From Acidimicrobiales bacterium (lineage in GTDB: Bacteria > Actinomycetota > Acidimicrobiia > Acidimicrobiales > MedAcidi-G1), in NCBI GenBank assembly GCA_014237715.1, contig JAAZZG010000001.1, forward strand, positions 247,177 to 311,176: a stretch of 64,000 nucleotides of DNA, read 5' to 3'. Both the position numbers and the translations under genes were made by a program. Below the pieces are notes generated by a model that made no database searches, was not told the DNA's origin, and saw nothing but the letters and a program-made list of their open reading frames with translations. How positions within the stretch are numbered: the stretch's first letter is position 1; the number at the start of each line of letters is the position of its first letter. Positions 1 through 64,000 of the stretch are shown in pieces.

Positions 1-972
1 GCCACCAGGGGGCTTGGCTTGCACAACGACCTCCAGAACGAACACTCGATCGTCGGCAACAACGTGGGCCTCCTACTGATGTTGGAATACGGGAGCGAGG
101 AACAAAAGGCCGAATGGGTGCCCCACCTGCTGGCCGGGACCCGAGGATTCGCCTTCGGAATCACTGAACCGGACCACGGATCGGATGCAACCCATATGGA
201 GACCAACGCCGTGCGCGACGGTGACGGGTGGGTACTCAACGGGGAAAAGACGTGGAACTCTGGCATTCACCGGGCCCACAGCGACCTGGTACTGGCCAGA
301 ACCTCGGGTGAACCCGGCGACGGCCACGGCATCACAGCCTTCTTGACCCCCATGGACGCAGATGGCCTGAAGATCGAGGAGTACCTCTGGACCTTCAACA
401 TGCCAACCGACCATGGCCGCGTCTCGTTGACTGGCGTACACGTACCTCACGGAGCCATCCTCGGCGAGGAAGGGCGAGGGTTGCAGATCGCCCAACATTT
501 CTTCAACGAGAACCGGATCCGACAGGCGGCCTCCAGCCTCGGCGCCGCCCAATACTGCATCAACGAGTCGGTGGAGTACGCAGGAGAGCGCAGGCCGTTC
601 GGCAAGCCGCTGTCGATCAACCAGGGGATCCAGTTTCCCCTGGTGGAACTCCAGACGGAGTGCGAGATGCTCAGGGCGCTGGTGCAGAAGACCGCGTGGC
701 AGATGGACGCCTACGGGGCGTTCTCGGTCTCGGACAGGATTTCGATGTGCAACTACCGGGCCAACCGGTTGTGCTGCGAGGCGGCGGACCGGGCCATGCA
801 GGTCCACGGCGGGCTTGGCTACTCACGCCACCGGCCGTTCGAACACATCTACCGGCACCACCGGCGCTACCGGATCACAGAGGGCGCCGAGGAGATCCAG
901 ATGCGCCGCATCGCTGGCTACATGTTCGGCTTCATGAAGCAGCAGGCCCCCAAGGGCGTCGACGGGGACTGA
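1..972 (+). CDS. Acyl-CoA dehydrogenase, 5' end cut by the window
   Basis: FAD-dependent alpha,beta-dehydrogenation of an acyl-CoA thioester in the cytoplasm. The reading frame is open from base 1, so the N-terminal helical domain is missing; about 323 codons remain. Seen: the middle beta domain signature FGITEPDHGSD, the flavin/substrate region EKTWNSGIHRAHSDLV, and the C-terminal helical domain with QVHGGLGY and ITEGAEEIQ. The Glu of TEG sits where MCAD-type enzymes keep their catalytic base. It ends 10 bases before an APH-type kinase. In Actinobacteria and in eukaryotic ACAD10/11 such kinases associate with acyl-CoA dehydrogenases, so the pair may process hydroxylated acyl chains (inference). 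Substrate unknown. Confidence 0.93.
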   Translation, partial: ATRGLGLHNDLQNEHSIVGNNVGLLLMLEYGSEEQKAEWVPHLLAGTRGFAFGITEPDHGSDATHMETNAVRDGDGWVLNGEKTWNSGIHRAHSDLVLARTSGEPGDGHGITAFLTPMDADGLKIEEYLWTFNMPTDHGRVSLTGVHVPHGAILGEEGRGLQIAQHFFNENRIRQAASSLGAAQYCINESVEYAGERRPFGKPLSINQGIQFPLVELQTECEMLRALVQKTAWQMDAYGAFSVSDRISMCNYRANRLCCEAADRAMQVHGGLGYSRHRPFEHIYRHHRRYRITEGAEEIQMRRIAGYMFGFMKQQAPKGVDGD

Positions 973-982
973 GCGGCACACG

Positions 983-2407
983 ATGACCGACGTCGGGGTA
1001 CTCCAGGACTGTCTAGGCGAGGTCCTGCAGCGGCTGGACGGCTTCGTGACCCTCCACTCGGTGGAGCGACTGTCAGGGGGTGCCAGCCAAGAGACCTACC
1101 GCCTCCGAGTCGAAATGGCGGACGGCGAACGCAGCCTGGCGCTGCGAAGGAGCGTTGGCCCGACCGAAGGGCGTGGGATCGGAGGGCCCGGCCTCGTAGT
1201 CGAGGCGCGCCTCATGGTGTTGGCCCGCCAGGCAGGGGTGCCCGGCCCCGATGTCTATCTGGTCCTCCGCCCGGAGGACGGCCTGGGAGACGGGTTCGTC
1301 ATGGAGTGGATCGCCGGCGAAAGCCTCGGGGCCAGGATCAACCGCTCCGAAAATCTGACTGCCGCCAGGGCTGGGCTGGCCCGTGAGTGCGGAGGAGCGC
1401 TGGCACGAATCCATTCCATCGACCTGGACTCCACAGGGCTACGCGACGTCCTGGGCGAGGCCGGCCCGGAAGACTCTGTCAGGTTGACGTGGAAGCGCTA
1501 CCAGGGGTTCGGGAGTCCCCAGCCGATGATCGACTTCACCGCCCGGTGGCTCCTAGACCACCTACCCCCCGACGGGGAGGTGGCCCTTGTTCACGGAGAC
1601 TTCCGCAACGGCAACCTGGTGGTCAACCCAACCGGCATGGGTGCCGTGCTGGACTGGGAGATCGCCCACATTGGTGACCCGATGCGTGACCTGGGATGGC
1701 TCTGCACCTCCAGTTGGCGTTTCGGCCATCCGGAGCAACCGGTCGGCGGTTTTGGCTCCTACGAGGACCTGTTCGCCGGATACGAGGAGGAGTCGGGTCG
1801 TGTCGTCGACCTGGAGCACGTCAGGTTCTGGGAGGTGTTCGGATCCTTCTGGTGGTCGATTGGCTGCCTCGGCATGGCAGACCAGTACCGGACCGGCCCG
1901 GACCGCAGCGTGGAGCGGGCGGCGATCGGAAGGCGCTCGTCTGAATGCCAGGTGGACTGCGTAAACCTCCTCATCCCGGGCCCGGTCACCGAGGTGGCCC
2001 GGGAGGGTGGCGACCGGGGGTCCGACCTGCCACGGGTTGACGAGTTGGTCGGGAGCGTCCGTGAGTTCCTGCGGTCCGATGTGGTTCCGGCCATAGACGG
2101 TCGGACCGGGTTCCTCGCCCGTGTGGGAGCCAACTCGCTGGACATCGTGGCCCGCGAACTGGAGCTGGGCAACGAGCACCGGCATCTGGAATGGTCCCGA
2201 CTGCGAAACCTTCTCGGCGTAGACGGCACCCTCGGAGAACTCAGACTCCTTCTGGCCGAAGGACTGCGGGACGGGTCCGTCGCCCTGGATACAGACGGGC
2301 TTATCGGCCACCTCCGGCAAACAGTTGTGAACCAGATCCTCATAGACCAACCCACCTACTGGGGATGCGTAGCCGCACTTGGATTCGACGCCAACTCCCA
2401 AAAATAG
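983..2407 (+). CDS. APH/ACAD10-like phosphotransferase with C-terminal DUF6285
   Basis: A predicted small-molecule kinase of 474 residues. Residues about 20-300 form an aminoglycoside-phosphotransferase fold. The Brenner motif HGDFRNGNLVV and the metal-binding DWEIAHIGDP lie near residues 205-235. The last 140 residues (VGSVREFLRSDVVPAI, then ANSLDIVARELELG) look like DUF6285, which commonly follows this kinase type. The gene starts 10 bases after the acyl-CoA dehydrogenase and is probably cotranscribed. By analogy with ACAD10/11 it may phosphorylate hydroxyacyl-CoA substrates (inference). True antibiotic resistance is unlikely. It ends just before a strong hairpin. Confidence 0.88.
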   Translation: MTDVGVLQDCLGEVLQRLDGFVTLHSVERLSGGASQETYRLRVEMADGERSLALRRSVGPTEGRGIGGPGLVVEARLMVLARQAGVPGPDVYLVLRPEDGLGDGFVMEWIAGESLGARINRSENLTAARAGLARECGGALARIHSIDLDSTGLRDVLGEAGPEDSVRLTWKRYQGFGSPQPMIDFTARWLLDHLPPDGEVALVHGDFRNGNLVVNPTGMGAVLDWEIAHIGDPMRDLGWLCTSSWRFGHPEQPVGGFGSYEDLFAGYEEESGRVVDLEHVRFWEVFGSFWWSIGCLGMADQYRTGPDRSVERAAIGRRSSECQVDCVNLLIPGPVTEVAREGGDRGSDLPRVDELVGSVREFLRSDVVPAIDGRTGFLARVGANSLDIVARELELGNEHRHLEWSRLRNLLGVDGTLGELRLLLAEGLRDGSVALDTDGLIGHLRQTVVNQILIDQPTYWGCVAALGFDANSQK

Positions 2408-2410
2408 AGA

Positions 2411-2435
2411 CGCCGCAGGTCGGTGACCTGCGGCG
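2411..2435 (-). terminator. Intrinsic terminator of tRNA-Ala, probably bidirectional
   Basis: A perfect 11-bp stem (CGCCGCAGGTC / GACCTGCGGCG) closes a 3-base loop. Read on the minus strand it is followed by TCTCTATTTTT, a good U-tract, and it lies 5 bases past the 3' end of tRNA-Ala. On the plus strand it directly follows the phosphotransferase stop but has no U-tract. Confidence 0.85.
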
Positions 2436-2440
2436 TCACG

Positions 2441-2513
2441 TGGAGCTAGAGGGAATTGAACCCTCGACCTCTTCCATGCCATGGAAGCGCTCTCCCAACT
2501 GAGCTATAGCCCC
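2441..2513 (-). tRNA. tRNA-Ala (anticodon GGC)
   Basis: A 73-base cloverleaf on the minus strand. The acceptor stem GGGGCTA pairs with TAGCTCC (one G-U). The D arm contains GCTCAGTTGGGAGAGC. The anticodon stem CTTCC/GGAAG encloses the loop ATGGCAT, giving anticodon GGC. The T arm contains GAGGGTTCAATTCCCTC. The discriminator base is A and CCA is not encoded (CGT follows). It reads GCC and possibly GCT codons. It is divergent from leuS. Confidence 0.97.
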
Positions 2514-2524
2514 GAGGAGCCGAC

Positions 2525-2530
2525 AATCTA
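2525..2530 (-). promoter_or_regulatory. -10 element of tRNA-Ala
   Basis: TAGATT on the minus strand, 11 bases before the mature 5' end of tRNA-Ala. No convincing -35 hexamer is visible 17 bp upstream. Confidence 0.5.
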
Positions 2531-2600
2531 CCAGCGGCCTTCGGGGAGACGACCCGCCTGGTCGGCGATTCCGGAGACCTGCGGCCACTGGACACCTCGG

Positions 2601-2606
2601 TAGTCT
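2601..2606 (+). promoter_or_regulatory. -10 element placing leuS on a leaderless mRNA
   Basis: TAGTCT, followed by exactly 7 bases and then the leuS ATG. A start site 7 bases past the hexamer would be the A of the start codon. No Shine-Dalgarno sequence is present. Confidence 0.6.
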
Positions 2607-2613
2607 CACGACG

Positions 2614-5088
2614 ATGTCCGAGCGCTACAACCCTCAGAGCATCGAGACGCGCTGGCGGCAGCACTGGATCGACGAGGGCACCTACGAGGTCGACAACGAT
2701 GACCCCCGCCCGCCGTTCTACGTGCTCTCCATGTACCCGTACCCCAGCGGACCTGCCCACATGGGCCATGTCCGGAACTACACGATGGGCGACCTACTGG
2801 TCCGGTACCGGACCATGTGCGGCGACGGGGTGCTTTCACCCATCGGTTTCGACTCTTTCGGCCTTCCAGCTGAGAACGCGGCCATTAAGACAGGGACCCA
2901 TCCCCGCGAGCACACCGAACGCAACGGCGAAGCACTGTCAGCCTCGTTGCGACGGATCGGCGCCGTTTACGACTGGCGGCGCATGGTCCGCAGCCACGAC
3001 CCGTCCTACATTCGATGGACGCAGTGGATCTTCCTGAAGTTCCACGAGGCCGGCCTCGTGTACCGAGATACCGCGCCAGTCAACTGGTGTCCCGGTTGCC
3101 AGACCGTGCTGGCCAACGAACAGGTCCTCGGCGACGGGACCTGCGAACGCTCCGGTGACCTAGTCGAACGCAGGGACATGGAGCAGTGGTTCTACCGGAT
3201 CACCACCTACGCCCAGGAGCTCCTCGACGATCTCGACACTGTGGACTGGCCAGAGAAGGTCAAAGTCATGCAGCGCCACTGGATCGGTCGGTCAGAGGGT
3301 GCCGAGTTTGGCCTACCCATTCCTGACGACGATGGGGTAGCCCGCACCGATGTGGAACCCCTCGCGGTCTACACCACCCGACCCGATACCTCGTTCGGCA
3401 TGACGTTCGCCGTGATCTCCCCGGAACACCCACGGGTCGACGAGCTCACCACCGATGACCGCCGGGCCGCCGTCGACGCTTTCCGGGCATCGGTGGCCGG
3501 TCGTAGCGACATCGAACGCCAGTCCACCGAGGGTGAACTCGACAAGCGGGGAGTGGCGACCGGTGGCCGGGTGGTCAACCCGTTCACGGGCCAGGCCATC
3601 CCGGTCTTCCTGGCCGACTACGTATTGATGACCTACGGCACCGGGGCGATCATGGCCGTCCCCGGTCAAGACCAGCGCGATTGGGACTTCGCCACCGCCC
3701 ACGGTTGCGAGATCGTGCGCACCGTTCGCCCCCCTGACGATTTCGACGGTGAGGCCTACGTGGGTGAGGGCCCGGCCATCAACTCGGAGTTCTTGGACGG
3801 CATGGGCGTCGCCGAGGCCAAAGCCACGGCCATCTCCTGGCTGGAGGACCATGGTTACGGCTCCGGGAAGGTCAACTACCGACTCCGCGACTGGTTGCTG
3901 TCCCGCCAGCGTTTCTGGGGCTGCCCTATTCCGATCGTCTACTGCGACGCCTGTGGCGAGCAGCCCCTGCCCGTGGACCAACTTCCGGTCGAAGCGCCGG
4001 ACGACGTGGAGTTCGTGCCAACTGGTCAGTCGCCGCTGACGTATCACGAGGGATTCCTGTCGGCCACCTGTCCGTCTTGCGACGGTCCGGCCCGTCGAGA
4101 GACCGACACGATGGACACGTTCGTGGATTCCTCCTGGTACTTCTTGCGCTTCACCGACCCGACCAACGACGAGGCGCCGTTCTCAGTGGAGGCCGCTGAG
4201 CGGTGGTTGCCCGTGGACCAGTACATCGGCGGCGTCGAGCACGCCATTCTCCACCTGATGTACGCCCGCTTCTTCACCAAGGCTCTGTCCGACCTGGGGG
4301 TGGCACCCAAGGGGCTCCGAGAACCGTTCAAGCGGCTCTTCACCCAGGGGATGATCCGCCTCGGCGGCTCCAAGATGTCCAAGTCCAAGGGCAACCTCGT
4401 TTCCCCCGAGGCCATCCTCGAGGACCAGGGCGCAGATGCGCTGCGGTTGGCCCACCTGCAGGTTAAGCCACCACAAGAAGACGTCGACTGGGAGGACTTC
4501 GGCATCGACGGGTGCGCCAAGTTCCTGCAACGCGTGTGGCGTCTCGCCGTGCCGGGTTCTGACCTGACCAATGGCGCCCGTGACGGCGATCCGACCGAGG
4601 CCGATGCCGAGATCGATCGGGCCACGCACCGTCTGGTGGCCCGGATCACCAACGAGTACGACCGGTGGTCGTACAACACGGCTGTCGCCGGGTTCATGGA
4701 GTTCACCAACACGCTCTACCGCTACGTCCAGACTGACGAGGAGATCCACGCCGACACATTGGCTGCAGCGATCGACGCCCTGCTGTTGGTGATGGCGCCC
4801 GCCGCACCACATCTCTGTGCCGAACTCTGGCAGCAGCGAAACGGTGGCCACGTGCACGTCGAGGCCTGGCCTGAGGCTGATCCGGAAAAACTGGTGGACG
4901 ACACCGTCACGATGGTCGTGCAGGTCAACGGCAAGGTCCGAGACCGTGTCGACGTAGCGTCCGACATCGACGAGGACGCCGCAGTGGCCGCCGCCCTGGC
5001 CTGCGAAAAGGTGGCCGTCGCGCTGGCCGGCGCCGAGCCCCGAAAAGTCATCGCCCGACCCCCGAAGCTGGTCAACATTGTCGTCTGA
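2614..5088 (+). CDS. leuS: Leucyl-tRNA synthetase
   Basis: Charges tRNA-Leu with leucine; cytoplasmic class Ia synthetase. The 824-residue length is normal for bacterial LeuRS. Seen: the HIGH-type motif [13 protein letters not shown] near residue 50, the CP1 editing domain ([20 protein letters not shown] at about residue 250), zinc-type cysteine pairs in CDACGEQPL and CPSCDG, the KMSKS loop [10 protein letters not shown] near residue 587, and an anticodon-binding C-terminus. The start is fixed by the conserved N-terminus ([14 protein letters not shown]) and by the -10 element 7 bases upstream. Its left neighbour is a divergent tRNA-Ala, and it converges with the PAC2 gene. Confidence 0.98.
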
Positions 5089-5143
5089 GCTCCTGGTCTG
5101 ATTGGAGCGGCCTAATAGCTGAGGATTGGCCGGATCCGACCGC

Positions 5144-6016
5144 TCAGTCGTCGTGGTTGCGGAGGAACCGCTCCAACTCGGCGGCTAGTTGCTCGCCGTC
5201 GGGAAGCTGCCCCCGGATGTCGTGGAGGTCGTCGTAGGCGGCCTCCAGAGTCTCGAGCATGGTGACGTGCTCGGGGTTCCGGGCAACCAGGTCATCAAGG
5301 CGGGTCCGGGCGGCCAACGCCGACTCGGTCAACGGCCCGTCGTCGAGCTCCATGCCGGTCAGTTCAGCCACCCCGGCCAACAAGGCCTGGGCAGCCGGCG
5401 GGTAGGTACTGCCCGAGAGATAGTGGGGAACCTGAGCCCAGATGCCCACAGCGGGTATCCCCACACGCCCGGCCTCCATCTCGATGACCGCCTGTGCACC
5501 GGCGGGAACCTCAATGGTGGCCGTCAGGAAGTCAAGGCGTTCCGCCAGTTCAGGGCTTCCGGCAGTGCACGACAGCCGGGTGGGTCGGGTATGGGGGACG
5601 GCCGCAGGGTAGGCCCCGAGGCCCACCACCATCCGTACCCCAAGCTGCTGACACAGGTCAACCACAGCGGCCGAGAAGGCCCGCCACTCGTGATCGGGCT
5701 CAGGACCGTACAGCACCAGTACGTCATGGTCGGCCGTGGTCTCCAGCAGGAAAACCTCGAGCGCTGGCCATTCCAGACGTCGACTCACCCCGTCGACGAG
5801 GTGCAGGGTGGGGCGCCGTGCCCGGTGGTCCAGCAACCGGTCGGTGTCGAAGCGGGCGATCCGCCGACCCGGCTCACCGTCCAGCAGGTGTTGTCGGGCC
5901 ACACGGGCCGCACCAGAGGCGTCGATCCATCCGTCCATTGCCACCACCAGCACCGGCTCGGACAAAAGCGGCGTCTCGAGGACCTCGATCAGCGACGAAA
6001 CCGCCTCGTCGGTCAC
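5144..6016 (-). CDS. PAC2 family protein
   Basis: A 290-residue member of the PAC2 (proteasome assembly chaperone 2-like) family, common in Actinobacteria with or without a proteasome (Rv2125 type). Seen: the family N-terminus PVLVVAMDGWIDASGAA, the central LVLYGPEPDHEW-like segment, and the Rossmann-like core GLGAYPAAVPHTRP. The biochemical role of the bacterial family is unknown. Start GTG at 6016 overlaps the stop of the upstream kinase (GTGA), so translation is probably coupled. No 20S proteasome genes are visible in the window. Confidence 0.85.
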   Translation of the reverse strand: MTDEAVSSLIEVLETPLLSEPVLVVAMDGWIDASGAARVARQHLLDGEPGRRIARFDTDRLLDHRARRPTLHLVDGVSRRLEWPALEVFLLETTADHDVLVLYGPEPDHEWRAFSAAVVDLCQQLGVRMVVGLGAYPAAVPHTRPTRLSCTAGSPELAERLDFLTATIEVPAGAQAVIEMEAGRVGIPAVGIWAQVPHYLSGSTYPPAAQALLAGVAELTGMELDDGPLTESALAARTRLDDLVARNPEHVTMLETLEAAYDDLHDIRGQLPDGEQLAAELERFLRNHDD

Positions 6017-7071
6017 CGTGAGGGCACCCGGGGGAGACGGGATGCAGCCTCGTGGGCGACCTGTGCGACGTCGAGAACCCGCTGGCCGAACACGGCGGTC
6101 AGTCGGGGATCCTCCTGGTCGCCCATGACGCCCGCCGCGTACCGGGTGTATACCCCCTCGACGATGCAGGCAATACGCCAGTAGGCGAAGGCGACGTAGA
6201 AGTCGAGATGTGTCAGGTCGCGACTGGAGTGTCTGGCGTAGGCCTCGCGGATCCCCTCGGCATCAGGAAAGCCCTCTATCGAGGTCGGGGGAGGAGTGCT
6301 GCCAGTCGTGCGGTCGTCGGTATACGCGATCATGCCCGCTACGTCGGCCAGCACGTCGCCGAGCGTGCACAACTCCCAGTCCAGCACTGCGACCACTTCG
6401 CCGCCGGTCGACATCATGCAGTTGTCGAGGCGGTAGTCGCCGTGGACGATGCCGGCGCCCTGCTGAGCCGGCACCCGCGACGCCAGGATCTCGTGGGTCT
6501 CCAATACCCCGGGGACTTCCCGGGTGGTGGCATCCTCGAACTGGGTTCGCCAGCGCTTCAGTTGCCGGTCGATATAGCCCTCGTGTCGCCCGAGGTCGGC
6601 CAGTCCGACCGCGTCCAAGTCGACGTCGTGGAGGCGGGCCAGTACCTCGACCAGCGACTCGCCCATCCGCGTTCGTACTTCGACGGGCACCTTCTCGGCT
6701 TCGTCCACGTTGCGGACGATTACACCGGGAACGAAGTCCATGACGTAGAACGGGGCGCCGTTTACCTCACTGTCAGTGCACAGCCCAACGATCCCGGGTA
6801 CGGGTACGCCGCTCCCGGCCAGCGAGCTGATAATCCGGTGTTCGCGGACCATGTCATGGGCGGTGGCCAGCACGTGGCCCATCGGGGGGCGACGTAGTAC
6901 CCAGTGGCGGCCCCCGTCCTCGGCCGCGACGCCGTCGGAGACTTTGAACGTCAGGTTGGATCGGCCACCGGTGATGAGCTCGAAAGTGAGTGAGCCGCCA
7001 TCCAGCCCGCCGACCTCCCCGTCGAACCAGCGGACCAGGTTGTCGTGGTTGATTCCGGCAGGCGTTGTCAT
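6013..7071 (-). CDS. APH/ACAD10-like phosphotransferase family protein
   Basis: A predicted kinase of 352 residues with an APH fold throughout. Seen: a nucleotide-binding N-lobe (FELITGGRSNLTFKV, then HWVLRRPPMGHVL), the Brenner motif GIVHGDYRLDNCM and the metal motif LDWELCTLGD. FVPGVIVRN and WRIACIVEGVYTRY are typical of the ACAD10/FadE36-type kinase group linked to acyl-CoA metabolism. It leads a two-gene operon with PAC2, joined by a 4-base overlap, and is divergent from thioredoxin with 65 bp between the start codons. The start ATG is supported by TACCGT 8 bases upstream. The substrate is unknown. Confidence 0.9.
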   Translation of the reverse strand: MTTPAGINHDNLVRWFDGEVGGLDGGSLTFELITGGRSNLTFKVSDGVAAEDGGRHWVLRRPPMGHVLATAHDMVREHRIISSLAGSGVPVPGIVGLCTDSEVNGAPFYVMDFVPGVIVRNVDEAEKVPVEVRTRMGESLVEVLARLHDVDLDAVGLADLGRHEGYIDRQLKRWRTQFEDATTREVPGVLETHEILASRVPAQQGAGIVHGDYRLDNCMMSTGGEVVAVLDWELCTLGDVLADVAGMIAYTDDRTTGSTPPPTSIEGFPDAEGIREAYARHSSRDLTHLDFYVAFAYWRIACIVEGVYTRYAAGVMGDQEDPRLTAVFGQRVLDVAQVAHEAASRLPRVPSR

Positions 7072-7079
7072 CGGGAGGA

Positions 7080-7085
7080 ACGGTA
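7080..7085 (-). promoter_or_regulatory. -10 element of the phosphotransferase-PAC2 operon
   Basis: TACCGT on the minus strand, 8 bases before the ATG at 7071, consistent with a leaderless transcript. Confidence 0.5.
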
Positions 7086-7123
7086 GCCGGGGCGTGGGAC
7101 GAGGGGCCCACCGTGCCTGCCCC

Positions 7124-7129
7124 TACCCT
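7124..7129 (+). promoter_or_regulatory. -10 element of the thioredoxin gene
   Basis: TACCCT followed by 7 bases and the ATG at 7137. It supports that ATG over an upstream in-frame start at 7065 that would overlap the divergent gene. Confidence 0.55.
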
Positions 7130-7136
7130 CAGGGGC

Positions 7137-7838
7137 ATGGACGTCACTGACGCGACATTTCAGACAGAGGTCATTGACCGCTCTGCACAGGTTCCGGTCG
7201 TCATCGACCTGTGGGCTGAATGGTGTGGCCCGTGCAAGTCCCTAGGCCCGATCCTCGAGAAGGTCATCGCCGAACAGGGAGGCAAGGTTGCCCTGGCCAA
7301 GGTCGACATCGACGCCAACCCCGGCGTGGCCCAGGCGTTCCAGGTGCAGTCCATCCCGGCGGTGTTCGGAATGGTCGACGGCCAGGTGGCTGCGAGTTTC
7401 GTCGGCGCCCAGGGCGAGGACGCGGTCCGGACCTTCGTGGAGGGCCTATTGCCAGGTGAAGTGGTCTCTGAGATCGACCGGTTGATCGCCATTGGCGATG
7501 AGGGGTCCCTTATTGCCGCTCTGGGCATCGAGAGTGACAACGTCGCCGCGGTGACCGCTCTGGCCCTCCTGCTGGTGGAGCGGGCCGGCGAGGGCGACCA
7601 GGACGCTGCCCTCAAGTTGTTGGAACGAATCCCCGAGTCGGCCGACACTCGTCGGATCGCTGCGATGGCCCGGACCGAGGCGGTCGACGACGTCGAGGAG
7701 ACGTTGGCTGAGTTGCTGACCGTCGTCAAGGACGACGAAGACGCCCGGCAGCGGTTCGTCGACCTGCTCGAGGTTCTCGGACCGGACGACGAACGCACCC
7801 CAGTGTGGCGGCGTCGCCTGACATCGGCCCTCTTTTAG
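7137..7838 (+). CDS. CnoX/YbbN-like thioredoxin with C-terminal TPR region
   Basis: A 233-residue cytoplasmic protein. Residues 1-105 are a thioredoxin fold with the intact redox motif WAEWCGPCKS (Cys30, Cys33) and the cis-Pro region QVQSIPAVFG. Residues 110-233 are helical and match the TPR_20 tail of YbbN/CnoX, ending in the typical FVDLLEVLGPDDERTPVWRR pattern. In E. coli CnoX is a holdase that protects proteins from oxidation and works with GroEL; that role is inferred here. Unlike E. coli CnoX (SxxC), this protein keeps CGPC and may be a real thiol-disulphide reductase. The start is chosen from family length and the -10 spacing. Confidence 0.9.
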   Translation: MDVTDATFQTEVIDRSAQVPVVIDLWAEWCGPCKSLGPILEKVIAEQGGKVALAKVDIDANPGVAQAFQVQSIPAVFGMVDGQVAASFVGAQGEDAVRTFVEGLLPGEVVSEIDRLIAIGDEGSLIAALGIESDNVAAVTALALLLVERAGEGDQDAALKLLERIPESADTRRIAAMARTEAVDDVEETLAELLTVVKDDEDARQRFVDLLEVLGPDDERTPVWRRRLTSALF

Positions 7839-7916
7839 GAGGACGTGTTCCGGCGACACGTTCGTCGCCACTCGCAGCGCTTCCCCCGGTTGACCACGAC
7901 CTTTCAGGGGTGTGGC

Positions 7917-8840
7917 ATGCCCGAACCTGCCAATCCGATCCGCGACCGGATCGATGACCTGCTCTCCAAACGACCGCCGACCCCGGCCCGGTGTACCGTC
8001 GATTGGGTGATCGTCGAGTTGGGCCCCGACCACCGCTACGACTGCACCCACCGGTCGCTCGTCATGGGGATTCTGAACCGCACCCCGGATTCGTTCTGGG
8101 ATCGCGGACGGTTCTGGGAGTTCGACGACTTCCTCCGGTTAGCCGAGGCCCATGAGGCCAACGGCGCCGACCTGTTCGACGTCGGCGGCTCCAAGGCCGG
8201 TCCGGGGCCCGAAGTCACCCGGGACGAGGAGATGGACCGCGTGGTGCCAGCCATCGAGGCGCTGCATGCCCGATTCGACCTGCCCATTGCCGTGGACACC
8301 TTCCGGGGTTCGGTGGCCGATGCGGCCATGGAGGTAGGTGCGTGCGTGGGCAACGACATCAGTGGATTCGCTGATCCGACGTTTCTTCCGGCGTGCGCCC
8401 GCCACGGTGCGGCGGTGGTGGCCACCCACGTACGGATCGGTCCGAGGATTCCCGACCCGAGACCGAGGTACGACGATTTGGTGGCCGAGGTCCGCGAATT
8501 TCTGGCTGAGCGCGTCCGATGGGCGACCGAGGCCGGCATCCCCGCCGGGCGGATCATCGTCGACGCAGGCCTCGACCTCGGCAAGACGCCCGACATGTCG
8601 ACCGAACTCCTGCGGCGTTCCGAGGACCTGGCCATCCTGGGTCAACCCATCCTGTTGTCGGCATCCAACAAGGGCTTCCTCGGCGAGGTTACGAGCAGCG
8701 GCCTAGAGGATCGGGTCGAGGCATCGTGGGCGGCCCACGCGCTGGGCATCAGCGGCGGCTGTCGGATCCTGCGTGCGCATGATGTCCGGGGCGCCCGTCG
8801 GGTGGCTGACGTGATGGCTGATGTCATGGCCTCTGTATGA
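7917..8840 (+). CDS. folP2: FolP2-type dihydropteroate synthase-like protein
   Basis: A TIM-barrel pterin-binding protein of 307 residues. LVMGILNRTPDSF near residue 50 matches the DHPS pterin signature, and IAVDTFRGSVADAA and IIVDAGLDLGK are also conserved. The second DHPS loop, normally ESTRPGA, reads GGSKAGPGPEV, and the C-terminal RK segment is replaced by LSASNKGFLGEV. The same changes are found in mycobacterial FolP2 (Rv1207), which I recall as lacking DHPS activity. It is therefore probably not the folate enzyme. The ATG at 7917 has AGGGGTG 6 bases upstream, and its stop overlaps holA (ATGA). Confidence 0.82.
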   Translation: MPEPANPIRDRIDDLLSKRPPTPARCTVDWVIVELGPDHRYDCTHRSLVMGILNRTPDSFWDRGRFWEFDDFLRLAEAHEANGADLFDVGGSKAGPGPEVTRDEEMDRVVPAIEALHARFDLPIAVDTFRGSVADAAMEVGACVGNDISGFADPTFLPACARHGAAVVATHVRIGPRIPDPRPRYDDLVAEVREFLAERVRWATEAGIPAGRIIVDAGLDLGKTPDMSTELLRRSEDLAILGQPILLSASNKGFLGEVTSSGLEDRVEASWAAHALGISGGCRILRAHDVRGARRVADVMADVMASV

Positions 8841-9853
8841 GCGTGCCGGCCATCGTGTTGATAACCGGCGACGACGACGCCCTGGTGACCGAGGCCGTCC
8901 GGGCTGCGGTCACCGCGGCACTCGACGGCGAGGACCGTTCGTTGGCCCTCGAGGAACTCACCGAGGAGGACTACCGGACCGAGGATGGCTTTGAGGTGGC
9001 CCGTCTGGTGGACGCTGCCCAGACCCCACCGTTCCTGACCGGGCGCCGGGTAGTGGTTGGACGTCACCTCGGACGGTTCAGTGACAAGGAGTCGGTGGTG
9101 CCACTCGTGGGTTACCTGGCCGACCCGTTGGATAGCACTGCACTCATCGTCGTCTGGGAGAAGGGCCACGCTCCGGTCCAGCAGCGCCTCAACCCGATAC
9201 CGAAGTCGTTGGCCGAGGCCATCAAGGCGGCCGGTGGCGAGGTCCGTAAGACGACGGTGGGGCGTGGGCGTGAGGCCGACCAGTGGCTTGACGACCGGAT
9301 CGCCGCGGGTCCCGTTGACCTAGATCGACCAGCGAGGGCCCTCGTGGCCCGTCGCCTCGGTGAAGATCGTGCTGGAGTGGTGCCGCTACTGGAGACCCTT
9401 GCTGCGGTGTTCGGTCTGGGAGCCGAGGTCACGGCGGCCGACGTGGAGCCCTTCCTTGGATCAGGTGGCGACGTCGCGCCGTGGGACCTGACCGACGCCA
9501 TCGACGACGGTGACGTTGCCAAGGCATTGGACTGTCTGACCCGGATGCTGGTTGCTGGTGGTCGACACCCGTTGGCCGTCACCGCTGCTCTGCAGGGCCA
9601 CTATGGGCGACTACTCCGGCTTGATGGATCAGGCATCAGAGATCAGGCGGGCGCGGCCGATGCTCTTGGGGTCAAGGGATTTCCCGCCAAGAAGGCGCTG
9701 GCGGCCAGCCGCCGGATGGGCGGCGAGCGGATCGCTCGAGCTGTACGCCTGTTGGCCGCAGCGGACCTGGACCTGCGGGGACGCTCGGCGTGGCCGCAGG
9801 AACTCGTAGTCGAGGTGTTGGTCGCCCGACTAGCGAGCCTATCCCGGCCCTGA
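8837..9853 (+). CDS. holA: DNA polymerase III subunit delta
   Basis: Clamp-loader subunit that opens the beta sliding clamp. The 338-residue length fits. Seen: VLITGDDDALVTEAVRAAV at the N-terminus, the first-domain strand TGRRVVVGRHL, the domain II-III segment LIVVWEKGH, and the C-terminal collar helices (KALDCLTRMLVAGGRHPLAV, then HYGRLLRL and GVKGFPAKKAL), which are characteristic of HolA. It starts inside the stop of the folP2-like gene (ATGA). It converges with rpsT, an arrangement also common in other bacteria, where holA and rpsT are neighbours. Confidence 0.93.
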   Translation: MSVPAIVLITGDDDALVTEAVRAAVTAALDGEDRSLALEELTEEDYRTEDGFEVARLVDAAQTPPFLTGRRVVVGRHLGRFSDKESVVPLVGYLADPLDSTALIVVWEKGHAPVQQRLNPIPKSLAEAIKAAGGEVRKTTVGRGREADQWLDDRIAAGPVDLDRPARALVARRLGEDRAGVVPLLETLAAVFGLGAEVTAADVEPFLGSGGDVAPWDLTDAIDDGDVAKALDCLTRMLVAGGRHPLAVTAALQGHYGRLLRLDGSGIRDQAGAADALGVKGFPAKKALAASRRMGGERIARAVRLLAAADLDLRGRSAWPQELVVEVLVARLASLSRP

Positions 9854-9869
9854 ACCACTGGTATCGGAG

Positions 9870-9886
9870 CCCCCGGCGGCCGGGGG
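9870..9886. terminator. Hairpin between convergent holA and rpsT
   Basis: A 7-bp GC stem CCCCCGG/CCGGGGG with loop CGG, centred between the two stop codons. There is no U-tract on either strand, so termination is probable by position only. Confidence 0.4.
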
Positions 9887-9900
9887 AGAGCCGGCGAGGT

Positions 9901-10161
9901 TCAGCTGGAGAGCGAGTTGAGACGCTTTTGCAGTCGGGCCTTACGGCGCGACGCTGTGTTGGCGTGCAGCACGCCATGGGCCACGGCCTTGTCGATCCTC
10001 TTCATGGCCTCGGCGGCGGCCTCAGCAGCGTTCTCGCCGGACTTGGCGGCCTCGTGAGCCTTTAGGATGCGGGTCTTCAGCTCGGTACGCACGGCGCGGT
10101 TGCGCTGGCGGGCCTTCTCGCTCTGGCGGTTGCGCTTGATCTGGCTCTTGATGTTCGCCAC
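9901..10161 (-). CDS. rpsT: 30S ribosomal protein S20
   Basis: Primary 16S rRNA-binding protein of the small subunit. It has 86 residues, rich in Lys/Arg. Seen: the invariant start [20 protein letters not shown] and the C-terminus [13 protein letters not shown]. The GTG at 10161 is chosen because the mature S20 sequence begins there and GAAGGA lies 8 bases upstream. The frame extends further upstream but that sequence is not S20-like. A -10 element at 10255-10250 predicts a leader of about 80 bases, unlike the leaderless genes nearby. It is divergent from lepA. Confidence 0.97.
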
Positions 10162-10249
10162 GGGCGTGGTCCTTCGGTGTGCTCGATCGGGGTCCGTCGG
10201 TTGACGGGGCCGAGCCGGGGACACAACCCACGGACCGGCACGAGACACG

Positions 10250-10255
10250 ATTCTA
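10250..10255 (-). promoter_or_regulatory. -10 element of rpsT
   Basis: TAGAAT on the minus strand. The predicted start of transcription is near 10243, giving a leader of about 80 bases with a Shine-Dalgarno sequence, a typical arrangement for a ribosomal protein gene. Confidence 0.5.
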
Positions 10256-10340
10256 GCGGTGGTACCGCTCGATCGGTCCGTTCCGTCGTGTGACGCCTAC
10301 CCGCGGACAGATTTCACCGAGAGGGAGGCCTGGCCGCCGG

Positions 10341-10346
10341 TACCGT
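10341..10346 (+). promoter_or_regulatory. -10 element of lepA
   Basis: TACCGT ending 10 bases before the lepA ATG. The transcript would have a leader of no more than about 3 bases. Confidence 0.45.
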
Positions 10347-10356
10347 CTTCGACGGA

Positions 10357-12141
10357 ATGAAACTCTCACGGCTTCGCAACACGTCGATCATCGCCCACAT
10401 CGATCATGGCAAGTCCACACTTGCCGATCGCATGCTTGAGTTGTGCGGTGCCGTGGACCCCCGGGAGATGCGGGACCAGTACCTGGACTCGATGGAACTC
10501 GAGCGGGAACGGGGCATCACCATCAAGTTGCAGAGCGTTCGCCTCGACTGGGGCGACGCGGTCGTCAACCTGATCGACACCCCGGGGCACGTCGATTTCG
10601 GCTACGAGGTAAGTCGGTCGTTGGCGGCTTGCGAGGGCGTGATACTGGTGGTCGACGCCGCCCAGGGGATTGAAGCCCAGACGCTCGCCAATTGCTACCT
10701 GGCGCTCGAGAACGATCTCGAGATCGTGGCCGCCCTCAACAAGATCGACCTCCCGGCCGCCGAGCCTGACCGGTACGCGGAGGAGATCGAACAGGTGCTG
10801 GGCATCCCGGCTGAGGAGATCCTGCACATCAGCGCCAAGACCGGGGAGGGCGTCGCAGAACTACTCGACGCAGTGGTCGAACGCACGCCTCCGCCTGCGG
10901 GTGACCCGGACGCGCCACTCCAGGCTCTGGTCTTTGACAGCCATTTTGACCAGTACCGGGGCGTGGTGTCTTCCATCCGGGTGGTCAACGGCCGTCTCCC
11001 GGCCGAGGCTTCGCTCCGGTTCATGCAGGCCAACGCGGTTCACGTTGCCGATGAGATCGGCGTTCGGCGACCCGACCTGACGCCGGTGGCTGAACTTGGC
11101 CCGGGTGAGGTGGGCTACCTGCTGGCCGGCATCAAGGACGTCGGCGAGGCCCGCTCTGGCGAGACGGTCACCACCAGCCGGAACGGTTCGACCGAGGCCC
11201 TCGAGGGGTACCGCGAGCCTCAACCCATGGTGTTCAGCGGCCTCTACCCGATCGACGGCGATGAGTTCAACGACCTCCGCGACGCTCTCGAGAAGCTACG
11301 ACTCAACGATTCGAGTTTCACCTACGAGCCCGAGACATCCGGGGCCCTTGGATTCGGCTTCCGGTGCGGTTTCCTCGGGCTACTCCACATGGAGATCGTG
11401 CGCGAGCGTCTGGAACGGGAGTTCGGCCTGAGTCTCATCACGACGGCTCCGTCAGTGGAATACCGGGTGGTATGCACCAACGGAGAGGTGCTCGAGATCG
11501 ACAACCCGTGCGACCTTCCGCCGGCCGGAGAAATCGCCGATATCGAAGAACCGTTCCTGTTGGCTCACGTCATCACGCCGACCGCTTTCACGGGCGCTCT
11601 CATGGAGCTCTGTCAAGAACGCCGTGGCGAGCTGGAGGGCATCACATACCTGTCGCCCGAACGGGTCGAGATCAAGTACCACCTGCCTCTCGCCGAAGTG
11701 GTCATCGACTTCTTCGACCAGATGAAGAGTCGCACTCAGGGGTACGCCAGCCTCGACTACGAGCCCGAGGGCTATCGCCAGTCCGATCTGGTGAAGGTCG
11801 ACATCCTGCTGCACGGCGAACCAGTCGACGCCTTCTCGGCGGTCGTTCACCGTGACAATGCCGACGTGTACGGCCGGAAGATGACGGCCAAGCTAAAGGA
11901 GCTCATTCCCCGGCAGCAGTTTGAGGTCCCGATCCAGGCGGCCATCGGCGGCCGGATCATCGCCCGGCAGACTGTCCGGGCTTTCCGTAAGGACGTCACG
12001 GCCAAGCTTTATGGCGGTGATATCACACGGAAGCGAAAGCTGTTGGAGAAGCAGAAGGAGGGCAAGAAGAAGATGAAGTCGATTGGACGCGTCGACGTGC
12101 CCCAGGAAGCTTTCATCTCCGCCCTCAAGCTCGACGAATGA
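10357..12141 (+). CDS. lepA: Elongation factor 4 (LepA)
   Basis: Ribosome-bound translational GTPase. The 594-residue length is normal. Seen: G1 [13 protein letters not shown] at about residue 15, the switch region with RGITIK, G3 [21 protein letters not shown]4 NKIDLP, domain II, and the LepA-specific C-terminal domain ([11 protein letters not shown], then [15 protein letters not shown]). It ends with the lysine-rich tail [16 protein letters not shown] typical of the family. No usable Shine-Dalgarno is seen, but a -10 hexamer lies 10 bases upstream. It precedes the hrcA-dnaJ-rsmE cluster, a very common order in bacteria. Confidence 0.98.
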
Positions 12142-12237
12142 CCCGGGTGGGCCCGGTCTGGGCCACTGACCGCTCCGGCCGGTCCGCCTGACGGAAATGG
12201 GGGCGTGGACCCCACGGGCCGTCGGGAGCCCCGCCGG

Positions 12238-12243
12238 TAGCAT
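12238..12243 (+). promoter_or_regulatory. -10 element of hrcA
   Basis: TAGCAT followed by 7 bases and the GTG at 12251, predicting a leaderless hrcA-dnaJ-rsmE transcript. I see no CIRCE inverted repeat at this site. Confidence 0.5.
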
Positions 12244-12250
12244 CGGCCCC

Positions 12251-13258
12251 GTGTTGGAGGACCGGAAGGCGGCAATTCTGAGTGCGGTGGTCGAGGAGTA
12301 CATCGACACCGCACAGCCTGTGGGATCAGCGCGCATTGCCGGATCCGGCGACGTCGGGGTTTCAGCGGCCACCGTTCGTAACGAACTGGCCAATCTCGAG
12401 GAGCAGGGCTACCTGGTTCAGCCCCATACCTCGGCGGGCCGGGTGCCGACCGAGAAGGCCTACCGCTTCTTCGTGGATCGCATGGATGGGCCCGGACCGT
12501 TGGACGCCGCGGACCGCGAGCAGGTCCAGGCGTTCTTCCGCCGGTCGCACCGCGAGATGGAGCAGATGCTCTCCGACACGAGCAGCCTCCTCTCGGATCT
12601 CACTGGAAGTGCCGCGGTCGTGCTGGCACCCGATCGCGACCACCAGGAGGTTCGGTCGGTTCAGGTGGTGGGCCTCACCCGTGACCTCGCCCTGCTAGTG
12701 CTGGTTATGGCTAACGGAACCGTGGAAAAGCACACACTCGAGTTGACCGGCCCGTCGGCGGATCCGTCGGAGGCCACACTGGCCATAGCGGCGGCGCACC
12801 TATCAGCGGCTCTCATCGGTCACAGCTTGTCGGCGGTGCCCGGTACGCCGGTGACCGGCGACGACAAGGTCGACGCGGTGCTCGCCGTGGTCAGCGGAAT
12901 TCTCGAGGCACGTACCGAGTCGGCAGATCGGGCCTTTGTGGGCGGGACGTCCCGGGTGGCTGAGGCGTTTGGTGAAGTCGAGCGGGTACGGCAAGTGCTG
13001 GATGTATTGGAGCGTCAGTTCATCGTGGTGACGATGATCCGTGATGTGATCGACCGGGGCATGAGCGTGGCGATCGGTACCGAGACGGGGATCGAACCCT
13101 TGGCCGACTGTTCACTGGTCGTGGCGCCCTATGAGATCGACGGTGAGGCCGCCGGGTCGATCGGCGTGCTCGGCCCGACCCGTATGGACTACTCGCAGGC
13201 CCTTGCCACCGTGGCCGTCGTGGGACGGCGCCTTGGCGACCGTCTCACCGAAGGCTGA
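12251..13258 (+). CDS. hrcA: Heat-inducible transcription repressor HrcA
   Basis: Represses chaperone genes by binding CIRCE. The protein has 335 residues from the GTG at 12251. Seen: the winged-helix N-terminus ([17 protein letters not shown], then [19 protein letters not shown], then [20 protein letters not shown]), the central GAF-like domain and the C-terminus [20 protein letters not shown]. The start follows the family N-terminus and the -10 spacing; an in-frame upstream ATG would add residues unlike HrcA. dnaJ follows after 16 bases. The CIRCE target, probably groES/groEL, is not in this window. Confidence 0.96.
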
Positions 13259-13274
13259 GCGGGAGAACCCGGAC

Positions 13275-14423
13275 ATGACCGAACGCGATCCGTATGACGT
13301 TCTGGGCGTGTCCCGGGACGCCTCGGCCGACGAGATCAAGAAGTCGTATCGACGACTAGCCCGCGAACACCACCCCGACGCCAACCACGGCGGCAATGCC
13401 GGGGCGGCTGAAGCGGAATTTAAGGCAGTAGCCGCTGCCTACGAGGTGCTGTCCGACCCCGAACGTCGTGACCGGTTCGACCGCTTCGGGCATACCGGGT
13501 CTGCTGGCCCCGGCGATCCGTTCGCTGGTTTCGGCGACATCTTCGAGTCGTTTTTCGGAAACTCGGGCTTCGGTGGATCCGGATCCCCGTTTGGCGGCGG
13601 CGGCTTCGGTGGAGGAGGACGACGTCATGCCGGCCCGCCCCCCGGGGAGGACCTGGAGACCGTTCTCGAGGTCGACTTCGAGGAGGCGGTGTTCGGTTCC
13701 GACGCCGAGGTCTCGGTGCGGACGGCCGTGGCCTGTGAGGACTGTGAAGCCACCGGCGCCGCGCCGGGCTCGAGTCCCGAGACGTGTAGTGGATGCGGTG
13801 GTGCCGGTCAGGTTCAGCGGGTTCGCCAGTCGATGCTGGGCCAGATGGTGACCAGCACGGCCTGTCCGACGTGTTCGGGTCGTGGACAGGTCATCGCGGA
13901 CCCGTGCGGGAGTTGTGGCGGCGAGGGTCGGAGCGTCGAAGAGCGATCCTTCACCGTCCAGGTGCGAGCCGGCGTCGACGAAGGGACGACCCTTCGCCTG
14001 ACGGGACGGGGTGCCGTGGGGCCACGGGGTGGACCGGCCGGCGACCTCTACGTTCGGATACGGGTACGACCTCATCCGATCTTCGAACGCCACGGCGTTG
14101 ATCTTCTGCACCGGTTGCATCTGCCGATGACACAGGCGGGCCTAGGGGTGATCCTGGACTACGAGACCCTTGACGGGGTCGAGGAGCTGGCCATTCCGCG
14201 TGGGACGGAAACCGGCGAGGTTTTCCGGTTCAGGGGTCGTGGCGTTCCCCACCTGCAGGGCCGTGGTCGTGGTGACTTGGTGGTCGAGGTACACGTTGAC
14301 ACGCCAACTGAGCTCAGCGAGGAAGCTGAGGTTCTCCTCAGGGCTCTGGCCGACGAGCGCGGCGAGGTAGTGGCCGACGCCGATGAGGGCCTCATCTCCA
14401 AGATTCGCTCGGCGTTCCGGTAG
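13275..14423 (+). CDS. dnaJ: Chaperone protein DnaJ
   Basis: Hsp40 co-chaperone that stimulates DnaK ATPase. The protein has 382 residues. Seen: J domain 5-70 with HHPD, a Gly/Phe-rich linker 75-120, four zinc-finger repeats ([32 protein letters not shown]) at about 155-215, and the C-terminal substrate domain with [18 protein letters not shown]. All four CxxCxGxG-type repeats keep both cysteines, so it is a full type I DnaJ. The start ATG lies 16 bases after hrcA; an upstream extension in the same frame overlaps hrcA and is rejected. Actinobacteria often carry two dnaJ genes; the hrcA link makes this the DnaJ2 type. Confidence 0.97.
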
Positions 14424-14437
14424 GTCCGGCGGGACCG

Positions 14438-15166
14438 GTGAACGACATCCCGGGTGAAGCGGTTCTTCCTGACGGGCGTGGGGGTCCGCATGTGTTTGTG
14501 GCTGATGCGTCGGCCCCGGTGTTGGATGACGGTGACCACCACCACCTGGCTCGCGTATTGCGGTTGCGCGACGGCGATCCGATTACGGTTGGGGACGGTG
14601 CGGGTCGTTGGGGCCGGGCGGTGTTTCGCTCTTCCGACGAGCCCGAGCTGACCGCCGAGGTGGTCGTGGTGGCGGAGGCTGAGTCGACGGTGGCCGTGGG
14701 CTTCGCTCTCATCAAGGGCGGACGACCCGAGTTGGTGGTTCAGAAGTTGACGGAGTTGGGGGTCGACCGGATCCTCCCGCTGACTGCCGAGCGGTCGGTG
14801 GTGCGATGGGACGACACCAAGGCGAGCGCCCAGGTGGAGCGATTCAGACGGGTGGCCCGGGAGGCTGCCATGCAGTCGCGTCGCGTGTGGTTGCCTCAGA
14901 TCGACGAGGTCTCGGCACCCGGTGAGGTCGTGGTGGCTCACGGTCTAGCGGTGGCCGAGCACGGTGGCGACCCGATCGACGGTTCGGTCCGGGCGCTGCT
15001 GGTCGGACCAGAGGGCGGGTGGACCACCGATGAACTGGTGGATCACCGGACGGTGAGTCTCGGCCAGACGGTACTGCGGGCCGAGACAGCGGCCATCGTG
15101 GCCGGAACGCTGCTCACGGCAATCCGCGACGGAAGGGTCTCGCCACCTGCCGGACCTACGGCGTGA
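14438..15166 (+). CDS. rsmE: 16S rRNA (uracil-1498-N3)-methyltransferase
   Basis: Methylates U1498 of 16S rRNA; a SPOUT-fold enzyme of 242 residues. Seen: the PUA-like N-terminal domain (HHHLARVLRLRDGDPITVGDG) and the knot region ALIKGGRPELVVQKLTELGV. The SAM-binding end contains LLVGPEGGWTTDELV and LGQTVLRAETAAIVA. GTG start, 14 bases after dnaJ. The dnaJ-rsmE linkage is widely conserved. Confidence 0.95.
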   Translation: MNDIPGEAVLPDGRGGPHVFVADASAPVLDDGDHHHLARVLRLRDGDPITVGDGAGRWGRAVFRSSDEPELTAEVVVVAEAESTVAVGFALIKGGRPELVVQKLTELGVDRILPLTAERSVVRWDDTKASAQVERFRRVAREAAMQSRRVWLPQIDEVSAPGEVVVAHGLAVAEHGGDPIDGSVRALLVGPEGGWTTDELVDHRTVSLGQTVLRAETAAIVAGTLLTAIRDGRVSPPAGPTA

Positions 15167-15195
15167 GGCCTACTGGCTGTCAAATCTGATCAGCA

Positions 15196-15224
15196 TTGCA
15201 ACCACGGAGCGCGGTCAGTACCGT
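15196..15224 (+). promoter_or_regulatory. Promoter of the bldD homologue
   Basis: TTGCAA, a 17-bp spacer, then TACCGT, 8 bases before the GTG at 15233. It is one of the few promoters here with a recognisable -35, and it predicts a leaderless transcript. Confidence 0.6.
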
Positions 15225-15232
15225 CACGACCC

Positions 15233-15793
15233 GTGGCCGACTCTTTCTCCCGTCCGACCGCCTCCGGGTCAACCCCGTCGGCGACCGACGACGATTACAG
15301 CATCCGTCTCGGCGAACGCATCCGGGTCATTCGGCGTCAGAAGCGGCTCTCCCTGCAGGACGTTGAGGCCCGTTCCGAGTCGGAGTTCAAGGCTTCGGTG
15401 CTGGGTGCCTACGAACGTGGCGAACGGGCCGTCTCGGTACCTCGCCTCCACCGCCTGGCCGAATTCTACGACGTCCCCGTCGACCAGTTGCTTCCGGCGG
15501 TACTGGGCGAGGTTCGGGTCGAAGCGGCAGGAGACGAACCACCGGCATGGGTGCCTGGCCAGAAGGTGGTGATCGACCTGATCGCCATGGTCGACGCATT
15601 GGGCCCCGAGGTGGAGCTCATCCGGCGGTATCTCGGAATCATCCAGGTCAAGCGTCAGGACTTCAACGGGAGGGTCCTGACCATCCGTCAGGACGACCTC
15701 CAGGCGTTGGCTGCCATCCTCGGCACCGGGGTCGATGATGCGGCTCCCCGCCTTGCCGAAATGGGCCTTCTGCGGCCCATCGCTCTTCTCTGA
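15233..15793 (+). CDS. bldD: BldD-like transcription regulator
   Basis: A cytoplasmic DNA-binding regulator of 186 residues. Residues 23-90 are an XRE-type helix-turn-helix (LGERIRVIRRQKRLSLQDVE, then GAYERGERAVSVPRLHRLAEF) closely matching Streptomyces BldD. Residues 110-183 match the BldD C-terminal domain, including RQD at 141-143 and RQDD at 152-155 with eight residues between. That is the RxD-X8-RxxD signature that binds tetrameric cyclic-di-GMP in Streptomyces. It therefore probably represses its regulon when bound to c-di-GMP (inference). The first 20 residues are Ser/Pro-rich and extra. It stands alone between rsmE and secA. Confidence 0.9.
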   Translation: MADSFSRPTASGSTPSATDDDYSIRLGERIRVIRRQKRLSLQDVEARSESEFKASVLGAYERGERAVSVPRLHRLAEFYDVPVDQLLPAVLGEVRVEAAGDEPPAWVPGQKVVIDLIAMVDALGPEVELIRRYLGIIQVKRQDFNGRVLTIRQDDLQALAAILGTGVDDAAPRLAEMGLLRPIALL

Positions 15794-15816
15794 TCGGCCT
15801 CTGACCGGTCCTGTCC

Positions 15817-15831
15817 GGCCCGCCACGGGCC
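15817..15831 (+). terminator. Possible terminator after bldD
   Basis: A perfect 6-bp stem GGCCCG/CGGGCC with loop CCA, 24 bases after the bldD stop. No U-tract follows, so this is weak. Confidence 0.3.
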
Positions 15832-15854
15832 CCTGAGGGGAGGCCGTCGACCGG

Positions 15855-15860
15855 TATCCT
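15855..15860 (+). promoter_or_regulatory. -10 element of secA
   Basis: TATCCT ending 9 bases before the secA ATG; near-leaderless. No Shine-Dalgarno sequence. Confidence 0.5.
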
Positions 15861-15869
15861 CATCGGACC

Positions 15870-18656
<2,787 letters not shown>

Positions 18657-18657
18657 C

Positions 18658-19767
18658 GTGCAGAACTTCGTTCCCGACCTGGCCGCGCTGAGGATCCGTC
18701 TCGATGAGGCCGCCGGCTACCTCCGGATCCCCGAGCAGGCAAAACGTCGGGTCGACCTGGAGACCGAGATGGCAGACCCAGACCTGTGGAACGACCAGGA
18801 TCGTGGTCGACGCGTCCAGAAGGATCTGGCCTCGGTCATCGAGGATCTCGACCTCCACGCCGGCCTGACCGGCGACATCGAGGAAGCCGAGACGTTGGTC
18901 GAGATGGCCGTCGAGGAGGCTGACGACAGCCTGGAGGGAGAGATCGCCGCGGCAGTGGCATCTCTGGCCAGTCGCTTTGAAGAACTCGAGTTGCGGTCGC
19001 TGTTCAGCGGTCAGTACGACGAGAGCGACGCGGTCTGTCAGGTGCAGTCCGGAGCGGGCGGTACCGATGCGCAGGACTGGGCTGAGACCCTGCTGCGTAT
19101 GTACACCCGGTGGGCCGACCGGCGGGGCTTCGCCCTCCAGGTTGAGTCCATCTCAGAAGGCACCGAGGCCGGCATCAGTTCGGCCGAGTTTGTAGTGCGT
19201 GGCCGCTACGCCTTCGGGCTCCTGCAGGCCGAACGTGGTGTCCACCGACTGGTTCGGATCTCGCCGTTCAACAAGGAGGCCAAGCGGCAGACGGCGTTCG
19301 CCTCACTGCAGGTCGTTCCGTTCTTCGACGAGATCGTCGACGAGATCGACATCGACGAGACCGACCTTCGCATTGACACCTACCGTTCGTCGGGTGCCGG
19401 CGGCCAGCATGTCAACGTGACCGATTCGGCAGTTCGCATCACCCACCTGCCGACCGGTGTCGTGACGTCATGCCAGAACGAACGCAGTCAGCACCAGAAC
19501 AAGGACAAGGCCATGCAGATGCTGGCCGCGCGCCTGCTCGACCTGGAACGTCAGAAGCGCGATGCCGAACTGGCACAGATCGGCGGCGAGAAGCTGATCG
19601 TCGACTTCGGTAGCCAGATCCGATCCTACGTATTGCAGCCGTACCAGATGGTCAAGGATCTGCGGACCGAGCATGAGGTGGGCGACGTGGCCAGTGTGCT
19701 GGATGGTGACCTGGATGGCTTCATGGAGTCGTACCTTCGCTGGTCACGGACCAACGCCACCAGCTGA
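18658..19767 (+). CDS. prfB: Peptide chain release factor 2
   Basis: Terminates translation at UGA/UAA. The protein has 369 residues. Seen: the stop-codon recognition tripeptide SPF in ISPFNKEAKRQTAF and the catalytic GGQ in SSGAGGQHVNVTDSAV, followed by CQNERSQHQNKDKAM. The GTG start at 18658 has GGAG 6 bases upstream inside the end of secA. An ATG-type extension further upstream would overlap secA heavily. The frame is continuous, so there is no programmed +1 frameshift of the E. coli type. Probably cotranscribed with secA. Confidence 0.97.
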   Translation: MQNFVPDLAALRIRLDEAAGYLRIPEQAKRRVDLETEMADPDLWNDQDRGRRVQKDLASVIEDLDLHAGLTGDIEEAETLVEMAVEEADDSLEGEIAAAVASLASRFEELELRSLFSGQYDESDAVCQVQSGAGGTDAQDWAETLLRMYTRWADRRGFALQVESISEGTEAGISSAEFVVRGRYAFGLLQAERGVHRLVRISPFNKEAKRQTAFASLQVVPFFDEIVDEIDIDETDLRIDTYRSSGAGGQHVNVTDSAVRITHLPTGVVTSCQNERSQHQNKDKAMQMLAARLLDLERQKRDAELAQIGGEKLIVDFGSQIRSYVLQPYQMVKDLRTEHEVGDVASVLDGDLDGFMESYLRWSRTNATS

Positions 19768-19843
19768 CCGGCCGGCCCTGAAGGAACCCGCTGACCGAGT
19801 AGCCGACCGGATCGGCTGACCCGATGGGCGGGGGTCCCTCTGG

Positions 19844-19849
19844 TACCGT
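19844..19849 (+). promoter_or_regulatory. -10 element upstream of the ftsE leader ORF
   Basis: TACCGT, followed by 7 bases and a GTG at 19857 that opens a 17-codon ORF. The spacing is the same as at the leaderless genes in this window. Confidence 0.5.
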
Positions 19850-19856
19850 GCGCGCC

Positions 19857-19910
19857 GTGCCGATCCGACCGATCCGACTTGTCGCGACCCGATCGGAGGA
19901 CGGTCGATGA
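19857..19910 (+). CDS. Putative leaderless leader peptide coupled to ftsE
   Basis: GTG, 16 further codons and TGA. The product would read [17 protein letters not shown]. The predicted transcript start is the G of this GTG. Its TGA overlaps the ftsE ATG (ATGA at 19907-19910), so ribosomes that initiate at the 5' end would stop exactly on the ftsE start. ftsE also has its own GGAGGA upstream. The peptide has no recognised domain, contains three CGA Arg codons and one other Arg codon, and may act only through coupling. This is inferred from position and frame, not from homology. Confidence 0.4.
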
Positions 19911-20584
19911 TTCGACTCGAGGGCGTCTCGAAGGTCTACAAGGGTGACGTGGTTGCCCTGAAGAACGCCACCGCCGAGATCCAGCGCGGCGAGTTCGTCT
20001 TCCTGGTTGGGCCGTCGGGTTCGGGCAAGTCGACCTTCATCCGGTTGCTAAACCGTGAAGAGGTGGCTGACGAGGGCCGGATTATGGTGGCCGGCAAGGA
20101 CCTCGGCGAGATGAGCACATGGCGGGTGCCGTACCTGCGTCGCCAGATCGGTTACATCTTCCAGGACTACAAACTCCTGCCCAAGAAGACGGTGTACGAG
20201 AACGTGGCCTTCGGCCTCGAAGTGATTGGGCGTCCGCGCCAGGTCATCCGCACCCAGGTGCCGGCCATCCTCGAGTTGGTGGGCCTCAGCCGCAAGTCTG
20301 AACGGCTACCTGATGAACTGTCCGGCGGTGAACAGCAGCGGGTGTCCATTGCCCGCGCCTTCGTGAACCGGCCGTTGATCCTGTTGGCCGACGAGCCGAC
20401 CGGAAACCTCGACCCTGCCACCTCAGTGGGGATCATGCGCCTGCTGGATCGCATCAACCGGAGCGGCACCACGGTTGTCATGGCCACCCACGATCGGGGC
20501 ATTGTCGACACGATGCGTCGACGGGTCATCGAGTTGGACCGTGGAGTGATCCGACGTGACGAGTCTCAGGGCGTGTACGAGTGA
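19907..20584 (+). CDS. ftsE: Cell division ATP-binding protein FtsE
   Basis: ATPase of the FtsEX complex that controls septal peptidoglycan hydrolases. The protein has 225 residues. Seen: Walker [18 protein letters not shown] (about 35-50), Q-loop [21 protein letters not shown] signature [14 protein letters not shown], Walker [15 protein letters not shown] and the H-loop MATHDRG. The start ATG has GGAGGA 6 bases upstream and overlaps the stop of a short leader ORF. ftsX follows after 45 bases. Confidence 0.98.
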
Positions 20585-20629
20585 GCTCGCCGGTATCTGA
20601 GATGGTGGCGACGGGGCGGGTGGACTGAC

Positions 20630-21526
20630 GTGCTGTCGCGGCTCTGGTACTACGTCCGCGAGACGTTCGTCAGCCTGTGGCGGAACCTCAGCCTGACGAT
20701 GGCAGCCATCTTGACGGTGGCCATCTCGTTGTCGCTGGTGGGCGCCTCCCTGCTTATCCGGGAGGGGGCCGACCGGGCCACGGCCCAGTTCCAGGAAGGC
20801 GTGGAGTTCATTGTCTTCATGCGTGCCGATGCTTCGGACGACCAGGACGGTGCCATCCGAAACGTGTTGGACGGCAGCCCGGCCATCTCGGGCTACACAT
20901 ACGTCGACAAGGAAGCGGCGTACCTCGAGTTCCAGGAACTATTCGCCGACAAGCCTGAGTTGGTGGAGAGCGTGACGGCCGAGGTCATGCCGCCCTCCTA
21001 CCGCATCGTGCCAGCCAACCCGGATGCCGGAAACGTGGCCGAGATGGCCCGCCAGTTCGGCGAGCAACCCGGTGTGAAGGAAGTGGCCACGGCCACCGAT
21101 GCCATCCGCCAGATCGAGGACTTCTCAAACCGGGTCAGCCAGGCGCTCCTGGTGGCTGCTGTGGTGCTGGTCGGCGTCTCGGCGCTGCTCATCTTGAACA
21201 CGGTGTTCACCGCCATTGGTGCCCGCCGTCAGGAGATCGAGGTGATGAAGTTGGTCGGTGCGACTAACTGGTTCATCCGAATCCCGTTCATGTTGGAGGG
21301 CACCATCCATGGGTTGATTGGTGCCGCGCTGGCTGTTCCTGCACTGTTCGTGGTCGACGACCAGGTGCTGGCCTACTTCCAGAAGTCCGACGCCGTGCCG
21401 TTGTTCCGTGGCTTCGCTGTGCCCGACGGGTTCGTCTGGGACACCAGTATCTGGCTACTGGCCATCGGCGGTGCCGTAGGAATGATCGGTTCCGCGGTGG
21501 CCGTCACCCGCTACCTGGATGTCTAA
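20630..21526 (+). CDS. ftsX: Cell division protein FtsX
   Basis: Inner-membrane partner of FtsE, 298 residues. A first membrane segment (MAAILTVAISLSLVGASLLI) is followed by an extracytoplasmic domain with the FtsX signature VEFIVFMRADA. Three further membrane segments lie in the C-terminal half (LLVAAVVLVGVSALLILNTV, then the GTIHGLIGAALAVPALF region, then IWLLAIGGAVGMIGSAVAV), with the ARRQEIEVMKLVGAT motif in between. GTG start. smpB, often next in this cluster, does not follow here. Confidence 0.96.
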   Translation: MLSRLWYYVRETFVSLWRNLSLTMAAILTVAISLSLVGASLLIREGADRATAQFQEGVEFIVFMRADASDDQDGAIRNVLDGSPAISGYTYVDKEAAYLEFQELFADKPELVESVTAEVMPPSYRIVPANPDAGNVAEMARQFGEQPGVKEVATATDAIRQIEDFSNRVSQALLVAAVVLVGVSALLILNTVFTAIGARRQEIEVMKLVGATNWFIRIPFMLEGTIHGLIGAALAVPALFVVDDQVLAYFQKSDAVPLFRGFAVPDGFVWDTSIWLLAIGGAVGMIGSAVAVTRYLDV

Positions 21527-21544
21527 CCGGTGGATGCCTGACTG

Positions 21545-21907
21545 ATGGATGGGGGCCCGCCGGAACCGGGGTGGGCCCGCGTGGCCGATGTCGTGCCGGC
21601 GCCGGGGACCATCGCCGAATCGACCATCGAGCGCGCTGGTCGGACCGGCGATCTAGTTGTCTGGGTGACCGCCTCTGGGGTGCCGTGCGTGTCGGAGGCC
21701 CGATGCCCGCACCAGTGGTCGCACCTGGCCCACGAGGGGGCGGTCGACGGCGAGGAGTTGGTCTGCCTGACCCACTTCTGGCGTTTCGGCGTGGATGGCG
21801 AGGGTTGGAAGCAGAACGTGAACGGCCGTCGGGACCGAAAGGGCGACCTCGAAGTGCTGCCGTGCGTAGTGCACGACGGCGGTATCTGGATCCAGTCCGA
21901 CGACTGA
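21545..21907 (+). CDS. Rieske [2Fe-2S] domain protein
   Basis: A 120-residue soluble protein with one Rieske domain. Ligand motifs are CPHQW (CxH) at about 57-61 and CLTHFW (CxxH) about 20 residues later, spaced as in ferredoxin-type Rieske proteins. No signal peptide or membrane helix is seen, so it is probably a cytoplasmic electron carrier or the ferredoxin of a dioxygenase. No oxygenase alpha subunit is adjacent. It follows ftsX by 18 bases, possibly by read-through. Partner unknown. Confidence 0.85.
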   Translation: MDGGPPEPGWARVADVVPAPGTIAESTIERAGRTGDLVVWVTASGVPCVSEARCPHQWSHLAHEGAVDGEELVCLTHFWRFGVDGEGWKQNVNGRRDRKGDLEVLPCVVHDGGIWIQSDD

Positions 21908-21988
21908 TCCGCGCCGGGCCGGTGCTGCCGGTCAATACTGCCCGTGGAAGGCTGACGGCCCACTAGCGACCACGACTAGGAGTTCCAC

Positions 21989-23044
21989 ATGGGCGTCGAC
22001 GGCGACCTTCTCAAGCAGTACACCATGGCCACCTGGGGCTATAAGCAGGGGGAGTCGGTGTCGCTGATGATCCACCTGGGGGTGCGGCTCGGGCTCTACG
22101 AGGCGCTCGACGGTGCGGGTCCGGTGACGGCGGGCGACCTGGCGGCAGCCACTGGGTTGCACGAACGGTGGCTACGCGAATGGCTTCGATCGCAGGCGGC
22201 GGCCGAGCTGATGGTCAGCGACGAGGGGGAGACGTTCGAACTACAGGCCGAAGCCGCCATGGTGCTGGCCCGTAAGGGCACGCCGACCTACGCCGGTGGC
22301 GTGTTTAGCCACCTTCGGAACCCGAAGGTGGCGGATGGGCTGGCCGAGGCATTCCAGACCGGTCTAGGCCTGACGTACGACGGCCAGGGTGAGGGATCTG
22401 AGCAGCACGTCGAAGCGATGCTGGCGCCCATGGCCCGGGCCCTGCTGGTGCCGAGGGTGATTCCGGCCCTGGACGGGGTGGCCGACCGGCTGGTGGCCGG
22501 CGCCAAGGTCGTGGATGTGGGTTGTGGTACCGGGCTGGCCCTCGAGTTGATGGCTGCAGCTTGGCCCGACTGCACGTTTGAGGGCTACGACGTGTCCGAA
22601 CGAGCGGTGTCGGTAGCCCGGGACCGCTTCGACGGCGTCGACAACGTGACTATCCACCTTGCTGGCGGGGAGGACGTGCCTCCGACCGCCGACGTCGACC
22701 TGATGATGACCCTTGACTGCCTGCACGACATGCCGCGGCCCGACCTGGCGATGGGAGCAATCCGGGCGGCCATTTCCGATGACGGGACATGGCTAGTCAA
22801 GGAGATCAAGTCGTCGCCCGAGTGGTCCAAGAATCTCCGGAACCCGATGCTGGCCATGATGTATTCGACGTCGGTGGCGTCGTGTATGTCGTCGGCCATG
22901 TCCAGTGAAGATGGCCTAGGCCTCGGGACGCTTGGCATGAACCCGGCGGTTCTCGAGTCGATGGTCACCGATGCCGGCTTCACCAGATTTTCCATGCACG
23001 ACCTTGACGATCCCACCAACCTCTACTACGAGGTACGTCCCTGA
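21989..23044 (+). CDS. Class I SAM-dependent methyltransferase (Rv2258c type)
   Basis: A 351-residue cytoplasmic enzyme. Residues 20-100 form a winged-helix dimerisation domain (GVRLGLYEALDGAGPVTAGD, then LHERWLREWLRSQ). Residues 170-290 are the Rossmann methyltransferase core with motif I VVDVGCGTGLALELM and the acidic loop FEGYDVSERAV. The architecture resembles O-methyltransferases and mycobacterial Rv2258c. The substrate is not predictable. AGGAG lies 7 bases before the ATG. No operon partner is evident. Confidence 0.88.
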   Translation: MGVDGDLLKQYTMATWGYKQGESVSLMIHLGVRLGLYEALDGAGPVTAGDLAAATGLHERWLREWLRSQAAAELMVSDEGETFELQAEAAMVLARKGTPTYAGGVFSHLRNPKVADGLAEAFQTGLGLTYDGQGEGSEQHVEAMLAPMARALLVPRVIPALDGVADRLVAGAKVVDVGCGTGLALELMAAAWPDCTFEGYDVSERAVSVARDRFDGVDNVTIHLAGGEDVPPTADVDLMMTLDCLHDMPRPDLAMGAIRAAISDDGTWLVKEIKSSPEWSKNLRNPMLAMMYSTSVASCMSSAMSSEDGLGLGTLGMNPAVLESMVTDAGFTRFSMHDLDDPTNLYYEVRP

Positions 23045-23220
23045 GTTTTTGGGGCATTCCACGCCGTAGCGGCGCGTCCCGCGTATCGGCAGGTCAGACC
23101 CGAAGGACCAGCCCCACGCGGTGATTTGCCTGAACTCTTTTGAGGGTCAGTCCGGCAGACTTTCGTCATGTTGACTGGTTCGGTTGCCGTAATCAGCTGT
23201 TTGTTCTTGCGGGGAAGGCG

Positions 23221-23490
23221 GTGAGTCAGAGTCGCGACTTCAAGATCCTTGGCTACACGGTCGGCCAGGCACCAAACCTTCCTCTGGTAGTCGTGATCCT
23301 TGCTGCAGTAGTGGCCCGGATAGCTGAAGAAGGATCAGGGACCGATCGGATTGCTGCCTCTGTGTTCGTCGTGAGCCTGAGCATCTGGAGCTACTTGGAA
23401 GCCGTCGATGGCGTCAACGTATTTCGAAGACTTCTAGGCATAGCGGGTTTTGTCGTCGTGTTGACGCGTCTCGTAGGACAACTTCATTAA
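23221..23490 (+). CDS. Small predicted membrane protein, unknown function
   Basis: An 89-residue orphan from the GTG at 23221, which has GGGGAAGG just upstream. Three hydrophobic stretches are seen: LPLVVVILAAVVARI at about 17-31, IAASVFVVSLSIWSYL at about 40-56 and LLGIAGFVVVLTRLV near the C-terminus. An in-frame TTG 81 bases upstream would add a non-hydrophobic tail and is less likely. The codons use more A/T at third positions than the neighbours, suggesting a less adapted or acquired gene. I do not recognise the family. Confidence 0.55.
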   Translation: MSQSRDFKILGYTVGQAPNLPLVVVILAAVVARIAEEGSGTDRIAASVFVVSLSIWSYLEAVDGVNVFRRLLGIAGFVVVLTRLVGQLH

Positions 23491-23521
23491 GTCACAGGCA
23501 GGACGCCGGCGAACTGGGTTT

Positions 23522-23554
23522 GGTCGGTGGATCCCCCGATCAACCACCAAGACC
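23522..23554 (+). other. RNA hairpin between two small orphan genes
   Basis: GGTC-GGTGG pairs with CCACC-(AA)-GACC around a 13-base loop. It lies 32 bases after one small gene and about 79 before the next. It could be a terminator or a leader structure; no U-tract is visible. Confidence 0.3.
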
Positions 23555-23632
23555 GGGAGTGCACGTGGGGCTTAAGAGCAGAGCTGCAGCTTCCATGGGA
23601 GGATCGCCCCTTCACAACAAATGGGGGAAAGC

Positions 23633-23932
23633 ATGTCCTACACCTACCTGAACGTGAGCGACATCGGTCCAAGGTTCAGAGATACGCCAGTCGGCACCGA
23701 TGAGGGCAACGCTGCTATGGCCGAGCTGTTCACGATCTACGAGGATTGCGGAGTAGAGGCCGTCTCGACGGGCTGGTCGGGGGCTCTAGGAAAGATCATC
23801 AGCATCCAGACTGCGCCGGACGTTGAGAGTGCTACAAGGTGTCAGGTGGCCCTGACCAATGCGGGTCTGGTGGAGGGCCTACTCACAGGCCCCTACACGA
23901 CGTTGGAAGACTTGATCGCAATGCAAATGTAG
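23633..23932 (+). CDS. Small soluble protein, possibly ferredoxin-like fold (GYD/DUF3303-like)
   Basis: A 99-residue protein. The ATG at 23633 has GGGGAAAG 2-3 bases upstream; an alternative in-frame ATG 12 bases earlier is less well placed. The pattern of a beta strand (YTYLNVSDI), a helix of about 15 residues, beta strands around GWSGALGKIISIQTAPD, a helix ESATRCQVALTNAG and a last helix resembles the GYD/DUF3303 alpha-beta family. The resemblance is at fold level only. No catalytic motif is seen. Confidence 0.6.
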   Translation: MSYTYLNVSDIGPRFRDTPVGTDEGNAAMAELFTIYEDCGVEAVSTGWSGALGKIISIQTAPDVESATRCQVALTNAGLVEGLLTGPYTTLEDLIAMQM

Positions 23933-23974
23933 AACCCGGACGGGACTGGGGGGACGGCCTGATCGGTCGTGTCC

Positions 23975-26098
23975 TCAGTCGTCCTTCTCGAAGCGGCGGG
24001 CGTCGGTGGAACCGATCACCACCACGATGTCGGCGGCCAGCACCCGGTCGACGGTCGACGGCGCCACGAAGTCGATCAACTCGGGCATCGGCACCTCGTC
24101 GGCGGGCAGGGACAGTGTCGTGCCGACCGCCCTAGCGTCGCCCAGGAATCCGTCCCGGTAGTAGATCGTCGACAACGAGGCCCGGTAGGCGTTACCGGGC
24201 GAGGTCGTCTGGTAACTGTCCAGCCCAAGGAGTCGGGTGACCTTCCCTGCCAACCCACCCACGTTGGAAGCGTTGGCTACGAACACGACCACTTGATCGG
24301 GGGGCCTGCTGAACGGTCCATCCGTCGGCACCGGCACGCCGGCCCGATCCAGTACGACCGGTGGACCCTCGGGCACCAAGCAGCCCGCCGACGCCCCGAA
24401 GCCGACGCCGTGGACGCATGGGTACTCGTATCGACGGACCTGTACGGTCCGCCAACGGCGACCGTCGACCGTGGTGGGACGCATATCAGGCACGTCGACC
24501 GGTCCCACGCCGGCCAGCGCGACCTGCAGAGCCAGCCGGGACGGATCTGGCCCGGCCGCTTCGGCAGCCCGCGCCACCCAGCGCACGAGGCTGCACGCCT
24601 CCACCACCGTCCGGTGGACATCATCTGTGGTGCTTTCGACGGTGGGCACCGCTACGCCCTCGGCCTCCGCCCAAGCCTCGACGCAGAGACGATCGAACGG
24701 TCGTCGTTCAGCGTCATCAAGTCGCTGTGCACCGGTCGCCGACCCGTCGACCACCAGGGCGCCGTCGTAGTAGGTGCCAGCAATCGGACCACCGAACTCG
24801 GCGATCCGGGATGCCACCGCATCCAGGCCCTGTCCGTCCAGGCCCGACAGAACGAACTGTGGGCGGGGCATTTGCTGTTCCAGCATCTCCAGGATCAGCC
24901 ACGGCAGTGACGTCATGTCGACTAGCGGGACCACCACGTCCACGCCGTCATCGACCATTGCGGCGACCGCGGTGGCTAGGCCCACCTGGCATGTGGTGGT
25001 CCCTTCGCATCCGACCTGATACCGGCTGGAAGACATGTCGCCCTTGGCCAGTGCGTGATCGACCGCGGCCATGAGGTCGTCAGACCGTTGAGGTGAATCT
25101 GGTAACACCACCCCGATGGTCGCCCCAACTAGGAGTCCGCGGTCCATGGCGGCTCCCAGGGCAAGGCTCAAGCCAGTTCGATCACCGACCTCGATGGAGT
25201 GGAGTAGGCCCCGCCCTTGGATCAAGTCCAGGTCAGAGATGCCGCGTACGGCGAGATGGGAGACCCGGTTGCGCCGTGTGAGACAGCCTGCGGCAGTTCC
25301 AGGGATGGGGGTGGTGGCCAGAACCACGACTGCCTCGTGAATCTCGACGGCTTCCAGACATGCAGCCTCACGCAGAGTGTCGATATCGAGGTCGCCACCC
25401 CCCAGCGCCGACACGCCAATGGTTCGAAGCTCGAGTGATCGACCGTGGATTCCGCCGCATGCCTCGTTCACGACGTCGACGAACGCAGCCACCATGGCGC
25501 CGGGATCGCCCACCGGCACGCCGAAGCCCACCTTCACCAACTCGTCGAGACGGGTGTCGATCTGGGTGATCACAATGGATTCGGCAGTGATTCCTGCCTC
25601 CACAGCGGTAGGCGCATGCACCGGATCAGCCGAGTCCGTCCGACAGAAGGCGTCCAGTCCGGAGAACCGACTCGTCCGGTCGAGAGACTTCTGAAAGGCA
25701 AGAAAGATCGGCCCGCGGGGGTCGACGTATACGCCATCGGTGACCACTCCGTCGGGTAGTCGATCCGGCGAGAGCACCTCTGGGAACGACTCATTGTCGG
25801 TATTGTCGCCAGCCTCGAGATCCCCGTCGTCGACCCACTCAGTGACGGTCGACGACGTGGCTACCGAGGTCGTCGACTCCACGGGTGCAATCAATGTCGT
25901 GCTGGTGGACGGGGAGGTCTCGGACCCTGGAGCGCTCGTCGTCGGGGCGGGAGTGGACGTGGTCGGTGGAGTGACCGTGGTGACGGCGGTCGGCGAGGCT
26001 GCCACCGACTCGGTCGTGGGGTCGTCGGTCGTGCAGGCGGAGAGGACCACCGCGAGGGCGGCGGCGAGCGCGAGGGTGGTGGGGAGGCGACGGCGCAT
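23975..26098 (-). CDS. Lipoprotein: periplasmic-binding-like module fused to a LytR_C domain
   Basis: A 707-residue exported protein. The signal peptide MRRRLPTTLALAAALAVVLS leads to the lipobox LSAC with Cys22 as the lipid anchor. A long Ser/Thr/Pro linker follows (about 23-110). Residues about 150-560 resemble branched-chain amino-acid ABC-type binding proteins (Peripla_BP_6). Residues 601-700 match the LytR_C domain (VVVFVANASNVGGLAGKV, then STIYYRDGFLGDARAV, then ADIVVVIGS). LytR_C domains usually end LytR-CpsA-Psr wall ligases or occur alone. No permease or ATPase gene is adjacent, so a surface sensor or scaffold role is as likely as transport. The ATG at 26098 is chosen because it begins the signal peptide. 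Confidence 0.8.
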   Translation of the reverse strand: MRRRLPTTLALAAALAVVLSACTTDDPTTESVAASPTAVTTVTPPTTSTPAPTTSAPGSETSPSTSTTLIAPVESTTSVATSSTVTEWVDDGDLEAGDNTDNESFPEVLSPDRLPDGVVTDGVYVDPRGPIFLAFQKSLDRTSRFSGLDAFCRTDSADPVHAPTAVEAGITAESIVITQIDTRLDELVKVGFGVPVGDPGAMVAAFVDVVNEACGGIHGRSLELRTIGVSALGGGDLDIDTLREAACLEAVEIHEAVVVLATTPIPGTAAGCLTRRNRVSHLAVRGISDLDLIQGRGLLHSIEVGDRTGLSLALGAAMDRGLLVGATIGVVLPDSPQRSDDLMAAVDHALAKGDMSSSRYQVGCEGTTTCQVGLATAVAAMVDDGVDVVVPLVDMTSLPWLILEMLEQQMPRPQFVLSGLDGQGLDAVASRIAEFGGPIAGTYYDGALVVDGSATGAQRLDDAERRPFDRLCVEAWAEAEGVAVPTVESTTDDVHRTVVEACSLVRWVARAAEAAGPDPSRLALQVALAGVGPVDVPDMRPTTVDGRRWRTVQVRRYEYPCVHGVGFGASAGCLVPEGPPVVLDRAGVPVPTDGPFSRPPDQVVVFVANASNVGGLAGKVTRLLGLDSYQTTSPGNAYRASLSTIYYRDGFLGDARAVGTTLSLPADEVPMPELIDFVAPSTVDRVLAADIVVVIGSTDARRFEKDD

Positions 26099-26250
26099 GG
26101 GCAGGGTTGGTGCCCGGCAGGGCACCGGTGGACAGTATGCGGGTGGGACCCAACACCGTCGCACCATTGCTTGACCATTTACGGGGCCATGGCTGGGACA
26201 TCAACCCAGGATGCCTGAATCGGTGCCCGGGGGACGGTCCGCTGGTCGCG

Positions 26251-26256
26251 TAGCGT
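26251..26256 (+). promoter_or_regulatory. -10 element of the 429-aa membrane protein gene
   Basis: TAGCGT, then 7 bases and the GTG at 26264. Confidence 0.5.
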
Positions 26257-26263
26257 CGGCGCC

Positions 26264-27553
26264 GTGCCGGACACCGAGGACCCGATCGAACTGCCGGATC
26301 CCGTCGTCGAGGTCGACTCCGCTTCCACCGCTGAAGAGGGCTCTGTGCCCGACCGCATCGACGCCGAGGCCCGGACGGGGGCTTCCGGTGAGCTCCGCGG
26401 ACGCCGGTCCGCCTTTTTCCGGGAACGTTCGGATTCGGTATCACCGACGGCCGGCATGGAGTCCCCTTCGGGCGGCCGGTGGACCGATGCCGAGGCCGAC
26501 CAGCAGATCCGGACCTTTCTCGTCCGCCTGGCCGGCGATCGCCAATTGGTGCACCGTGATGATCCGGTCGAACTCCTCCAGGAGAATGACCTTCTACTGC
26601 TTTTCGGACCGGAGGAGGAGACGGCCTTCGCCGACCTGGCCCTGCGGTTTCCCGACGAAACGGTCACCCGGTGGGCCACGTTGCTCAGCGGAGGCGACCG
26701 CACCGAGGCTTTCGGGCCCCGGTCGAGGGCTGAACGGCGCGACGAGGCCAGCCTCGTTCGTGAGTTCCAGATCGGCATGCGGAAGCGGGCCATGGGTGGC
26801 ATCCTGCTCCTAGGCGTGTTGGTCCTGGTCGGCTTCGGGGCACGAGCCCTGCTGGAGAATGAGCCTGAGGACCGCTCGGACCGATCGCTGCGCTTCTCTG
26901 GATCCACGATTACCGACATCGACGGAGAGCCGGTGCTACGACTCGAGGGAGGCCCCCCGGTCGCCGAACCGACCCTTATCGCGGCGGCCGACAGGGTGGT
27001 GGCCGTCCTTCGAGGCGACGGACCCCCGGAGAACCGGATCCAGCTCGACGTCCCGGACGTCGAGCTTCCGGTACGCCCCGGATTACTGATGGCCACTGTC
27101 TTCGAACACCGGGGAGGTCAGGTCGCGCTCGTGGGCCCGGAGGACTGGTGGATCGGTGCCTGCGTTCGGGTGACCGTGGCGACCGATTCCCTCCGACCGC
27201 TGGACGTCGTGGTGCACGAGTCCAAGGAGGGAGCGTGTCCGGCTGGGCTGGGAGGACGGGCTGCCCGGGTGACGTGCGTCGGCCCGGCCGTACTGATGTT
27301 GGGTGTCGACATTCCCCAGGGCGGCGTGGAACTCGACGAGGGCGGGCTGGGATGGGCCGAGACCATCCGGTTCGGGATCGAGGCCGCTCCGGGGACCGCC
27401 TCGAAGTGGGAGGTCCTGTCCGTCCGGGGAGCGATCACCGTTGCCGACGCTTCAGGGACGAGGGAAATCTCCGTGCCGGCCTTTGGTGGAGCACCCGGCG
27501 ACGTGGTGTCCGTTGAGATCGGCGGGGCCATCGAAGAGTGCACCCTCACCTGA
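26264..27553 (+). CDS. Single-pass membrane protein, unknown function
   Basis: A 429-residue protein. The N-terminal 170 residues are predicted cytoplasmic, acidic and partly disordered at first, with a folded part containing WTDAEADQQIRTFLVRLAGD. A single hydrophobic helix follows a positive patch (RKRAMGGILLLGVLVLVGFG, about 167-187). The remaining 240 residues are probably extracytoplasmic and beta-rich, with several cysteines (GACVRV, EGACPAG, VTCVGP, EECTLT) that could form disulphides. It is divergent from the LytR_C lipoprotein. I do not recognise the family. Confidence 0.75.
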   Translation: MPDTEDPIELPDPVVEVDSASTAEEGSVPDRIDAEARTGASGELRGRRSAFFRERSDSVSPTAGMESPSGGRWTDAEADQQIRTFLVRLAGDRQLVHRDDPVELLQENDLLLLFGPEEETAFADLALRFPDETVTRWATLLSGGDRTEAFGPRSRAERRDEASLVREFQIGMRKRAMGGILLLGVLVLVGFGARALLENEPEDRSDRSLRFSGSTITDIDGEPVLRLEGGPPVAEPTLIAAADRVVAVLRGDGPPENRIQLDVPDVELPVRPGLLMATVFEHRGGQVALVGPEDWWIGACVRVTVATDSLRPLDVVVHESKEGACPAGLGGRAARVTCVGPAVLMLGVDIPQGGVELDEGGLGWAETIRFGIEAAPGTASKWEVLSVRGAITVADASGTREISVPAFGGAPGDVVSVEIGGAIEECTLT

Positions 27554-27574
27554 GTAGTGCACCCTCACCTGAGC
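27537..27574 (+). repeat. 19-bp tandem duplication over a stop codon
   Basis: AGTGCACCCTCACCTGAG occurs at 27537 and again at 27556, period 19. The first copy encodes the last residues and the TGA of the 429-aa protein, so the second copy is noncoding and carries a duplicated stop. It is probably a recent slip or a small duplication. Confidence 0.85.
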
Positions 27575-27626
27575 GGAGACCGGAGCGGCACCAGAGCGGG
27601 GACCAGAGTCGGGGCACCCTGACCGG

Positions 27627-27632
27627 TACGGT
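27627..27632 (+). promoter_or_regulatory. -10 element of the SRAP gene
   Basis: TACGGT followed by 6 bases and the ATG at 27639. No LexA-type box is visible nearby. Confidence 0.5.
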
Positions 27633-27638
27633 GTCGAC

Positions 27639-28451
27639 ATGTGCGGCCGTGTGGTGACCGCGTCGGGCCCAGAGGAACTGAGCGAATACCTCGGGGCTGA
27701 CGCCATCGTCGATGTGCTGGACGGCCCCGACCACAATGTCGCACCGTCCCACCGTCTTCCCTTGGTCTGGACGTCCGATGAGGACGGAGGCCGGCTCCTC
27801 GGCACGGCCCGCTGGGGACTGGTACCCGGGTGGGCAAAGGATCCGGCCATCGGCGACCGGATGTTCAACGCACGGGCCGAGACGGTGGCCGATAAGCCTT
27901 CCTTTCGAGATGCCTTCCGCCGCCGCCGCTGCCTGGTGGCTGTCGATGGCTTTTACGAGTGGGGTCCCGGCACGCCGTCGCCTGCCGACCAGCGGCCCGA
28001 GAATGTCCGAACCTCTAAACAACCGTGGTACATCCAGCGGGCGGACGGGGACCCGTTGGTCCTTGCTGGCCTCTGGGAGCGGTGGGTCGACACCGGATCG
28101 GATGACCGGCCACCAGAAACCGAGCTATCAGTGCACGGATCGTCAGGCGATGAGCTTCGAACCTGTGCCGTCATCACGGTGCAGGCGAACGGAGACCTCT
28201 CGCCAGTGCACCACCGAATGCCGGCCGTGCTCGAGCCGGTCGAATGGGACGCGTGGCTGGATACCGACGACCCGGATCGTCACGACCTCGAGCGCCTACT
28301 AGCCCCGGCTGCTGAGGGCACGCTGTCCCGCCATCCAGTCGACCGCAGGGTGAACAACGCCCGGAACAAGGGCGCCGACCTGCTCGATCTGTTCGACCTG
28401 ACGCGGATTGACACGCCGCCGCCAACTGCCGACCAAGGGGCGCTCTGGTGA
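27639..28451 (+). CDS. SRAP/YedK-HMCES family abasic-site protein
   Basis: A 270-residue protein that by homology forms a thiazolidine DNA-protein crosslink with abasic sites in single-stranded DNA. Seen: MCGR at the N-terminus, where Cys2 is the crosslinking residue after Met removal; FNARAETVADKPSFRDAF; CLVAVDGFYEWG, which carries the conserved Glu; and HHRMPAVL with the conserved His. All family catalytic residues are present. The stop overlaps the GTG of the downstream DUF2079 gene. No SOS box was found here. Confidence 0.93.
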   Translation: MCGRVVTASGPEELSEYLGADAIVDVLDGPDHNVAPSHRLPLVWTSDEDGGRLLGTARWGLVPGWAKDPAIGDRMFNARAETVADKPSFRDAFRRRRCLVAVDGFYEWGPGTPSPADQRPENVRTSKQPWYIQRADGDPLVLAGLWERWVDTGSDDRPPETELSVHGSSGDELRTCAVITVQANGDLSPVHHRMPAVLEPVEWDAWLDTDDPDRHDLERLLAPAAEGTLSRHPVDRRVNNARNKGADLLDLFDLTRIDTPPPTADQGALW

Positions 28452-29998
28452 GAACCACGTCGTCTCTGGAGCGCACCGCCCAGTCACTCGAACGGACCGG
28501 CGAAACGGTGGTAATCACCGTGGTGTCGCTCCGGAGACGCCTAGACATCCGGATGCTGCGTTGGCAGGCCCGACTGGACTCCAAGGCAGGGGACCGGGTC
28601 ATTCCTTGGATTACTGCGGTCGCCCTGACCATCATCCTGTCGCTCCTTGCACTGGCCCGATACCGAGACCTCGGCATCGGGCCGGACCTCGGCCACTACC
28701 TCCAGGCGGCCCACCTCATGGACCGCGGGTTCGAACCAGTGGTGACGAATCTTGGCCACAACCTGTTCGCCGACCAGGCGGCGTGGATCTTCTGGCCCAT
28801 TGCCTGGATCCTTCGTGTCCTGCCGGCTGCTGGGACGCTTCTTGTCCTCCAGTCGATGGCGTTGGCCCTTGCCGTGGTGCCCATCTGGCGGATCGCCCGG
28901 GGTCCGGCCAATCTGCGGATCGGTCCCGCTTCTGCCCTGATGGCGGCCTATGCCCTCCACCCGTCAGTGCATGACCTGAACCTGGCCGGCTTCCATCCCG
29001 AGGCGTTGGCCATCCCGGCGCTCATGGCGGCCTATCTGATGGCTCGCTCGGACCGCTGGTGGTGGCTGGCAGCGTTGGCGCTGGTGGTGGTGTCCACCAG
29101 GGCCGATCTGGGGCTGGCCGTCGCCGCACTAGGACTTGTTCTGGTCGGGGAGGACAACCGCACCCGTGGCTGGTCGTTGGCCACTTTCGGCCTGACCTGG
29201 TTCCTCGTCATGTCGTTCGTGGTGCAACCCCTGATGGGTGATGGCCACTACCCGCACCTCGGTGCCTTCGCCCACTACGGAGACGGCGTGGTCGGCATCT
29301 TCTTTGGGATATTGGCCGATCCGGCGGGTCTGCTGGGTGACCTATTCGCCCGCGAGGGCTTCGACAAAGTCTTGCTGCTTCTCGCCCCGGCGCTGTTCCT
29401 GCCGCTGGTGCGACCCAGGTATCTGGTACCAATCCTTCCGCTGGTTGTCTTTTATCTGGTGGCTGACGTACAGGACGCCGGCTACGGGAACCCCCAGCAG
29501 GACGTGGCCGCGTTGGCCTTCGTCTTTATCGCCGCCACGTACGCCCTGATGCGCATCGGGACCGAGGGGGTCAGCCGGATACATGTGGATCGTCGGGTCC
29601 TCATGGTTCTGGTGCTGACCGCCATGGTGTTTTTCGTTCGTGATGCCGCCTCGTCGCCCTATGAGGATCCTTGGGACTGGGGTCGACGGAGCCCGACCGA
29701 CGAGGCCCGGGTCTCGGCTTCGGTGCTCATCGGGGACGACGCACGGGTGATGGTGCCGTCAGAGGTGTACCCGCTGGTGGCAGATCGTCAGGATGCCTAC
29801 ATCCTGTTGCCCACCCACGACATGTTGCCCGACCTGGACTGGTCCGGACGGATCGACGCCGTGGTGGTCGACGTGGAGTCCCTGGGCTGGCTGGCCACCG
29901 AGATTCGGATGTTCGAGTCACGCCTGATAGCGATGGACTACCGCAAGCGGTTCGACCGTGACGGCGTCCGCCTCTGGGTGCGCCGGCCGGGCGCCTGA
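28448..29998 (+). CDS. DUF2079 polytopic membrane protein
   Basis: A 516-residue integral membrane protein with about ten hydrophobic segments. The family motif GPDLGHYLQAAHLMDRG after the first helix and LHPSVHDLNLAGFHPEAL near residue 185 place it in DUF2079, which is distantly GT39/PMT-like. Such proteins are suspected polyprenol-phosphate-dependent sugar transferases, but no activity is established. The start GTG overlaps the SRAP stop (GTGA). The last 90 residues are soluble (VMVPSEVYPLVADRQDAY). The pairing with SRAP is probably positional rather than functional. Confidence 0.85.
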   Translation: MRTTSSLERTAQSLERTGETVVITVVSLRRRLDIRMLRWQARLDSKAGDRVIPWITAVALTIILSLLALARYRDLGIGPDLGHYLQAAHLMDRGFEPVVTNLGHNLFADQAAWIFWPIAWILRVLPAAGTLLVLQSMALALAVVPIWRIARGPANLRIGPASALMAAYALHPSVHDLNLAGFHPEALAIPALMAAYLMARSDRWWWLAALALVVVSTRADLGLAVAALGLVLVGEDNRTRGWSLATFGLTWFLVMSFVVQPLMGDGHYPHLGAFAHYGDGVVGIFFGILADPAGLLGDLFAREGFDKVLLLLAPALFLPLVRPRYLVPILPLVVFYLVADVQDAGYGNPQQDVAALAFVFIAATYALMRIGTEGVSRIHVDRRVLMVLVLTAMVFFVRDAASSPYEDPWDWGRRSPTDEARVSASVLIGDDARVMVPSEVYPLVADRQDAYILLPTHDMLPDLDWSGRIDAVVVDVESLGWLATEIRMFESRLIAMDYRKRFDRDGVRLWVRRPGA

Positions 29999-30026
29999 TG
30001 CCTCCGGTGGATGGTTTCCTGACCCG

Positions 30027-30446
30027 TTACACGACGGTGGTGTGTCCGTCGGATCGGAGGGCACCCCGGAGTTGGTTGGCGACCACATCGAGATGGCTGG
30101 CGGCCACGTCAGGGTCAGCCCCCGTGAAGTCCAGGTGGCCCATGTGGTCAATCGGTACGACGTGCAGATGCGTGTGCGGAACCTCGAACCCGGCGATCAT
30201 GAGTCCGATCCGGGCGGGGGCAAAGACCGTCATCTGCGCCTGACCAACGGCATGGGCCACCACGGTGCAGTGGGCGGCAGTCTCGGCCGGCAGGTCGGTC
30301 CACCGGTCGACTTCGGCGAGAGGAATGACCAGCACGTGCCCCGTGTTGAGAGGTCGGATGTCGACCATGGCCACACAGGTGTCGTCCCGCCAGATGATCC
30401 GTCCGGGAATTTCGCCTTCGATAATGCGGGTGAAGATCGTGGGCAC
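30027..30446 (-). CDS. HIT family nucleotide hydrolase/transferase
   Basis: A 139-residue protein of the HIT superfamily. Seen: the N-terminal FTRIIEGEIPGRIIW, LNTGHVLVIPLAEVDRWTDL and the histidine triad HTHLHVVP near residue 99. HIT proteins hydrolyse AMP-NHx or Ap4A-like nucleotides; the exact substrate is unknown. The GTG start has GGAG 5 bases upstream. It is divergent from pgsA with an 86-bp gap and converges with the DUF2079 gene. Confidence 0.93.
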   Translation of the reverse strand: MPTIFTRIIEGEIPGRIIWRDDTCVAMVDIRPLNTGHVLVIPLAEVDRWTDLPAETAAHCTVVAHAVGQAQMTVFAPARIGLMIAGFEVPHTHLHVVPIDHMGHLDFTGADPDVAASHLDVVANQLRGALRSDGHTTVV

Positions 30447-30519
30447 GGAGACTCCGGTCGTGTCGCTGCTGGAACGCCGTTCCCGATGGGCCGGCGCTTC
30501 TGAGGGTCGTCGCGGATCG

Positions 30520-30525
30520 TAGGCT
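30520..30525 (+). promoter_or_regulatory. -10 element of pgsA
   Basis: TAGGCT, then 7 bases and the ATG at 30533. Confidence 0.5.
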
Positions 30526-30532
30526 GCGCCCG

Positions 30533-31144
30533 ATGGGACCGAAGACTTCAGCGACCGCGCCGATGTCGCGGACCGGGTGGGCGGGAGCCTGGACGCTTCC
30601 TAACCTGATCACCGTGGTTCGTCTCGGGTGCATCCCGTGGTTCCTGTGGTTGCTGGTCTCCCAGGAGAACCGCGCTGCCGCCGCCCTCCTACTCGGGGCA
30701 TTGGGTGCCACCGACTGGGTCGACGGCTGGATCGCCCGCCGTTTCGATCAGATATCCGATGTCGGCAAGTTGCTCGATCCGACGGCCGACCGGATCCTGC
30801 TGGTCGTGGCGCTGGTGGCCATTGCAGACGATGGATCCATCCCGATGTGGTTCGCTGTGGCCGTTCTGGTTCGGGAGATCCTGATCGGTCTGGTGGCCCT
30901 GGCCCTACTAGTGATTGGCGTTCGGCGCATCGACGTGACGTGGTGGGGAAAGACGGGCACGTTCGCCCTTTTGTGGGCCGTGCCGTGCTTTCTGGCTGGG
31001 CAGTCCACGATCCCTGCTGCATTGGCCTTCGAAGTTGGGGCCTGGATCTTCGGTATCCCGGGTCTCGTCATCTCGTGGATCGCCGCCTGGGGCTATGTCC
31101 CAGTGGCCCGCTCCGCACTCAGGGAGCGCGAGGCGCGTTCCTGA
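30533..31144 (+). CDS. pgsA: CDP-alcohol phosphatidyltransferase, PgsA type
   Basis: An integral membrane enzyme of 203 residues. The CDP-alcohol signature is intact: DWVDGWIAR, then eight residues, then G-x3-D-x3-D in ISDVGKLLDPTADR. Four or five membrane helices are seen. It probably makes phosphatidylglycerol phosphate from CDP-diacylglycerol, but other head-group transferases (inositol phosphate, cardiolipin synthase type) share the motif. In mycobacteria a related gene lies a few genes upstream of gcvH-garA, which matches this context. Confidence 0.88.
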   Translation: MGPKTSATAPMSRTGWAGAWTLPNLITVVRLGCIPWFLWLLVSQENRAAAALLLGALGATDWVDGWIARRFDQISDVGKLLDPTADRILLVVALVAIADDGSIPMWFAVAVLVREILIGLVALALLVIGVRRIDVTWWGKTGTFALLWAVPCFLAGQSTIPAALAFEVGAWIFGIPGLVISWIAAWGYVPVARSALREREARS

Positions 31145-31163
31145 GCAGAGGGGTCGGTGGCGG

Positions 31164-31169
31164 TAGGTT
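31164..31169 (+). promoter_or_regulatory. -10 element of the gcvH-garA operon
   Basis: TAGGTT followed by 6 bases and the GTG at 31176. Confidence 0.5.
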
Positions 31170-31175
31170 CATTAC

Positions 31176-31550
31176 GTGAACGTTCCCCATGATCTCCGCT
31201 ATTCGATCGACCATGAGTGGGTCCGGGTCGTGGGAGAGGGCCGCGTACGGATCGGCATCACTGACTACGCCCAGGATGCCCTAGGCGCAGTGGTGTTCGT
31301 CGAGACACCCGAGGTCGGGACCCGTGTCGAATCCGGCAGTATGTTCGGTGAGGTGGAGTCGACCAAGTCGGTTTCGGAGCTGTTCGCCCCGGTGACCGGC
31401 GAGGTGGTCGCGGTCAACGAGGAGTTGGAGGCGGCTCCCGAGAAGGTGAATGAGGACCCGTACGGCGAGGGCTGGATCTGTGAGATCCTGGCCGAATCGG
31501 AAGGCGATCTCATGGAGGCAGCGGCCTATCAGGCGCTGATCGAGGACTGA
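31176..31550 (+). CDS. gcvH: Glycine cleavage system H protein
   Basis: Lipoyl carrier shuttling the aminomethyl group between P and T proteins. The protein has 124 residues. Seen: the N-terminus DLRYSIDHEWVRV, GITDYAQDALGAVVFV and the lipoylation site ESTKSVSELFAPVTG with Lys64. No gcvP or gcvT is in the window. It heads a cluster matching Rv1826 onward: gcvH, garA, ftsR, then bfn and a second MerR gene. garA starts 2 bases after the stop. Linkage to GarA suggests coordination of nitrogen/one-carbon and TCA metabolism (inference). Confidence 0.96.
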   Translation: MNVPHDLRYSIDHEWVRVVGEGRVRIGITDYAQDALGAVVFVETPEVGTRVESGSMFGEVESTKSVSELFAPVTGEVVAVNEELEAAPEKVNEDPYGEGWICEILAESEGDLMEAAAYQALIED

Positions 31551-31552
31551 TT

Positions 31553-31951
31553 ATGGCTGGGTATTCCGAGGACACTCATGACGAACCGACGGACGCCTTC
31601 GATCCGGTCGCCGATGTTCCGCACCGTTCCGACCGGGATCGGTTTCCCTCGGAATGCGGGCTGTTCGTCGTCGAGTCAGGCCCCAAGGCCGGTTCGCGCT
31701 ACGGCCTGGAAGCCCCGCTGACCTCTGTGGGTCGTCATGGTCAGGCTGACATCCTGCTCGACGACGTCACGGTGTCGCGCCGCCATGTTGAGGTGGAACG
31801 CATTGCCGACCGCTATCTGGCCCGAGACGTGGGATCGCTGAACGGCACCTGGTTGAACGGCGAACGGATCGACACGGCGGAGTTGAACGACGGTGACGAA
31901 CTCCAGATCGGTCGATTCAAGCTGGTCTTCTTTCACGGCACGGCGGGTTGA
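31553..31951 (+). CDS. garA: GarA/OdhI-type FHA protein
   Basis: A small cytoplasmic phosphothreonine-binding regulator, 132 residues. The FHA domain spans about 45-125 with GRHGQADILLDDVTVSRRH and DVGSLNGTWLNGERI; the phosphate-binding Arg, Ser and Asn are intact. Mycobacterial GarA inhibits 2-oxoglutarate decarboxylase and glutamate dehydrogenase. Switching needs an N-terminal ETTSVFR motif phosphorylated by Ser/Thr kinases. That motif is absent here: the N-terminus is acidic with Thr only around THDEPTD. Control must therefore differ or use another site. It lies 2 bases after gcvH. Confidence 0.88.
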   Translation: MAGYSEDTHDEPTDAFDPVADVPHRSDRDRFPSECGLFVVESGPKAGSRYGLEAPLTSVGRHGQADILLDDVTVSRRHVEVERIADRYLARDVGSLNGTWLNGERIDTAELNDGDELQIGRFKLVFFHGTAG

Positions 31952-32012
31952 ACCCGCGGCCAGGTCGGATGGCGCATCCGGTCGATCGCGACCTCCTCGG
32001 AAGGTGGCCCCG

Positions 32013-32759
32013 ATGAAAATCGGTGATGTGGTCACCGTCTTGGAGGCCGAGTTCCCCGACGTGACCGTCTCCAAGTTGCGGTTTCTGGAGGCCGAGGGTC
32101 TGATTCGCCCGGCCCGATCGGCCAGCGGCTATCGGTACTACGAGGAGGAGGACGTGGCCCGTGTCATCCGGGTCCTCCGGCTCCAGCGTGACCGTCACCT
32201 GCCGTTGAAAGTGATAGCCAGCATGCTCGACGAGGGAAACCCGACCGAAGCCCAGGGTGACGGCGGCGTTGATGTTCCGGCCTTCCGGGAGCGGGTCGGT
32301 CGTCGGGGACGTTCCACCGAAGGTGGCGCACTGTCCGGGTCGGTGAGCGTCTCCCTAGCCGAGCTAGCTGTCATGGTGGGTCTGGACGAGGACACGGTCT
32401 CTGAGCTCGAACGGCTGGGCCTGGTCCGGGGTCATGAAGCCGGGTCCAGCACGGTGTACGACGACGAGGCGGTGTTGGTCGGACGGGTTGCAGCGTGCTT
32501 CGTGGACCATGGCTTTGACGTCCGTCATCTCCGGATGTATCTGGTGGCCGCCCAGCGTGAAGCCGGGCTCCTGGAACAGCTGGTAGGTCCGGTGGCCGGC
32601 GGTGGGGGATCGTGGGGCCGGGGGAGTCCGGGGTCGGTGGACTCCACCCACGGCCGATCGTTGATCGAGGCCCGACAGTTGGTCGACGAGTTGACCGATG
32701 CCGGCTCGGCGCTACACGAGTTGCTGGTCCGGCGGGAGCTCGGCACGGTGGGCCGATGA
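32013..32759 (+). CDS. ftsR: MerR-family regulator FtsR
   Basis: A 248-residue DNA-binding protein. Residues 1-75 form a MerR winged helix (MKIGDVVTVLEAEFPDVTVS, then KLRFLEAEGLIRPARSASGY) like Rv1828/FtsR. In corynebacteria that protein activates ftsZ. A second half (SVSLAELAVMVGLDEDTVSE, then LVRGHEAGSSTVYDDEAVLV) looks like a further helix-turn-helix-like module, as in FtsR. GGAAGG lies about 8 bases before the ATG at 32013; upstream in-frame extension overlaps garA and is rejected. It follows garA and its stop overlaps the next gene (ATGA). Confidence 0.9.
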   Translation: MKIGDVVTVLEAEFPDVTVSKLRFLEAEGLIRPARSASGYRYYEEEDVARVIRVLRLQRDRHLPLKVIASMLDEGNPTEAQGDGGVDVPAFRERVGRRGRSTEGGALSGSVSVSLAELAVMVGLDEDTVSELERLGLVRGHEAGSSTVYDDEAVLVGRVAACFVDHGFDVRHLRMYLVAAQREAGLLEQLVGPVAGGGGSWGRGSPGSVDSTHGRSLIEARQLVDELTDAGSALHELLVRRELGTVGR

Positions 32760-33334
32760 ACGGGCCGAAGCTCCATCGCACCGCCGAGGAGATCGAGCAA
32801 CGGATTGACGCTATGGCCGAGGAGTTGGTCGACTGGGTGGATGTCGACACGGTGGTGGTGGGGGTCCTCAAGGGTTGTCTCCCGTTCATGGCTGACCTTG
32901 TGCGACGATTCACGGTGCCCGTTGAGATCGACTTCCTGGCCCTCAGCACGTTCGTGCCAGACAGCGGTCGTGTTCGCCTTACAAGGGACCTCTCGATCGA
33001 CGTGACCGGACGCGACGTCCTACTCGTGGAGGGTGTGGTCGACACGGGATTCCGTCTCGACTATCTCCGGCGTCACCTGGCCTCCCATGGAGCGGCCGAG
33101 GTAAGGGTCTGCACCCTATTTGATCGTGCTGATCGCCGGGTTCTGCCTATAGATCTGGACCATGTGGGATTCGACACGGGGGCGACGTTCCTAGTCGGAT
33201 TCGGACTGGACCACCGGGGAGAGTTCCGCAACCTCCCGGCGGTGGTCGAGGTCGACCTGACCGAACTGGATCGGGGCGGTTCGGAGATGGTGGATGCAGT
33301 AAGGAACACGGGGCGGGCCGACACGCGCAACTAG
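32756..33334 (+). CDS. Hypoxanthine phosphoribosyltransferase-like protein
   Basis: A type I phosphoribosyltransferase fold of 192 residues. Seen: VVVGVLKGCLPFMADLVRR at about 36-54, and the PRPP loop VLLVEGVVDTGFRLDYL at about 101-117. In HPRTs this loop reads V-E-D-x-x-D-T/S-G; here the second acidic residue is Gly (VEGVVDTG), while the catalytic Asp-Thr-Gly is kept. It may be an active purine-salvage enzyme or a derived paralogue. It starts inside the ftsR stop (ATGA) and interrupts the ftsR-bfn order known in mycobacteria. Confidence 0.8.
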   Translation: MNGPKLHRTAEEIEQRIDAMAEELVDWVDVDTVVVGVLKGCLPFMADLVRRFTVPVEIDFLALSTFVPDSGRVRLTRDLSIDVTGRDVLLVEGVVDTGFRLDYLRRHLASHGAAEVRVCTLFDRADRRVLPIDLDHVGFDTGATFLVGFGLDHRGEFRNLPAVVEVDLTELDRGGSEMVDAVRNTGRADTRN

Positions 33335-33396
33335 GGTCTCAGGGTGCTGTTTCACCCGCCAGTCGCCCTGACAGTTTCGGCTGATGAGAGCGATCA

Positions 33397-33903
33397 ATGA
33401 TCGCCATGGAGGTGATGGGCGTCCAGGAGGTCCTGCCATCAGACACTCCGGTGGTCCTACTCCGGGAGGCTGAGGGAGAGAGAATGCTGCCCATCTTCAT
33501 CGGGTTACCCGAGGCAAAGTCCATCGGTCTGGCCATGGCCGGCCAGGATCCGCCACGTCCCATGACGCACGACCTAATAGCCACTCTGCTGGAGACCTTC
33601 TCGGTCGCCGTCGAGCAGGTGGTGGTGACCGAGATACGCGAGCGAACCTTCTTCGCCGAGGTCACGCTGCGGGGGCCGGTGGGCATCGAGGTGATCTCGG
33701 CTCGACCGTCCGATGCCATTGCCCTGGCTGTTCGAACGGGTGCTCCGGTGTTCGCAGCCGAAGAGGTGGTCGACGAGGCGGGCTTCGTGCCGCCGCCGAC
33801 GGATGACGCAGCGGAGTCATCCGGAGCGCCGGCTGCCGAGGTGCAGGTCGAGGAGTTCCGGGCCTTTCTGGACTCGGTCGACCCCGAGGACTTCGAGTCC
33901 TGA
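33397..33903 (+). CDS. Bifunctional nuclease family protein (DUF151/BFN)
   Basis: A 168-residue cytoplasmic protein of the BFN family, the Rv1829 equivalent. The BFN core is complete: VVLLREAEGERMLPIFIGLP, then EAKSIGLAMAG, PRPMTHDLI, and the conserved ISARPSDAIALAVRTGAPVF. Plant and thermophile members degrade DNA and RNA; bacterial roles are unproven. The C-terminal 35 residues are acidic and variable. ATG at 33397; a second ATG nine bases on is also possible. It sits between the hpt-like gene and a MerR regulator. Confidence 0.9.
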   Translation: MIAMEVMGVQEVLPSDTPVVLLREAEGERMLPIFIGLPEAKSIGLAMAGQDPPRPMTHDLIATLLETFSVAVEQVVVTEIRERTFFAEVTLRGPVGIEVISARPSDAIALAVRTGAPVFAAEEVVDEAGFVPPPTDDAAESSGAPAAEVQVEEFRAFLDSVDPEDFES

Positions 33904-33982
33904 TCAGCCGTCCTTGCTTGGCCTTGCTTCGGATTGTGTTCGCGCGCTGAGCGCGAGAATTGCCACGCTGCGTGCGAAATCC

Positions 33983-34011
33983 TTGATTCGACGAGACGTC
34001 CTGCCTACGCT
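33983..34011 (+). promoter_or_regulatory. Promoter of the second MerR gene
   Basis: TTGATT, a 17-bp spacer and TACGCT. Predicted start near 34018, giving a leader of about 59 bases with GGGAG before the ATG. This is the best sigma-70-type promoter in the window. Confidence 0.6.
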
Positions 34012-34032
34012 GTCATGAGTCACAGTGCTGTA

Positions 34033-34048
34033 GTTCCACCTATGGAAC
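34033..34048 (+). promoter_or_regulatory. Palindromic operator candidate before the MerR gene
   Basis: A perfect dyad GTTCCA-CCTA-TGGAAC in the predicted 5' leader, about 15 bases after the expected transcription start. It is a plausible autoregulatory site for the MerR protein encoded next. Confidence 0.45.
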
Positions 34049-34076
34049 GCTGAGCCCGATTCGAGGGAGACGTCCC

Positions 34077-34595
34077 ATGGTCACCAATTCAGATTCATCG
34101 CTGCCAGGAAGCGGACAGGAGTCCGTCAAGCCCGAGGGCTACCCGGGCAAGCGGGCTGCCGAGATCGCTGGCATCACCTATCGCCAACTGGACTACTGGG
34201 CGCGCACCGATTTGGTCCGACCGTCGATGGCCCGGGCAACCGGTAGCGGCAGTCGACGCCTCTACTCCTACCGCGACCTGCTGGAACTCCGGTGCGTTAA
34301 GTCTCTTCTGGACGCCGGCATCCGCCTGGAGCTGGTCCGCGAGGTCTTTGCCTACCTGACGACACAACTCGACCAGGACGTGACCCGGGTGAACCTGGTG
34401 ATCAGTGGTTCATCGGTCATGGTCCGTACCGGCGAGGAAGAGATCGTCGACCTGCTGCGTCACGGTCAGGGCGTGCTCAACATCCTCCCGCTCTCCGGGG
34501 TCAAGGAACAGGTCGATGCCCGGATCGTGGAGTTGTATCCGGAGGGCCGTCAGGCCGCCGAAGCAGCCCCGGTCGACCGGGCGGTCGGTCACTAG
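34077..34595 (+). CDS. MerR-family regulator (Rv1830/ResR-like)
   Basis: A 172-residue regulator. The MerR domain spans about 20-95: GKRAAEIAGITYRQLDYWAR, then the wing SGSRRLYSYRDLLELRCVKS, then LDAGIRLELVREVFAYL. The rest is short and lacks an effector cysteine set, so it probably senses no metal. Position after bfn equals Rv1830, named ResR/McdR in mycobacteria and linked to growth and division control. GGGAG lies about 8 bases before the ATG. The upstream dyad suggests autoregulation. Confidence 0.9.
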   Translation: MVTNSDSSLPGSGQESVKPEGYPGKRAAEIAGITYRQLDYWARTDLVRPSMARATGSGSRRLYSYRDLLELRCVKSLLDAGIRLELVREVFAYLTTQLDQDVTRVNLVISGSSVMVRTGEEEIVDLLRHGQGVLNILPLSGVKEQVDARIVELYPEGRQAAEAAPVDRAVGH

Positions 34596-34622
34596 GAACA
34601 ACGGCCGGGCGGGGGAGGCAGC

Positions 34623-34976
34623 ATGGGCGAAGTTCGGAGACTTCGAGTCGAAGCGCTTCCGATAGATCCCATTTTCGCCCACGAGTCTGAGCAGCGGGTG
34701 GCCGACCTGCTGGACTTCTACGAGATCGCCTGGGACTACGAGCCCCGCACCTTCGTATTGGAGACCGCGCCGGACGGCAACCCCCGCACGGCATTTACCC
34801 CCGACTTCTACCTACCTGACCACGACCTCTACCTAGAGGTCACGACGCTCCGTCAGTCGCTGGTGACACGCAAGAACCGCAAGGTCCGTCTGCTGCGAGA
34901 ACGCCACCCTGGGATCCACATCCGAATCCTCTATCGCCGAGACCTCGAACGCCTTCTGGTTACCCACGCCGCCTGA
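34623..34976 (+). CDS. Small predicted PD-(D/E)XK-like protein
   Basis: A 117-residue protein. The order ESEQRVADLLDFYEIAWDYE, then FTPDFYLPDHDLYLEVT, then a Lys-rich helix (TRKNRKVRLLRE) and a final strand (IHIRILYRRD) fits the restriction-endonuclease-like fold. Glu in the first helix, Asp of PDF and Glu of LEVT are the likely metal ligands; the usual active-site Lys is replaced by Thr. Nuclease activity is possible but unproven. It follows the MerR gene by 27 bases and is probably in the same transcript. Confidence 0.7.
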   Translation: MGEVRRLRVEALPIDPIFAHESEQRVADLLDFYEIAWDYEPRTFVLETAPDGNPRTAFTPDFYLPDHDLYLEVTTLRQSLVTRKNRKVRLLRERHPGIHIRILYRRDLERLLVTHAA

Positions 34977-35424
34977 CCGCTCGGATTGACCGAGCGACCG
35001 ACCACGGGGGCTGCCGGTCCTTGGTCTATGACGCCCCAGACGGGGATCGCATTCCTATAACGCCACTGAGCAGAGCACACCGAGACCTTGAGGCAAGAAC
35101 GGCGCCCATCGATAAATGGGATATGCCGGTCAACTGCTCGGCGGTCACTTTGGCCACGGACGATCGTCGACCGCCCCGAGAGTGACGGCCCGTGTTGTTA
35201 GACGGTGAGCGGGTGGCTGATCTAACCAGCGGAAGTTTGTTTCCGACGCTGGACTACAGAATCGCCCTGGCATTCCTCCCGGTGGACATCACAGTCTCGT
35301 TGGACGGCGGTGCCGCACCGGCCGTCCACTAGCTGTGACCAGCGTGGACATGCCTTTCGTAGGGGACTGTTCCTGGGGACCCGTTTTCTTGAGGTGCGTG
35401 TCTGCCTGGGATCCGGTACGGGAG
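34977..35424. other. 448-bp noncoding stretch between convergent genes
   Basis: No gene is supported on either strand. It is unusually long for a gap between two convergent genes in this tightly packed window, and looks less GC-biased than the surroundings. It contains a small stem at 34978-34996 (CGCTCGG/CCGAGCG) and a larger hairpin at 35301-35328. It could hold a small RNA or be a decayed gene. Confidence 0.5.
35301..35328. terminator. GC-rich hairpin, possible terminator
   Basis: TGGACGG pairs with CCGTCCA; after a C/GG internal loop, GGTG pairs with CACC around loop CCG. It lies downstream of the class II aldolase gene on the minus strand and of the PD-(D/E)XK-like gene on the plus strand. 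No U-tract. Confidence 0.35.
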
Positions 35425-36225
35425 TCAGTCAAGTAGGTCAGGTTGCTCGCGCAGGACCTGGGCGAACAACGGCTGGGCGCTGAACCAGCTGGCGAAGTTG
35501 CCCGACACCTGCCGGTGGGTCACCGCTGCGGTCTCGTCATCCATGATGACCGGCGTACCAGCTGCCTCGGCCAGCAACTGGGCCTGGCAGGAACGTTCCA
35601 TGGTCACGAAGAGCCAGGTGGCAGCCTCCACGGACTGGCCAACCGTCAACAGCCCGTGGTTCCTCAGGATGGCTGCACTCCGGTCGCCGAGGGCATAGGC
35701 GATGCGTTTGCCTTCCTCAGGGTCGTTGACGACTCCGGTGTAGTCGTCGAACACAATGTGATCGTCGTAGAAGATGCAGGCGTCCTGAGTGATGGCGTCC
35801 AGCGGTCGACCAAGCGATGCCCAGGCCTTCCCGTACAGCGAATGGGAGTGGGCCGCGGCGATCACGTCGGGGCGGGCCATGTGGAGGCCGGAATGGATGG
35901 CGAATGCGGCCTGGTTGACGGCGAACTCGCCGTGCATGATTTCGCCGGTGTGGCTCACCAGCAGGAGGTCCGAGACTCGGATGTGGCTGAACGGCGTTCC
36001 GAACGGGTTGACCCAGAAACAGTCGGTGTGTTCGGGGTCGCGCACGGTGATGTGGCCGGCCACCCCTTCGCTGAAGCCGTACTTACCGAAGATCCGGAAG
36101 GCGGCGGCCAGACGCTCTTTGCGGTGTCGGCGCTCGGCCTCGACGTCATGGAACGTCGGGATGTCGTACGGAATGGGCTTCTCGGACTTGAATGCCGGGT
36201 TGTTTCGCAGGTCGGGCTTGCTCAC
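35425..36225 (-). CDS. Class II aldolase/adducin family protein
   Basis: A 266-residue zinc-dependent aldolase-fold protein. Seen: GHITVRDPEHTDCFWVNPFG, the substrate loop SDLLLVSHTGEI, the zinc histidines in IAAAHSHSLYGKAW and the distal NHGLLTVGQSVEAAT. The residues for metal binding are intact, but an acidic catalytic Glu equivalent to fuculose aldolase is not obvious. The substrate is unknown; members include fuculose/ribulose phosphate aldolases and decarboxylases. GTG start with GGAGG 9 bases upstream. It stands alone, downstream of aroC on the same strand. Confidence 0.9.
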   Translation of the reverse strand: MSKPDLRNNPAFKSEKPIPYDIPTFHDVEAERRHRKERLAAAFRIFGKYGFSEGVAGHITVRDPEHTDCFWVNPFGTPFSHIRVSDLLLVSHTGEIMHGEFAVNQAAFAIHSGLHMARPDVIAAAHSHSLYGKAWASLGRPLDAITQDACIFYDDHIVFDDYTGVVNDPEEGKRIAYALGDRSAAILRNHGLLTVGQSVEAATWLFVTMERSCQAQLLAEAAGTPVIMDDETAAVTHRQVSGNFASWFSAQPLFAQVLREQPDLLD

Positions 36226-36336
36226 GTCGGGTGCCTCCGCTGGGGCGATCAGGGTCTACCCCGAGTGTAGAGAACGGTCCGCTTATCGGCCGGATCGGGT
36301 GGAGTGGCCGCGGTAAGCAACGCGTCGCGGTCCAGC

Positions 36337-37425
36337 TCAGAAGGGGAGGACATTGACGGCCTGCTGGCGGAGCCAGTGGTCGGCCAGTACGAGCAGTGCC
36401 ATGGCCTCCACCATGGGAACAGCACGCGGCAGTACGCACGGGTCGTGGCGACCCTTGGCCTCCAGAGAGACAGCCTCGTTGTCGACAGTGACGGTGTCCT
36501 GTGCCGAGGCAATAGTGGCCGTGGGTTTGAAGGCCACCCGGAACACCACGTCGTCGCCGGTGCTGATGCCGCCCTGGACGCCACCGGACCGGTTGGTGGC
36601 GGTAACCGGTCCGGAGGGCCCGGGCACGAAGGCGTCATTGTGCTGGCGGCCCGTCATGGACACAGCGTCGAATCCGGCGCCCACGTCGAACCCCTTCGAT
36701 GCAGGGAGCGACAGCATGCCTTTAGCCAGGTCAGCCTCAAGACGGTCGAATACGGGTGTGCCGAGGCCGGCCGGTACGCCCCTGGCCACACAGGTCACGA
36801 TGCCGCCCAGCGAGTCGCCGTCACGGCGGGCTGCGTCGATGGCTTGGGCCATGGCGATCGCGGCGAGCGGATCCGGGCAACGGGTGGGGTCGGCCTCCAC
36901 GGCGTGGAAGGTCACCGAGCCGGTATCCACGTCAGCCACCACGTCATGGACCCGGGATACCCAGCCGAGTACCTCAATGCCGGCCACCTCGGCTAGCAGG
37001 CGCCGGGCTATGGCTCCAGCAGCCACACGACCAATGGTCTCGCGGGCGCTGGAACGCCCGCCGCCGCGCCAGTCACGATTGCCGTACTTCGCGTCGTAGG
37101 TGAAGTCGGCGTGCGAGGGGCGGTACAGGTCCTTGAGGTGGTCGTAGGCCCCGGAGCGGGCATCGTCGTTGCGGACCAGCACGGCAACGGGGCCTCCGGT
37201 GGTTCGGCCTTCGAATATGCCAGACAGGATCTCGACGCGATCGGCCTCTGCCCGCTGAGTGGTGAGGCGGCTCTGGCCGGGACGACGACGGTCAAGGTCG
37301 TGCTGCAGGTCCTCCGCGGTCAGGGGGAGGCGGGGTGGGCAGCCGTCGACCACCACACCGATCCCGGCGCCATGGCTCTCGCCCCACGTGCTAATGCGGA
37401 ACAAGGTTCCGAAGGTGTTTCCCAC
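36337..37425 (-). CDS. aroC: Chorismate synthase
   Basis: Last step of the shikimate pathway: EPSP to chorismate, needing reduced FMN. The protein has 362 residues. Seen: [51 protein letters not shown] and [18 protein letters not shown], all family signatures. Near the C-terminus are [20 protein letters not shown] and [14 protein letters not shown] start with TATGCT 8 bases upstream. It is divergent from an acyl-CoA synthetase. aroK/aroB, often adjacent, are not present. Confidence 0.98.
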
Positions 37426-37433
37426 GGAAATCG

Positions 37434-37439
37434 AGCATA
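37434..37439 (-). promoter_or_regulatory. -10 element of aroC
   Basis: TATGCT on the minus strand, 8 bases before the aroC GTG. Confidence 0.5.
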
Positions 37440-37515
37440 GGGGCGGACCCCATGGCGCCTCGTATCCATTCGGTCCGGTTGTCGGCCCACTCCCGGGTGG
37501 TCAGCGCCGGCTGGC

Positions 37516-37521
37516 TACCAT
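37516..37521 (+). promoter_or_regulatory. -10 element of the acyl-CoA synthetase gene
   Basis: TACCAT, 8 bases before the GTG at 37530. It favours that start over an in-frame ATG at 37452. Confidence 0.5.
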
Positions 37522-37529
37522 CGCCAGCC

Positions 37530-39179
37530 GTGGGAGACCTGGACGGAAGACTCAACCTGGCCACCGCTTGGGAGGCTATTGCCGACGAGATCGGTGATCA
37601 GCCGGCCCATTCGGCGGCCGGCGTACGCAGCTCTTGGACGGAGTTTGATGGTCGGGCCGCACGACTGGCAGGCACCCTGACGTCTTACGGTCTGGGTCCT
37701 GACAGCAAGGTGACCCTGTTCCTCTACAACGGGCGCGAGTACCCGGAGGCGCAGTACGCCACGTTCAAGATCCGGGGGGCGCCAGCCAATGTCAACTACC
37801 GCTACACCGGTGACGAACTGGCCTACATCCTCGACAACGCAGATGCCGAAGCAATCTTCTTCGACCACACCCTGACCGATCGGGTGGATGCCGTTCGATC
37901 ACGCTGCCCGCGACTGAAGGCCCTGATCCAGATAGGCGGCGACCCGGACAACGTGGCCGACTGGGCCATCTCATACGACGAGGCGCTGGCCGCCGATCCC
38001 ATGCCTCGGATTGAACGATCGGGTAGTGACCTGTGGTTCCTCTACACGGGCGGCACCACCGGCATGCCTAAGGCCGTGATGTGGGACCACGCCAACCTGC
38101 TCGGAACCATGGAGGCCACCTTCCGACCGTTCGGGGAGGCCGTCCCGACCACGGCGGCCGAGGCTGCGGGCATCGCCCGACGGGTGGCCGATGCGGGCCG
38201 TGAGATTCGTCAACTCTGTGCTGCTCCGTTAATGCACGGGACCTCAGGTATTCCCGGTCTAGCCACCCTCAGCCATGGCGGGATGCTGTCCACACTGGCC
38301 AACCGGAACTTCGATGCCGACGAGTTGTGGCGCACCGTCGAGACCGACGAGATCACCATGATCACCATGGTGGGCGATGCCTTCGGACGCCCCATGATCG
38401 AGTCGCTCGACCGGGCGGCTGTCGAAGGCCGCATTCCCGACCTCTCGTCGCTGCGGTTGTTGCTGTCGTCCGGCGTGATGTTCAGTGCCCCGATCAAGAA
38501 CGCACTCCTGGACCACCACCCGTGCACCATTGTCGACACACTCGGCTCGAGTGAGGGCACCGGCATGGCCAGCCAGGTCACCTCGGGGAGGACCCGGGCC
38601 GCCGGTCAACGCGAGACCACGGCCCGCTTCTCATTGGGAGAACACACCCGGGTGTTCACCGAGGACGGCCGGGAAGTCGAGCAGGGCTCGGGGGAGCGGG
38701 GCCAGATTGCGCTGGGCTGGCCACTGCCCGTCGGGTACTTCAAGGATCCCGAGAAGACCGAGTCAGCATTCCCGATGGTGGACGGCCGTCGCTGGTCGAT
38801 CCCCGGCGACTGGGCCACTGTGGAAGCCGACGGTTCCATCACCCTCCTGGGCAGGGGGTCGGCATGCATCAACACCGGCGGCGAGAAGGTCTTCCCCGAG
38901 GAGGTCGAGGAGGCCCTCAAGGAGCTGGATGCCGTGACCGACTGCAACGTGGTGGGTGTGGAGGACGAGCGCTGGGGACAGGCCGTGACCGCGGTGGTCG
39001 AACTGACGGCCCCCGGAGCGGCGGACGAGGATTCGCTAAAGACTGAGTTACGGACAGGTCTGGCGGGCTTCAAGGTGCCCAAGCGGATCGTGTTCGTGCA
39101 CCGTCTGGAACGCAGCCCTAACGGGAAGTCCGACTACCGCTGGGCCAAGGAGTTCGTGGTCGCGGCGCTCGCTGATTGA
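37530..39179 (+). CDS. Acyl-CoA synthetase (AMP-binding enzyme)
   Basis: Activates a carboxylic acid to its CoA thioester through an acyl-adenylate. The protein has 549 residues. Seen: the AMP-binding P-loop LWFLYTGGTTGMPKAVMWDH, the A5-type motif DTLGSSEGTGMASQ, the GDWATVEADGSITLLGR hinge and a C-terminal domain with the catalytic Lys (RSPNGKSDYRWAKE). It resembles mycobacterial FadD-type steroid or branched-acid ligases, but the substrate is unknown. The start at 37530 gives the family-like N-terminus (GDLDGRLNLATAWEAIADEI). It faces the acyl-CoA dehydrogenase operon. Confidence 0.93.
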   Translation: MGDLDGRLNLATAWEAIADEIGDQPAHSAAGVRSSWTEFDGRAARLAGTLTSYGLGPDSKVTLFLYNGREYPEAQYATFKIRGAPANVNYRYTGDELAYILDNADAEAIFFDHTLTDRVDAVRSRCPRLKALIQIGGDPDNVADWAISYDEALAADPMPRIERSGSDLWFLYTGGTTGMPKAVMWDHANLLGTMEATFRPFGEAVPTTAAEAAGIARRVADAGREIRQLCAAPLMHGTSGIPGLATLSHGGMLSTLANRNFDADELWRTVETDEITMITMVGDAFGRPMIESLDRAAVEGRIPDLSSLRLLLSSGVMFSAPIKNALLDHHPCTIVDTLGSSEGTGMASQVTSGRTRAAGQRETTARFSLGEHTRVFTEDGREVEQGSGERGQIALGWPLPVGYFKDPEKTESAFPMVDGRRWSIPGDWATVEADGSITLLGRGSACINTGGEKVFPEEVEEALKELDAVTDCNVVGVEDERWGQAVTAVVELTAPGAADEDSLKTELRTGLAGFKVPKRIVFVHRLERSPNGKSDYRWAKEFVVAALAD

Positions 39180-39196
39180 GCCGCTCCTGGTGGTCT

Positions 39197-39230
39197 GGCT
39201 CAGGGCCCGCACTCTGAGCCTCATCTCAGA
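39197..39230. terminator. Overlapping hairpins between convergent genes
   Basis: Two mutually exclusive stems are possible: GGCTCAG/CTGAGCC (39197-39220) and TCTGAG/CTCAGA (39213-39230). They sit between the stops of the acyl-CoA synthetase and the SDR. No U-tract, so termination is a guess from position. Confidence 0.3.
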
Positions 39231-39239
39231 TGCGGATGC

Positions 39240-40106
39240 TCAGTCAAGGGCGTCCTCGGTGATGGCGCGACCCTCGGTGGGGTTCCGACGCTCGGCGATC
39301 TCGGCGTGACGGTTGGTGATGTTCTCCACGTGACGGCCGTCGGTGAACACCCAGAACGTCCCGTCCAGAATGGCGTCGTACACCAGGTCAGCTACCGCGG
39401 CCGGCTTGAGGGCCTGAGAGGCAATCATCTCGAGGAAGGCCTCCCGGGTCGCGCGGTCCTCGTCGGCCTCGAGGTCGGGCAGCGTGGCGGTGAGGTGCTC
39501 TGGCCGGTTCCGAGCGGAGTTGAAGATCCCGGTATCCACGAAACCCGGGCACAGCGCTGTAGCACCGACCTTCGATCCGCTGGAAGCCAGCTCGTTGTAG
39601 AGCGTCTCGGCGATGACTGCGGCTGCATGCTTGGTGGCCGAGTAGATGCCCAGCCCGGGATAAGCCGTATGCCCGGCGACCGAGGCGGTCACCACAACAT
39701 GGCCCTCGTCGCGCTCGATCAGTCCGGAGAGGAAGGAGTCCAGTCCGTGGACGACGCCCATCAGGTTTACGCCGAGGATCCATTCCCAGTCGGTCAGGGT
39801 CTGCTCGTGTAGACCTCCTGAACCAGCAACCCCGGCGTTTAGACAGATTACGTGAGCGGCTCCGAATGCCTCCTCGGTAGCCGCAGCCAGCCCGTGGACC
39901 GAGGCGGCGTCGGACACGTCACAGCGAACGCCCAGGACCTCGGCGCCCGTATCTCGGAGTCCGGTCACAGCGTCGTCCAGTGCCGGAACCTCGATATCGC
40001 CGAGGACCACCTTCATGCCGGCCGCTGCGAAGCGGTGGGCGAAGGCCAGGCCCATGCCTGATGCGCCGCCGGTGATGACGGCCACCTTTCCCTGCAGGTC
40101 CTCCAT
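39240..40106 (-). CDS. Short-chain dehydrogenase/reductase
   Basis: An NAD(P)-dependent oxidoreductase of 288 residues. Seen: cofactor motif VITGGASGMGLAFA, LNAGVAGSGGL, catalytic Ser in VTASVAGHT and Tyr/Lys in YSATKHAAAV. It is a classical SDR with a 40-residue C-terminal extension. It is the last gene of the minus operon with mycothione reductase and three acyl-CoA dehydrogenases, which suggests a hydroxyacyl or alcohol substrate (inference). Confidence 0.92.
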   Translation of the reverse strand: MEDLQGKVAVITGGASGMGLAFAHRFAAAGMKVVLGDIEVPALDDAVTGLRDTGAEVLGVRCDVSDAASVHGLAAATEEAFGAAHVICLNAGVAGSGGLHEQTLTDWEWILGVNLMGVVHGLDSFLSGLIERDEGHVVVTASVAGHTAYPGLGIYSATKHAAAVIAETLYNELASSGSKVGATALCPGFVDTGIFNSARNRPEHLTATLPDLEADEDRATREAFLEMIASQALKPAAVADLVYDAILDGTFWVFTDGRHVENITNRHAEIAERRNPTEGRAITEDALD

Positions 40107-40183
40107 GATTGATCATTCCTCTCAGGTGGGTTCAGTTCGTTGGTCGTTGGCCAGCGGGAGCATCCGCCGGGGTCGGAGCTGCA

Positions 40184-41560
40184 TCAGAGCGCGAGGAGGG
40201 CCTGTTCGACGAGTTCGGGCATGGCGGGATGGATCCAGAGCTGATCGTGGGCCATCTGGTCGACGGTCTGGCCTGCGACCATGCCCTGGATGAGTTGCTG
40301 GACCAGGGTCGGTGCCTGCGGGCCGACGATGTGTGCGCCCAGCAGGAGCCGGGTTTCAGGGTCGGCCATGACCTTTGCGAAGCCGGTCGTGTCCTCCATG
40401 GCCCACCCGTAGGCGGTTGACGCGTAGTCCCGTGTGGCCACCAGGTACGGACGACCAGAATCGACCAGATGCTGTTCGGTGGGACCGATGGAACCCACCT
40501 GGGGGTGGCCGAACACCGCATGGGGCACGAAACGCCGGTCAATGGACCACGGGTCGTCGGGATGGACGAGGTTGTGGGCCACCACTCGGGCCTCGGCGTT
40601 GGCCGTGTGCTTGAGTTGCACCGGATTGGTGACGTCCCCCAGGGCCCAGACGCAATCGGCCGACGTTCGGAGCTGTTCGTCGGTTGTCACGTATCCCCGT
40701 TCGTCGACAGCGATGCCACCGACGGCCACATCGGCCAGGTCGCCGTTAGGGGTCCGACCGGTAGCCACCAGCAGCTGGTCGGCCTCGAGCTTCGTTCCGT
40801 CGGACAATGCAAGGTGGAAGGTGCCCGACTCTCCTCCAGCATTCGTTCTGTCGGCCTCGTGTCTGACATGGGCCACGGTCGTCTTGAGGAGCAGGCCCAT
40901 CCGGGCGCCGTAGACCTCGGTGAGGCGACGCCGCACATCTGTATCGGCACCTCGGAGGAGCAAGTCGCCGCGGTGGACAATGGTGACACGGCTACCCAGC
41001 CCCTCGAACACGTGGGCCATCTCAACCGCGATGAACCCGCCCCCGAGAACCACTAGGTGCTCGGGAAGTGAATCGATCCTCATGACGTCGTCGGACGTAC
41101 GAAAGGGCACGTCCGCCAGACCGTTGATGGGCGGCACGTCGGTACGTGCACCCATGGCCAACACAACCCGATCGGCCGTGACTTCGGTTCCGTTGAGGAT
41201 CACCGTACGGTCACCTGTGAACCTGGCGGCATGGCGGTAGACGGTCACGTTGTCCAGCGACTGGCGGTAGGCCAGTCCGGCATCGGCAATGGGGTCGATC
41301 CGACCGAAGATGCGATCCCGGATGGCCGGCCAGTCGGCCTGACCTGCCGTGGTCCGGAGTCCGAGGTGGTCACCGTGGCGGGCGGCCAGGCAGACGTCAG
41401 CGGCGTAGACCAGCATCTTCGATGGGATGCAGCCGCGGTTCATGCAGGTTCCGCCGAAGGCCCAAGGTTCTGCGACGGCCACGTCCCAGTCGTCATGCTC
41501 CGGACCGATGATTGAGTTACCGGACCCGGCACCGATGATGAGGAGGTCGTGGTGCGGCAT
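40184..41560 (-). CDS. mtr: Mycothione reductase
   Basis: NADPH-dependent flavoenzyme reducing mycothiol disulphide. The protein has 458 residues. Seen: LLIIGAGSGNSI, the family-specific start; redox-active cysteines 39 and 44 in GGTCMNRGCIPSK; VVLGGGFIAVEMAHVFEGLG; LLVATGRTPNGD; and the C-terminal catalytic His-Glu pair in WIHPAMPELVE. RRFVPHAVFGHPQVGSIG and DYASTAYGWAMEDTTGFAK match mycobacterial Mtr closely. Its presence implies that this organism makes mycothiol. It lies in an acyl-CoA dehydrogenase operon, which is unexpected. Confidence 0.9.
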   Translation of the reverse strand: MPHHDLLIIGAGSGNSIIGPEHDDWDVAVAEPWAFGGTCMNRGCIPSKMLVYAADVCLAARHGDHLGLRTTAGQADWPAIRDRIFGRIDPIADAGLAYRQSLDNVTVYRHAARFTGDRTVILNGTEVTADRVVLAMGARTDVPPINGLADVPFRTSDDVMRIDSLPEHLVVLGGGFIAVEMAHVFEGLGSRVTIVHRGDLLLRGADTDVRRRLTEVYGARMGLLLKTTVAHVRHEADRTNAGGESGTFHLALSDGTKLEADQLLVATGRTPNGDLADVAVGGIAVDERGYVTTDEQLRTSADCVWALGDVTNPVQLKHTANAEARVVAHNLVHPDDPWSIDRRFVPHAVFGHPQVGSIGPTEQHLVDSGRPYLVATRDYASTAYGWAMEDTTGFAKVMADPETRLLLGAHIVGPQAPTLVQQLIQGMVAGQTVDQMAHDQLWIHPAMPELVEQALLAL

Positions 41561-41577
41561 CGAAAGTTTCCAGGTTG

Positions 41578-42654
41578 TCAGCGGGCGAGGTGGTCGCCGA
41601 GAGCCCGGAGACTCTGTGTTCCGGCGCCCAATGAGGCGGTGAGGTGCTTATTCCAGAGGGTGTAGCGGTGGAGGGGATAGTCGACGGCCACCCCCATGCC
41701 TCCATGGCAGTGCTGAGTAGCATTGGCCACATCGGTGGCCCGCTCCGAGGCCCACCACTTGGATACCAGCAGGTCTTCTGTGGCGTCTGCGCCGTTGGCG
41801 AGGCGCCACGCCGCTGAGAGCGTGACAAGTCGTATGCCGCCAACATTCACGAACTGGTCAGCCAGCCGTTGCCCCACAGCCTGAAAGGTGGCGATGGGGC
41901 GACCGAACTGCTCCCTGGTTGAGGTGTACTCGGCCGTCATGGAGAGCGCTCGTTCGGTCACGCCCAGCTGGGTTGCTGAGATGCCGAGCCGAAGGTGATC
42001 TAGGAGATCGCCCACCGTCGTGTCGTCGCCTACGGGTTCGGCCGGCGTCGCCTCGAAGGTGACCTCCCAGACGGGTTGCCGTCGGGTCGAAGTTCCCTCC
42101 ACTCGGGTGATGCCAGCGGCCATCGGGTCGACCAGTACGCACCGGGGCCCGTCGGGGCCTCGCACGGTGACAAGAATGAGCGATGCGGCGTCAAGGTGCT
42201 CGACCACCACCTTGGTGCCGTGCAGAAGGCCGTCCTTGAAGGTCACGGAGGGCTGTGAGAGACGGTCGTCAAGGAACTCCTGGACAGCGACGGTGAGGAT
42301 GCAGCCGCCGGCGGCTACGTCTGGGAGCAGGCGATGGCGCTGCTCATCGGACCCATGTTGGTCCACAATGACGGCGGCGACCGATGAAGGGAGCAGTGGC
42401 AGGGGTGCCACATGGGATCCCTGGACCCCCAACAGTAGGGCTAGGGCCACGACGTCTAGGCCGCTACCGCCGACATCGGTCCCGAGGGCTATGCCGAGGA
42501 GTCCGGCGGAGGCGAGATCCTCCCAGAGGTCCCGATCAAACCATCCGCCGGCGGTCTCGACGGCAAGGTGTCGACCCATGTCCAGATGGTCGCCCATGAT
42601 GCGATCGGCTAGGCCCACCATTGCCTGCTGAGCGTCCGATGGGGTGAAATCCAC
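41578..42654 (-). CDS. Acyl-CoA dehydrogenase-like subunit (beta type, probably non-catalytic)
   Basis: A 358-residue short acyl-CoA dehydrogenase. The fold is recognisable (AGLLGIALGTDVGGSGLDVV, RLGISATQLGVTERALSMTA, REQFGRPIATFQAVGQRLAD, CHGGMGVAVDYPLHRY). The usual C-terminal catalytic segment (EGTxxIQ) is replaced by LGAGTQSLRALG, and the FAD-binding middle loop is degenerate. Short, inactive-looking subunits of this kind pair with a full-length partner in the mycobacterial ChsE/FadE26-27 heterotetramers. The partner is probably the next gene upstream, 5 bases away. Confidence 0.87.
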   Translation of the reverse strand: MDFTPSDAQQAMVGLADRIMGDHLDMGRHLAVETAGGWFDRDLWEDLASAGLLGIALGTDVGGSGLDVVALALLLGVQGSHVAPLPLLPSSVAAVIVDQHGSDEQRHRLLPDVAAGGCILTVAVQEFLDDRLSQPSVTFKDGLLHGTKVVVEHLDAASLILVTVRGPDGPRCVLVDPMAAGITRVEGTSTRRQPVWEVTFEATPAEPVGDDTTVGDLLDHLRLGISATQLGVTERALSMTAEYTSTREQFGRPIATFQAVGQRLADQFVNVGGIRLVTLSAAWRLANGADATEDLLVSKWWASERATDVANATQHCHGGMGVAVDYPLHRYTLWNKHLTASLGAGTQSLRALGDHLAR

Positions 42655-42659
42655 GGTCC

Positions 42660-43856
42660 CTACCTCGCCTCTGACTGGCGACGCTGCTGGCGGGGAAGGC
42701 CTAGGCCGGCCATCCCGATGATGTCGCGCTGCACCTCGTTGGTGCCGCCACCGAAGGTGAGCACCCAGACACTTCGGTAGGAGGCCTCGACGGCGTTCAG
42801 GATCGTGGTCCCGGGCGAGCCCTCCGTTAGGTGCCCGGTGGCGCCGATCACCTCGGTGATGAGGGTGTACACGCGGTGCATCGACTCTGAACCGTGGACC
42901 TTTATGGCGGAGGAATCAGCGGGACCCATCCGCCCACTGGTGTTCTCCGATGCCACGTACCAGTTCAGCAGGTCAAGGTGGCGGGCCAACGCGCGACACT
43001 CGGCCAATTTCACCCGCACCCATTCGTGGTCAATGATCCGGAGTCCGTCGGCGGCAATGGTGTCCCGAGCCCAGGCCACGGCATCATCGGTGATCCGTAC
43101 CAAGCGTGCCCCCGGAAACAAGGACACCCTCTCGTGGTTGAGCTGGTTGGTTATCAGGCCCCAACCGCCGTTCACCTCACCCACCCGCATTGAGTCTGGC
43201 ACTCGTACGTCATCGTAAAATGTCGAGGTGGTGTGGGTGTTGCCGAACGTCTCGAAGGGTTGAATCGTGAAGCCTGGATCGTTGGTGTCCACGAGGAACA
43301 TGGTGATGCCCTTGTGGGCCGGCGCATCAGGGTCGGTCCGGGCGGCCAGCCACACGTAGTCGGCGTTGTAGGCGAGGCTTGTGAACTGCTTCTGCCCGTT
43401 GATCACCCAGTTATCGCCGTCGCGTACCGCACGGGTACGAAGGGCGGCGAGGTCAGTGCCGGCGTCGGGCTCCGAATAGCCAATCGAGAAGTGCATTTCC
43501 CCAGCCAAAATCCGTTGGAGGAAGAAGTCCTTCTGGGCATCGCTGCCGAATCGCCGAATCGTTGGCCCGACCGTGTTGGTACTCAAGAACGGGATGGGAC
43601 AGCCGGCGGCCTGTGACTCGTCGAAGAAGATGTACTGCTCGATCGGAGTGAAGCCCCTGCCCCCGTACTCGACCGGCCAGCCGACTCCTAGCCATCCGTC
43701 GGCTCCGACCTGCCTGATCAGGGCCTTGTATGCGTGATTCTCGGCGAACTCGGCGCTCGAGACCCTGGCCTTCATTTCGGGTGTCATAAGTTCGCCGAAG
43801 TAGGAACGCAACTCCAGTTGCAGGGCCTTCTGGTCTCCGGTGAGATCGATGAACAT
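42660..43856 (-). CDS. Acyl-CoA dehydrogenase (alpha type)
   Basis: A 398-residue flavoprotein. Seen: LGVGWPVEYGGRGFTPIEQY, the middle-domain signature FSIGYSEPDAGTDLAALRT, DNWVINGQKQFTSLAYNADY and the C-terminal FGGGTNEVQRDIIGMAGLGL. The MCAD-type catalytic Glu is Gly here (GGGT), so the base would lie in another helix, as in the isovaleryl-CoA/ChsE subgroup. It is followed by the short subunit after 5 bases. Together they may form a heterotetramer acting on a bulky or branched acyl-CoA (inference). Confidence 0.92.
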   Translation of the reverse strand: MFIDLTGDQKALQLELRSYFGELMTPEMKARVSSAEFAENHAYKALIRQVGADGWLGVGWPVEYGGRGFTPIEQYIFFDESQAAGCPIPFLSTNTVGPTIRRFGSDAQKDFFLQRILAGEMHFSIGYSEPDAGTDLAALRTRAVRDGDNWVINGQKQFTSLAYNADYVWLAARTDPDAPAHKGITMFLVDTNDPGFTIQPFETFGNTHTTSTFYDDVRVPDSMRVGEVNGGWGLITNQLNHERVSLFPGARLVRITDDAVAWARDTIAADGLRIIDHEWVRVKLAECRALARHLDLLNWYVASENTSGRMGPADSSAIKVHGSESMHRVYTLITEVIGATGHLTEGSPGTTILNAVEASYRSVWVLTFGGGTNEVQRDIIGMAGLGLPRQQRRQSEAR

Positions 43857-43877
43857 GGATTTCGCCGCCGTCGGGTA

Positions 43878-45143
43878 TTAGTTCCGGGGAATATCCTGCC
43901 AAGGGGCACCCTTGAATGGGTCGGGTTCCCTCGGGAGGCCCAGAACCCGCTCACCGATGATGTTGCGCTGCACCTCGTCGGTGCCGCCGGCCAAGCTGAT
44001 TCCCGCCGCGCTGACGCAGAAGCCGGACCACTTCCGGCCAGCGGTAGCACGTTGGTCCAATTCGTTACCATCACCCCGTCGACCGAACGCCTGACCAGCC
44101 GTGCCGACGATGGCCATTGCCGTGTCGCGGGCCTGGCGTGCCACGAGGGCGCCGGTCAGCTTGGCGATCGATCCCTCGGGGCCGGGAACGCGCCCGGCGG
44201 CCACCGCCGATCGGATGCGCTGCCCGATGTAACCCTTGATCTCCTCGCTGATGTGGAGGGCGGCTAGGGCCTGGCGGATCACCGGCTCGTTTGACCGGCC
44301 AAGGTCACGGGCCAGCTGGATGAGTTCTGGGTGGCGTTTAGCATTGAGTGCCCCGCCACCGGCTCCAATGGATACCCGTTCAAACATGAGCATGGACACC
44401 GCCAGGTTCCAACCCTGGTTGACGTCACCGAGGATGTTGGCCGCCGGAACCCGGACGTCGCTGAAGAAGACCTCATTGAAGCCTTTCGCTCCGGAGATCT
44501 GGACCAATGGCCGGATCTCGACGCCGGAAGAACGAAGGTCGACGATGAACATCGACAGGCCCTGGTGCTTGGGCAGGGTGGGATCGGTGCGGGCCACCAC
44601 GAGGCCGTGGTCACAGTAGTGGGCACCTGAGGTCCAGACCTTCTGGCCGTCGAGGATCCACTCGTCCCCGTCGAGGACCGCACGGGTGGACAACCCGGCC
44701 ACATCGGAACCAGCTCCGGGCTCGGAGAACATCTGGCACCAGATGCTGGTGCCCCGGATCACGCCGGGCAGGTGGGTTGACTTCTGTTCGTGGGTGCCGA
44801 ACTGGGCGAGCATGGGCAGGCACATGCCGTGCGAGATGCTCAACGGAGAATCTGGTCGGTGCCAGGCAGCCGCGGCCCGGGTAAAGAGTTCCTGGTGGTG
44901 GGCGGTCAGACCGGCCCCGCCGTACTCGTTGGGGAGGTCCAACCCGGCCAACCCGGCGTCGGTCAGCGCCCCCTGATAGGACCGGGCCGCGGTGAGGCCG
45001 TCGGGATCATCCGAACCGGCGTCGGAACCCGCGGGATCGTCGATCCGAACGCAGTGTTCGGCGTGGAAGGCTTCGACACGGGCGACAAATGCAGCGTCGT
45101 CGGCCGAGGTGTCGTCCGAGGCCTGCCGGTGGGTGTTGCTCAT
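43878..45143 (-). CDS. Acyl-CoA dehydrogenase
   Basis: A 421-residue flavoprotein, first gene of the minus operon. Seen: LDLPNEYGGAGLTAHHQELF, WCQMFSEPGAGSDVAGLSTR, DGQKVWTSGAHYCDHGLVVA and AGGTDEVQRNIIGERVLGLP. Again Gly replaces the MCAD-type Glu before GT. The ATG at 45143 is selected because the usual N-terminus begins there and TACCGT lies 7 bases upstream; the frame extends 37 codons further but that part is not family-like. It is divergent from the DUF35-thiolase operon. Confidence 0.92.
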   Translation of the reverse strand: MSNTHRQASDDTSADDAAFVARVEAFHAEHCVRIDDPAGSDAGSDDPDGLTAARSYQGALTDAGLAGLDLPNEYGGAGLTAHHQELFTRAAAAWHRPDSPLSISHGMCLPMLAQFGTHEQKSTHLPGVIRGTSIWCQMFSEPGAGSDVAGLSTRAVLDGDEWILDGQKVWTSGAHYCDHGLVVARTDPTLPKHQGLSMFIVDLRSSGVEIRPLVQISGAKGFNEVFFSDVRVPAANILGDVNQGWNLAVSMLMFERVSIGAGGGALNAKRHPELIQLARDLGRSNEPVIRQALAALHISEEIKGYIGQRIRSAVAAGRVPGPEGSIAKLTGALVARQARDTAMAIVGTAGQAFGRRGDGNELDQRATAGRKWSGFCVSAAGISLAGGTDEVQRNIIGERVLGLPREPDPFKGAPWQDIPRN

Positions 45144-45150
45144 CGCTGTG

Positions 45151-45156
45151 ACGGTA
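45151..45156 (-). promoter_or_regulatory. -10 element of the acyl-CoA dehydrogenase operon
   Basis: TACCGT on the minus strand, 7 bases before the ATG at 45143. It predicts a leaderless five-gene transcript down to 39240. Confidence 0.55.
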
Positions 45157-45269
45157 CCGGTGGCTCCCGATGCAATCGGCATTGGGGAGAGGCCGGTGAC
45201 CGGCTGGAACGGGCGTCCCTCGGGGTTCGGACCTACGCGGACACGTCGGAGCACGAGCAGGCGAGGTTC

Positions 45270-45296
45270 TTGTCACCGTGGGTGCCGTCGTAGGAT
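45270..45296 (+). promoter_or_regulatory. Possible promoter of the DUF35-thiolase operon
   Basis: TTGTCA, a short 15-bp spacer and TAGGAT. Predicted start near 45303, giving a leader of about 37 bases before the ATG at 45340. Confidence 0.35.
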
Positions 45297-45339
45297 CGAT
45301 GAGATGCAACAGGGCACCGATGCTTAGCGGGTATGTGAG

Positions 45340-45801
45340 ATGACGACGACCACTGGTCGGGCGCGCGTGCCGGCCGTCGAAGGCTTCTTCACCATGGGCG
45401 ACAAACCACAGTTGATCGGGGGTCGTCTGGAGACAGGCGGCTACTGCTTCCCGCTTCACCTTGGAGGCAGCGACCCCCGCAGCCCCGCCGGATCGGTCGA
45501 TGAGGTCCTGTTGAGCCGGAGGGGCCGAATCTGGTCGTTCACCAACAGCGCCTATCCGCCGCCTCCGCCGTTCATCATCACCGAGCCCTACGTGCCGGTC
45601 GTGGTGGCTGCCGTCGAGCTTGAGATGGAACGCATGGTCGTTCTGGGGCAGGTGACACCGGGCTGGACGGTTGACGATCTCGAGGTGGGCATGGAGGTCG
45701 AGTTGGAGTTGGGCGTCCTCTACGCGGATGACGAGACCGACCACCTGACGTGGCAGTGGCGACCCGTCATCACCGAAGAGACTTTTGGTAAGGGAACCTG
45801 A
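45340..45801 (+). CDS. DUF35-type OB-fold protein lacking the zinc ribbon
   Basis: A 153-residue protein resembling the DUF35 partners of thiolase-like enzymes (ChsH2 C-terminal type). The OB-fold part (GRIWSFTNSAYPPPPPF, then VVVAAVELEMERMVVLGQVT, then LEVGMEVELEL) is clear. The N-terminal rubredoxin-like zinc ribbon normally has two CxxC pairs; here only one Cys remains (ETGGYCFPLHLGGS). DUF35 proteins activate or structure their thiolase partners, and the thiolase-like gene begins 2 bases after this stop, so the two very likely form a complex. Confidence 0.85.
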   Translation: MTTTTGRARVPAVEGFFTMGDKPQLIGGRLETGGYCFPLHLGGSDPRSPAGSVDEVLLSRRGRIWSFTNSAYPPPPPFIITEPYVPVVVAAVELEMERMVVLGQVTPGWTVDDLEVGMEVELELGVLYADDETDHLTWQWRPVITEETFGKGT

Positions 45802-45803
45802 CC

Positions 45804-47006
45804 ATGCCGGAGGGAACCATGGAGGAGATCGCCGTCCTGGGCGTCGGAATGCACCCCTGGGGGAAGTGGGGTCGCAATTTCACCGAGTACGGCGTACATG
45901 CTGCCCGGGCGGCCCTGGCTGACGCTGACGTCGACTGGAACGACGTGGGCTTCGTGTCGGGAGCCATCACTGTCCGCTGCGGGTACCCGGGCTACGTGTC
46001 CGGTTCGACGTTCGCCCGGGCGCTGGGCTTCAACGGCGCACAGGTGGCGAGTAGTTACGCGGCGTGCGCCTCGGGCGTCACCGCCCTCTCGGTGGCTCGT
46101 GGCCAGATCCTCTCCGGAGCGTGCGACGTGGCGGTCGTGGTGGGGGCCGACACCACCCCCAAGGGCTTCCTGGCGCCGACGAGTGGCGACCGGCCCGACG
46201 ACACGGACTGGTTGCGGTTTCACATGGTCGGGGCGACCAACCCGGTGTACTTCGCCCTTCACGCCCGTCGCCGGATGGCCCTCTACGGTGCTACGCCGGA
46301 CGACTTTGCCATGGTGAAGGCCAAGAACAGCCGCCACGGCGTCCATAATCCAAACGCCCGGTACCCCAAGGAGTACGACGTGGACGACGTCGCCAACTCC
46401 CCGGTGGTGTCTGATCCGCTGCGACTGCTGGAGATCTGTGCCACAAGCGACGGGGGAGCAGCCCTGGTGGTCTGCTCCATGGACTACGCCCGGTCCAAGG
46501 GGGTCACCGACCCGGTGCGGGTGGCCGGCCTTTCGACGGTCACGCCCACCTACCCCGACACGGTCATCGATTTGCCGTACCTGGCCACCGATTCTGCGGC
46601 CGCCGTGGAGCCACCGGTACTGGGCTTCAAGGACTCCATCGGAGCGCAGGTGTACGCCGAGGCTGGGATGGGCCCCGCAGATGTCGACGTGGCAGAGGTG
46701 TACGACCTCTCGTCGGCTCTCGAACTGGACTGGTACGAGCAGCTGGGCCTGTGTCCTGAGGGCGAGGCCGAGGCGCTCCTGAGGGCCGGTGAGACGTCCA
46801 TTGGTGGTCGAATCCCTGTCAATCCCAGCGGTGGCCTCGGAGCCTTCGGAGAGGCGGTGCCGGCGCAGGCCATTGCCCAAGTCTGTGAGCTCACCTGGCA
46901 GCTCCGAGGACAGGCAGGTGGCCGGCAGGTTGACGGCGCACGGGTCGGAGTGAGCGCGAACCAGGGATTGTTCGGCCATGGATCTTCGGTCCTGGTCCGG
47001 CGCTGA
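45804..47006 (+). CDS. Thiolase-like protein (SCP2/Ltp type), non-canonical active site
   Basis: A 400-residue thiolase-superfamily protein. Seen: nucleophile region SSYAACASGVTALSVARGQI with the conserved Cys, the ligand segment IPVNPSGGLGAFGEAVPAQA, and YDLSSALELDWYEQLGLCPE. In SCP2 thiolases the last two read GHPLGA and HDCFS; both the catalytic His and the second Cys are therefore absent. Steroid retro-aldolases such as Ltp2 also lack canonical residues and need a DUF35 partner. A retro-aldol or claisen-type lyase function is possible (inference). First two codons overlap nothing; an enoyl-CoA hydratase follows after 44 bases. Confidence 0.88.
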   Translation: MPEGTMEEIAVLGVGMHPWGKWGRNFTEYGVHAARAALADADVDWNDVGFVSGAITVRCGYPGYVSGSTFARALGFNGAQVASSYAACASGVTALSVARGQILSGACDVAVVVGADTTPKGFLAPTSGDRPDDTDWLRFHMVGATNPVYFALHARRRMALYGATPDDFAMVKAKNSRHGVHNPNARYPKEYDVDDVANSPVVSDPLRLLEICATSDGGAALVVCSMDYARSKGVTDPVRVAGLSTVTPTYPDTVIDLPYLATDSAAAVEPPVLGFKDSIGAQVYAEAGMGPADVDVAEVYDLSSALELDWYEQLGLCPEGEAEALLRAGETSIGGRIPVNPSGGLGAFGEAVPAQAIAQVCELTWQLRGQAGGRQVDGARVGVSANQGLFGHGSSVLVRR

Positions 47007-47050
47007 TCGCACCGTGAAGTGATGGGCTGACGGAACGACAGGGAGAGACG

Positions 47051-47824
47051 ATGGCACTGCACGAGACGGTCACTGATGGTGTGGCCACCATCACCATGGA
47101 CAACCCGCCGGTGAATGCGCTGGGCATCGCCGACACCTACGGTCTTGCCACCCTCCTGGACGGTTACGGCAACCGCAACGACGTTCGAGCGGTGGTGCTG
47201 ACCGCCGAGGGGCGGGGCTTCTGCGCCGGCGTGGATATCAAGGAGATCCAGGCCATGGATATCGATGGCGGGCATCTCGGTTTGGTGGAGGCCAACCGGT
47301 CGTGTGCGGAGGCCTTCCGGGCGGTCTACGAATGCGCCGTGCCGGTCGTGGCGGCCGTCAACGGGTTCTGTCTGGGAACCGGGATCGGTCTGGTGGGCAA
47401 CGCAGACGTGATCGTCGCGGCCAAGGGCGTCGGCTTCGGGCTTCCCGAGGTGGATAACGGGGCGCTGGGCGCCGCCACCCACCTAATGCGTCTCGTGCCG
47501 GTACACCGGGCCCGCTGGATGCTCTACAGCTGCGAGCCGGCGAGCGCCGAGGAACTCCACGGCTATGGCTCGGTCCTACGGGTTGTGTCAGCCGACGACC
47601 TTGCCGCATCGGCTGCCGAGGTGGCGGCCACCATTGCCTCCAAGGATGGGTCGGTCATCCGTGCTGCCAAGGCGTCGATGAACGGAATCGATCCGGTGGA
47701 TGTCCGAACCAGCTACCGGTTCGAGCAGGGCTTCACCTTCGAGCTGAACCTGCTGGGTCGGGGAGATGAGGCCCGGGCGGCCTTCCTGCGGGGCGAACGG
47801 GATCCCAACGCGGCCGCCGACTGA
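47051..47824 (+). CDS. Enoyl-CoA hydratase/isomerase family protein
   Basis: A crotonase-fold protein of 257 residues. Seen: MDNPPVNALGIAD, the oxyanion-hole segments TAEGRGFCAGVDIKEIQ and NGFCLGTGIGLVGNADVIVA, and GFGLPEVDNGALGAATHL. One catalytic Glu equivalent (in PEVDNG) is retained; the second is unclear. AGGGAGA lies about 5 bases before the ATG. Operon context with a thiolase-like protein and acyl-CoA dehydrogenases points to side-chain beta-oxidation. Confidence 0.93.
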   Translation: MALHETVTDGVATITMDNPPVNALGIADTYGLATLLDGYGNRNDVRAVVLTAEGRGFCAGVDIKEIQAMDIDGGHLGLVEANRSCAEAFRAVYECAVPVVAAVNGFCLGTGIGLVGNADVIVAAKGVGFGLPEVDNGALGAATHLMRLVPVHRARWMLYSCEPASAEELHGYGSVLRVVSADDLAASAAEVAATIASKDGSVIRAAKASMNGIDPVDVRTSYRFEQGFTFELNLLGRGDEARAAFLRGERDPNAAAD

Positions 47825-47850
47825 CCCGGCTCGGACGATGATGGCTTGCC

Positions 47851-48759
47851 GTGATGACCACTGAACCCGTGATCAGCCTGCTGCTCCTAGCTGGCGGCCT
47901 GGGATCGCGTTTCGGCGGTACCAAGCAGTTGGCCAACGTGGGCCCAGAGGGGTCGGCCATTCTCGACCATTCGATTCGTGAGGCGGCAGCGGCTGGTGTG
48001 ACACGGGTGGTGGTGGTCGGACGGACCGACCTCGACAGGGACATTCGTCGACACCTGATGGCCCAGCATGGCGACGACCTCGACCTGGTGATGGTCCATC
48101 AAGATGCCTTCGGGCCAGCGAGGGCCAAGCCGTGGGGGACCGGTCACGCCGTGGTCAGCGCCAGCGCTTTGCTCGATGGCCCGGCGGTGGTGCTCAACGC
48201 TGACGACCACTATGGCCCCACCGGGATTGCCCGAATCGCGGCCACTGTTGCCGAACCGTCGGGATCACTGGCCGTCGCTTCCATGCTCGGATTCCGTCTT
48301 GGGCGAACCCTGCCGGCCACCGGGACGGTCTCGCGAGGCGTGTGCCGGCAGGATTCCGGTGGTCGTCTAGTGGGCCTTGTCGAGACCCATGGCATCGGCC
48401 GCGATAGCGACGGACCTCAGGGAGAGGTCATTCGTGCCGCCGACCCGCCAGGTGCGTTGTCACCAGACACGCCGGTCTCGATGAATATCTGGGCTCTGCC
48501 GTTGGCTGCTATCGAGGCACTGAGGGAACAGTGGACGGCCTTTCACGACGAACACCGCGACTCCGAGACAGCCGAGTTCTTGTTGCCCGAAGCGTTGGAT
48601 GAGCAGCGGGCCGGGGGTCGGCTGTCCATACAGGTGCTCGACACCGACGAGGACTGGATCGGGATCACCAACCGGGAGGACCTAGAGGTGGCCCGTAGCG
48701 CCTTCGCTGTACTGGCCCAAGGTCGTGCCAGCTCGTCCGTCGATAGGGCCGAGCGATGA
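47851..48759 (+). CDS. Sugar-phosphate nucleotidyltransferase-like protein
   Basis: A 302-residue protein of the nucleotidyltransferase (GT-A-like) superfamily. Seen: LLLAGGLGSRFGGTKQLANV, the nucleotide-binding G-x-G-x-R...K motif, the metal Asp in VVLNADDHYGPTGI and VSMNIWALPLAAIEAL. It would activate a sugar phosphate with an NTP; nucleotide and sugar are unknown. GTG at 47851 or ATG at 47854. The stop overlaps the next gene (ATGA). Its place in a fatty-acid-type operon is odd. Confidence 0.85.
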   Translation: MMTTEPVISLLLLAGGLGSRFGGTKQLANVGPEGSAILDHSIREAAAAGVTRVVVVGRTDLDRDIRRHLMAQHGDDLDLVMVHQDAFGPARAKPWGTGHAVVSASALLDGPAVVLNADDHYGPTGIARIAATVAEPSGSLAVASMLGFRLGRTLPATGTVSRGVCRQDSGGRLVGLVETHGIGRDSDGPQGEVIRAADPPGALSPDTPVSMNIWALPLAAIEALREQWTAFHDEHRDSETAEFLLPEALDEQRAGGRLSIQVLDTDEDWIGITNREDLEVARSAFAVLAQGRASSSVDRAER

Positions 48760-49733
48760 TCCTGCTCCGATTCGATCTACGCATCCCGCCGTTCGTGGAC
48801 GGACTGACTCATGCGCGCCAGTACGCCGAGATGCTCGAGATGTGTCGATTTGGCGACGAGCATGGGTTCGCCGGGGTCGTCCTGTCAGAGCATCACGGAT
48901 CCGAGGACGGTTTCATGAGCGCCCCTCTAGTGGTGGCTGCCGGCGTTCTGGGCGCCACCCGGAACCTCTTCTGCTCGGTCTCGGCCCTCCTACTTCCCCT
49001 GCACGAGCCACTCAGAGTGGCTGAGGACATAGCGGCGATCGATCTCATGGCCCCCGGCAGGATCAGTGTGGTAGCCGGTGTCGGTTATCGGGACGAGGAG
49101 TTCACCATGTTTGACCGGGATCGGACCCGGCGGGGCAGAGCCACCGACGAGGGCCTGGCCACGATGCTTGAGGCATGGAAGGGAGAGCCGTTCGTGGTGG
49201 ACGGTCGCTCGGCGTGGGTGACCCCTCGTCCAACCAGCGATCCCCACTCCTTGTTGGCGGTCGGGGGCTCGGTCGAAGCATCGGCACATCGGGCAGCGCG
49301 GCACCACCTGCCGTTCGTGCCCGCCGTTCACGACCCGGAACTTGAGGCCGCCTATCTGGCGGAATCAGCACGGGTGGGTCACGAGTCTCCCTTTTGCATG
49401 ATGCCGTCTGGCCCGGGGCTCGTCCTGGTGACCCGGGATCCCGATGCCCTTTGGGATCGCATCGGCGGAAATCTTCTGTACGACGCCCGGGCCTATGCCT
49501 CGTGGCAGAAGCCCGATCAGCGCACCAGTTGGCAGGTTGACGCCACCGACCTGGCGACCCTCAGGGCCGGCGGCCAGCACGCCATCGTTACACCGGAGGA
49601 GTGTGTGGACTTGATCCGCAAAACCGGAGCGGCCGTTTCCCATCCGCTCTGTGGAGGCATCGACCCGGCCATTGGCTGGGAGTCACTGCAGTTGATGGCC
49701 GACGAAGTCCTGCCGACCCTGGCCGCCGGCTGA
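48756..49733 (+). CDS. Luciferase-like (LLM class) flavin/F420 oxidoreductase
   Basis: A TIM-barrel flavin- or F420-dependent enzyme of 325 residues. Seen: [20 protein letters not shown], the family N-terminus; [20 protein letters not shown] and [12 protein letters not shown], a classic LLM segment; and [18 protein letters not shown]. Whether the cofactor is FMN or F420 cannot be told by eye. It starts within the stop of the nucleotidyltransferase gene and precedes a crotonase by 13 bases. Confidence 0.9.
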
Positions 49734-49746
49734 CGAGGAGAATCCC

Positions 49747-50547
49747 GTGCCTGACCTCTTGATCGACCGTGACGGTCCCGTCATGGTGCTCACCATGAAT
49801 CGCCCGTCCCGCCGAAACGCCATGACGTTGGCCATGTTCGCCCGTCTGGCCGACGCTTGGGACGAGATCGACGCCGACGAGAGCATCAGGGTGTGCATCC
49901 TCACCGGCAGTGGCGACCACTTCTGTGCCGGGATGGATCTTCGGGCCATGGCCGGCGACGTGGACGACAGCGACGACTACGACGTCACGGGTCGTATGGA
50001 GCGCGACGGATCCGGTTGGATCTATGACGGCCTACTCAAGACCCGTCATCCCCGGGTGCCGGTGATCGCTGCCGTGGAGGGGAACGCCATCGCCGGTGGA
50101 ACCGAGATCCTCCAGGGTACGGAGATCCGGGTTGCCGGGGAGAGTGCCACGTTTGGGGTGTCCGAGGCACGCTGGTCGCTCTATCCAGGTGGCGGATCGG
50201 CGGTCCGCCTGGCCCGTCAGATCCCGTTCACCGAGGCGGCCGACATCTTGCTCACCGGGAAGCACGTGTCGGCGACCGAGGCGAAGTCATTGGGCCTCAT
50301 CGGTCATGTGGTGCCCGATGGAACTGCACTGGAGAAGGCCTGTGAGGTCGCCGCAGTGGTGGCGGCCAACGGCCCGTTGGCCGTGGAGGCCATCCTCCGT
50401 ACCCTCCGGGAGACGCCGGGCATGACCGAGGACGAGGCCTATTCCTTTGAGGAACCCCTCAGTCGGGCCGTCTTCGGGTCCTGGGATGCGACGGAGGGCC
50501 CGAGGGCCTTCGCCGAGAAACGGGCACCCGACTTCCGACGGGGCTAA
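49747..50547 (+). CDS. Enoyl-CoA hydratase/isomerase family protein
   Basis: A second crotonase of 266 residues. Seen: [20 protein letters not shown], the oxyanion loop [17 protein letters not shown] and [20 protein letters not shown], and [20 protein letters not shown]. The MerP-like C-terminal [20 protein letters not shown] is typical. GTG start with GAGGAG upstream. Last gene of the plus operon; its TAA shares two bases with the stop of the convergent HAD gene. Confidence 0.93.
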
Positions 50548-51215
50548 TCGACGGTTCCGGCTACCGGATCGGTTGGACCCGGATCGTCGAGTCGGTCCGA
50601 GCCCTGGTCTAGGCCGGGCAGCGAAACCTGGAATTCGTAGCCCCGGTCGGCGGCGTCGCGCAGCACCAATTGCTCGCATTCGGTCCACGTCCGGGCCCGG
50701 GTGCCGCCAAGATGCTGGTTGTAGGGCGCATCGAAGATGATGACCCTGTTGCCGACCTCGCGTAGTGCTTCGACGTTGTGGGGTCCATCGTCGATGTAGA
50801 GGTCGGCACCCACTTCGGGTTTGTCGCCCATGAAGCAGATGTCGCGGTAGGGGATACGGACCCGGTCCAGCCACTCGACAGTGTCGGCAATGGCAGTGGC
50901 GTGGCTCCAGTTGACGTAGAGGCGATGGGTAATGATCCGAATCCACACGCCTGCGTCGGAGAGTCGCCAGAGGACATCGGCCGCACCGTCGAGCACCGGC
51001 ATCCACGAGAGGATCCGACGTTCAGTTACCGCGTGGTGGTGGAGTCGCTCGAACTCCTCGTCGTCCAGGCCCCACTCGGAGAAGTCCCAGGAACGTTCCA
51101 GCGGAAGATCGTCGAGCGAACAGCCCAGCTGCTCGGCCACCACAGTGCGGAATGCCTCGGTGTAGTCGCCACATACTCCGTCGAGGTCCACGCCGAGGAC
51201 GTAGGGCCGATCCAT
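50544..51215 (-). CDS. HAD-superfamily 5'-nucleotidase-like protein
   Basis: A 223-residue phosphatase of the HAD type (5'(3')-deoxyribonucleotidase family, NT5C-like). Seen: motif [16 protein letters not shown] (nucleophile and acid/base Asp), motif II Thr in [10 protein letters not shown], and motif [16 protein letters not shown]. It would dephosphorylate nucleotides. ATG start with TACCGT 7 bases upstream, although the SDR on the same strand ends only 19 bases before it. The C-terminal 30 residues are Asp/Pro-rich and variable. Confidence 0.88.
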
Positions 51216-51222
51216 AGATCCG

Positions 51223-51228
51223 ACGGTA
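51223..51228 (-). promoter_or_regulatory. -10 element of the HAD gene
   Basis: TACCGT on the minus strand, 7 bases before the ATG at 51215, within the 19-base gap after the SDR stop. Confidence 0.4.
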
Positions 51229-51234
51229 GTCGGG

Positions 51235-51987
51235 TCAGCCCGCGGTCAGGCCGCCGTCCACCGAGACAATGGCGCCGTGCATGCGGCTGGCCTCGTCGGA
51301 CGCCACGAAGGCGATCACATTGGCCAGTTCGTTGGGGTCCGCCATCTTCCGGAAGCCCATGTAGGGCTGCATGAGGGAGAAGTCGAGGTCGTCGGGCATG
51401 TCGAAGTTCTGACTCATGGGGGTGTTGACACCGCCCGGTGCGACGGCGTTGATCCGTACTGGCTCCTTGACGTACTCCATGGCCAGCGCCCGGGTCATGT
51501 TGACCACCGCGCCCTTCGTGGTGCTGTAGGCCACCGTGTAGGCCTGCCCCATTAGTCCGGCGTTCGAGGCGATGTTCACGATGTTGCCGTGGCTCTCGAT
51601 CAGATGGGGGAGCGCCGCTTGGGCACACCAGAAACTGCCTGACACGTTGATTTCCATCATGCGGTTCCAGCCCTCCTCGCTGGTGTCGGCCACCCGCTCG
51701 GCCCACACCACGCCGGCGATGTTGGCCAGCACGTCGAGGCGTCCGTGGGTGGTCACTGCAGCGTCCACCGCTGCGACGCAGTCGGTGCGCCTGGAGACGT
51801 CACCGGTCACCGTGGTCATGGTGCCTCCGGTGTCGTGGACCTCAGCAGCCACGGTGTCGAGACCAGCGACGTCCCGGTCGAAGCCAACGATCGTCGCCCC
51901 GTCGCTGGCCATGCGCAGCGCGGTGGCCCGCCCGATACCCGAGGCCGCCCCGGTTATGAGGGCCACCCGTCCGTCGAACCGTCCCAT
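51235..51987 (-). CDS. Short-chain dehydrogenase/reductase
   Basis: A classical NAD(P)-dependent SDR of 250 residues. Seen: LITGAASGIGRATALRM, NIAGVVWAERV, the catalytic Ser region NIVNIASNAGLMGQA, YSTTKGAVVNMTRALAME with Tyr and Lys, and the C-terminal SVDGGLTAG, all FabG-like. The ATG at 51987 has GGGAGGA about 8 bases upstream; an in-frame ATG 45 bases earlier lacks this. Substrate unknown. Confidence 0.94.
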   Translation of the reverse strand: MGRFDGRVALITGAASGIGRATALRMASDGATIVGFDRDVAGLDTVAAEVHDTGGTMTTVTGDVSRRTDCVAAVDAAVTTHGRLDVLANIAGVVWAERVADTSEEGWNRMMEINVSGSFWCAQAALPHLIESHGNIVNIASNAGLMGQAYTVAYSTTKGAVVNMTRALAMEYVKEPVRINAVAPGGVNTPMSQNFDMPDDLDFSLMQPYMGFRKMADPNELANVIAFVASDEASRMHGAIVSVDGGLTAG

Positions 51988-52081
51988 ATCGCATCCTCCC
52001 GTGGCTTCAGCCGTGTGGCGCTGATCGCCCATTTGAAGGTATCGGTCACCCGTCCGGTAGCAGGAGTCGGGCCCTGCTGGC

Positions 52082-52759
52082 TCACATCCGGTGGTCTAGA
52101 CGGCGGGGTCCGGACGGGCCGGGATGCACAAACTGGTCGAACTCTCGACCTCTGGGGCAACGGAAGGCGACGCTGATCCGCGGGCCGGCAGAGGACGCCT
52201 TGGGTACGCAGTGTTCGAATCGCTGCTGAACCGGCCCGCACATCACGAGCAGGTCGCCTGCTGTCAGAGTCCATGCCAGTGAGGTCCCACCACCACGTGG
52301 TCGAATTCGGAACGTGCGGGGGCCACCTGTCGAGATGAGGGCCACATCATTGTGGAGGCTGCCCGGACGATGGCGGTCACCGTGCCAGGCCACACCGTCT
52401 CGGCCATTTCGGTAGAGGTTGGCCCAGGCGGCCACGTAGCCCCTGCGGTAGTGGGCAGTGAGAGCACTGGCCATGGAGCGCAAGGGGGCCGACGGTTTGC
52501 TGATGCTGGTCGAGAGTCGGGGTTCGAGAACCTCGTGGTCGACCATCCAGCGGCGGTGGCTCCGCCAGGGAAGGGCCTCGAGGAGGTGGAGGAACAGGTC
52601 GTCAGCTCCCGCTATCCATCCGGCCACATGGTCGATCCTGCAGTCCTCATCGAGGTCGGTCTGTCGCATGGAGGACCCGAGCGGCGAAAGTCGGAGCGGA
52701 CCGCCACCAAAGAGGCTTCCCTGAAGGCCCGAGGAGTGTGAGAGAAGGACGTTGGACAC
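52082..52759 (-). CDS. AlkB-like 2-oxoglutarate/Fe(II) dioxygenase
   Basis: Predicted oxidative demethylase for alkylated DNA or RNA, 225 residues. Seen: YVAAWANLYRNGRDGVAWHG, in which His-x-Asp of HGD binds iron, the distal His in RFEHCVPK, and the 2-oxoglutarate-binding Arg pair in PRISVAFRCPRG. It is similar to the actinobacterial AlkB/ALKBH2-like group. GTG start, with a -10 hexamer 6 bases upstream and a perfect LexA-type box just beyond, so it should be DNA-damage inducible. Confidence 0.92.
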   Translation of the reverse strand: MSNVLLSHSSGLQGSLFGGGPLRLSPLGSSMRQTDLDEDCRIDHVAGWIAGADDLFLHLLEALPWRSHRRWMVDHEVLEPRLSTSISKPSAPLRSMASALTAHYRRGYVAAWANLYRNGRDGVAWHGDRHRPGSLHNDVALISTGGPRTFRIRPRGGGTSLAWTLTAGDLLVMCGPVQQRFEHCVPKASSAGPRISVAFRCPRGREFDQFVHPGPSGPRRLDHRM

Positions 52760-52765
52760 GGTTCG

Positions 52766-52771
52766 ATCTTA
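52766..52771 (-). promoter_or_regulatory. -10 element of the alkB-like gene
   Basis: TAAGAT on the minus strand, 6 bases before the GTG at 52759. The -35 position coincides with the SOS box. Confidence 0.6.
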
Positions 52772-52778
52772 ACGGTGT

Positions 52779-52794
52779 TCGAACACATGTTCGA
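52779..52794 (-). promoter_or_regulatory. SOS box (LexA operator)
   Basis: TCGAACACATGTTCGA is an exact match to the Gram-positive LexA consensus CGAAC-RNRY-GTTYG, with extra symmetric T/A. It overlaps the expected -35 region of the alkB-like gene, so LexA binding would block RNA polymerase. Confidence 0.9.
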
Positions 52795-52848
52795 GTCGTG
52801 GTCCCTGGTGGGACGTCTTCAGCGGGCGTGTCCGCTTCCGAAAACGAG

Positions 52849-52882
52849 GAAAGCCCCGCCGCCCAGAGGCGACGGGGCTTTC
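52849..52882. terminator. Strong bidirectional terminator
   Basis: GAAAGCCCCG pairs with CGGGGCTTTC (10 bp), then a C/A mismatch, then CGCC/GGCG around loop CAGA. It lies 13 bases after the stop of the small hydrophobic gene on the minus strand. It ends in AAG/CTTTC on both sides, giving short U-runs. Confidence 0.8.
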
Positions 52883-52895
52883 TGCTCGAGCTTGA

Positions 52896-53216
52896 TTAGC
52901 GAGCTACACCCTTACTGAGAGCCGAGAGCGCAGCGTCCTTCACCGGGATGAAGGCCGTGATCGCAAGAGCGGAGCCGATGTCGGTACCGAACTCGCCCAT
53001 TCCCAGGATCTCGGTGGAGGCGCCGTAGCCCCAGCCCCCGATATCGCTGATCACGACGAAGAGATACGCCCAGATCAGGTTGAGGTTGGATCCCACGACC
53101 GGAAGACCGCTCAGCATCGATCCGACACCAACTGTGTCGAGGATGCTGTTGATAACGGCCAGCACGCCCTGGAAGATCATTGCCAGGACGATGAGTGTCA
53201 GAATTGTTGCCATCAT
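52896..53216 (-). CDS. Small hydrophobic protein, unknown function
   Basis: A 106-residue membrane protein with no recognised family. A first helix (MMATILTLIVLAMIFQGVLA) and a second (NLNLIWAYLFVVISDIGGWG) are likely membrane spans. The C-terminal third (SALAITAFIPVKDAALSALS) is amphipathic. AAGGGG lies 11 bases before the ATG at 53216; the frame extends upstream but without hydrophobic or family-like character. A strong terminator follows at once, so it is a monocistronic, probably well expressed gene. It is divergent from an SGNH hydrolase across a 166-bp, comparatively A/T-rich gap. Confidence 0.75.
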   Translation of the reverse strand: MMATILTLIVLAMIFQGVLAVINSILDTVGVGSMLSGLPVVGSNLNLIWAYLFVVISDIGGWGYGASTEILGMGEFGTDIGSALAITAFIPVKDAALSALSKGVAR

Positions 53217-53367
53217 GATGTTGGTAACCCCTTTGGTTGTCTGGCGAACCCATTCTCCGGTGTGTCCGGATCGGGCCGCTGAGAAAATGGTAAACGAACC
53301 GCAATCAAGGATCGCGGCATTCCCGTAACATAATCGCAATATCCGCGGTTGGGAAACAGGCTCCCAC

Positions 53368-53373
53368 TACTAT
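53368..53373 (+). promoter_or_regulatory. -10 element of the first SGNH gene
   Basis: TACTAT ending 9 bases before the ATG at 53383. Confidence 0.45.
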
Positions 53374-53382
53374 TCCCGGCCC

Positions 53383-54441
53383 ATGAGAGAGCAGGACGCG
53401 AGCCCACGCCGACGGGCCGCTCGTCTACTTGGGCTCTTGGTGCTGGTACTGGTTGGCGCGAGCCTGCTGGCGCCCGACACCGTGGATACGTGGGCCGATA
53501 CCCGTGATGCCGGTTGGGAGCGGGCCACGGCCCGAGCTTGGGCCGACCCGATGGGGAACCTGTCCCGCCGTCTCGCATTCGACGCCCCCTTCCGGTATGT
53601 CGAGGACCTGCTGGACGGTGCGGACCCGGCTGTCGCCGATCCGGCAGTCCGGCCGACTCCCGTCACTCCGTCGACCTCGGAGACCCCGTCCAGTTCCGAA
53701 GCTCTCCCGACAGGGGAGGTCCCGTCGACCTCGGAAGGCCGCAAGGCTCCTGACGCCCCTCCGACTACTCGTGCTCCCAGAATCGCCGATGCGGGCCAGC
53801 CGCTACGGGTCCTCGCCGTGGGCGATTCGCTGATGCTCGACCTGCAGTACGGCCTGGAACGCGTGCTGGACCAGCGGACCGATGTGCGAGTGGAGGGGCG
53901 GGGTGCCCTGGGCTTCGGCTTCACGGTGCCCCACTGGGACTGGGACGACGACGTACTGGTCGACTACGACCGTCTGGTGGCCGACGTGGCGCCCGACGTC
54001 GTGGTGGTCATGATCGGCGCCAACGAGTTTGAGGGGCATGCCATCGAGGGGGAGGATCTCGTTCCGGGGGGTCGGCAATGGCGGGAGGTCCTCTCGGTCC
54101 GGGCCGACGAGGCGATCGCCCACTGGCGGGCCGGCGGTGCCCACGTGTACTGGTGGACCACCCCACGGATGCGCGACGCCCGGTTCCTGACTGATGACCT
54201 GAATGCCATCTGGATCGAGGCCGCCGATGGCTGGGGGGCCGGGGTCACCGTGATTGAGAGCATGGCCATCCTGGGTGACGTCGACGGGAGCTACCGAGAG
54301 GTCTTGCGGGATGAGACTGGTGTCGAGGTGCCTCTACGCAAGGACCACGGCGTCCACTTCCATGAGGTGGGGGCCGACCTCTTGGCCCGGCAGTTGGAGG
54401 ACCGTCTCGTGCGAGATGGCTGGGTGGTGAACCGCCCCTAG
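53383..54441 (+). CDS. Membrane-anchored SGNH/GDSL hydrolase (DUF459-like)
   Basis: An extracytoplasmic esterase or acyltransferase-like protein of 352 residues. An N-terminal hydrophobic anchor (LLGLLVLVLVGASLLA, 15-30) and a Ser/Thr/Pro linker (about 90-135) precede the SGNH domain. Block I is LAVGDSLMLD (Ser149), block III MIGANEFEG (Asn214), and block V DHGVHFHEVG. All four blocks are present. Such enzymes remove or transfer O-acetyl groups on cell-wall or surface glycans. Its TAG overlaps the TAG of the convergent DUF2304 gene in the shared palindrome CTAG. Confidence 0.85.
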   Translation: MREQDASPRRRAARLLGLLVLVLVGASLLAPDTVDTWADTRDAGWERATARAWADPMGNLSRRLAFDAPFRYVEDLLDGADPAVADPAVRPTPVTPSTSETPSSSEALPTGEVPSTSEGRKAPDAPPTTRAPRIADAGQPLRVLAVGDSLMLDLQYGLERVLDQRTDVRVEGRGALGFGFTVPHWDWDDDVLVDYDRLVADVAPDVVVVMIGANEFEGHAIEGEDLVPGGRQWREVLSVRADEAIAHWRAGGAHVYWWTTPRMRDARFLTDDLNAIWIEAADGWGAGVTVIESMAILGDVDGSYREVLRDETGVEVPLRKDHGVHFHEVGADLLARQLEDRLVRDGWVVNRP

Positions 54442-54869
54442 TCCCGCTCCTGGTCTGGTTCACCGTCAGAATGTTGGGGTCGCCCTGGCTCGGTCCCGTC
54501 AGGGCTGGCGGAGAGATCGCTGATGGAGGTAGAGCCCTCCACCGGCCCTCGCAGCAGTGCCAGTTCCTCGGCCAATGCACGGACCCGCTTCTCCAGACGG
54601 GAGAGCTCGTAGGAAAAGTGCATGGCCACCAGCAGCAGGAAGCCGATCGCCAGCAGCAGGAAGAGCGTGGGCTGGTACCAGATGCCCAGCCGGTCGGCGA
54701 GTCGATCCAGAAGGGTGGGCACCGAGGCGGCCACGGCCAGGACCAGGCCCACCGTCAGCCACAGGACCGAGTACTTGGCTTTCAGAGCGCCCCGCCGGAC
54801 GAGCCGAATGATGATCAGGACGGCCGCCACGGTGAGGGCGGCCAGGAGAGCGTGCGTCGGACCGGTCAC
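54438..54869 (-). CDS. DUF2304 membrane protein
   Basis: A 143-residue protein with two or three hydrophobic helices (LLAALTVAAVLIIIRLVRRG, then YSVLWLTVGLVLAVAASV, then FLLLAIGFLLLVAMHFSY) and a basic/acidic C-terminal helix (LSRLEKRVRALAEELALL). This is the DUF2304 pattern. DUF2304 genes often follow GT2 polyprenol-phosphate glycosyltransferases, as here: the GTG start overlaps the GT2 stop (GTGA). It probably anchors or assists that enzyme (inference). Confidence 0.88.
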   Translation of the reverse strand: MTGPTHALLAALTVAAVLIIIRLVRRGALKAKYSVLWLTVGLVLAVAASVPTLLDRLADRLGIWYQPTLFLLLAIGFLLLVAMHFSYELSRLEKRVRALAEELALLRGPVEGSTSISDLSASPDGTEPGRPQHSDGEPDQERD

Positions 54870-55597
54870 GGCGTCGTATCCGCCCTTCGGGCCCCATGGG
54901 TCCGTCGTGGACGGCCGCCGGGCCCGCCTGCCACCAGGACGATGAGAAGTCGGACGAAGTGGTATGCCAAGCGGAGGTTCCGGTTGGACGCCGTCCCCGC
55001 AGAGCGGTCGCGCATGGTCACCGGCACCTCGTGCACGGTGAATCCGTGGCGTACGGCCAGGACCAGGGCCTCGACTGACTCCATGTACTCCATCGGGTAC
55101 TCGGTGGCGAAAAACTCCAGAACCGGTCGGCGGAAGGCCCGGAAACCTGATGAGGTATCGGTGAACCGCTGACCGCTTATAGCGCCCACCAGTTGCCGCA
55201 GCAGTGCCATGGCCACCCCCCGACTCCGTCCGACCTGATAGCCCCCATCGTCGACGAAGCGGCTGCCGATGACCATGTCAGCGTCGTCGAGGGCAGTGAG
55301 GAGCGCCGCGACCTGAGTGGCGTCGTGCTGGCCGTCGGCGTCGAACTGGTAGGCCCGGTCGAAGCCCTCGCGTACGGCATGTCGAAAACCCAGGCGGAGG
55401 GCGCCACCGATGCCCAGGTTGAAGGGGAGGCGGAGGCAGGTGGCACCGCCGTCCACCGCGGCGAGGTACGTGCCGTCAGTGGATCCGTCGTCAACCACGA
55501 TCACGTAGTGGTCTGGGACGTGGGTGGCAAGGTCGGCTAGGACCGCCGGTAGGGCGTCAACCTCATTGAAGGCTGGGATGATGACGGCGGTTCGCAC
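54866..55597 (-). CDS. GT2 family glycosyltransferase (polyprenol-phosphate sugar synthase type)
   Basis: A 243-residue GT-A enzyme. Seen: VIIPAFNEVDALPAVLADL, VVDDGSTDGT (nucleotide binding), the DxD-like FDADGQHD, MVIGSRFVDDGG and SSGFRAFRRPVL. It resembles dolichol-phosphate mannose synthases without their C-terminal membrane domain, so it would make a polyprenyl-phosphate sugar on the inner face of the membrane. That product is the donor type used by GT39 enzymes such as those 3 kb away. GTG start 5 bases after the GNAT stop. Confidence 0.92.
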   Translation of the reverse strand: MRTAVIIPAFNEVDALPAVLADLATHVPDHYVIVVDDGSTDGTYLAAVDGGATCLRLPFNLGIGGALRLGFRHAVREGFDRAYQFDADGQHDATQVAALLTALDDADMVIGSRFVDDGGYQVGRSRGVAMALLRQLVGAISGQRFTDTSSGFRAFRRPVLEFFATEYPMEYMESVEALVLAVRHGFTVHEVPVTMRDRSAGTASNRNLRLAYHFVRLLIVLVAGGPGGRPRRTHGARRADTTP

Positions 55598-55602
55598 GAT
55601 GA

Positions 55603-56580
55603 TCAGTATGCGTCGAAGTCGAGGAACTCAAATGCCGTCAGGCTCAGGTCCTCTTCGACCAGTCGGGGGATGCCGTCGTCATCGAAGGCGTGGAGCACGA
55701 TGCCCAGGGGGCTGGGCATGAGGCTACGAGGCAGCGGGAAGCCACCACCTCGGAGCAGAGGGCTGGCTCCCCAGTGCAGGACCATTGGCGTGCGGTGGTG
55801 TCGAGCTAGTACCGCGGCGATGCAGCGGGCCGACACGGGTTCGACGGCGGGACGTCGCGCCAGGACCTTGAGCAGGACGGCCACCCGGAACGGTCCGTAG
55901 CGGCTGCTCGTGCTGACGAACGCCACGTCCTCTCGGAGGTGGAGCACGTAGCTCGCTCCCGGTCGGGCCAGACGCCACCGCAGTAGGTCGGCCGTCCATC
56001 GGGTGCCGTGGCCGGTGCTCGGGGGCGTAGTTGGCAGGGGAAGGGCCTGGTCGGGGAGTGGGCCGGCGAGTAGATCTGCGTTCACCGGATGACTGGTGGC
56101 CGGGATGCCATCGGGAACCGGGACTAGGAAGCGGGCTCCGAAGTCAGACAGGTGCCGCCAGCCGAATGTCCCGACCATGCGGGGCAGGGACTCGGCGTTG
56201 GCGACTCCGAGAATGCCGTCCAATCCGTCGGCGGTACCCACCCGGTAGCTGTCCTCGACGGTCCGGCGAAAAGCGCCGGTTCCCCGGACATGGGGATGGG
56301 TGGACAGGTCTACGCCCAGCCCCAGTCGCAGGTCGCGGCCCGGATCGGAACCGTCAGCCGCGTGAAACCGGATCGGCACCAAGGCGTAGTTGCCGACGAG
56401 ACGACCATCGTCGCGCGCCGTCCCCACCGAGGCGACACCTTCTGGATTCTCCCGGTAGTACCAGTTGAGGAGATCGGATCCGATGGGGGGATGGAAGCCG
56501 AACACGAGGTTGAGGAGGTCCGCCGTGGGGGTCAGGTCCCGTTCGTCGTCGGAGTGCCCACCGTTATCCGGTTCGGTCAT
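55603..56580 (-). CDS. GNAT-fold acyltransferase-like protein
   Basis: A 325-residue soluble protein. The first half has GNAT features: LLNLVFGFHPPIGSDLLNWY, GRLVGNYALVPIRFHA and the acetyl-CoA binding region THPHVRGTGAFRRTVEDSYR. The second half (about 190-325) is a second alpha/beta domain, giving the tandem layout seen in GNAT/FemAB-like polysaccharide proteins. It probably N-acetylates or aminoacylates a sugar precursor (inference). Its start overlaps the stop of the upstream 2-TM gene (ATGA), and GT2 follows after 5 bases. Confidence 0.8.
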   Translation of the reverse strand: MTEPDNGGHSDDERDLTPTADLLNLVFGFHPPIGSDLLNWYYRENPEGVASVGTARDDGRLVGNYALVPIRFHAADGSDPGRDLRLGLGVDLSTHPHVRGTGAFRRTVEDSYRVGTADGLDGILGVANAESLPRMVGTFGWRHLSDFGARFLVPVPDGIPATSHPVNADLLAGPLPDQALPLPTTPPSTGHGTRWTADLLRWRLARPGASYVLHLREDVAFVSTSSRYGPFRVAVLLKVLARRPAVEPVSARCIAAVLARHHRTPMVLHWGASPLLRGGGFPLPRSLMPSPLGIVLHAFDDDGIPRLVEEDLSLTAFEFLDFDAY

Positions 56581-56933
56581 GGAGCTGGCTGGTCTACGGG
56601 CCGGCTGCTTCTAGATGCGAGGGCCACCGACGCGATCAGCAGCAGCCCACCGACGATGGCGCGGAATCGGGCCCGCCCGGTGCAGTCGACCGCACTGTCT
56701 GCGACAGGATCGCCTTGGGCCGGGAGGGGCGAGGTGTACACCTCGCCGATCGGATGGTCGTCGCCGAGCATCCCAACCACCGGCGTCCGGCACCCGATCT
56801 CCGGGGTGGCTTCGAACGAAAACGTCTCGCCTCCCGGCAACGGTCGGCTGAACGGGGCCAGGAGCACCCACAGGCCAACCAACAGGGCGGCAACCGCCCA
56901 CCACTGCCGTCGGGTTGGCCGGGAGCGGGTCAT
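56577..56933 (-). CDS. Two-helix membrane protein with extracytoplasmic Cys pair
   Basis: A 118-residue protein. Helix 1 is WWAVAALLVGLWVLLAPF (11-28), helix 2 FRAIVGGLLLIASVALA (about 89-105). The loop between (about 60 residues) has two Cys (EIGCRTPV and AVDCTGRAR) that would face outside and could form a disulphide. It leads the operon with GNAT, GT2 and DUF2304. The family is not recognised. Confidence 0.75.
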   Translation of the reverse strand: MTRSRPTRRQWWAVAALLVGLWVLLAPFSRPLPGGETFSFEATPEIGCRTPVVGMLGDDHPIGEVYTSPLPAQGDPVADSAVDCTGRARFRAIVGGLLLIASVALASRSSRPVDQPAP

Positions 56934-56942
56934 GGGCTGGTA

Positions 56943-56948
56943 ATCCTA
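56943..56948 (-). promoter_or_regulatory. -10 element of the minus operon 56.9-54.4 kb
   Basis: TAGGAT on the minus strand, 9 bases before the ATG at 56933. Confidence 0.45.
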
Positions 56949-57003
56949 CCGGTCGCAGATCCGAGGCTCCGGGCCGGTCCGGAGCCCGACGCTTCCCGGG
57001 TCG

Positions 57004-57009
57004 TACTCT
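57004..57009 (+). promoter_or_regulatory. -10 element of the second SGNH gene
   Basis: TACTCT, 6 bases before the ATG at 57016. Confidence 0.5.
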
Positions 57010-57015
57010 CGCCCT

Positions 57016-57825
57016 ATGTCTGGTTCCCCGATCGGTTCCACGCCCCGGGCCTGGGCGCGCCGTTGGGCGTTTCTGGCCCTGCTGGTGGTCGCCGCGCTGG
57101 TGTCCTTCCTGCTGTCGGTGGCCAGTGACCGGCCGGTCCTGGTGGTATCGATCGGAGACAGCGTGACCTACGACGCTGATCCGGGACTTCGCGCTGCCCT
57201 GGAGGCCACCGGGTCGGTGGTGGTCGACACGCGCTCCATTGGCGGGGTCGGCCTTCTGCGTGCGGGGATCGATGACTATCTGGCTGATGCGTTGTCCGAC
57301 GACCCCGCTGTGGTGGTGGTGATGCTCGGCGGTTGGGACCTCGGAGAGATCGTGGCCGATCCGGCCGCCTATGCAGTACGGCTGGACGAGGTCGCCGACC
57401 GTCTGACGGCAGACGGGGCACACGTGGTGTGGCTGGCTATGCCGCCCACCCCTCCGGGCGAGGGCATCGAGGAGGCTCGGCAGACGGCCAACGGGCTCTT
57501 CGGTGAGCTTGCTGACCGTCGCTCCGACGTCGATTATGTGGCCACCGGACCCCTTTTGGGTGACGAGGCCGGCGCCTTCACGCGTTTTCGGACCGGGGTG
57601 ATGGGCCTCGACGTCCAGGTCCGGAAGGTCCGCGATGGACGCGACGACGGTCACCTGTGCCCGGGAGGCGCGGCCCTGCTGGGTCGGGCGGTTCTCGACC
57701 TGATGGTGGATCGTTTCGACGTATCCGAGCCCTCAGGCGAATGGTGGGCGGGGGAGTGGACGACGGACGCCCGCTACGACGATCCGCCCGGGGCCTGTGC
57801 AGCCATGGCGACGTCCTCGGGATGA
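57016..57825 (+). CDS. Membrane-anchored SGNH hydrolase with altered block III
   Basis: A 269-residue protein with one N-terminal membrane helix (WAFLALLVVAALVSFLLSVA, 17-36). Block I is VVSIGDSVTYD (Ser49). Block V is DGHLCPGG, with Asp and His of the catalytic dyad. Block III, normally LGxND, reads MLGGWDLGE, so the oxyanion Asn is replaced by Trp. Catalysis may be altered or the Asn role taken by another residue. The 3' end overlaps the convergent GT39 gene by 52 bases. Confidence 0.82.
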   Translation: MSGSPIGSTPRAWARRWAFLALLVVAALVSFLLSVASDRPVLVVSIGDSVTYDADPGLRAALEATGSVVVDTRSIGGVGLLRAGIDDYLADALSDDPAVVVVMLGGWDLGEIVADPAAYAVRLDEVADRLTADGAHVVWLAMPPTPPGEGIEEARQTANGLFGELADRRSDVDYVATGPLLGDEAGAFTRFRTGVMGLDVQVRKVRDGRDDGHLCPGGAALLGRAVLDLMVDRFDVSEPSGEWWAGEWTTDARYDDPPGACAAMATSSG

Positions 57826-59204
57826 ACCGCGGGTTGAATCTCCGGCTGGCCGGCGGGCTGGCGGTGGCCCCACCAGTCAAGGAACGCGTCGGCAGCGACA
57901 GCGGCCAGTATCACGATCGAGGTCTCCGCCGCCGTCCGGTACCGGGTGTTGCCAAAGGCGCTGGCCGCAGTGAACGTCACGATGGGAATCCACGCGGCCA
58001 GTACCAGCAGTGGACCCCGTCGACGTCGGACGATGACCATGCCGGCCACCGCTACGGGAACCAGCAGGGCGAATTGTGCCAGGCCGAGGACCGAGACGGC
58101 GAACGATCGACGGTCCGCCAGCACGTCACGCCGTAGCTGCCCGATGGGCTCATAGACGCCCCACATGCGCCCCACCCGAGCCGGCACAACCACCGAGAGC
58201 AAGCGCCCCCGGTTGGCAGAGATGTACGAGGTGGCCCGTTCACGGACCACCTCGTCGCGCTCGACCTCACCCATTAGCTGGCCGTCCGCGCCGTAGGGGG
58301 TGGGCAGGCCGCAGTCCAGATTCCAGTAACCGAGGTCGGGACCGAAGTAGGTGGCGTCGCAGTTGGACTGGACCATCACGGTCCCCACCCCGTTGGAGAA
58401 GAGGACCGGCGTGTCGAAGGCCATCGTGTTCCGGGCGAACCACGGCAGGCACAACAGGATTGCCGTGAGGCCACAGATGCCGTACCGGATGATCCGCTCC
58501 CGCCATGGAAGGATGGCCCGCCCTAGGACCACGGCCGGGACCAGAGGCAGGAAGAGCACCAACTCGGCCCGGGTCAGGGCAGCAAGACCGCCGACCAGGC
58601 CCAGGAGTGCTGCGGCTCGTCGGGTCGGCGAGCGCCAGAAGCGGACGCCCACCAGCATGGTGGCCGCGGCGGCCGCGATGGCCGGCGTCTCGGCCATCAG
58701 GAGTCCGTCGCTGACCCACACGAAGGCGTAGGTGGAAGTGATCGCAGCGGCGATCAACCCCAGTCGCTCGGAGCGAACCTCTCGTCCCAACAGGCCCATG
58801 AGGATGATTGCCGGCGCCCCCAGAAGAGCCGAGACGACCTGCTGTTCGATAATCGACGTTGCTCCGAGAAAGGAAAAGACCCCCAAGAGGATGGCCCACA
58901 CCGGAGGATGGCCGGCCGTTCGCTCCAGGTGGCCGATCGGGGTCTCCACCACAGAGGTCCCACCGTCGGTGAGCGGCACAGCGTCCATGCTGCCGAAGAG
59001 GTAGCGGAAGGGTTCCGGAAAACCCAGGCCATCAGCCCACAGGTTGGCGGCAAGGTGGTAGCTGGATGCATCCCCACTAAGCGGATTGTTCGCGGCGATG
59101 AGGATCAGGTGGGCCAGTCGGAGGACCAGTCCGGCCATCACGATCAGGGCCAGACGTCCCCGAAAACCGGAGGGACACGAGAGTTGGAGCGGTATTGCGT
59201 TCAC
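57774..59204 (-). CDS. GT39-type membrane glycosyltransferase (A)
   Basis: A polytopic membrane protein of 476 residues with about ten helices. The periplasmic loop after helix 1 has NNPLSGDASSYHLAANLWAD, the PMT/ArnT-like donor-site region. GHPPVWAILLGVFSFLGA and LLGLVGGLAALTRAELVL are shared with the paralogue at 60130. Two cysteines (SNCDATYFG, LDCGLPTP) lie in an outer loop also found in the paralogue. It would move a sugar from a polyprenyl-phosphate donor onto a glycan, lipid or protein. GTG start overlaps the deacetylase stop. Confidence 0.85.
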   Translation of the reverse strand: MNAIPLQLSCPSGFRGRLALIVMAGLVLRLAHLILIAANNPLSGDASSYHLAANLWADGLGFPEPFRYLFGSMDAVPLTDGGTSVVETPIGHLERTAGHPPVWAILLGVFSFLGATSIIEQQVVSALLGAPAIILMGLLGREVRSERLGLIAAAITSTYAFVWVSDGLLMAETPAIAAAAATMLVGVRFWRSPTRRAAALLGLVGGLAALTRAELVLFLPLVPAVVLGRAILPWRERIIRYGICGLTAILLCLPWFARNTMAFDTPVLFSNGVGTVMVQSNCDATYFGPDLGYWNLDCGLPTPYGADGQLMGEVERDEVVRERATSYISANRGRLLSVVVPARVGRMWGVYEPIGQLRRDVLADRRSFAVSVLGLAQFALLVPVAVAGMVIVRRRRGPLLVLAAWIPIVTFTAASAFGNTRYRTAAETSIVILAAVAADAFLDWWGHRQPAGQPEIQPAVHPEDVAMAAQAPGGSS

Positions 59205-60133
59205 CGGTCCCGCAATCGTCCGTCAGCCCACCGGGCGACTCGACCGGCGGAGGCCGGCTTCTTGGGATCGATCACCGGGAGGTCGGTGCCCTCCGAGGAG
59301 AGTTCGGCAGCCACCACACCGAGTGGTCCGGTGAGCGGGTCGCCCAGCATGCGACGCACCTGGCGCTCCATACGGGACCGGCGCAGCCAGGCGACCCGGC
59401 TGGCCAGCATTCCGATGTGCTGGTGGGGATGGAAAGCCTCGTCTGGATCGAACTCCCACGGGTGGCAGTACGCCCAGAGGGCCTCGTCGGTCCCGGCGCG
59501 CCGTAGGCCGTGGCGACGGACGAAGGACGGCAGGAGTCGGAGGTAGGTGCCTCCCAGATAGGGGAGGTCGATACCCGGCATACGGACCAACGGGCAGGGA
59601 AACTCGATGGGACCGTTCAGCCACCGGAAAGGTTGTCGGGGTAGGCCTGGCCAGCCGAAGAGGGGGCTCGGTCCGGGGAGCACGCTGGACGAGTAGGTGA
59701 AGCCGGCCTCGGCAATGAGCGGGACGGCCCATGCCGCAGCGGGGACCAGCGACATCATCGGCGCCCGGTAGCCGGACACCTCCTGGCCCGACAAGTCCTG
59801 GAGCAGAGCGCGGCCGCGTCGGCACTCCTCGGAGAACGTCTGGGGTGTCCGGGTGGGAATCGGAACGTGTGACCATGAGTGGAGGCCGATCTCGTGGCCC
59901 TCAGCGGCCGCCCGGAGCACCAGTTCGGGCCGTCGCTCGGCCAACTCGCCGACCACGTACACCGATGCCCGGACCTCGTGCTCGCCGAAGAGGTCGAGGA
60001 CCCGGTTGGTCATCTCGACCACCCGTTCAGGCAGCGAGTGGTCGGGTCGGAGGTCCTCGACGTCGAGGGTGACGGTCACCTTCGGCAACGCGCGAGCCGA
60101 CGTGGAAGCATCGTGGGCCGGGGTACCAGTCAT
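59201..60133 (-). CDS. Polysaccharide deacetylase (NodB homology)
   Basis: A carbohydrate esterase family 4-like protein of 310 residues. Seen: motif 1 VTLDVEDLRPDHS with the metal Asp, motif 2 HSWSHVPIP with both His, and motif 3 SGYRAPMMSLV. A later CHPWEFDPDE supplies the catalytic His region. No signal peptide is evident, so it acts in the cytoplasm or on lipid-linked precursors, as PIG-L/NodB-like DUF3473 proteins do in exopolysaccharide loci. Overlaps by 4 bases at both ends tie it to the two GT39 genes. Confidence 0.9.
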   Translation of the reverse strand: MTGTPAHDASTSARALPKVTVTLDVEDLRPDHSLPERVVEMTNRVLDLFGEHEVRASVYVVGELAERRPELVLRAAAEGHEIGLHSWSHVPIPTRTPQTFSEECRRGRALLQDLSGQEVSGYRAPMMSLVPAAAWAVPLIAEAGFTYSSSVLPGPSPLFGWPGLPRQPFRWLNGPIEFPCPLVRMPGIDLPYLGGTYLRLLPSFVRRHGLRRAGTDEALWAYCHPWEFDPDEAFHPHQHIGMLASRVAWLRRSRMERQVRRMLGDPLTGPLGVVAAELSSEGTDLPVIDPKKPASAGRVARWADGRLRDR

Positions 60134-61527
60134 GCGCCGAGTGTTGCAGGGTCAGGGATCGGGGGAGGATCCGAAGTGGAATGCCTCCCAGCGGCGACAC
60201 CAACTGAGGCCAAGAGGACCAGGGCTACCTCGGCGGGCACCCGGTAGCGGGTGGTGCCCATGGTGAACGCAGCTACGAGCGTACCCACTACAGGCAGGGC
60301 GACCAGAAGCAGGAGCGGACCGCGTCGACGCCGGACCACCCGGCCGCCCACCAGGGCCAGGGCGGCAATCAGGGCGAACTGCACGAGGCCCAGCACGGAG
60401 AGTCGGAAGGATCGACCCTCGACGAGAATGTCGGCCCGGAGTTGGTTGATTGGTGCGTAGACACCCCAGTAACGGCCGACCCGCTTGGGGACTACGTGGG
60501 TGACGAACCGGGCCCGATGGTCGCCCAGGTAGTCGAGACCCCGCTGCCGGTATTCGACGTCTCGTACCGACTCGTCGGCCGCCCGCCCGTCGGGGCCCAG
60601 TGGTTGGGGGAGTGCGCACTCGAATCGCCAGGAGCCCTGTTTGTCGCCGTAGTAGGTGGCATCACAGTTGGTCTGTGCCACCAGGATTCCGGTGCCGTTG
60701 CTGAGCCACACCGGTTCCTCGAACACGATCAGATTTCGAGCCACCCAGGGCACCATGACCGTCGCGGCCACCAGTCCGACCGCCACGTAGCGCCGGAGGC
60801 GAGCGGCGTTGGACACGACGGGACCCGACTCATCACGCCAGAGGAGTATCGGCAGGGCCAGGACCGGGAGCGCCAGCACCAGTTCGGCCCGGGTGAGGGC
60901 GGCCAGTCCGCCGACCAGACCGAGCAGGAGGACGTTGCGGGTCACCGGAGACCGACCGGTTCGTACCGCGACCCCCAGGAGGACAGCGGTCACCGGAACG
61001 ACTAGCGATTCCGACATGACGAGGCCGTCGTTGAGCCAGAAGCCGGCATGCACTGCGGTCACCCCGGCGGCGACCGTCCCCACGTGGCGAAGGCCCAAGG
61101 ATCGACCGTACTGGTGTCCGGCCCATGCGACAGCGGCCACCCCGACGGTGCCGGTCAGGACGCCGACCAGTTGGTGGGCCGTGACCGAGGTGAACCCGAG
61201 GAACGAGAAAGCGCCGAGGACGAGCACCCAGAGCGGTGGGTGGCCGGCGGTGGGTTCGATGTGACCGACGGGGAGGGCGGTATTGGCGGTGGCCGCCAAC
61301 GAGGTCGGATCGGCGACGAATAGCGCTTCCTGACCGCCACCGTGGAGGTAGCGGTACGGCTCGGTGAAGCCCAGGCCGTCGGCCAGCAGGTTGGCCGCCT
61401 CGTGGTAGTAGATGCCGTCGCCGCTGAGAGGATCGCCCCGTTCGACGAACAGGACGTAGGCCAGACGGACAATCAGCCCGAGACCGATCAGTACGAGGAT
61501 CCACCGGATTCTGTTACGGCAGTTCAC
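60130..61527 (-). CDS. GT39-type membrane glycosyltransferase (B)
   Basis: A 465-residue polytopic protein, a clear paralogue of the gene at 57774. Shared elements: GDPLSGDGIYYHEAANLLAD, AGHPPLWVLVLGAFSFLG, LLGLVGGLAALTRAELVL, TNCDATYYG and VGRYWGVYAPINQLR. The conserved acidic residue after the first helix and the cytoplasmic/periplasmic loop pattern are typical of GT-C enzymes. The GTG start overlaps the stop of the upstream flavoprotein gene (GTGA), and its own stop overlaps the deacetylase start (ATGA). Confidence 0.87.
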   Translation of the reverse strand: MNCRNRIRWILVLIGLGLIVRLAYVLFVERGDPLSGDGIYYHEAANLLADGLGFTEPYRYLHGGGQEALFVADPTSLAATANTALPVGHIEPTAGHPPLWVLVLGAFSFLGFTSVTAHQLVGVLTGTVGVAAVAWAGHQYGRSLGLRHVGTVAAGVTAVHAGFWLNDGLVMSESLVVPVTAVLLGVAVRTGRSPVTRNVLLLGLVGGLAALTRAELVLALPVLALPILLWRDESGPVVSNAARLRRYVAVGLVAATVMVPWVARNLIVFEEPVWLSNGTGILVAQTNCDATYYGDKQGSWRFECALPQPLGPDGRAADESVRDVEYRQRGLDYLGDHRARFVTHVVPKRVGRYWGVYAPINQLRADILVEGRSFRLSVLGLVQFALIAALALVGGRVVRRRRGPLLLLVALPVVGTLVAAFTMGTTRYRVPAEVALVLLASVGVAAGRHSTSDPPPIPDPATLGA

Positions 61528-63041
61528 CGGATCTCCTCGTGGTAGTCCTCCTCCACGTTTACCTGCCAGACATCGTGCCCGCCTTCGTGATCGCCGGCCA
61601 GCACGTTCTCGACGGTGAGCATGGCGGTGAACATCGAATGGTCCTGATTGTTGTACCTGTGCATGCCGTTGCGACCCACCGGGTACACATTGGAGGCGTG
61701 TTCAGCCAGCCAACCTCGGATCCGGTCGACGTTGTCCTGATAGTGGGCGTCGTACATCGGATACGCCTTGGGCATCCGAACCACGTAGCCGGCTTCCACT
61801 CGTGAAGGGTCCAGTAGGCCGAGGCTTGCCATCTCGGCCTTGCCCAACTCGACCAGATCGGCATCGTCGGCCGTCCAGAGGTGGTCGCCCTCGGTCACGA
61901 AGTACTCAAGACCCAGGCAAGTACGGCCGTCCTTGACGAGGTGCGGCGACCACTGCCCGAAGTTCTGAACACGACCAACCTCCACGTCCGGGGCGTGTAC
62001 GTAGATCCAGTTGTCGGGAAAGCCGTCCTCCCGGGGGACCACGAGGGCCACGGTGAGGAAATCCCGGAATCCCAGCCCGTTGGCGGCCGCCTTCACGTCG
62101 TCGGGCACCGGCGGGTCCATGGCCCGGATGAGGTGGGGGAGCGGCATCGACGAGATCACGTCGGTGGCCTCAAGGACAACCGGGCCGTCGGGACCCTGTG
62201 CCTCGACCTCGAAGGCCCGTCCGTCAGCATGACTGATCCGACGAACCGGATGGGAGAGGTGTACGTCCGACCCCTGTTCCTTGACTAATTCGGCACAGCG
62301 CTCCCACATCATCCCGGGTCCGTAGCGGGGGTACTCGAACTCCTCGATGAGGCTGGTCACGTCGGTCTGTTTGCGTCGCGGCATCAGCGAGTTCACGATG
62401 GCCTTCAGAAGCGACAGATTCTTGATCCGTTGGGCCGCCCAGTCGGCCTGAAGTTCGGTGCCCGGTAGTCCCCACACCTTCTCGGTGTAGGTCTTGAAGA
62501 AGGTCCGGTACAGCCGCCACCCGAATCGACTGGCCACCCATCCTTCGAAGTTGGTCTGATCCTTCGGGGGCCATATCCGGACCCACAGATAGGACAGCAG
62601 GCAGCGAACCGCCTCGATGAGCCCCAAGTTGCGGAGGGCATTCATGGCCCGGAGCGGGTAGTCGTAGAATTTGCCCTGGTAAAAGATTCGACTCATCCGG
62701 GGCCTGAGCAGGAAGTCGTGTGGCTCGAGGATCTCATGCCACAGGTCGGAGACGACTCGGACCTTGGTGAAGAAGCGGTGGCCACCGATATCGAAGCGCC
62801 AGCCGTCACGCACGGCGGTCCGACTGATGCCGCCCACCACGTCGTCGGCCTCCAGCACGGTGGCTCGGACTCCGGCCTTGCCGAACTGGTAGGCGGCGGT
62901 CAGGCCGGCGGGCCCGCCACCGATGATGACCGGTCGTAGGTCGGAGTGGATCGACGACGAGCTGTCGCTAGTCAGGGGGTAGGGGTCCGGGGTGGCGGTC
63001 ATCAGCGGATAGTGGCCCGTGTCGAAGTCCGGAGCGGACAT
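61524..63041 (-). CDS. FAD-dependent amine oxidase/UGM-like flavoprotein
   Basis: A 505-residue flavoenzyme. The FAD motif PVIIGGGPAGLTAAYQFGKA (about 38-57) is followed by ADDVVGGISRTA and GHRFFTKV. The C-terminal part has GRNGMHRYNNQDHSMFTAML. The fold belongs to the amine oxidase/protoporphyrinogen oxidase/UDP-galactopyranose mutase superfamily. In glycan loci such proteins remodel sugar nucleotides or lipid-linked sugars, but no substrate can be named. ATG at 63041 is chosen; in-frame starts at 63101 and 63002 exist, the first overlapping the divergent promoter. Leads the four-gene operon. Confidence 0.8.
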   Translation of the reverse strand: MSAPDFDTGHYPLMTATPDPYPLTSDSSSSIHSDLRPVIIGGGPAGLTAAYQFGKAGVRATVLEADDVVGGISRTAVRDGWRFDIGGHRFFTKVRVVSDLWHEILEPHDFLLRPRMSRIFYQGKFYDYPLRAMNALRNLGLIEAVRCLLSYLWVRIWPPKDQTNFEGWVASRFGWRLYRTFFKTYTEKVWGLPGTELQADWAAQRIKNLSLLKAIVNSLMPRRKQTDVTSLIEEFEYPRYGPGMMWERCAELVKEQGSDVHLSHPVRRISHADGRAFEVEAQGPDGPVVLEATDVISSMPLPHLIRAMDPPVPDDVKAAANGLGFRDFLTVALVVPREDGFPDNWIYVHAPDVEVGRVQNFGQWSPHLVKDGRTCLGLEYFVTEGDHLWTADDADLVELGKAEMASLGLLDPSRVEAGYVVRMPKAYPMYDAHYQDNVDRIRGWLAEHASNVYPVGRNGMHRYNNQDHSMFTAMLTVENVLAGDHEGGHDVWQVNVEEDYHEEIR

Positions 63042-63058
63042 CCACCGGGGCCGGTGCG

Positions 63059-63064
63059 AGCGTA
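63059..63064 (-). promoter_or_regulatory. -10 element of the flavoprotein operon
   Basis: TACGCT on the minus strand; predicted start near 63052, about 11 bases before the ATG at 63041. Its -35 position overlaps the divergent promoter. Confidence 0.4.
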
Positions 63065-63088
63065 CCGGGCGGCCCAGAGGCCCGACGG

Positions 63089-63094
63089 TACGCT
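63089..63094 (+). promoter_or_regulatory. -10 element of the right-end GT39 gene
   Basis: TACGCT, 7 bases before the GTG at 63102. Confidence 0.5.
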
Positions 63095-63101
63095 CAGCCA
63101 C

Positions 63102-64000
63102 GTGGCCACCGGGAATAGTGATCGCTCAGCGGTGACGCCCAGTCTGCTGATCGTGGCAATCGTCTCGGTAGCTATCGGAGTTGTCCTGCGATTTGTGGCC
63201 CTCTCGCCCATGTGGCTGGACGAGGCGATCTCCGCCTCGCTAGCCGGTGTGGTGACGGGGGACGCGACCGGCGGCTGGTCGGCTCTGGTCGACGCGTTGC
63301 GCCACGATGGTCACCCTCCCCTCTATTACGTGCTCTTGGCCCTGTGGTCGGTCCCGTTTGGAGAATCCGACGGTGCGCTACGGGCCTTCTCGGGGGTGCT
63401 CGGGGTTGTCTCGCTTCCCCTGGCCTGGTTGGTGGCCCGCCGGCACCTTGATCGACGGGGGTGCGTGCTGGTGGTGGCGGTCCTGGCGTCCAGCCCGTTC
63501 GCCGTGCGGTACGCCACCGAGGCTCGGATGTACGCCCTCCTGCTCGCCTTGCTACTGGCACTACATCTGGCCGTGGTCCGGGTCTGGGAGCGGCCGTCGG
63601 TGCTCCGTTCTGCGGTGCTGGCGGGCGTGGTGGCCGCCCTCCTGTTAACCCACTACTGGTCATTGTTCGCCATTGCGGTGCTGGGCACAGCAGGACTGGT
63701 GGCCGGGACACGTAACGGCCGTCGTGCGATTGGTCAGGCCAGCCACCTGGTCGGTGCCGTGGTCGCCGGATCTCTGGCCTTCCTTCCGTGGTTGCCTGTC
63801 TTTTTGGACCAGCTGGCCCATACCGGGACCCCGTGGTCGCCGGCTGCCCGTCCAACCGTGGTGGCCGCCCTCACTCTGGAGGCCTACGGCGGTGGACGGG
63901 GGTCCGAGGCGCTGCTGGTCGTCGTCGTCCTTGCCGTTCTGGTGGCCGTCGGCCTGGGGTGTCGTGCCGGCTCGGATCGGCCGGTCCTCGGATGGACAGA
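63102..64000 (+). CDS. GT39-type membrane glycosyltransferase (C), 3' end outside the window
   Basis: A reading frame open from GTG 63102 to the window edge (299 codons, no stop). It encodes a polytopic membrane protein. After helix 1 comes MWLDEAISASLAGVV, the GT39/PMT loop with adjacent Asp-Glu. Then follow DGHPPLYYVLLALWSVPFGE, ALRAFSGVLGVVSLPLAW and YATEARMYALLLALLLAL, a very typical ArnT/PMT-like series. It is not a close paralogue of genes A and B (different loop motifs). The start is supported by a -10 element 7 bases upstream. Confidence 0.85.
   Translation, partial: MATGNSDRSAVTPSLLIVAIVSVAIGVVLRFVALSPMWLDEAISASLAGVVTGDATGGWSALVDALRHDGHPPLYYVLLALWSVPFGESDGALRAFSGVLGVVSLPLAWLVARRHLDRRGCVLVVAVLASSPFAVRYATEARMYALLLALLLALHLAVVRVWERPSVLRSAVLAGVVAALLLTHYWSLFAIAVLGTAGLVAGTRNGRRAIGQASHLVGAVVAGSLAFLPWLPVFLDQLAHTGTPWSPAARPTVVAALTLEAYGGGRGSEALLVVVVLAVLVAVGLGCRAGSDRPVLGWT

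What the first reader, a model, noticed from the sequence alone, without database searches (positions are those of the whole stretch)
2601..63094. Window-wide leaderless gene architecture
At about 21 operon-leading genes (leuS, both thioredoxin-side divergent genes, lepA, hrcA, bldD, secA, the ftsE leader, SRAP, pgsA, gcvH, aroC, acyl-CoA synthetase, an ACAD operon, HAD, alkB, two SGNH genes and others) a TANNNT hexamer lies 6-10 bases before the start codon, and there is no Shine-Dalgarno. Most remaining operon leaders (methyltransferase, MerR, HIT, class II aldolase, SDR, small orphans) have a Shine-Dalgarno and no such hexamer; the 26098 lipoprotein gene shows neither clearly. In DNA with roughly one sixth A and one sixth T, TANNNT at a fixed position is expected about 0.5% of the time, so the clustering is far above chance. 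Leaderless mRNAs are known in mycobacteria and Streptomyces; a near-dichotomy of this strength seems notable for this lineage.
Basis: partly seen in the sequence, partly recalled or inferred. Interest (0 to 1): 0.72.

Follow-up and report, generated by a model that had tools for sequence, protein, structure and literature searches.

The report
Leaderless gene starts in an actinobacterium
Between a fifth and two fifths of this actinobacterium's operon-first genes appear to be read from RNAs that begin almost exactly at the start codon, which is the ordinary way many actinobacterial genes are built rather than something new.

Summary
The window comes from an Acidimicrobiales (Actinomycetota) draft genome. 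In it, 21 gene starts plus one leader ORF have TANNNT ending 6-10 bases upstream. In 864 kb of the genome, with starts chosen without the motif, exact TANNNT before 519 operon leaders numbers 0, 0, 45, 24, 29, 7, 3 at spacers 4-10 and at most 1 at each of 11-20; operon-internal genes have 2 in 164 at 6-8. In five genus relatives the hexamer is kept in 74 of 77 usable orthologues, at the same spacer in 68 of 74, against 1 of 41 for Shine-Dalgarno-type genes. Random-start motif discovery found it unaided in its best runs. Corynebacterium shows the peak (9 of 72, 3.1 expected); Methylobacterium of equal GC does not (2 of 111, 1.1 expected). Letters, spacing and ATG:GTG ratio resemble Streptomyces lividans leaderless promoters; the missing -35 resembles Mycobacterium tuberculosis. 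Most likely these are -10 boxes giving leaderless or 0-4-nt-leader mRNAs. The dichotomy is partly geometric and weaker than claimed. Extra: ftsE follows a conserved putative leaderless mini-ORF ending in RTGA, a kind known from mycobacteria. Ordinary for the phylum; no transcript data.

The parts
2601..2606 (+). -10 hexamer TAGTCT of leuS (start ATG 2614, spacer 7)
   Evidence: kept in G016, G028, G020
7080..7085 (-). -10 hexamer TACCGT of APH-family gene (start 7071, spacer 8)
7124..7129 (+). -10 hexamer TACCCT of thioredoxin/TPR gene (start 7137, spacer 7)
7994..7999 (+). -10 hexamer TACCGT of pterin-binding (folP-like) gene (GTG 8007, spacer 7)
   Evidence: kept in 4 of 4 relatives with a hit
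10341..10346 (+). -10 hexamer TACCGT of lepA (ATG 10357, spacer 10)
   Evidence: spacer 10 in 5 of 5 relatives
12238..12243 (+). -10 hexamer TAGCAT of hrcA (GTG 12251, spacer 7)
   Evidence: 5 of 5 relatives
15219..15224 (+). -10 hexamer TACCGT of bldD-like gene (GTG 15233, spacer 8)
15855..15860 (+). -10 hexamer TATCCT of secA (ATG 15870, spacer 9)
   Evidence: 5 of 5 relatives, spacer 9-10
19844..19849 (+). -10 hexamer TACCGT of the ftsE leader ORF (GTG 19857, spacer 7)
19857..19910 (+). 17-codon putative leaderless leader ORF whose TGA overlaps the ftsE ATG (RTGA)
   Evidence: RTGA in 16 of the 18 loci (own included) that have a TANNNT-7-GTG leader ORF; 30 loci examined
19907..20584 (+). 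ftsE, SD-led (CGGAGGA), perhaps coupled to the leader ORF
26251..26256 (+). -10 hexamer TAGCGT of ORF 26264 (GTG, spacer 7)
26132..26137 (-). TACTGT 6 bases before in-frame GTG 26125 of the LytR_C lipoprotein gene; start ambiguous (GTG 26125 or ATG 26098)
27627..27632 (+). -10 hexamer TACGGT of SRAP gene (ATG 27639, spacer 6); start fixed by the MCGR N-terminus
30520..30525 (+). -10 hexamer TAGGCT of pgsA-like CDP-alcohol phosphatidyltransferase gene (ATG 30533, spacer 7)
31164..31169 (+). -10 hexamer TAGGTT of gcvH (GTG 31176, spacer 6)
37434..37439 (-). -10 hexamer TATGCT of aroC (GTG 37425, spacer 8)
   Evidence: 5 of 5 relatives, spacer 8
37516..37521 (+). -10 hexamer TACCAT of acyl-CoA synthetase gene (GTG 37530, spacer 8)
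45151..45156 (-). -10 hexamer TACCGT of ACAD gene (ATG 45143, spacer 7)
51223..51228 (-). -10 hexamer TACCGT of NT5C/HAD gene (ATG 51215, spacer 7)
   Evidence: 3 of 5 relatives
52766..52771 (-). -10 hexamer TAAGAT of alkB-like gene (GTG 52759, spacer 6)
53368..53373 (+). -10 hexamer TACTAT of first SGNH/DUF459 gene (ATG 53383, spacer 9)
   Evidence: 5 of 5 relatives, spacer 9
56943..56948 (-). -10 hexamer TAGGAT of ORF 56933 (118 aa, ATG, spacer 9; no family found)
57004..57009 (+). -10 hexamer TACTCT of second SGNH/DUF459 gene (ATG 57016, spacer 6)
   Evidence: kept in G016, other relatives not assessable
63089..63094 (+). -10 hexamer TACGCT of membrane-protein-like ORF starting GTG 63102 (spacer 7), running off the window
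   Evidence: weak TIGR03663 match, below its cut-off

Best explanation
TANNNT is the -10 element of the housekeeping (sigma-70/SigA-type) promoter. In this Acidimicrobiales genome between a fifth (exact hexamer, motif-blind starts) and two fifths (EM estimate, probably high) of operon-leading genes have it so close to the start codon (6-8 bases, sometimes 9-10) that transcription should begin at, or 0-4 bases before, the ATG or GTG. The mRNA then has no room for a Shine-Dalgarno, and translation starts by the leaderless route (ribosome engaging a 5'-terminal RTG), as in other Actinomycetota. The remaining leaders are SD-led or have no clear signal, and genes inside operons almost never carry the hexamer. 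Shown here: motif, fixed position, restriction to operon leaders, orthologue conservation, lineage controls. Inferred: sigma factor, transcription start, leaderless translation.
For: Motif-blind starts, 864 kb: spacers 4-10 give 0, 0, 45, 24, 29, 7, 3 in 519 leaders; 2 in 164 internal genes at 6-8. The sharp left edge at 6 is what is expected if +1 must not fall inside the start codon (inference). Random-start EM: the two best of 10 runs give TAgnnT (spacer 6) and gnaGGA (spacer 8). Log-likelihood 451 real against -5 to -15 in three shuffles. Strong SD words in 2 of 101 TA leaders against 95 of 416 others, starts chosen without the motif. Orthologues: 74 of 77 usable rows keep TANNNT, 68 of 74 the spacer, SD controls 1 of 41; conservation around the hexamer drops to background 7 bases upstream. 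SRAP, whose MCGR N-terminus fixes the start, has spacer 6 in all 11 same-genus genomes (own included) printed, and in G028. Other samples: G001 9 of 56 (0.4 expected), G002 12 of 58 (1.2); G043 16 of 94 (1.1), Corynebacterium 9 of 72 (3.1), Methylobacterium GC 66.7% 2 of 111 (1.1). No -35 information; CGN/SRN/TGN before the hexamer 48/79/9 of 145, close to M. tuberculosis. Letters T .71, A .95, T .95 against .638/.945/.974 in S. lividans leaderless promoters; mean -10 to TSS distance there 6.3 nt; ATG:GTG 68:32 there, 62:38 here.
Against: No RNA data. The gene caller is home-made, and start choice in the EM uses the motif: with shuffled upstream sequence 19 of 279 leaders (reversed 14, reverse complement 7) still pass posterior 0.9, against 78 real, so the 0.41 share is probably high; the motif-blind 19.5% (101 of 517) is probably low because some starts are miscalled. 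In one same-order genome of 75% GC (G034) the peak is weak, 6 of 118 (0.4 expected), and EM did not recover the motif. Spacers 9-10, conserved at lepA, secA and SGNH1, imply leaders of a few bases, not strictly zero. In one search, 24 of 105 TA gene-relative pairs and 4 of 45 SD pairs had no hit or no alignment reaching residue 1-3, and 4 more TA pairs had no start codon at the aligned place; all these were left out. Three TA pairs lacked the hexamer. The 16S 3'-end pattern was not found in the draft assembly, so the anti-SD was not seen.
Confidence: 0.93

Rival explanations
1. The hexamers are -10 boxes, but the starts used here are wrong: translation begins at downstream in-frame codons with ordinary leaders and Shine-Dalgarno sites.
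For: Start choice in a 66% GC genome is uncertain; a few genes (26098/26125 lipoprotein, ACAD, alkB) align to alternative in-frame starts in relatives.
Against: SRAP's MCGR N-terminus fixes its start at spacer 6. Orthologues align from residue 1 for LepA and SecA in 5 of 5 relatives and for LeuS in 3 of 4. The spacer is the same in 68 of 74 orthologues, and the left edge at spacer 6 would have no reason to exist.
Confidence: 0.04
2. Composition artefact: A+T-rich words are commoner in the short intergenic space before starts, so TANNNT collects there without function.
For: TANNNT is rare in this window overall (92 found against 332 in shuffles), so non-coding stretches can look enriched.
Against: The peak is confined to a few positions and falls to background on both sides. 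A Methylobacterium sample of equal GC shows none. Hexamer positions are 0.78-0.90 identical in relatives against 0.49-0.66 for the bases 7-20 upstream of it.
Confidence: 0.01
3. A distinct, non-promoter signal (for example a translation enhancer) at about -14 to -7.
For: The position overlaps that of an SD.
Against: Genes inside operons, which need translation but no promoter, lack it: 2 in 164, 3 of 168. Its letters resemble published TSS-mapped -10 boxes.
Confidence: 0.02

Closest known systems
TA-led (leaderless) genes of Actinobacteria, Zheng et al. 2011 (PMC3160421; abstract, section 7 and passages read)
   Same: TAnnnT about 10 bp upstream of the start; leaderless genes in 86 of 89 actinobacterial genomes, mean 19.2% (2.3-29.8%), alongside SD-led genes.
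   Different: The main text does not name Acidimicrobiia; its genome list was not seen.
Leaderless transcriptome of Mycobacterium tuberculosis, Cortes et al. 2013 (PMC3898074; passages read)
   Same: TANNNT -10, no -35 found, preceded by SRN in 49% and TGN in 7%; 26% of genes with a primary TSS are leaderless (here SRN 79 of 145, TGN 9 of 145).
   Different: There growth-function genes are depleted among leaderless ones; in this window leuS, lepA and secA carry the leaderless signal. Functional enrichment was not tested here.
Leaderless promoters of Streptomyces lividans TK24 (PMC8079986; passages read)
   Same: T .638, A .945, T .974; -10 to TSS 6.3 nt; ATG:GTG 68:32.
   Different: That paper reports a -35 consensus (TTGACn) for part of the leaderless set; none was seen here.
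RTGA-coupled leaderless small ORFs in mycobacteria, Shell et al. 2015 (PMC4633059; passages read)
   Same: Small ORF starting at a leaderless RTG and ending in RTGA at the next gene; in an example there the peptide is not conserved while the linkage is.
   Different: Here upstream of ftsE in an Acidimicrobiales genus; 'ftsE' does not occur in that paper's main text.

Membership tests
Actinobacterial leaderless (TA-led) genes | TANNNT-type -10 box at a fixed short distance from the start codon | tested here: met
   Peak at spacers 6-8
Actinobacterial leaderless (TA-led) genes | No Shine-Dalgarno before these starts | tested here: met
   2 of 101 with strong SD words against 95 of 416 other leaders
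Actinobacterial leaderless (TA-led) genes | Confined to monocistronic or operon-leading genes | tested here: met
   2 in 164 or 3 of 168 operon-internal genes have it at 6-8
Actinobacterial leaderless (TA-led) genes | ATG or GTG start, not TTG | tested here: met
   91 ATG, 54 GTG, 0 TTG among 145 confident cases; TTG is also rare in the SD class, so this is weak evidence
Actinobacterial leaderless (TA-led) genes | mRNA 5' end at the start codon (0-5 nt leader) | not testable with these tools
   No transcript data; inferred from promoter geometry
Actinobacterial leaderless (TA-led) genes | Conservation of the state between related species | tested here: met
   74 of 77 usable orthologue rows in five genus relatives
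RTGA-coupled leaderless small ORFs (ftsE leader) | -10 box 6-8 nt before an RTG whose ORF ends in RTGA of the next gene | tested here: met
   window 19844-19910; RTGA in 16 of the 18 loci with such a leader ORF, of 30 loci examined
RTGA-coupled leaderless small ORFs (ftsE leader) | Frame kept more often than chance | tested here: inconclusive
   Only five length classes (GTG-to-start 35, 50, 65 end in RTGA; 49 and 91 do not), so 3 of 5. Sample-wide 6 of 19 against 90 of 1635 RTG without the box, Fisher p 4.8e-4, nested ORFs not independent
RTGA-coupled leaderless small ORFs (ftsE leader) | Translation of the small ORF | not testable with these tools
   No ribosome profiling

The most novel reading that the evidence does not exclude
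In this genus ftsE (cell division) is obligatorily translated through a conserved leaderless mini-ORF: ribosomes load at the 5'-terminal GTG, read mostly 12-22 codons of unconstrained peptide, and pass on to ftsE at an RTGA junction. Leaderless initiation, and so conditions that favour or impair it, would directly set FtsEX output.
Probability: 0.4. Interest if true: 0.4.

Novelty: new member of a known kind. Interest (0 to 1): 0.25.

Why it matters
It extends a known actinobacterial trait to an Acidimicrobiales genus, a group for which two searches of the held library found no earlier report (one of the three papers opened in passages, two seen only in the listings). It gives a practical rule for correcting start codons there: TANNNT + 6-8 + RTG. 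Conserved gene-specific spacers (10 at lepA, 9 at SGNH1 in five of five relatives) offer a natural data set on how many leader bases leaderless initiation tolerates.

Tried and rejected
A general excess of leaderless small ORFs was rejected: RTG is not enriched at 6-8 after other intergenic TANNNT (5, 6, 6 of 151 sites, in line with neighbouring spacers). A third start motif (GATC, seen in suboptimal EM runs) was not supported: the highest position, -10, has 11 against a mean of 4 over 42 positions in 519 leaders, not convincing after that many looks. A -35 box was sought and not found. Whole-genome counting of TANNNT-N6-ATG without gene context (81+81 against 51+63 reversed) was too blunt and gave no excess in several other genomes, so it was replaced by gene-aware counts. 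The 16S 3'-end search found nothing in the draft assembly.
Full report
Origin. The window is bases 247177-311176 of contig C11 of a 2.33 Mb draft genome in 75 contigs, 92.6% complete. LepA's nearest named relatives are metagenome-assembled genomes labelled Acidimicrobiales or Acidimicrobiaceae (92% BH16, 91% RS454, 89% bin111s), so this is a member of Acidimicrobiales, Actinomycetota, probably uncultured.

Is the observation there? Every TANNNT of the window was listed: 92 on both strands, where dinucleotide shuffles give 332, so the hexamer is avoided in this DNA. Twenty-one of the 92 end 6-10 bases before a plausible gene start, and a 22nd before a leader ORF of ftsE (starts; letters and spacers rechecked). 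Over the 23 sites rechecked, which include the ambiguous lipoprotein site, spacers are 6 (5), 7 (10), 8 (4), 9 (3), 10 (1). The alkB-like protein and ORF 56933 matched no NCBIfam model.

Is it more than chance, and genome-wide? I wrote a small gene caller (codon log-odds; starts chosen by coding score and codon type only, with no upstream signal) and applied it to 864 kb of the genome in separate stretches: 818 genes, 519 leaders (divergent, or at least 40 nt behind a same-strand gene), 164 internal (10 nt or less). Exact TANNNT by number of bases between hexamer and start, 0 to 12, for leaders: 1, 1, 1, 3, 0, 0, 45, 24, 29, 7, 3, 1, 1; for internal genes 1 at 6 and 1 at 7. The peak does not depend on motif-aware start choice. 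An EM search from random starting motifs on the first 464 kb (279 leaders) found TAgnnT at spacer 6 and gnaGGA at spacer 8 in its two best runs of ten; the other eight settled on shifted or other motifs at lower likelihood. A seeded EM on the 519 leaders gives shares 0.41 TA, 0.43 SD, 0.16 neither, and log-likelihood 451 against -5 to -15 in three shuffles. The 0.41 is probably high: with shuffled upstream sequence 19 of 279 leaders still reached posterior 0.9 (reversed 14, reverse complement 7) against 78 real. The motif-blind share, 101 of 517, is probably low, because miscalled starts miss their hexamer.

Anatomy. Among 145 leaders with posterior above 0.9 (133 with the exact hexamer) the spacer is 6 (72), 7 (41), 8 (31) or 9 (1), and the start ATG (91) or GTG (54), never TTG. 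Aligned on the hexamer, no position 10-40 bases upstream carries more than 0.05 bits, so there is no -35 signal; CGN precedes the hexamer in 48, [CG][AG]N in 79 and TGN in 9 of 145. M. tuberculosis promoters were described with no -35, SRN 49%, TGN 7% (PMC3898074, passages). For S. lividans leaderless promoters T/A/T are .638/.945/.974, the -10 to TSS distance is 6.3 nt and ATG:GTG 68:32 (PMC8079986, passages); here .71/.95/.95 and 62:38. S. lividans does show a -35 consensus, a difference. With a 6-nt distance, spacers 6-10 mean leaders of 0-4 nt. The abrupt edge (0, 0, then 45 at spacers 4, 5, 6) fits a rule that the start codon may not be cut (inference).

Conservation. In syntenic stretches of five genus relatives (21 TA-type and 9 SD-type genes), with alignments reaching residue 1-3 and a start codon at the aligned place, 74 of 77 TA-type rows have TANNNT at spacer 5-11, 68 of the 74 at the identical spacer; SD-type genes have it in 1 of 41 (an SDR gene in G024, apparently switched). 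Left out before the count: 24 of 105 TA pairs and 4 of 45 SD pairs with no hit or no full N-terminus, and 4 TA pairs without a start codon there. Identity to the own sequence is 0.71-0.90 from 6 bases before to 1 base after the hexamer (0.90, 0.88 and 0.90 at T1, A2, T6), 0.49-0.66 at the bases 7-20 upstream of it, 0.52-0.69 just downstream, rising again (0.88-0.94) close to the start codon in fewer rows. SRAP is the cleanest case: the N-terminal MCGR (that Cys2 is catalytic is recalled) fixes the start, and TACNGT + 6 + ATG stands in all 11 same-genus genomes printed, own included, and in G028. lepA keeps spacer 10 in all five relatives and shows spacers of 8-11 in several more distant Acidimicrobiales, while others show no such hexamer at the aligned start.

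Controls and spread (leaders with exact hexamer at 6-8, starts without motif; expected from flanking positions): own 101 of 517 (4.4); five genus relatives pooled 49 of 224 (1.4); G043, same order, 16 of 94 (1.1); G034, same order, 75% GC, 6 of 118 (0.4; EM did not recover the motif); Corynebacterium 9 of 72 (3.1); Methylobacterium, GC 66.7%, 2 of 111 (1.1; EM drifted to another motif). Small samples of the named relatives BH16 (G001) and ANT-33 (G002) gave 9 of 56 (0.4) and 12 of 58 (1.2). The trait is lineage-linked, not a GC effect, and is weaker or harder to see in G034.

The dichotomy. Strong SD words occur in 2 of 101 TA leaders and 95 of 416 others. Mutual exclusion is expected from space alone: hexamer plus 6-8 nt fills the SD site, and upstream DNA is not transcribed. 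The other half of the claim is weaker than stated, since most non-TA leaders lack a strong SD word by this measure; with SD-aware starts it is 105 of 229.

The ftsE leader. TACCGT 19844-19849 stands 7 bases before GTG 19857, which opens 17 codons ending in TGA overlapping the ftsE ATG. Of 30 ftsE loci, 18 have a TANNNT-7-GTG leader ORF: all 16 own-genus loci (a 17th genome, G027, gave no ftsE orthologue) and two of the same family. Sixteen of the 18 end in RTGA, with lengths of 12, 17 or 22 codons and poorly conserved peptides; in G025 and G032 the stop begins 11 bases into ftsE. Eleven more distant loci lack it, and a twelfth (G036) has only a six-codon chance match. By independent length classes this is 3 of 5, not significant. 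Sample-wide, RTG after a -10 box ends in RTGA in 6 of 19 cases against 90 of 1635 without the box (Fisher p 4.8e-4; nested ORFs make this optimistic). Shell et al. 2015 describe this class in mycobacteria as 'coupled', including an example where only the linkage is conserved (PMC4633059, passages). A search for 'ftsE' with 'leaderless' listed nine papers, none opened.

Known or new? Zheng et al. 2011 found leaderless genes in 86 of 89 actinobacterial genomes, mean 19.2% (PMC3160421; abstract, section 7 and passages). StartLink (PMC9581028, passages) treats Actinobacteria as a clade with a significant number of leaderless genes. Searches for 'leaderless' with 'Acidimicrobi' (two papers; one opened in passages, the other seen only in the listing) and 'transcription start sites' with 'Acidimicrobi' (one paper, listing only) showed no report for this class in the held library, which lacks most subscription journals. 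Verdict: a well-supported, ordinary trait in a lineage where I found no report of it.

Noticed in passing
window 52780-52793 (upstream of the alkB-like gene, start 52759, minus strand): A LexA/SOS-type box CGAAC-N4-GTTCG (consensus recalled) lies just upstream of the leaderless -10 hexamer; GAAC-N4-GTTC stands upstream in all five genus relatives. Only two exact copies of the box in 864 kb. It suggests SOS control of this gene from a leaderless promoter.
   Followed up: partly
window 19844-19910 and loci L149-L178: Putative leaderless mini-ORF coupled to ftsE by RTGA; distances from GTG to the ftsE start are 35, 50 or 65 nt (15-nt steps), with 49 and 91 as exceptions.
   Followed up: partly
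SDR gene at 51987 (window) and its G024 orthologue; NT5C gene at 51215 in G019 and G024: Apparent switches between SD-led and TA-led states within one genus.
   Followed up: no
lepA 10341-10357, SGNH1 53368-53383, aroC 37425-37439: Gene-specific -10 to start spacers are conserved (10, 9 and 8) across five relatives, though 6 is the commonest spacer in the genome sample.
   Followed up: partly
L309-L318 (G034, same order, 75% GC): The TANNNT peak is weak (6 of 118 leaders) and EM did not recover the motif; a real loss or poor start calling was not decided.
   Followed up: no
window 26081-26290 minus strand: The LytR_C lipoprotein gene has two candidate starts: GTG 26125 (TACTGT, spacer 6) or ATG 26098 with neither signal; the signal-peptide-like N-terminus (read by eye) favours 26098.
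   Followed up: partly
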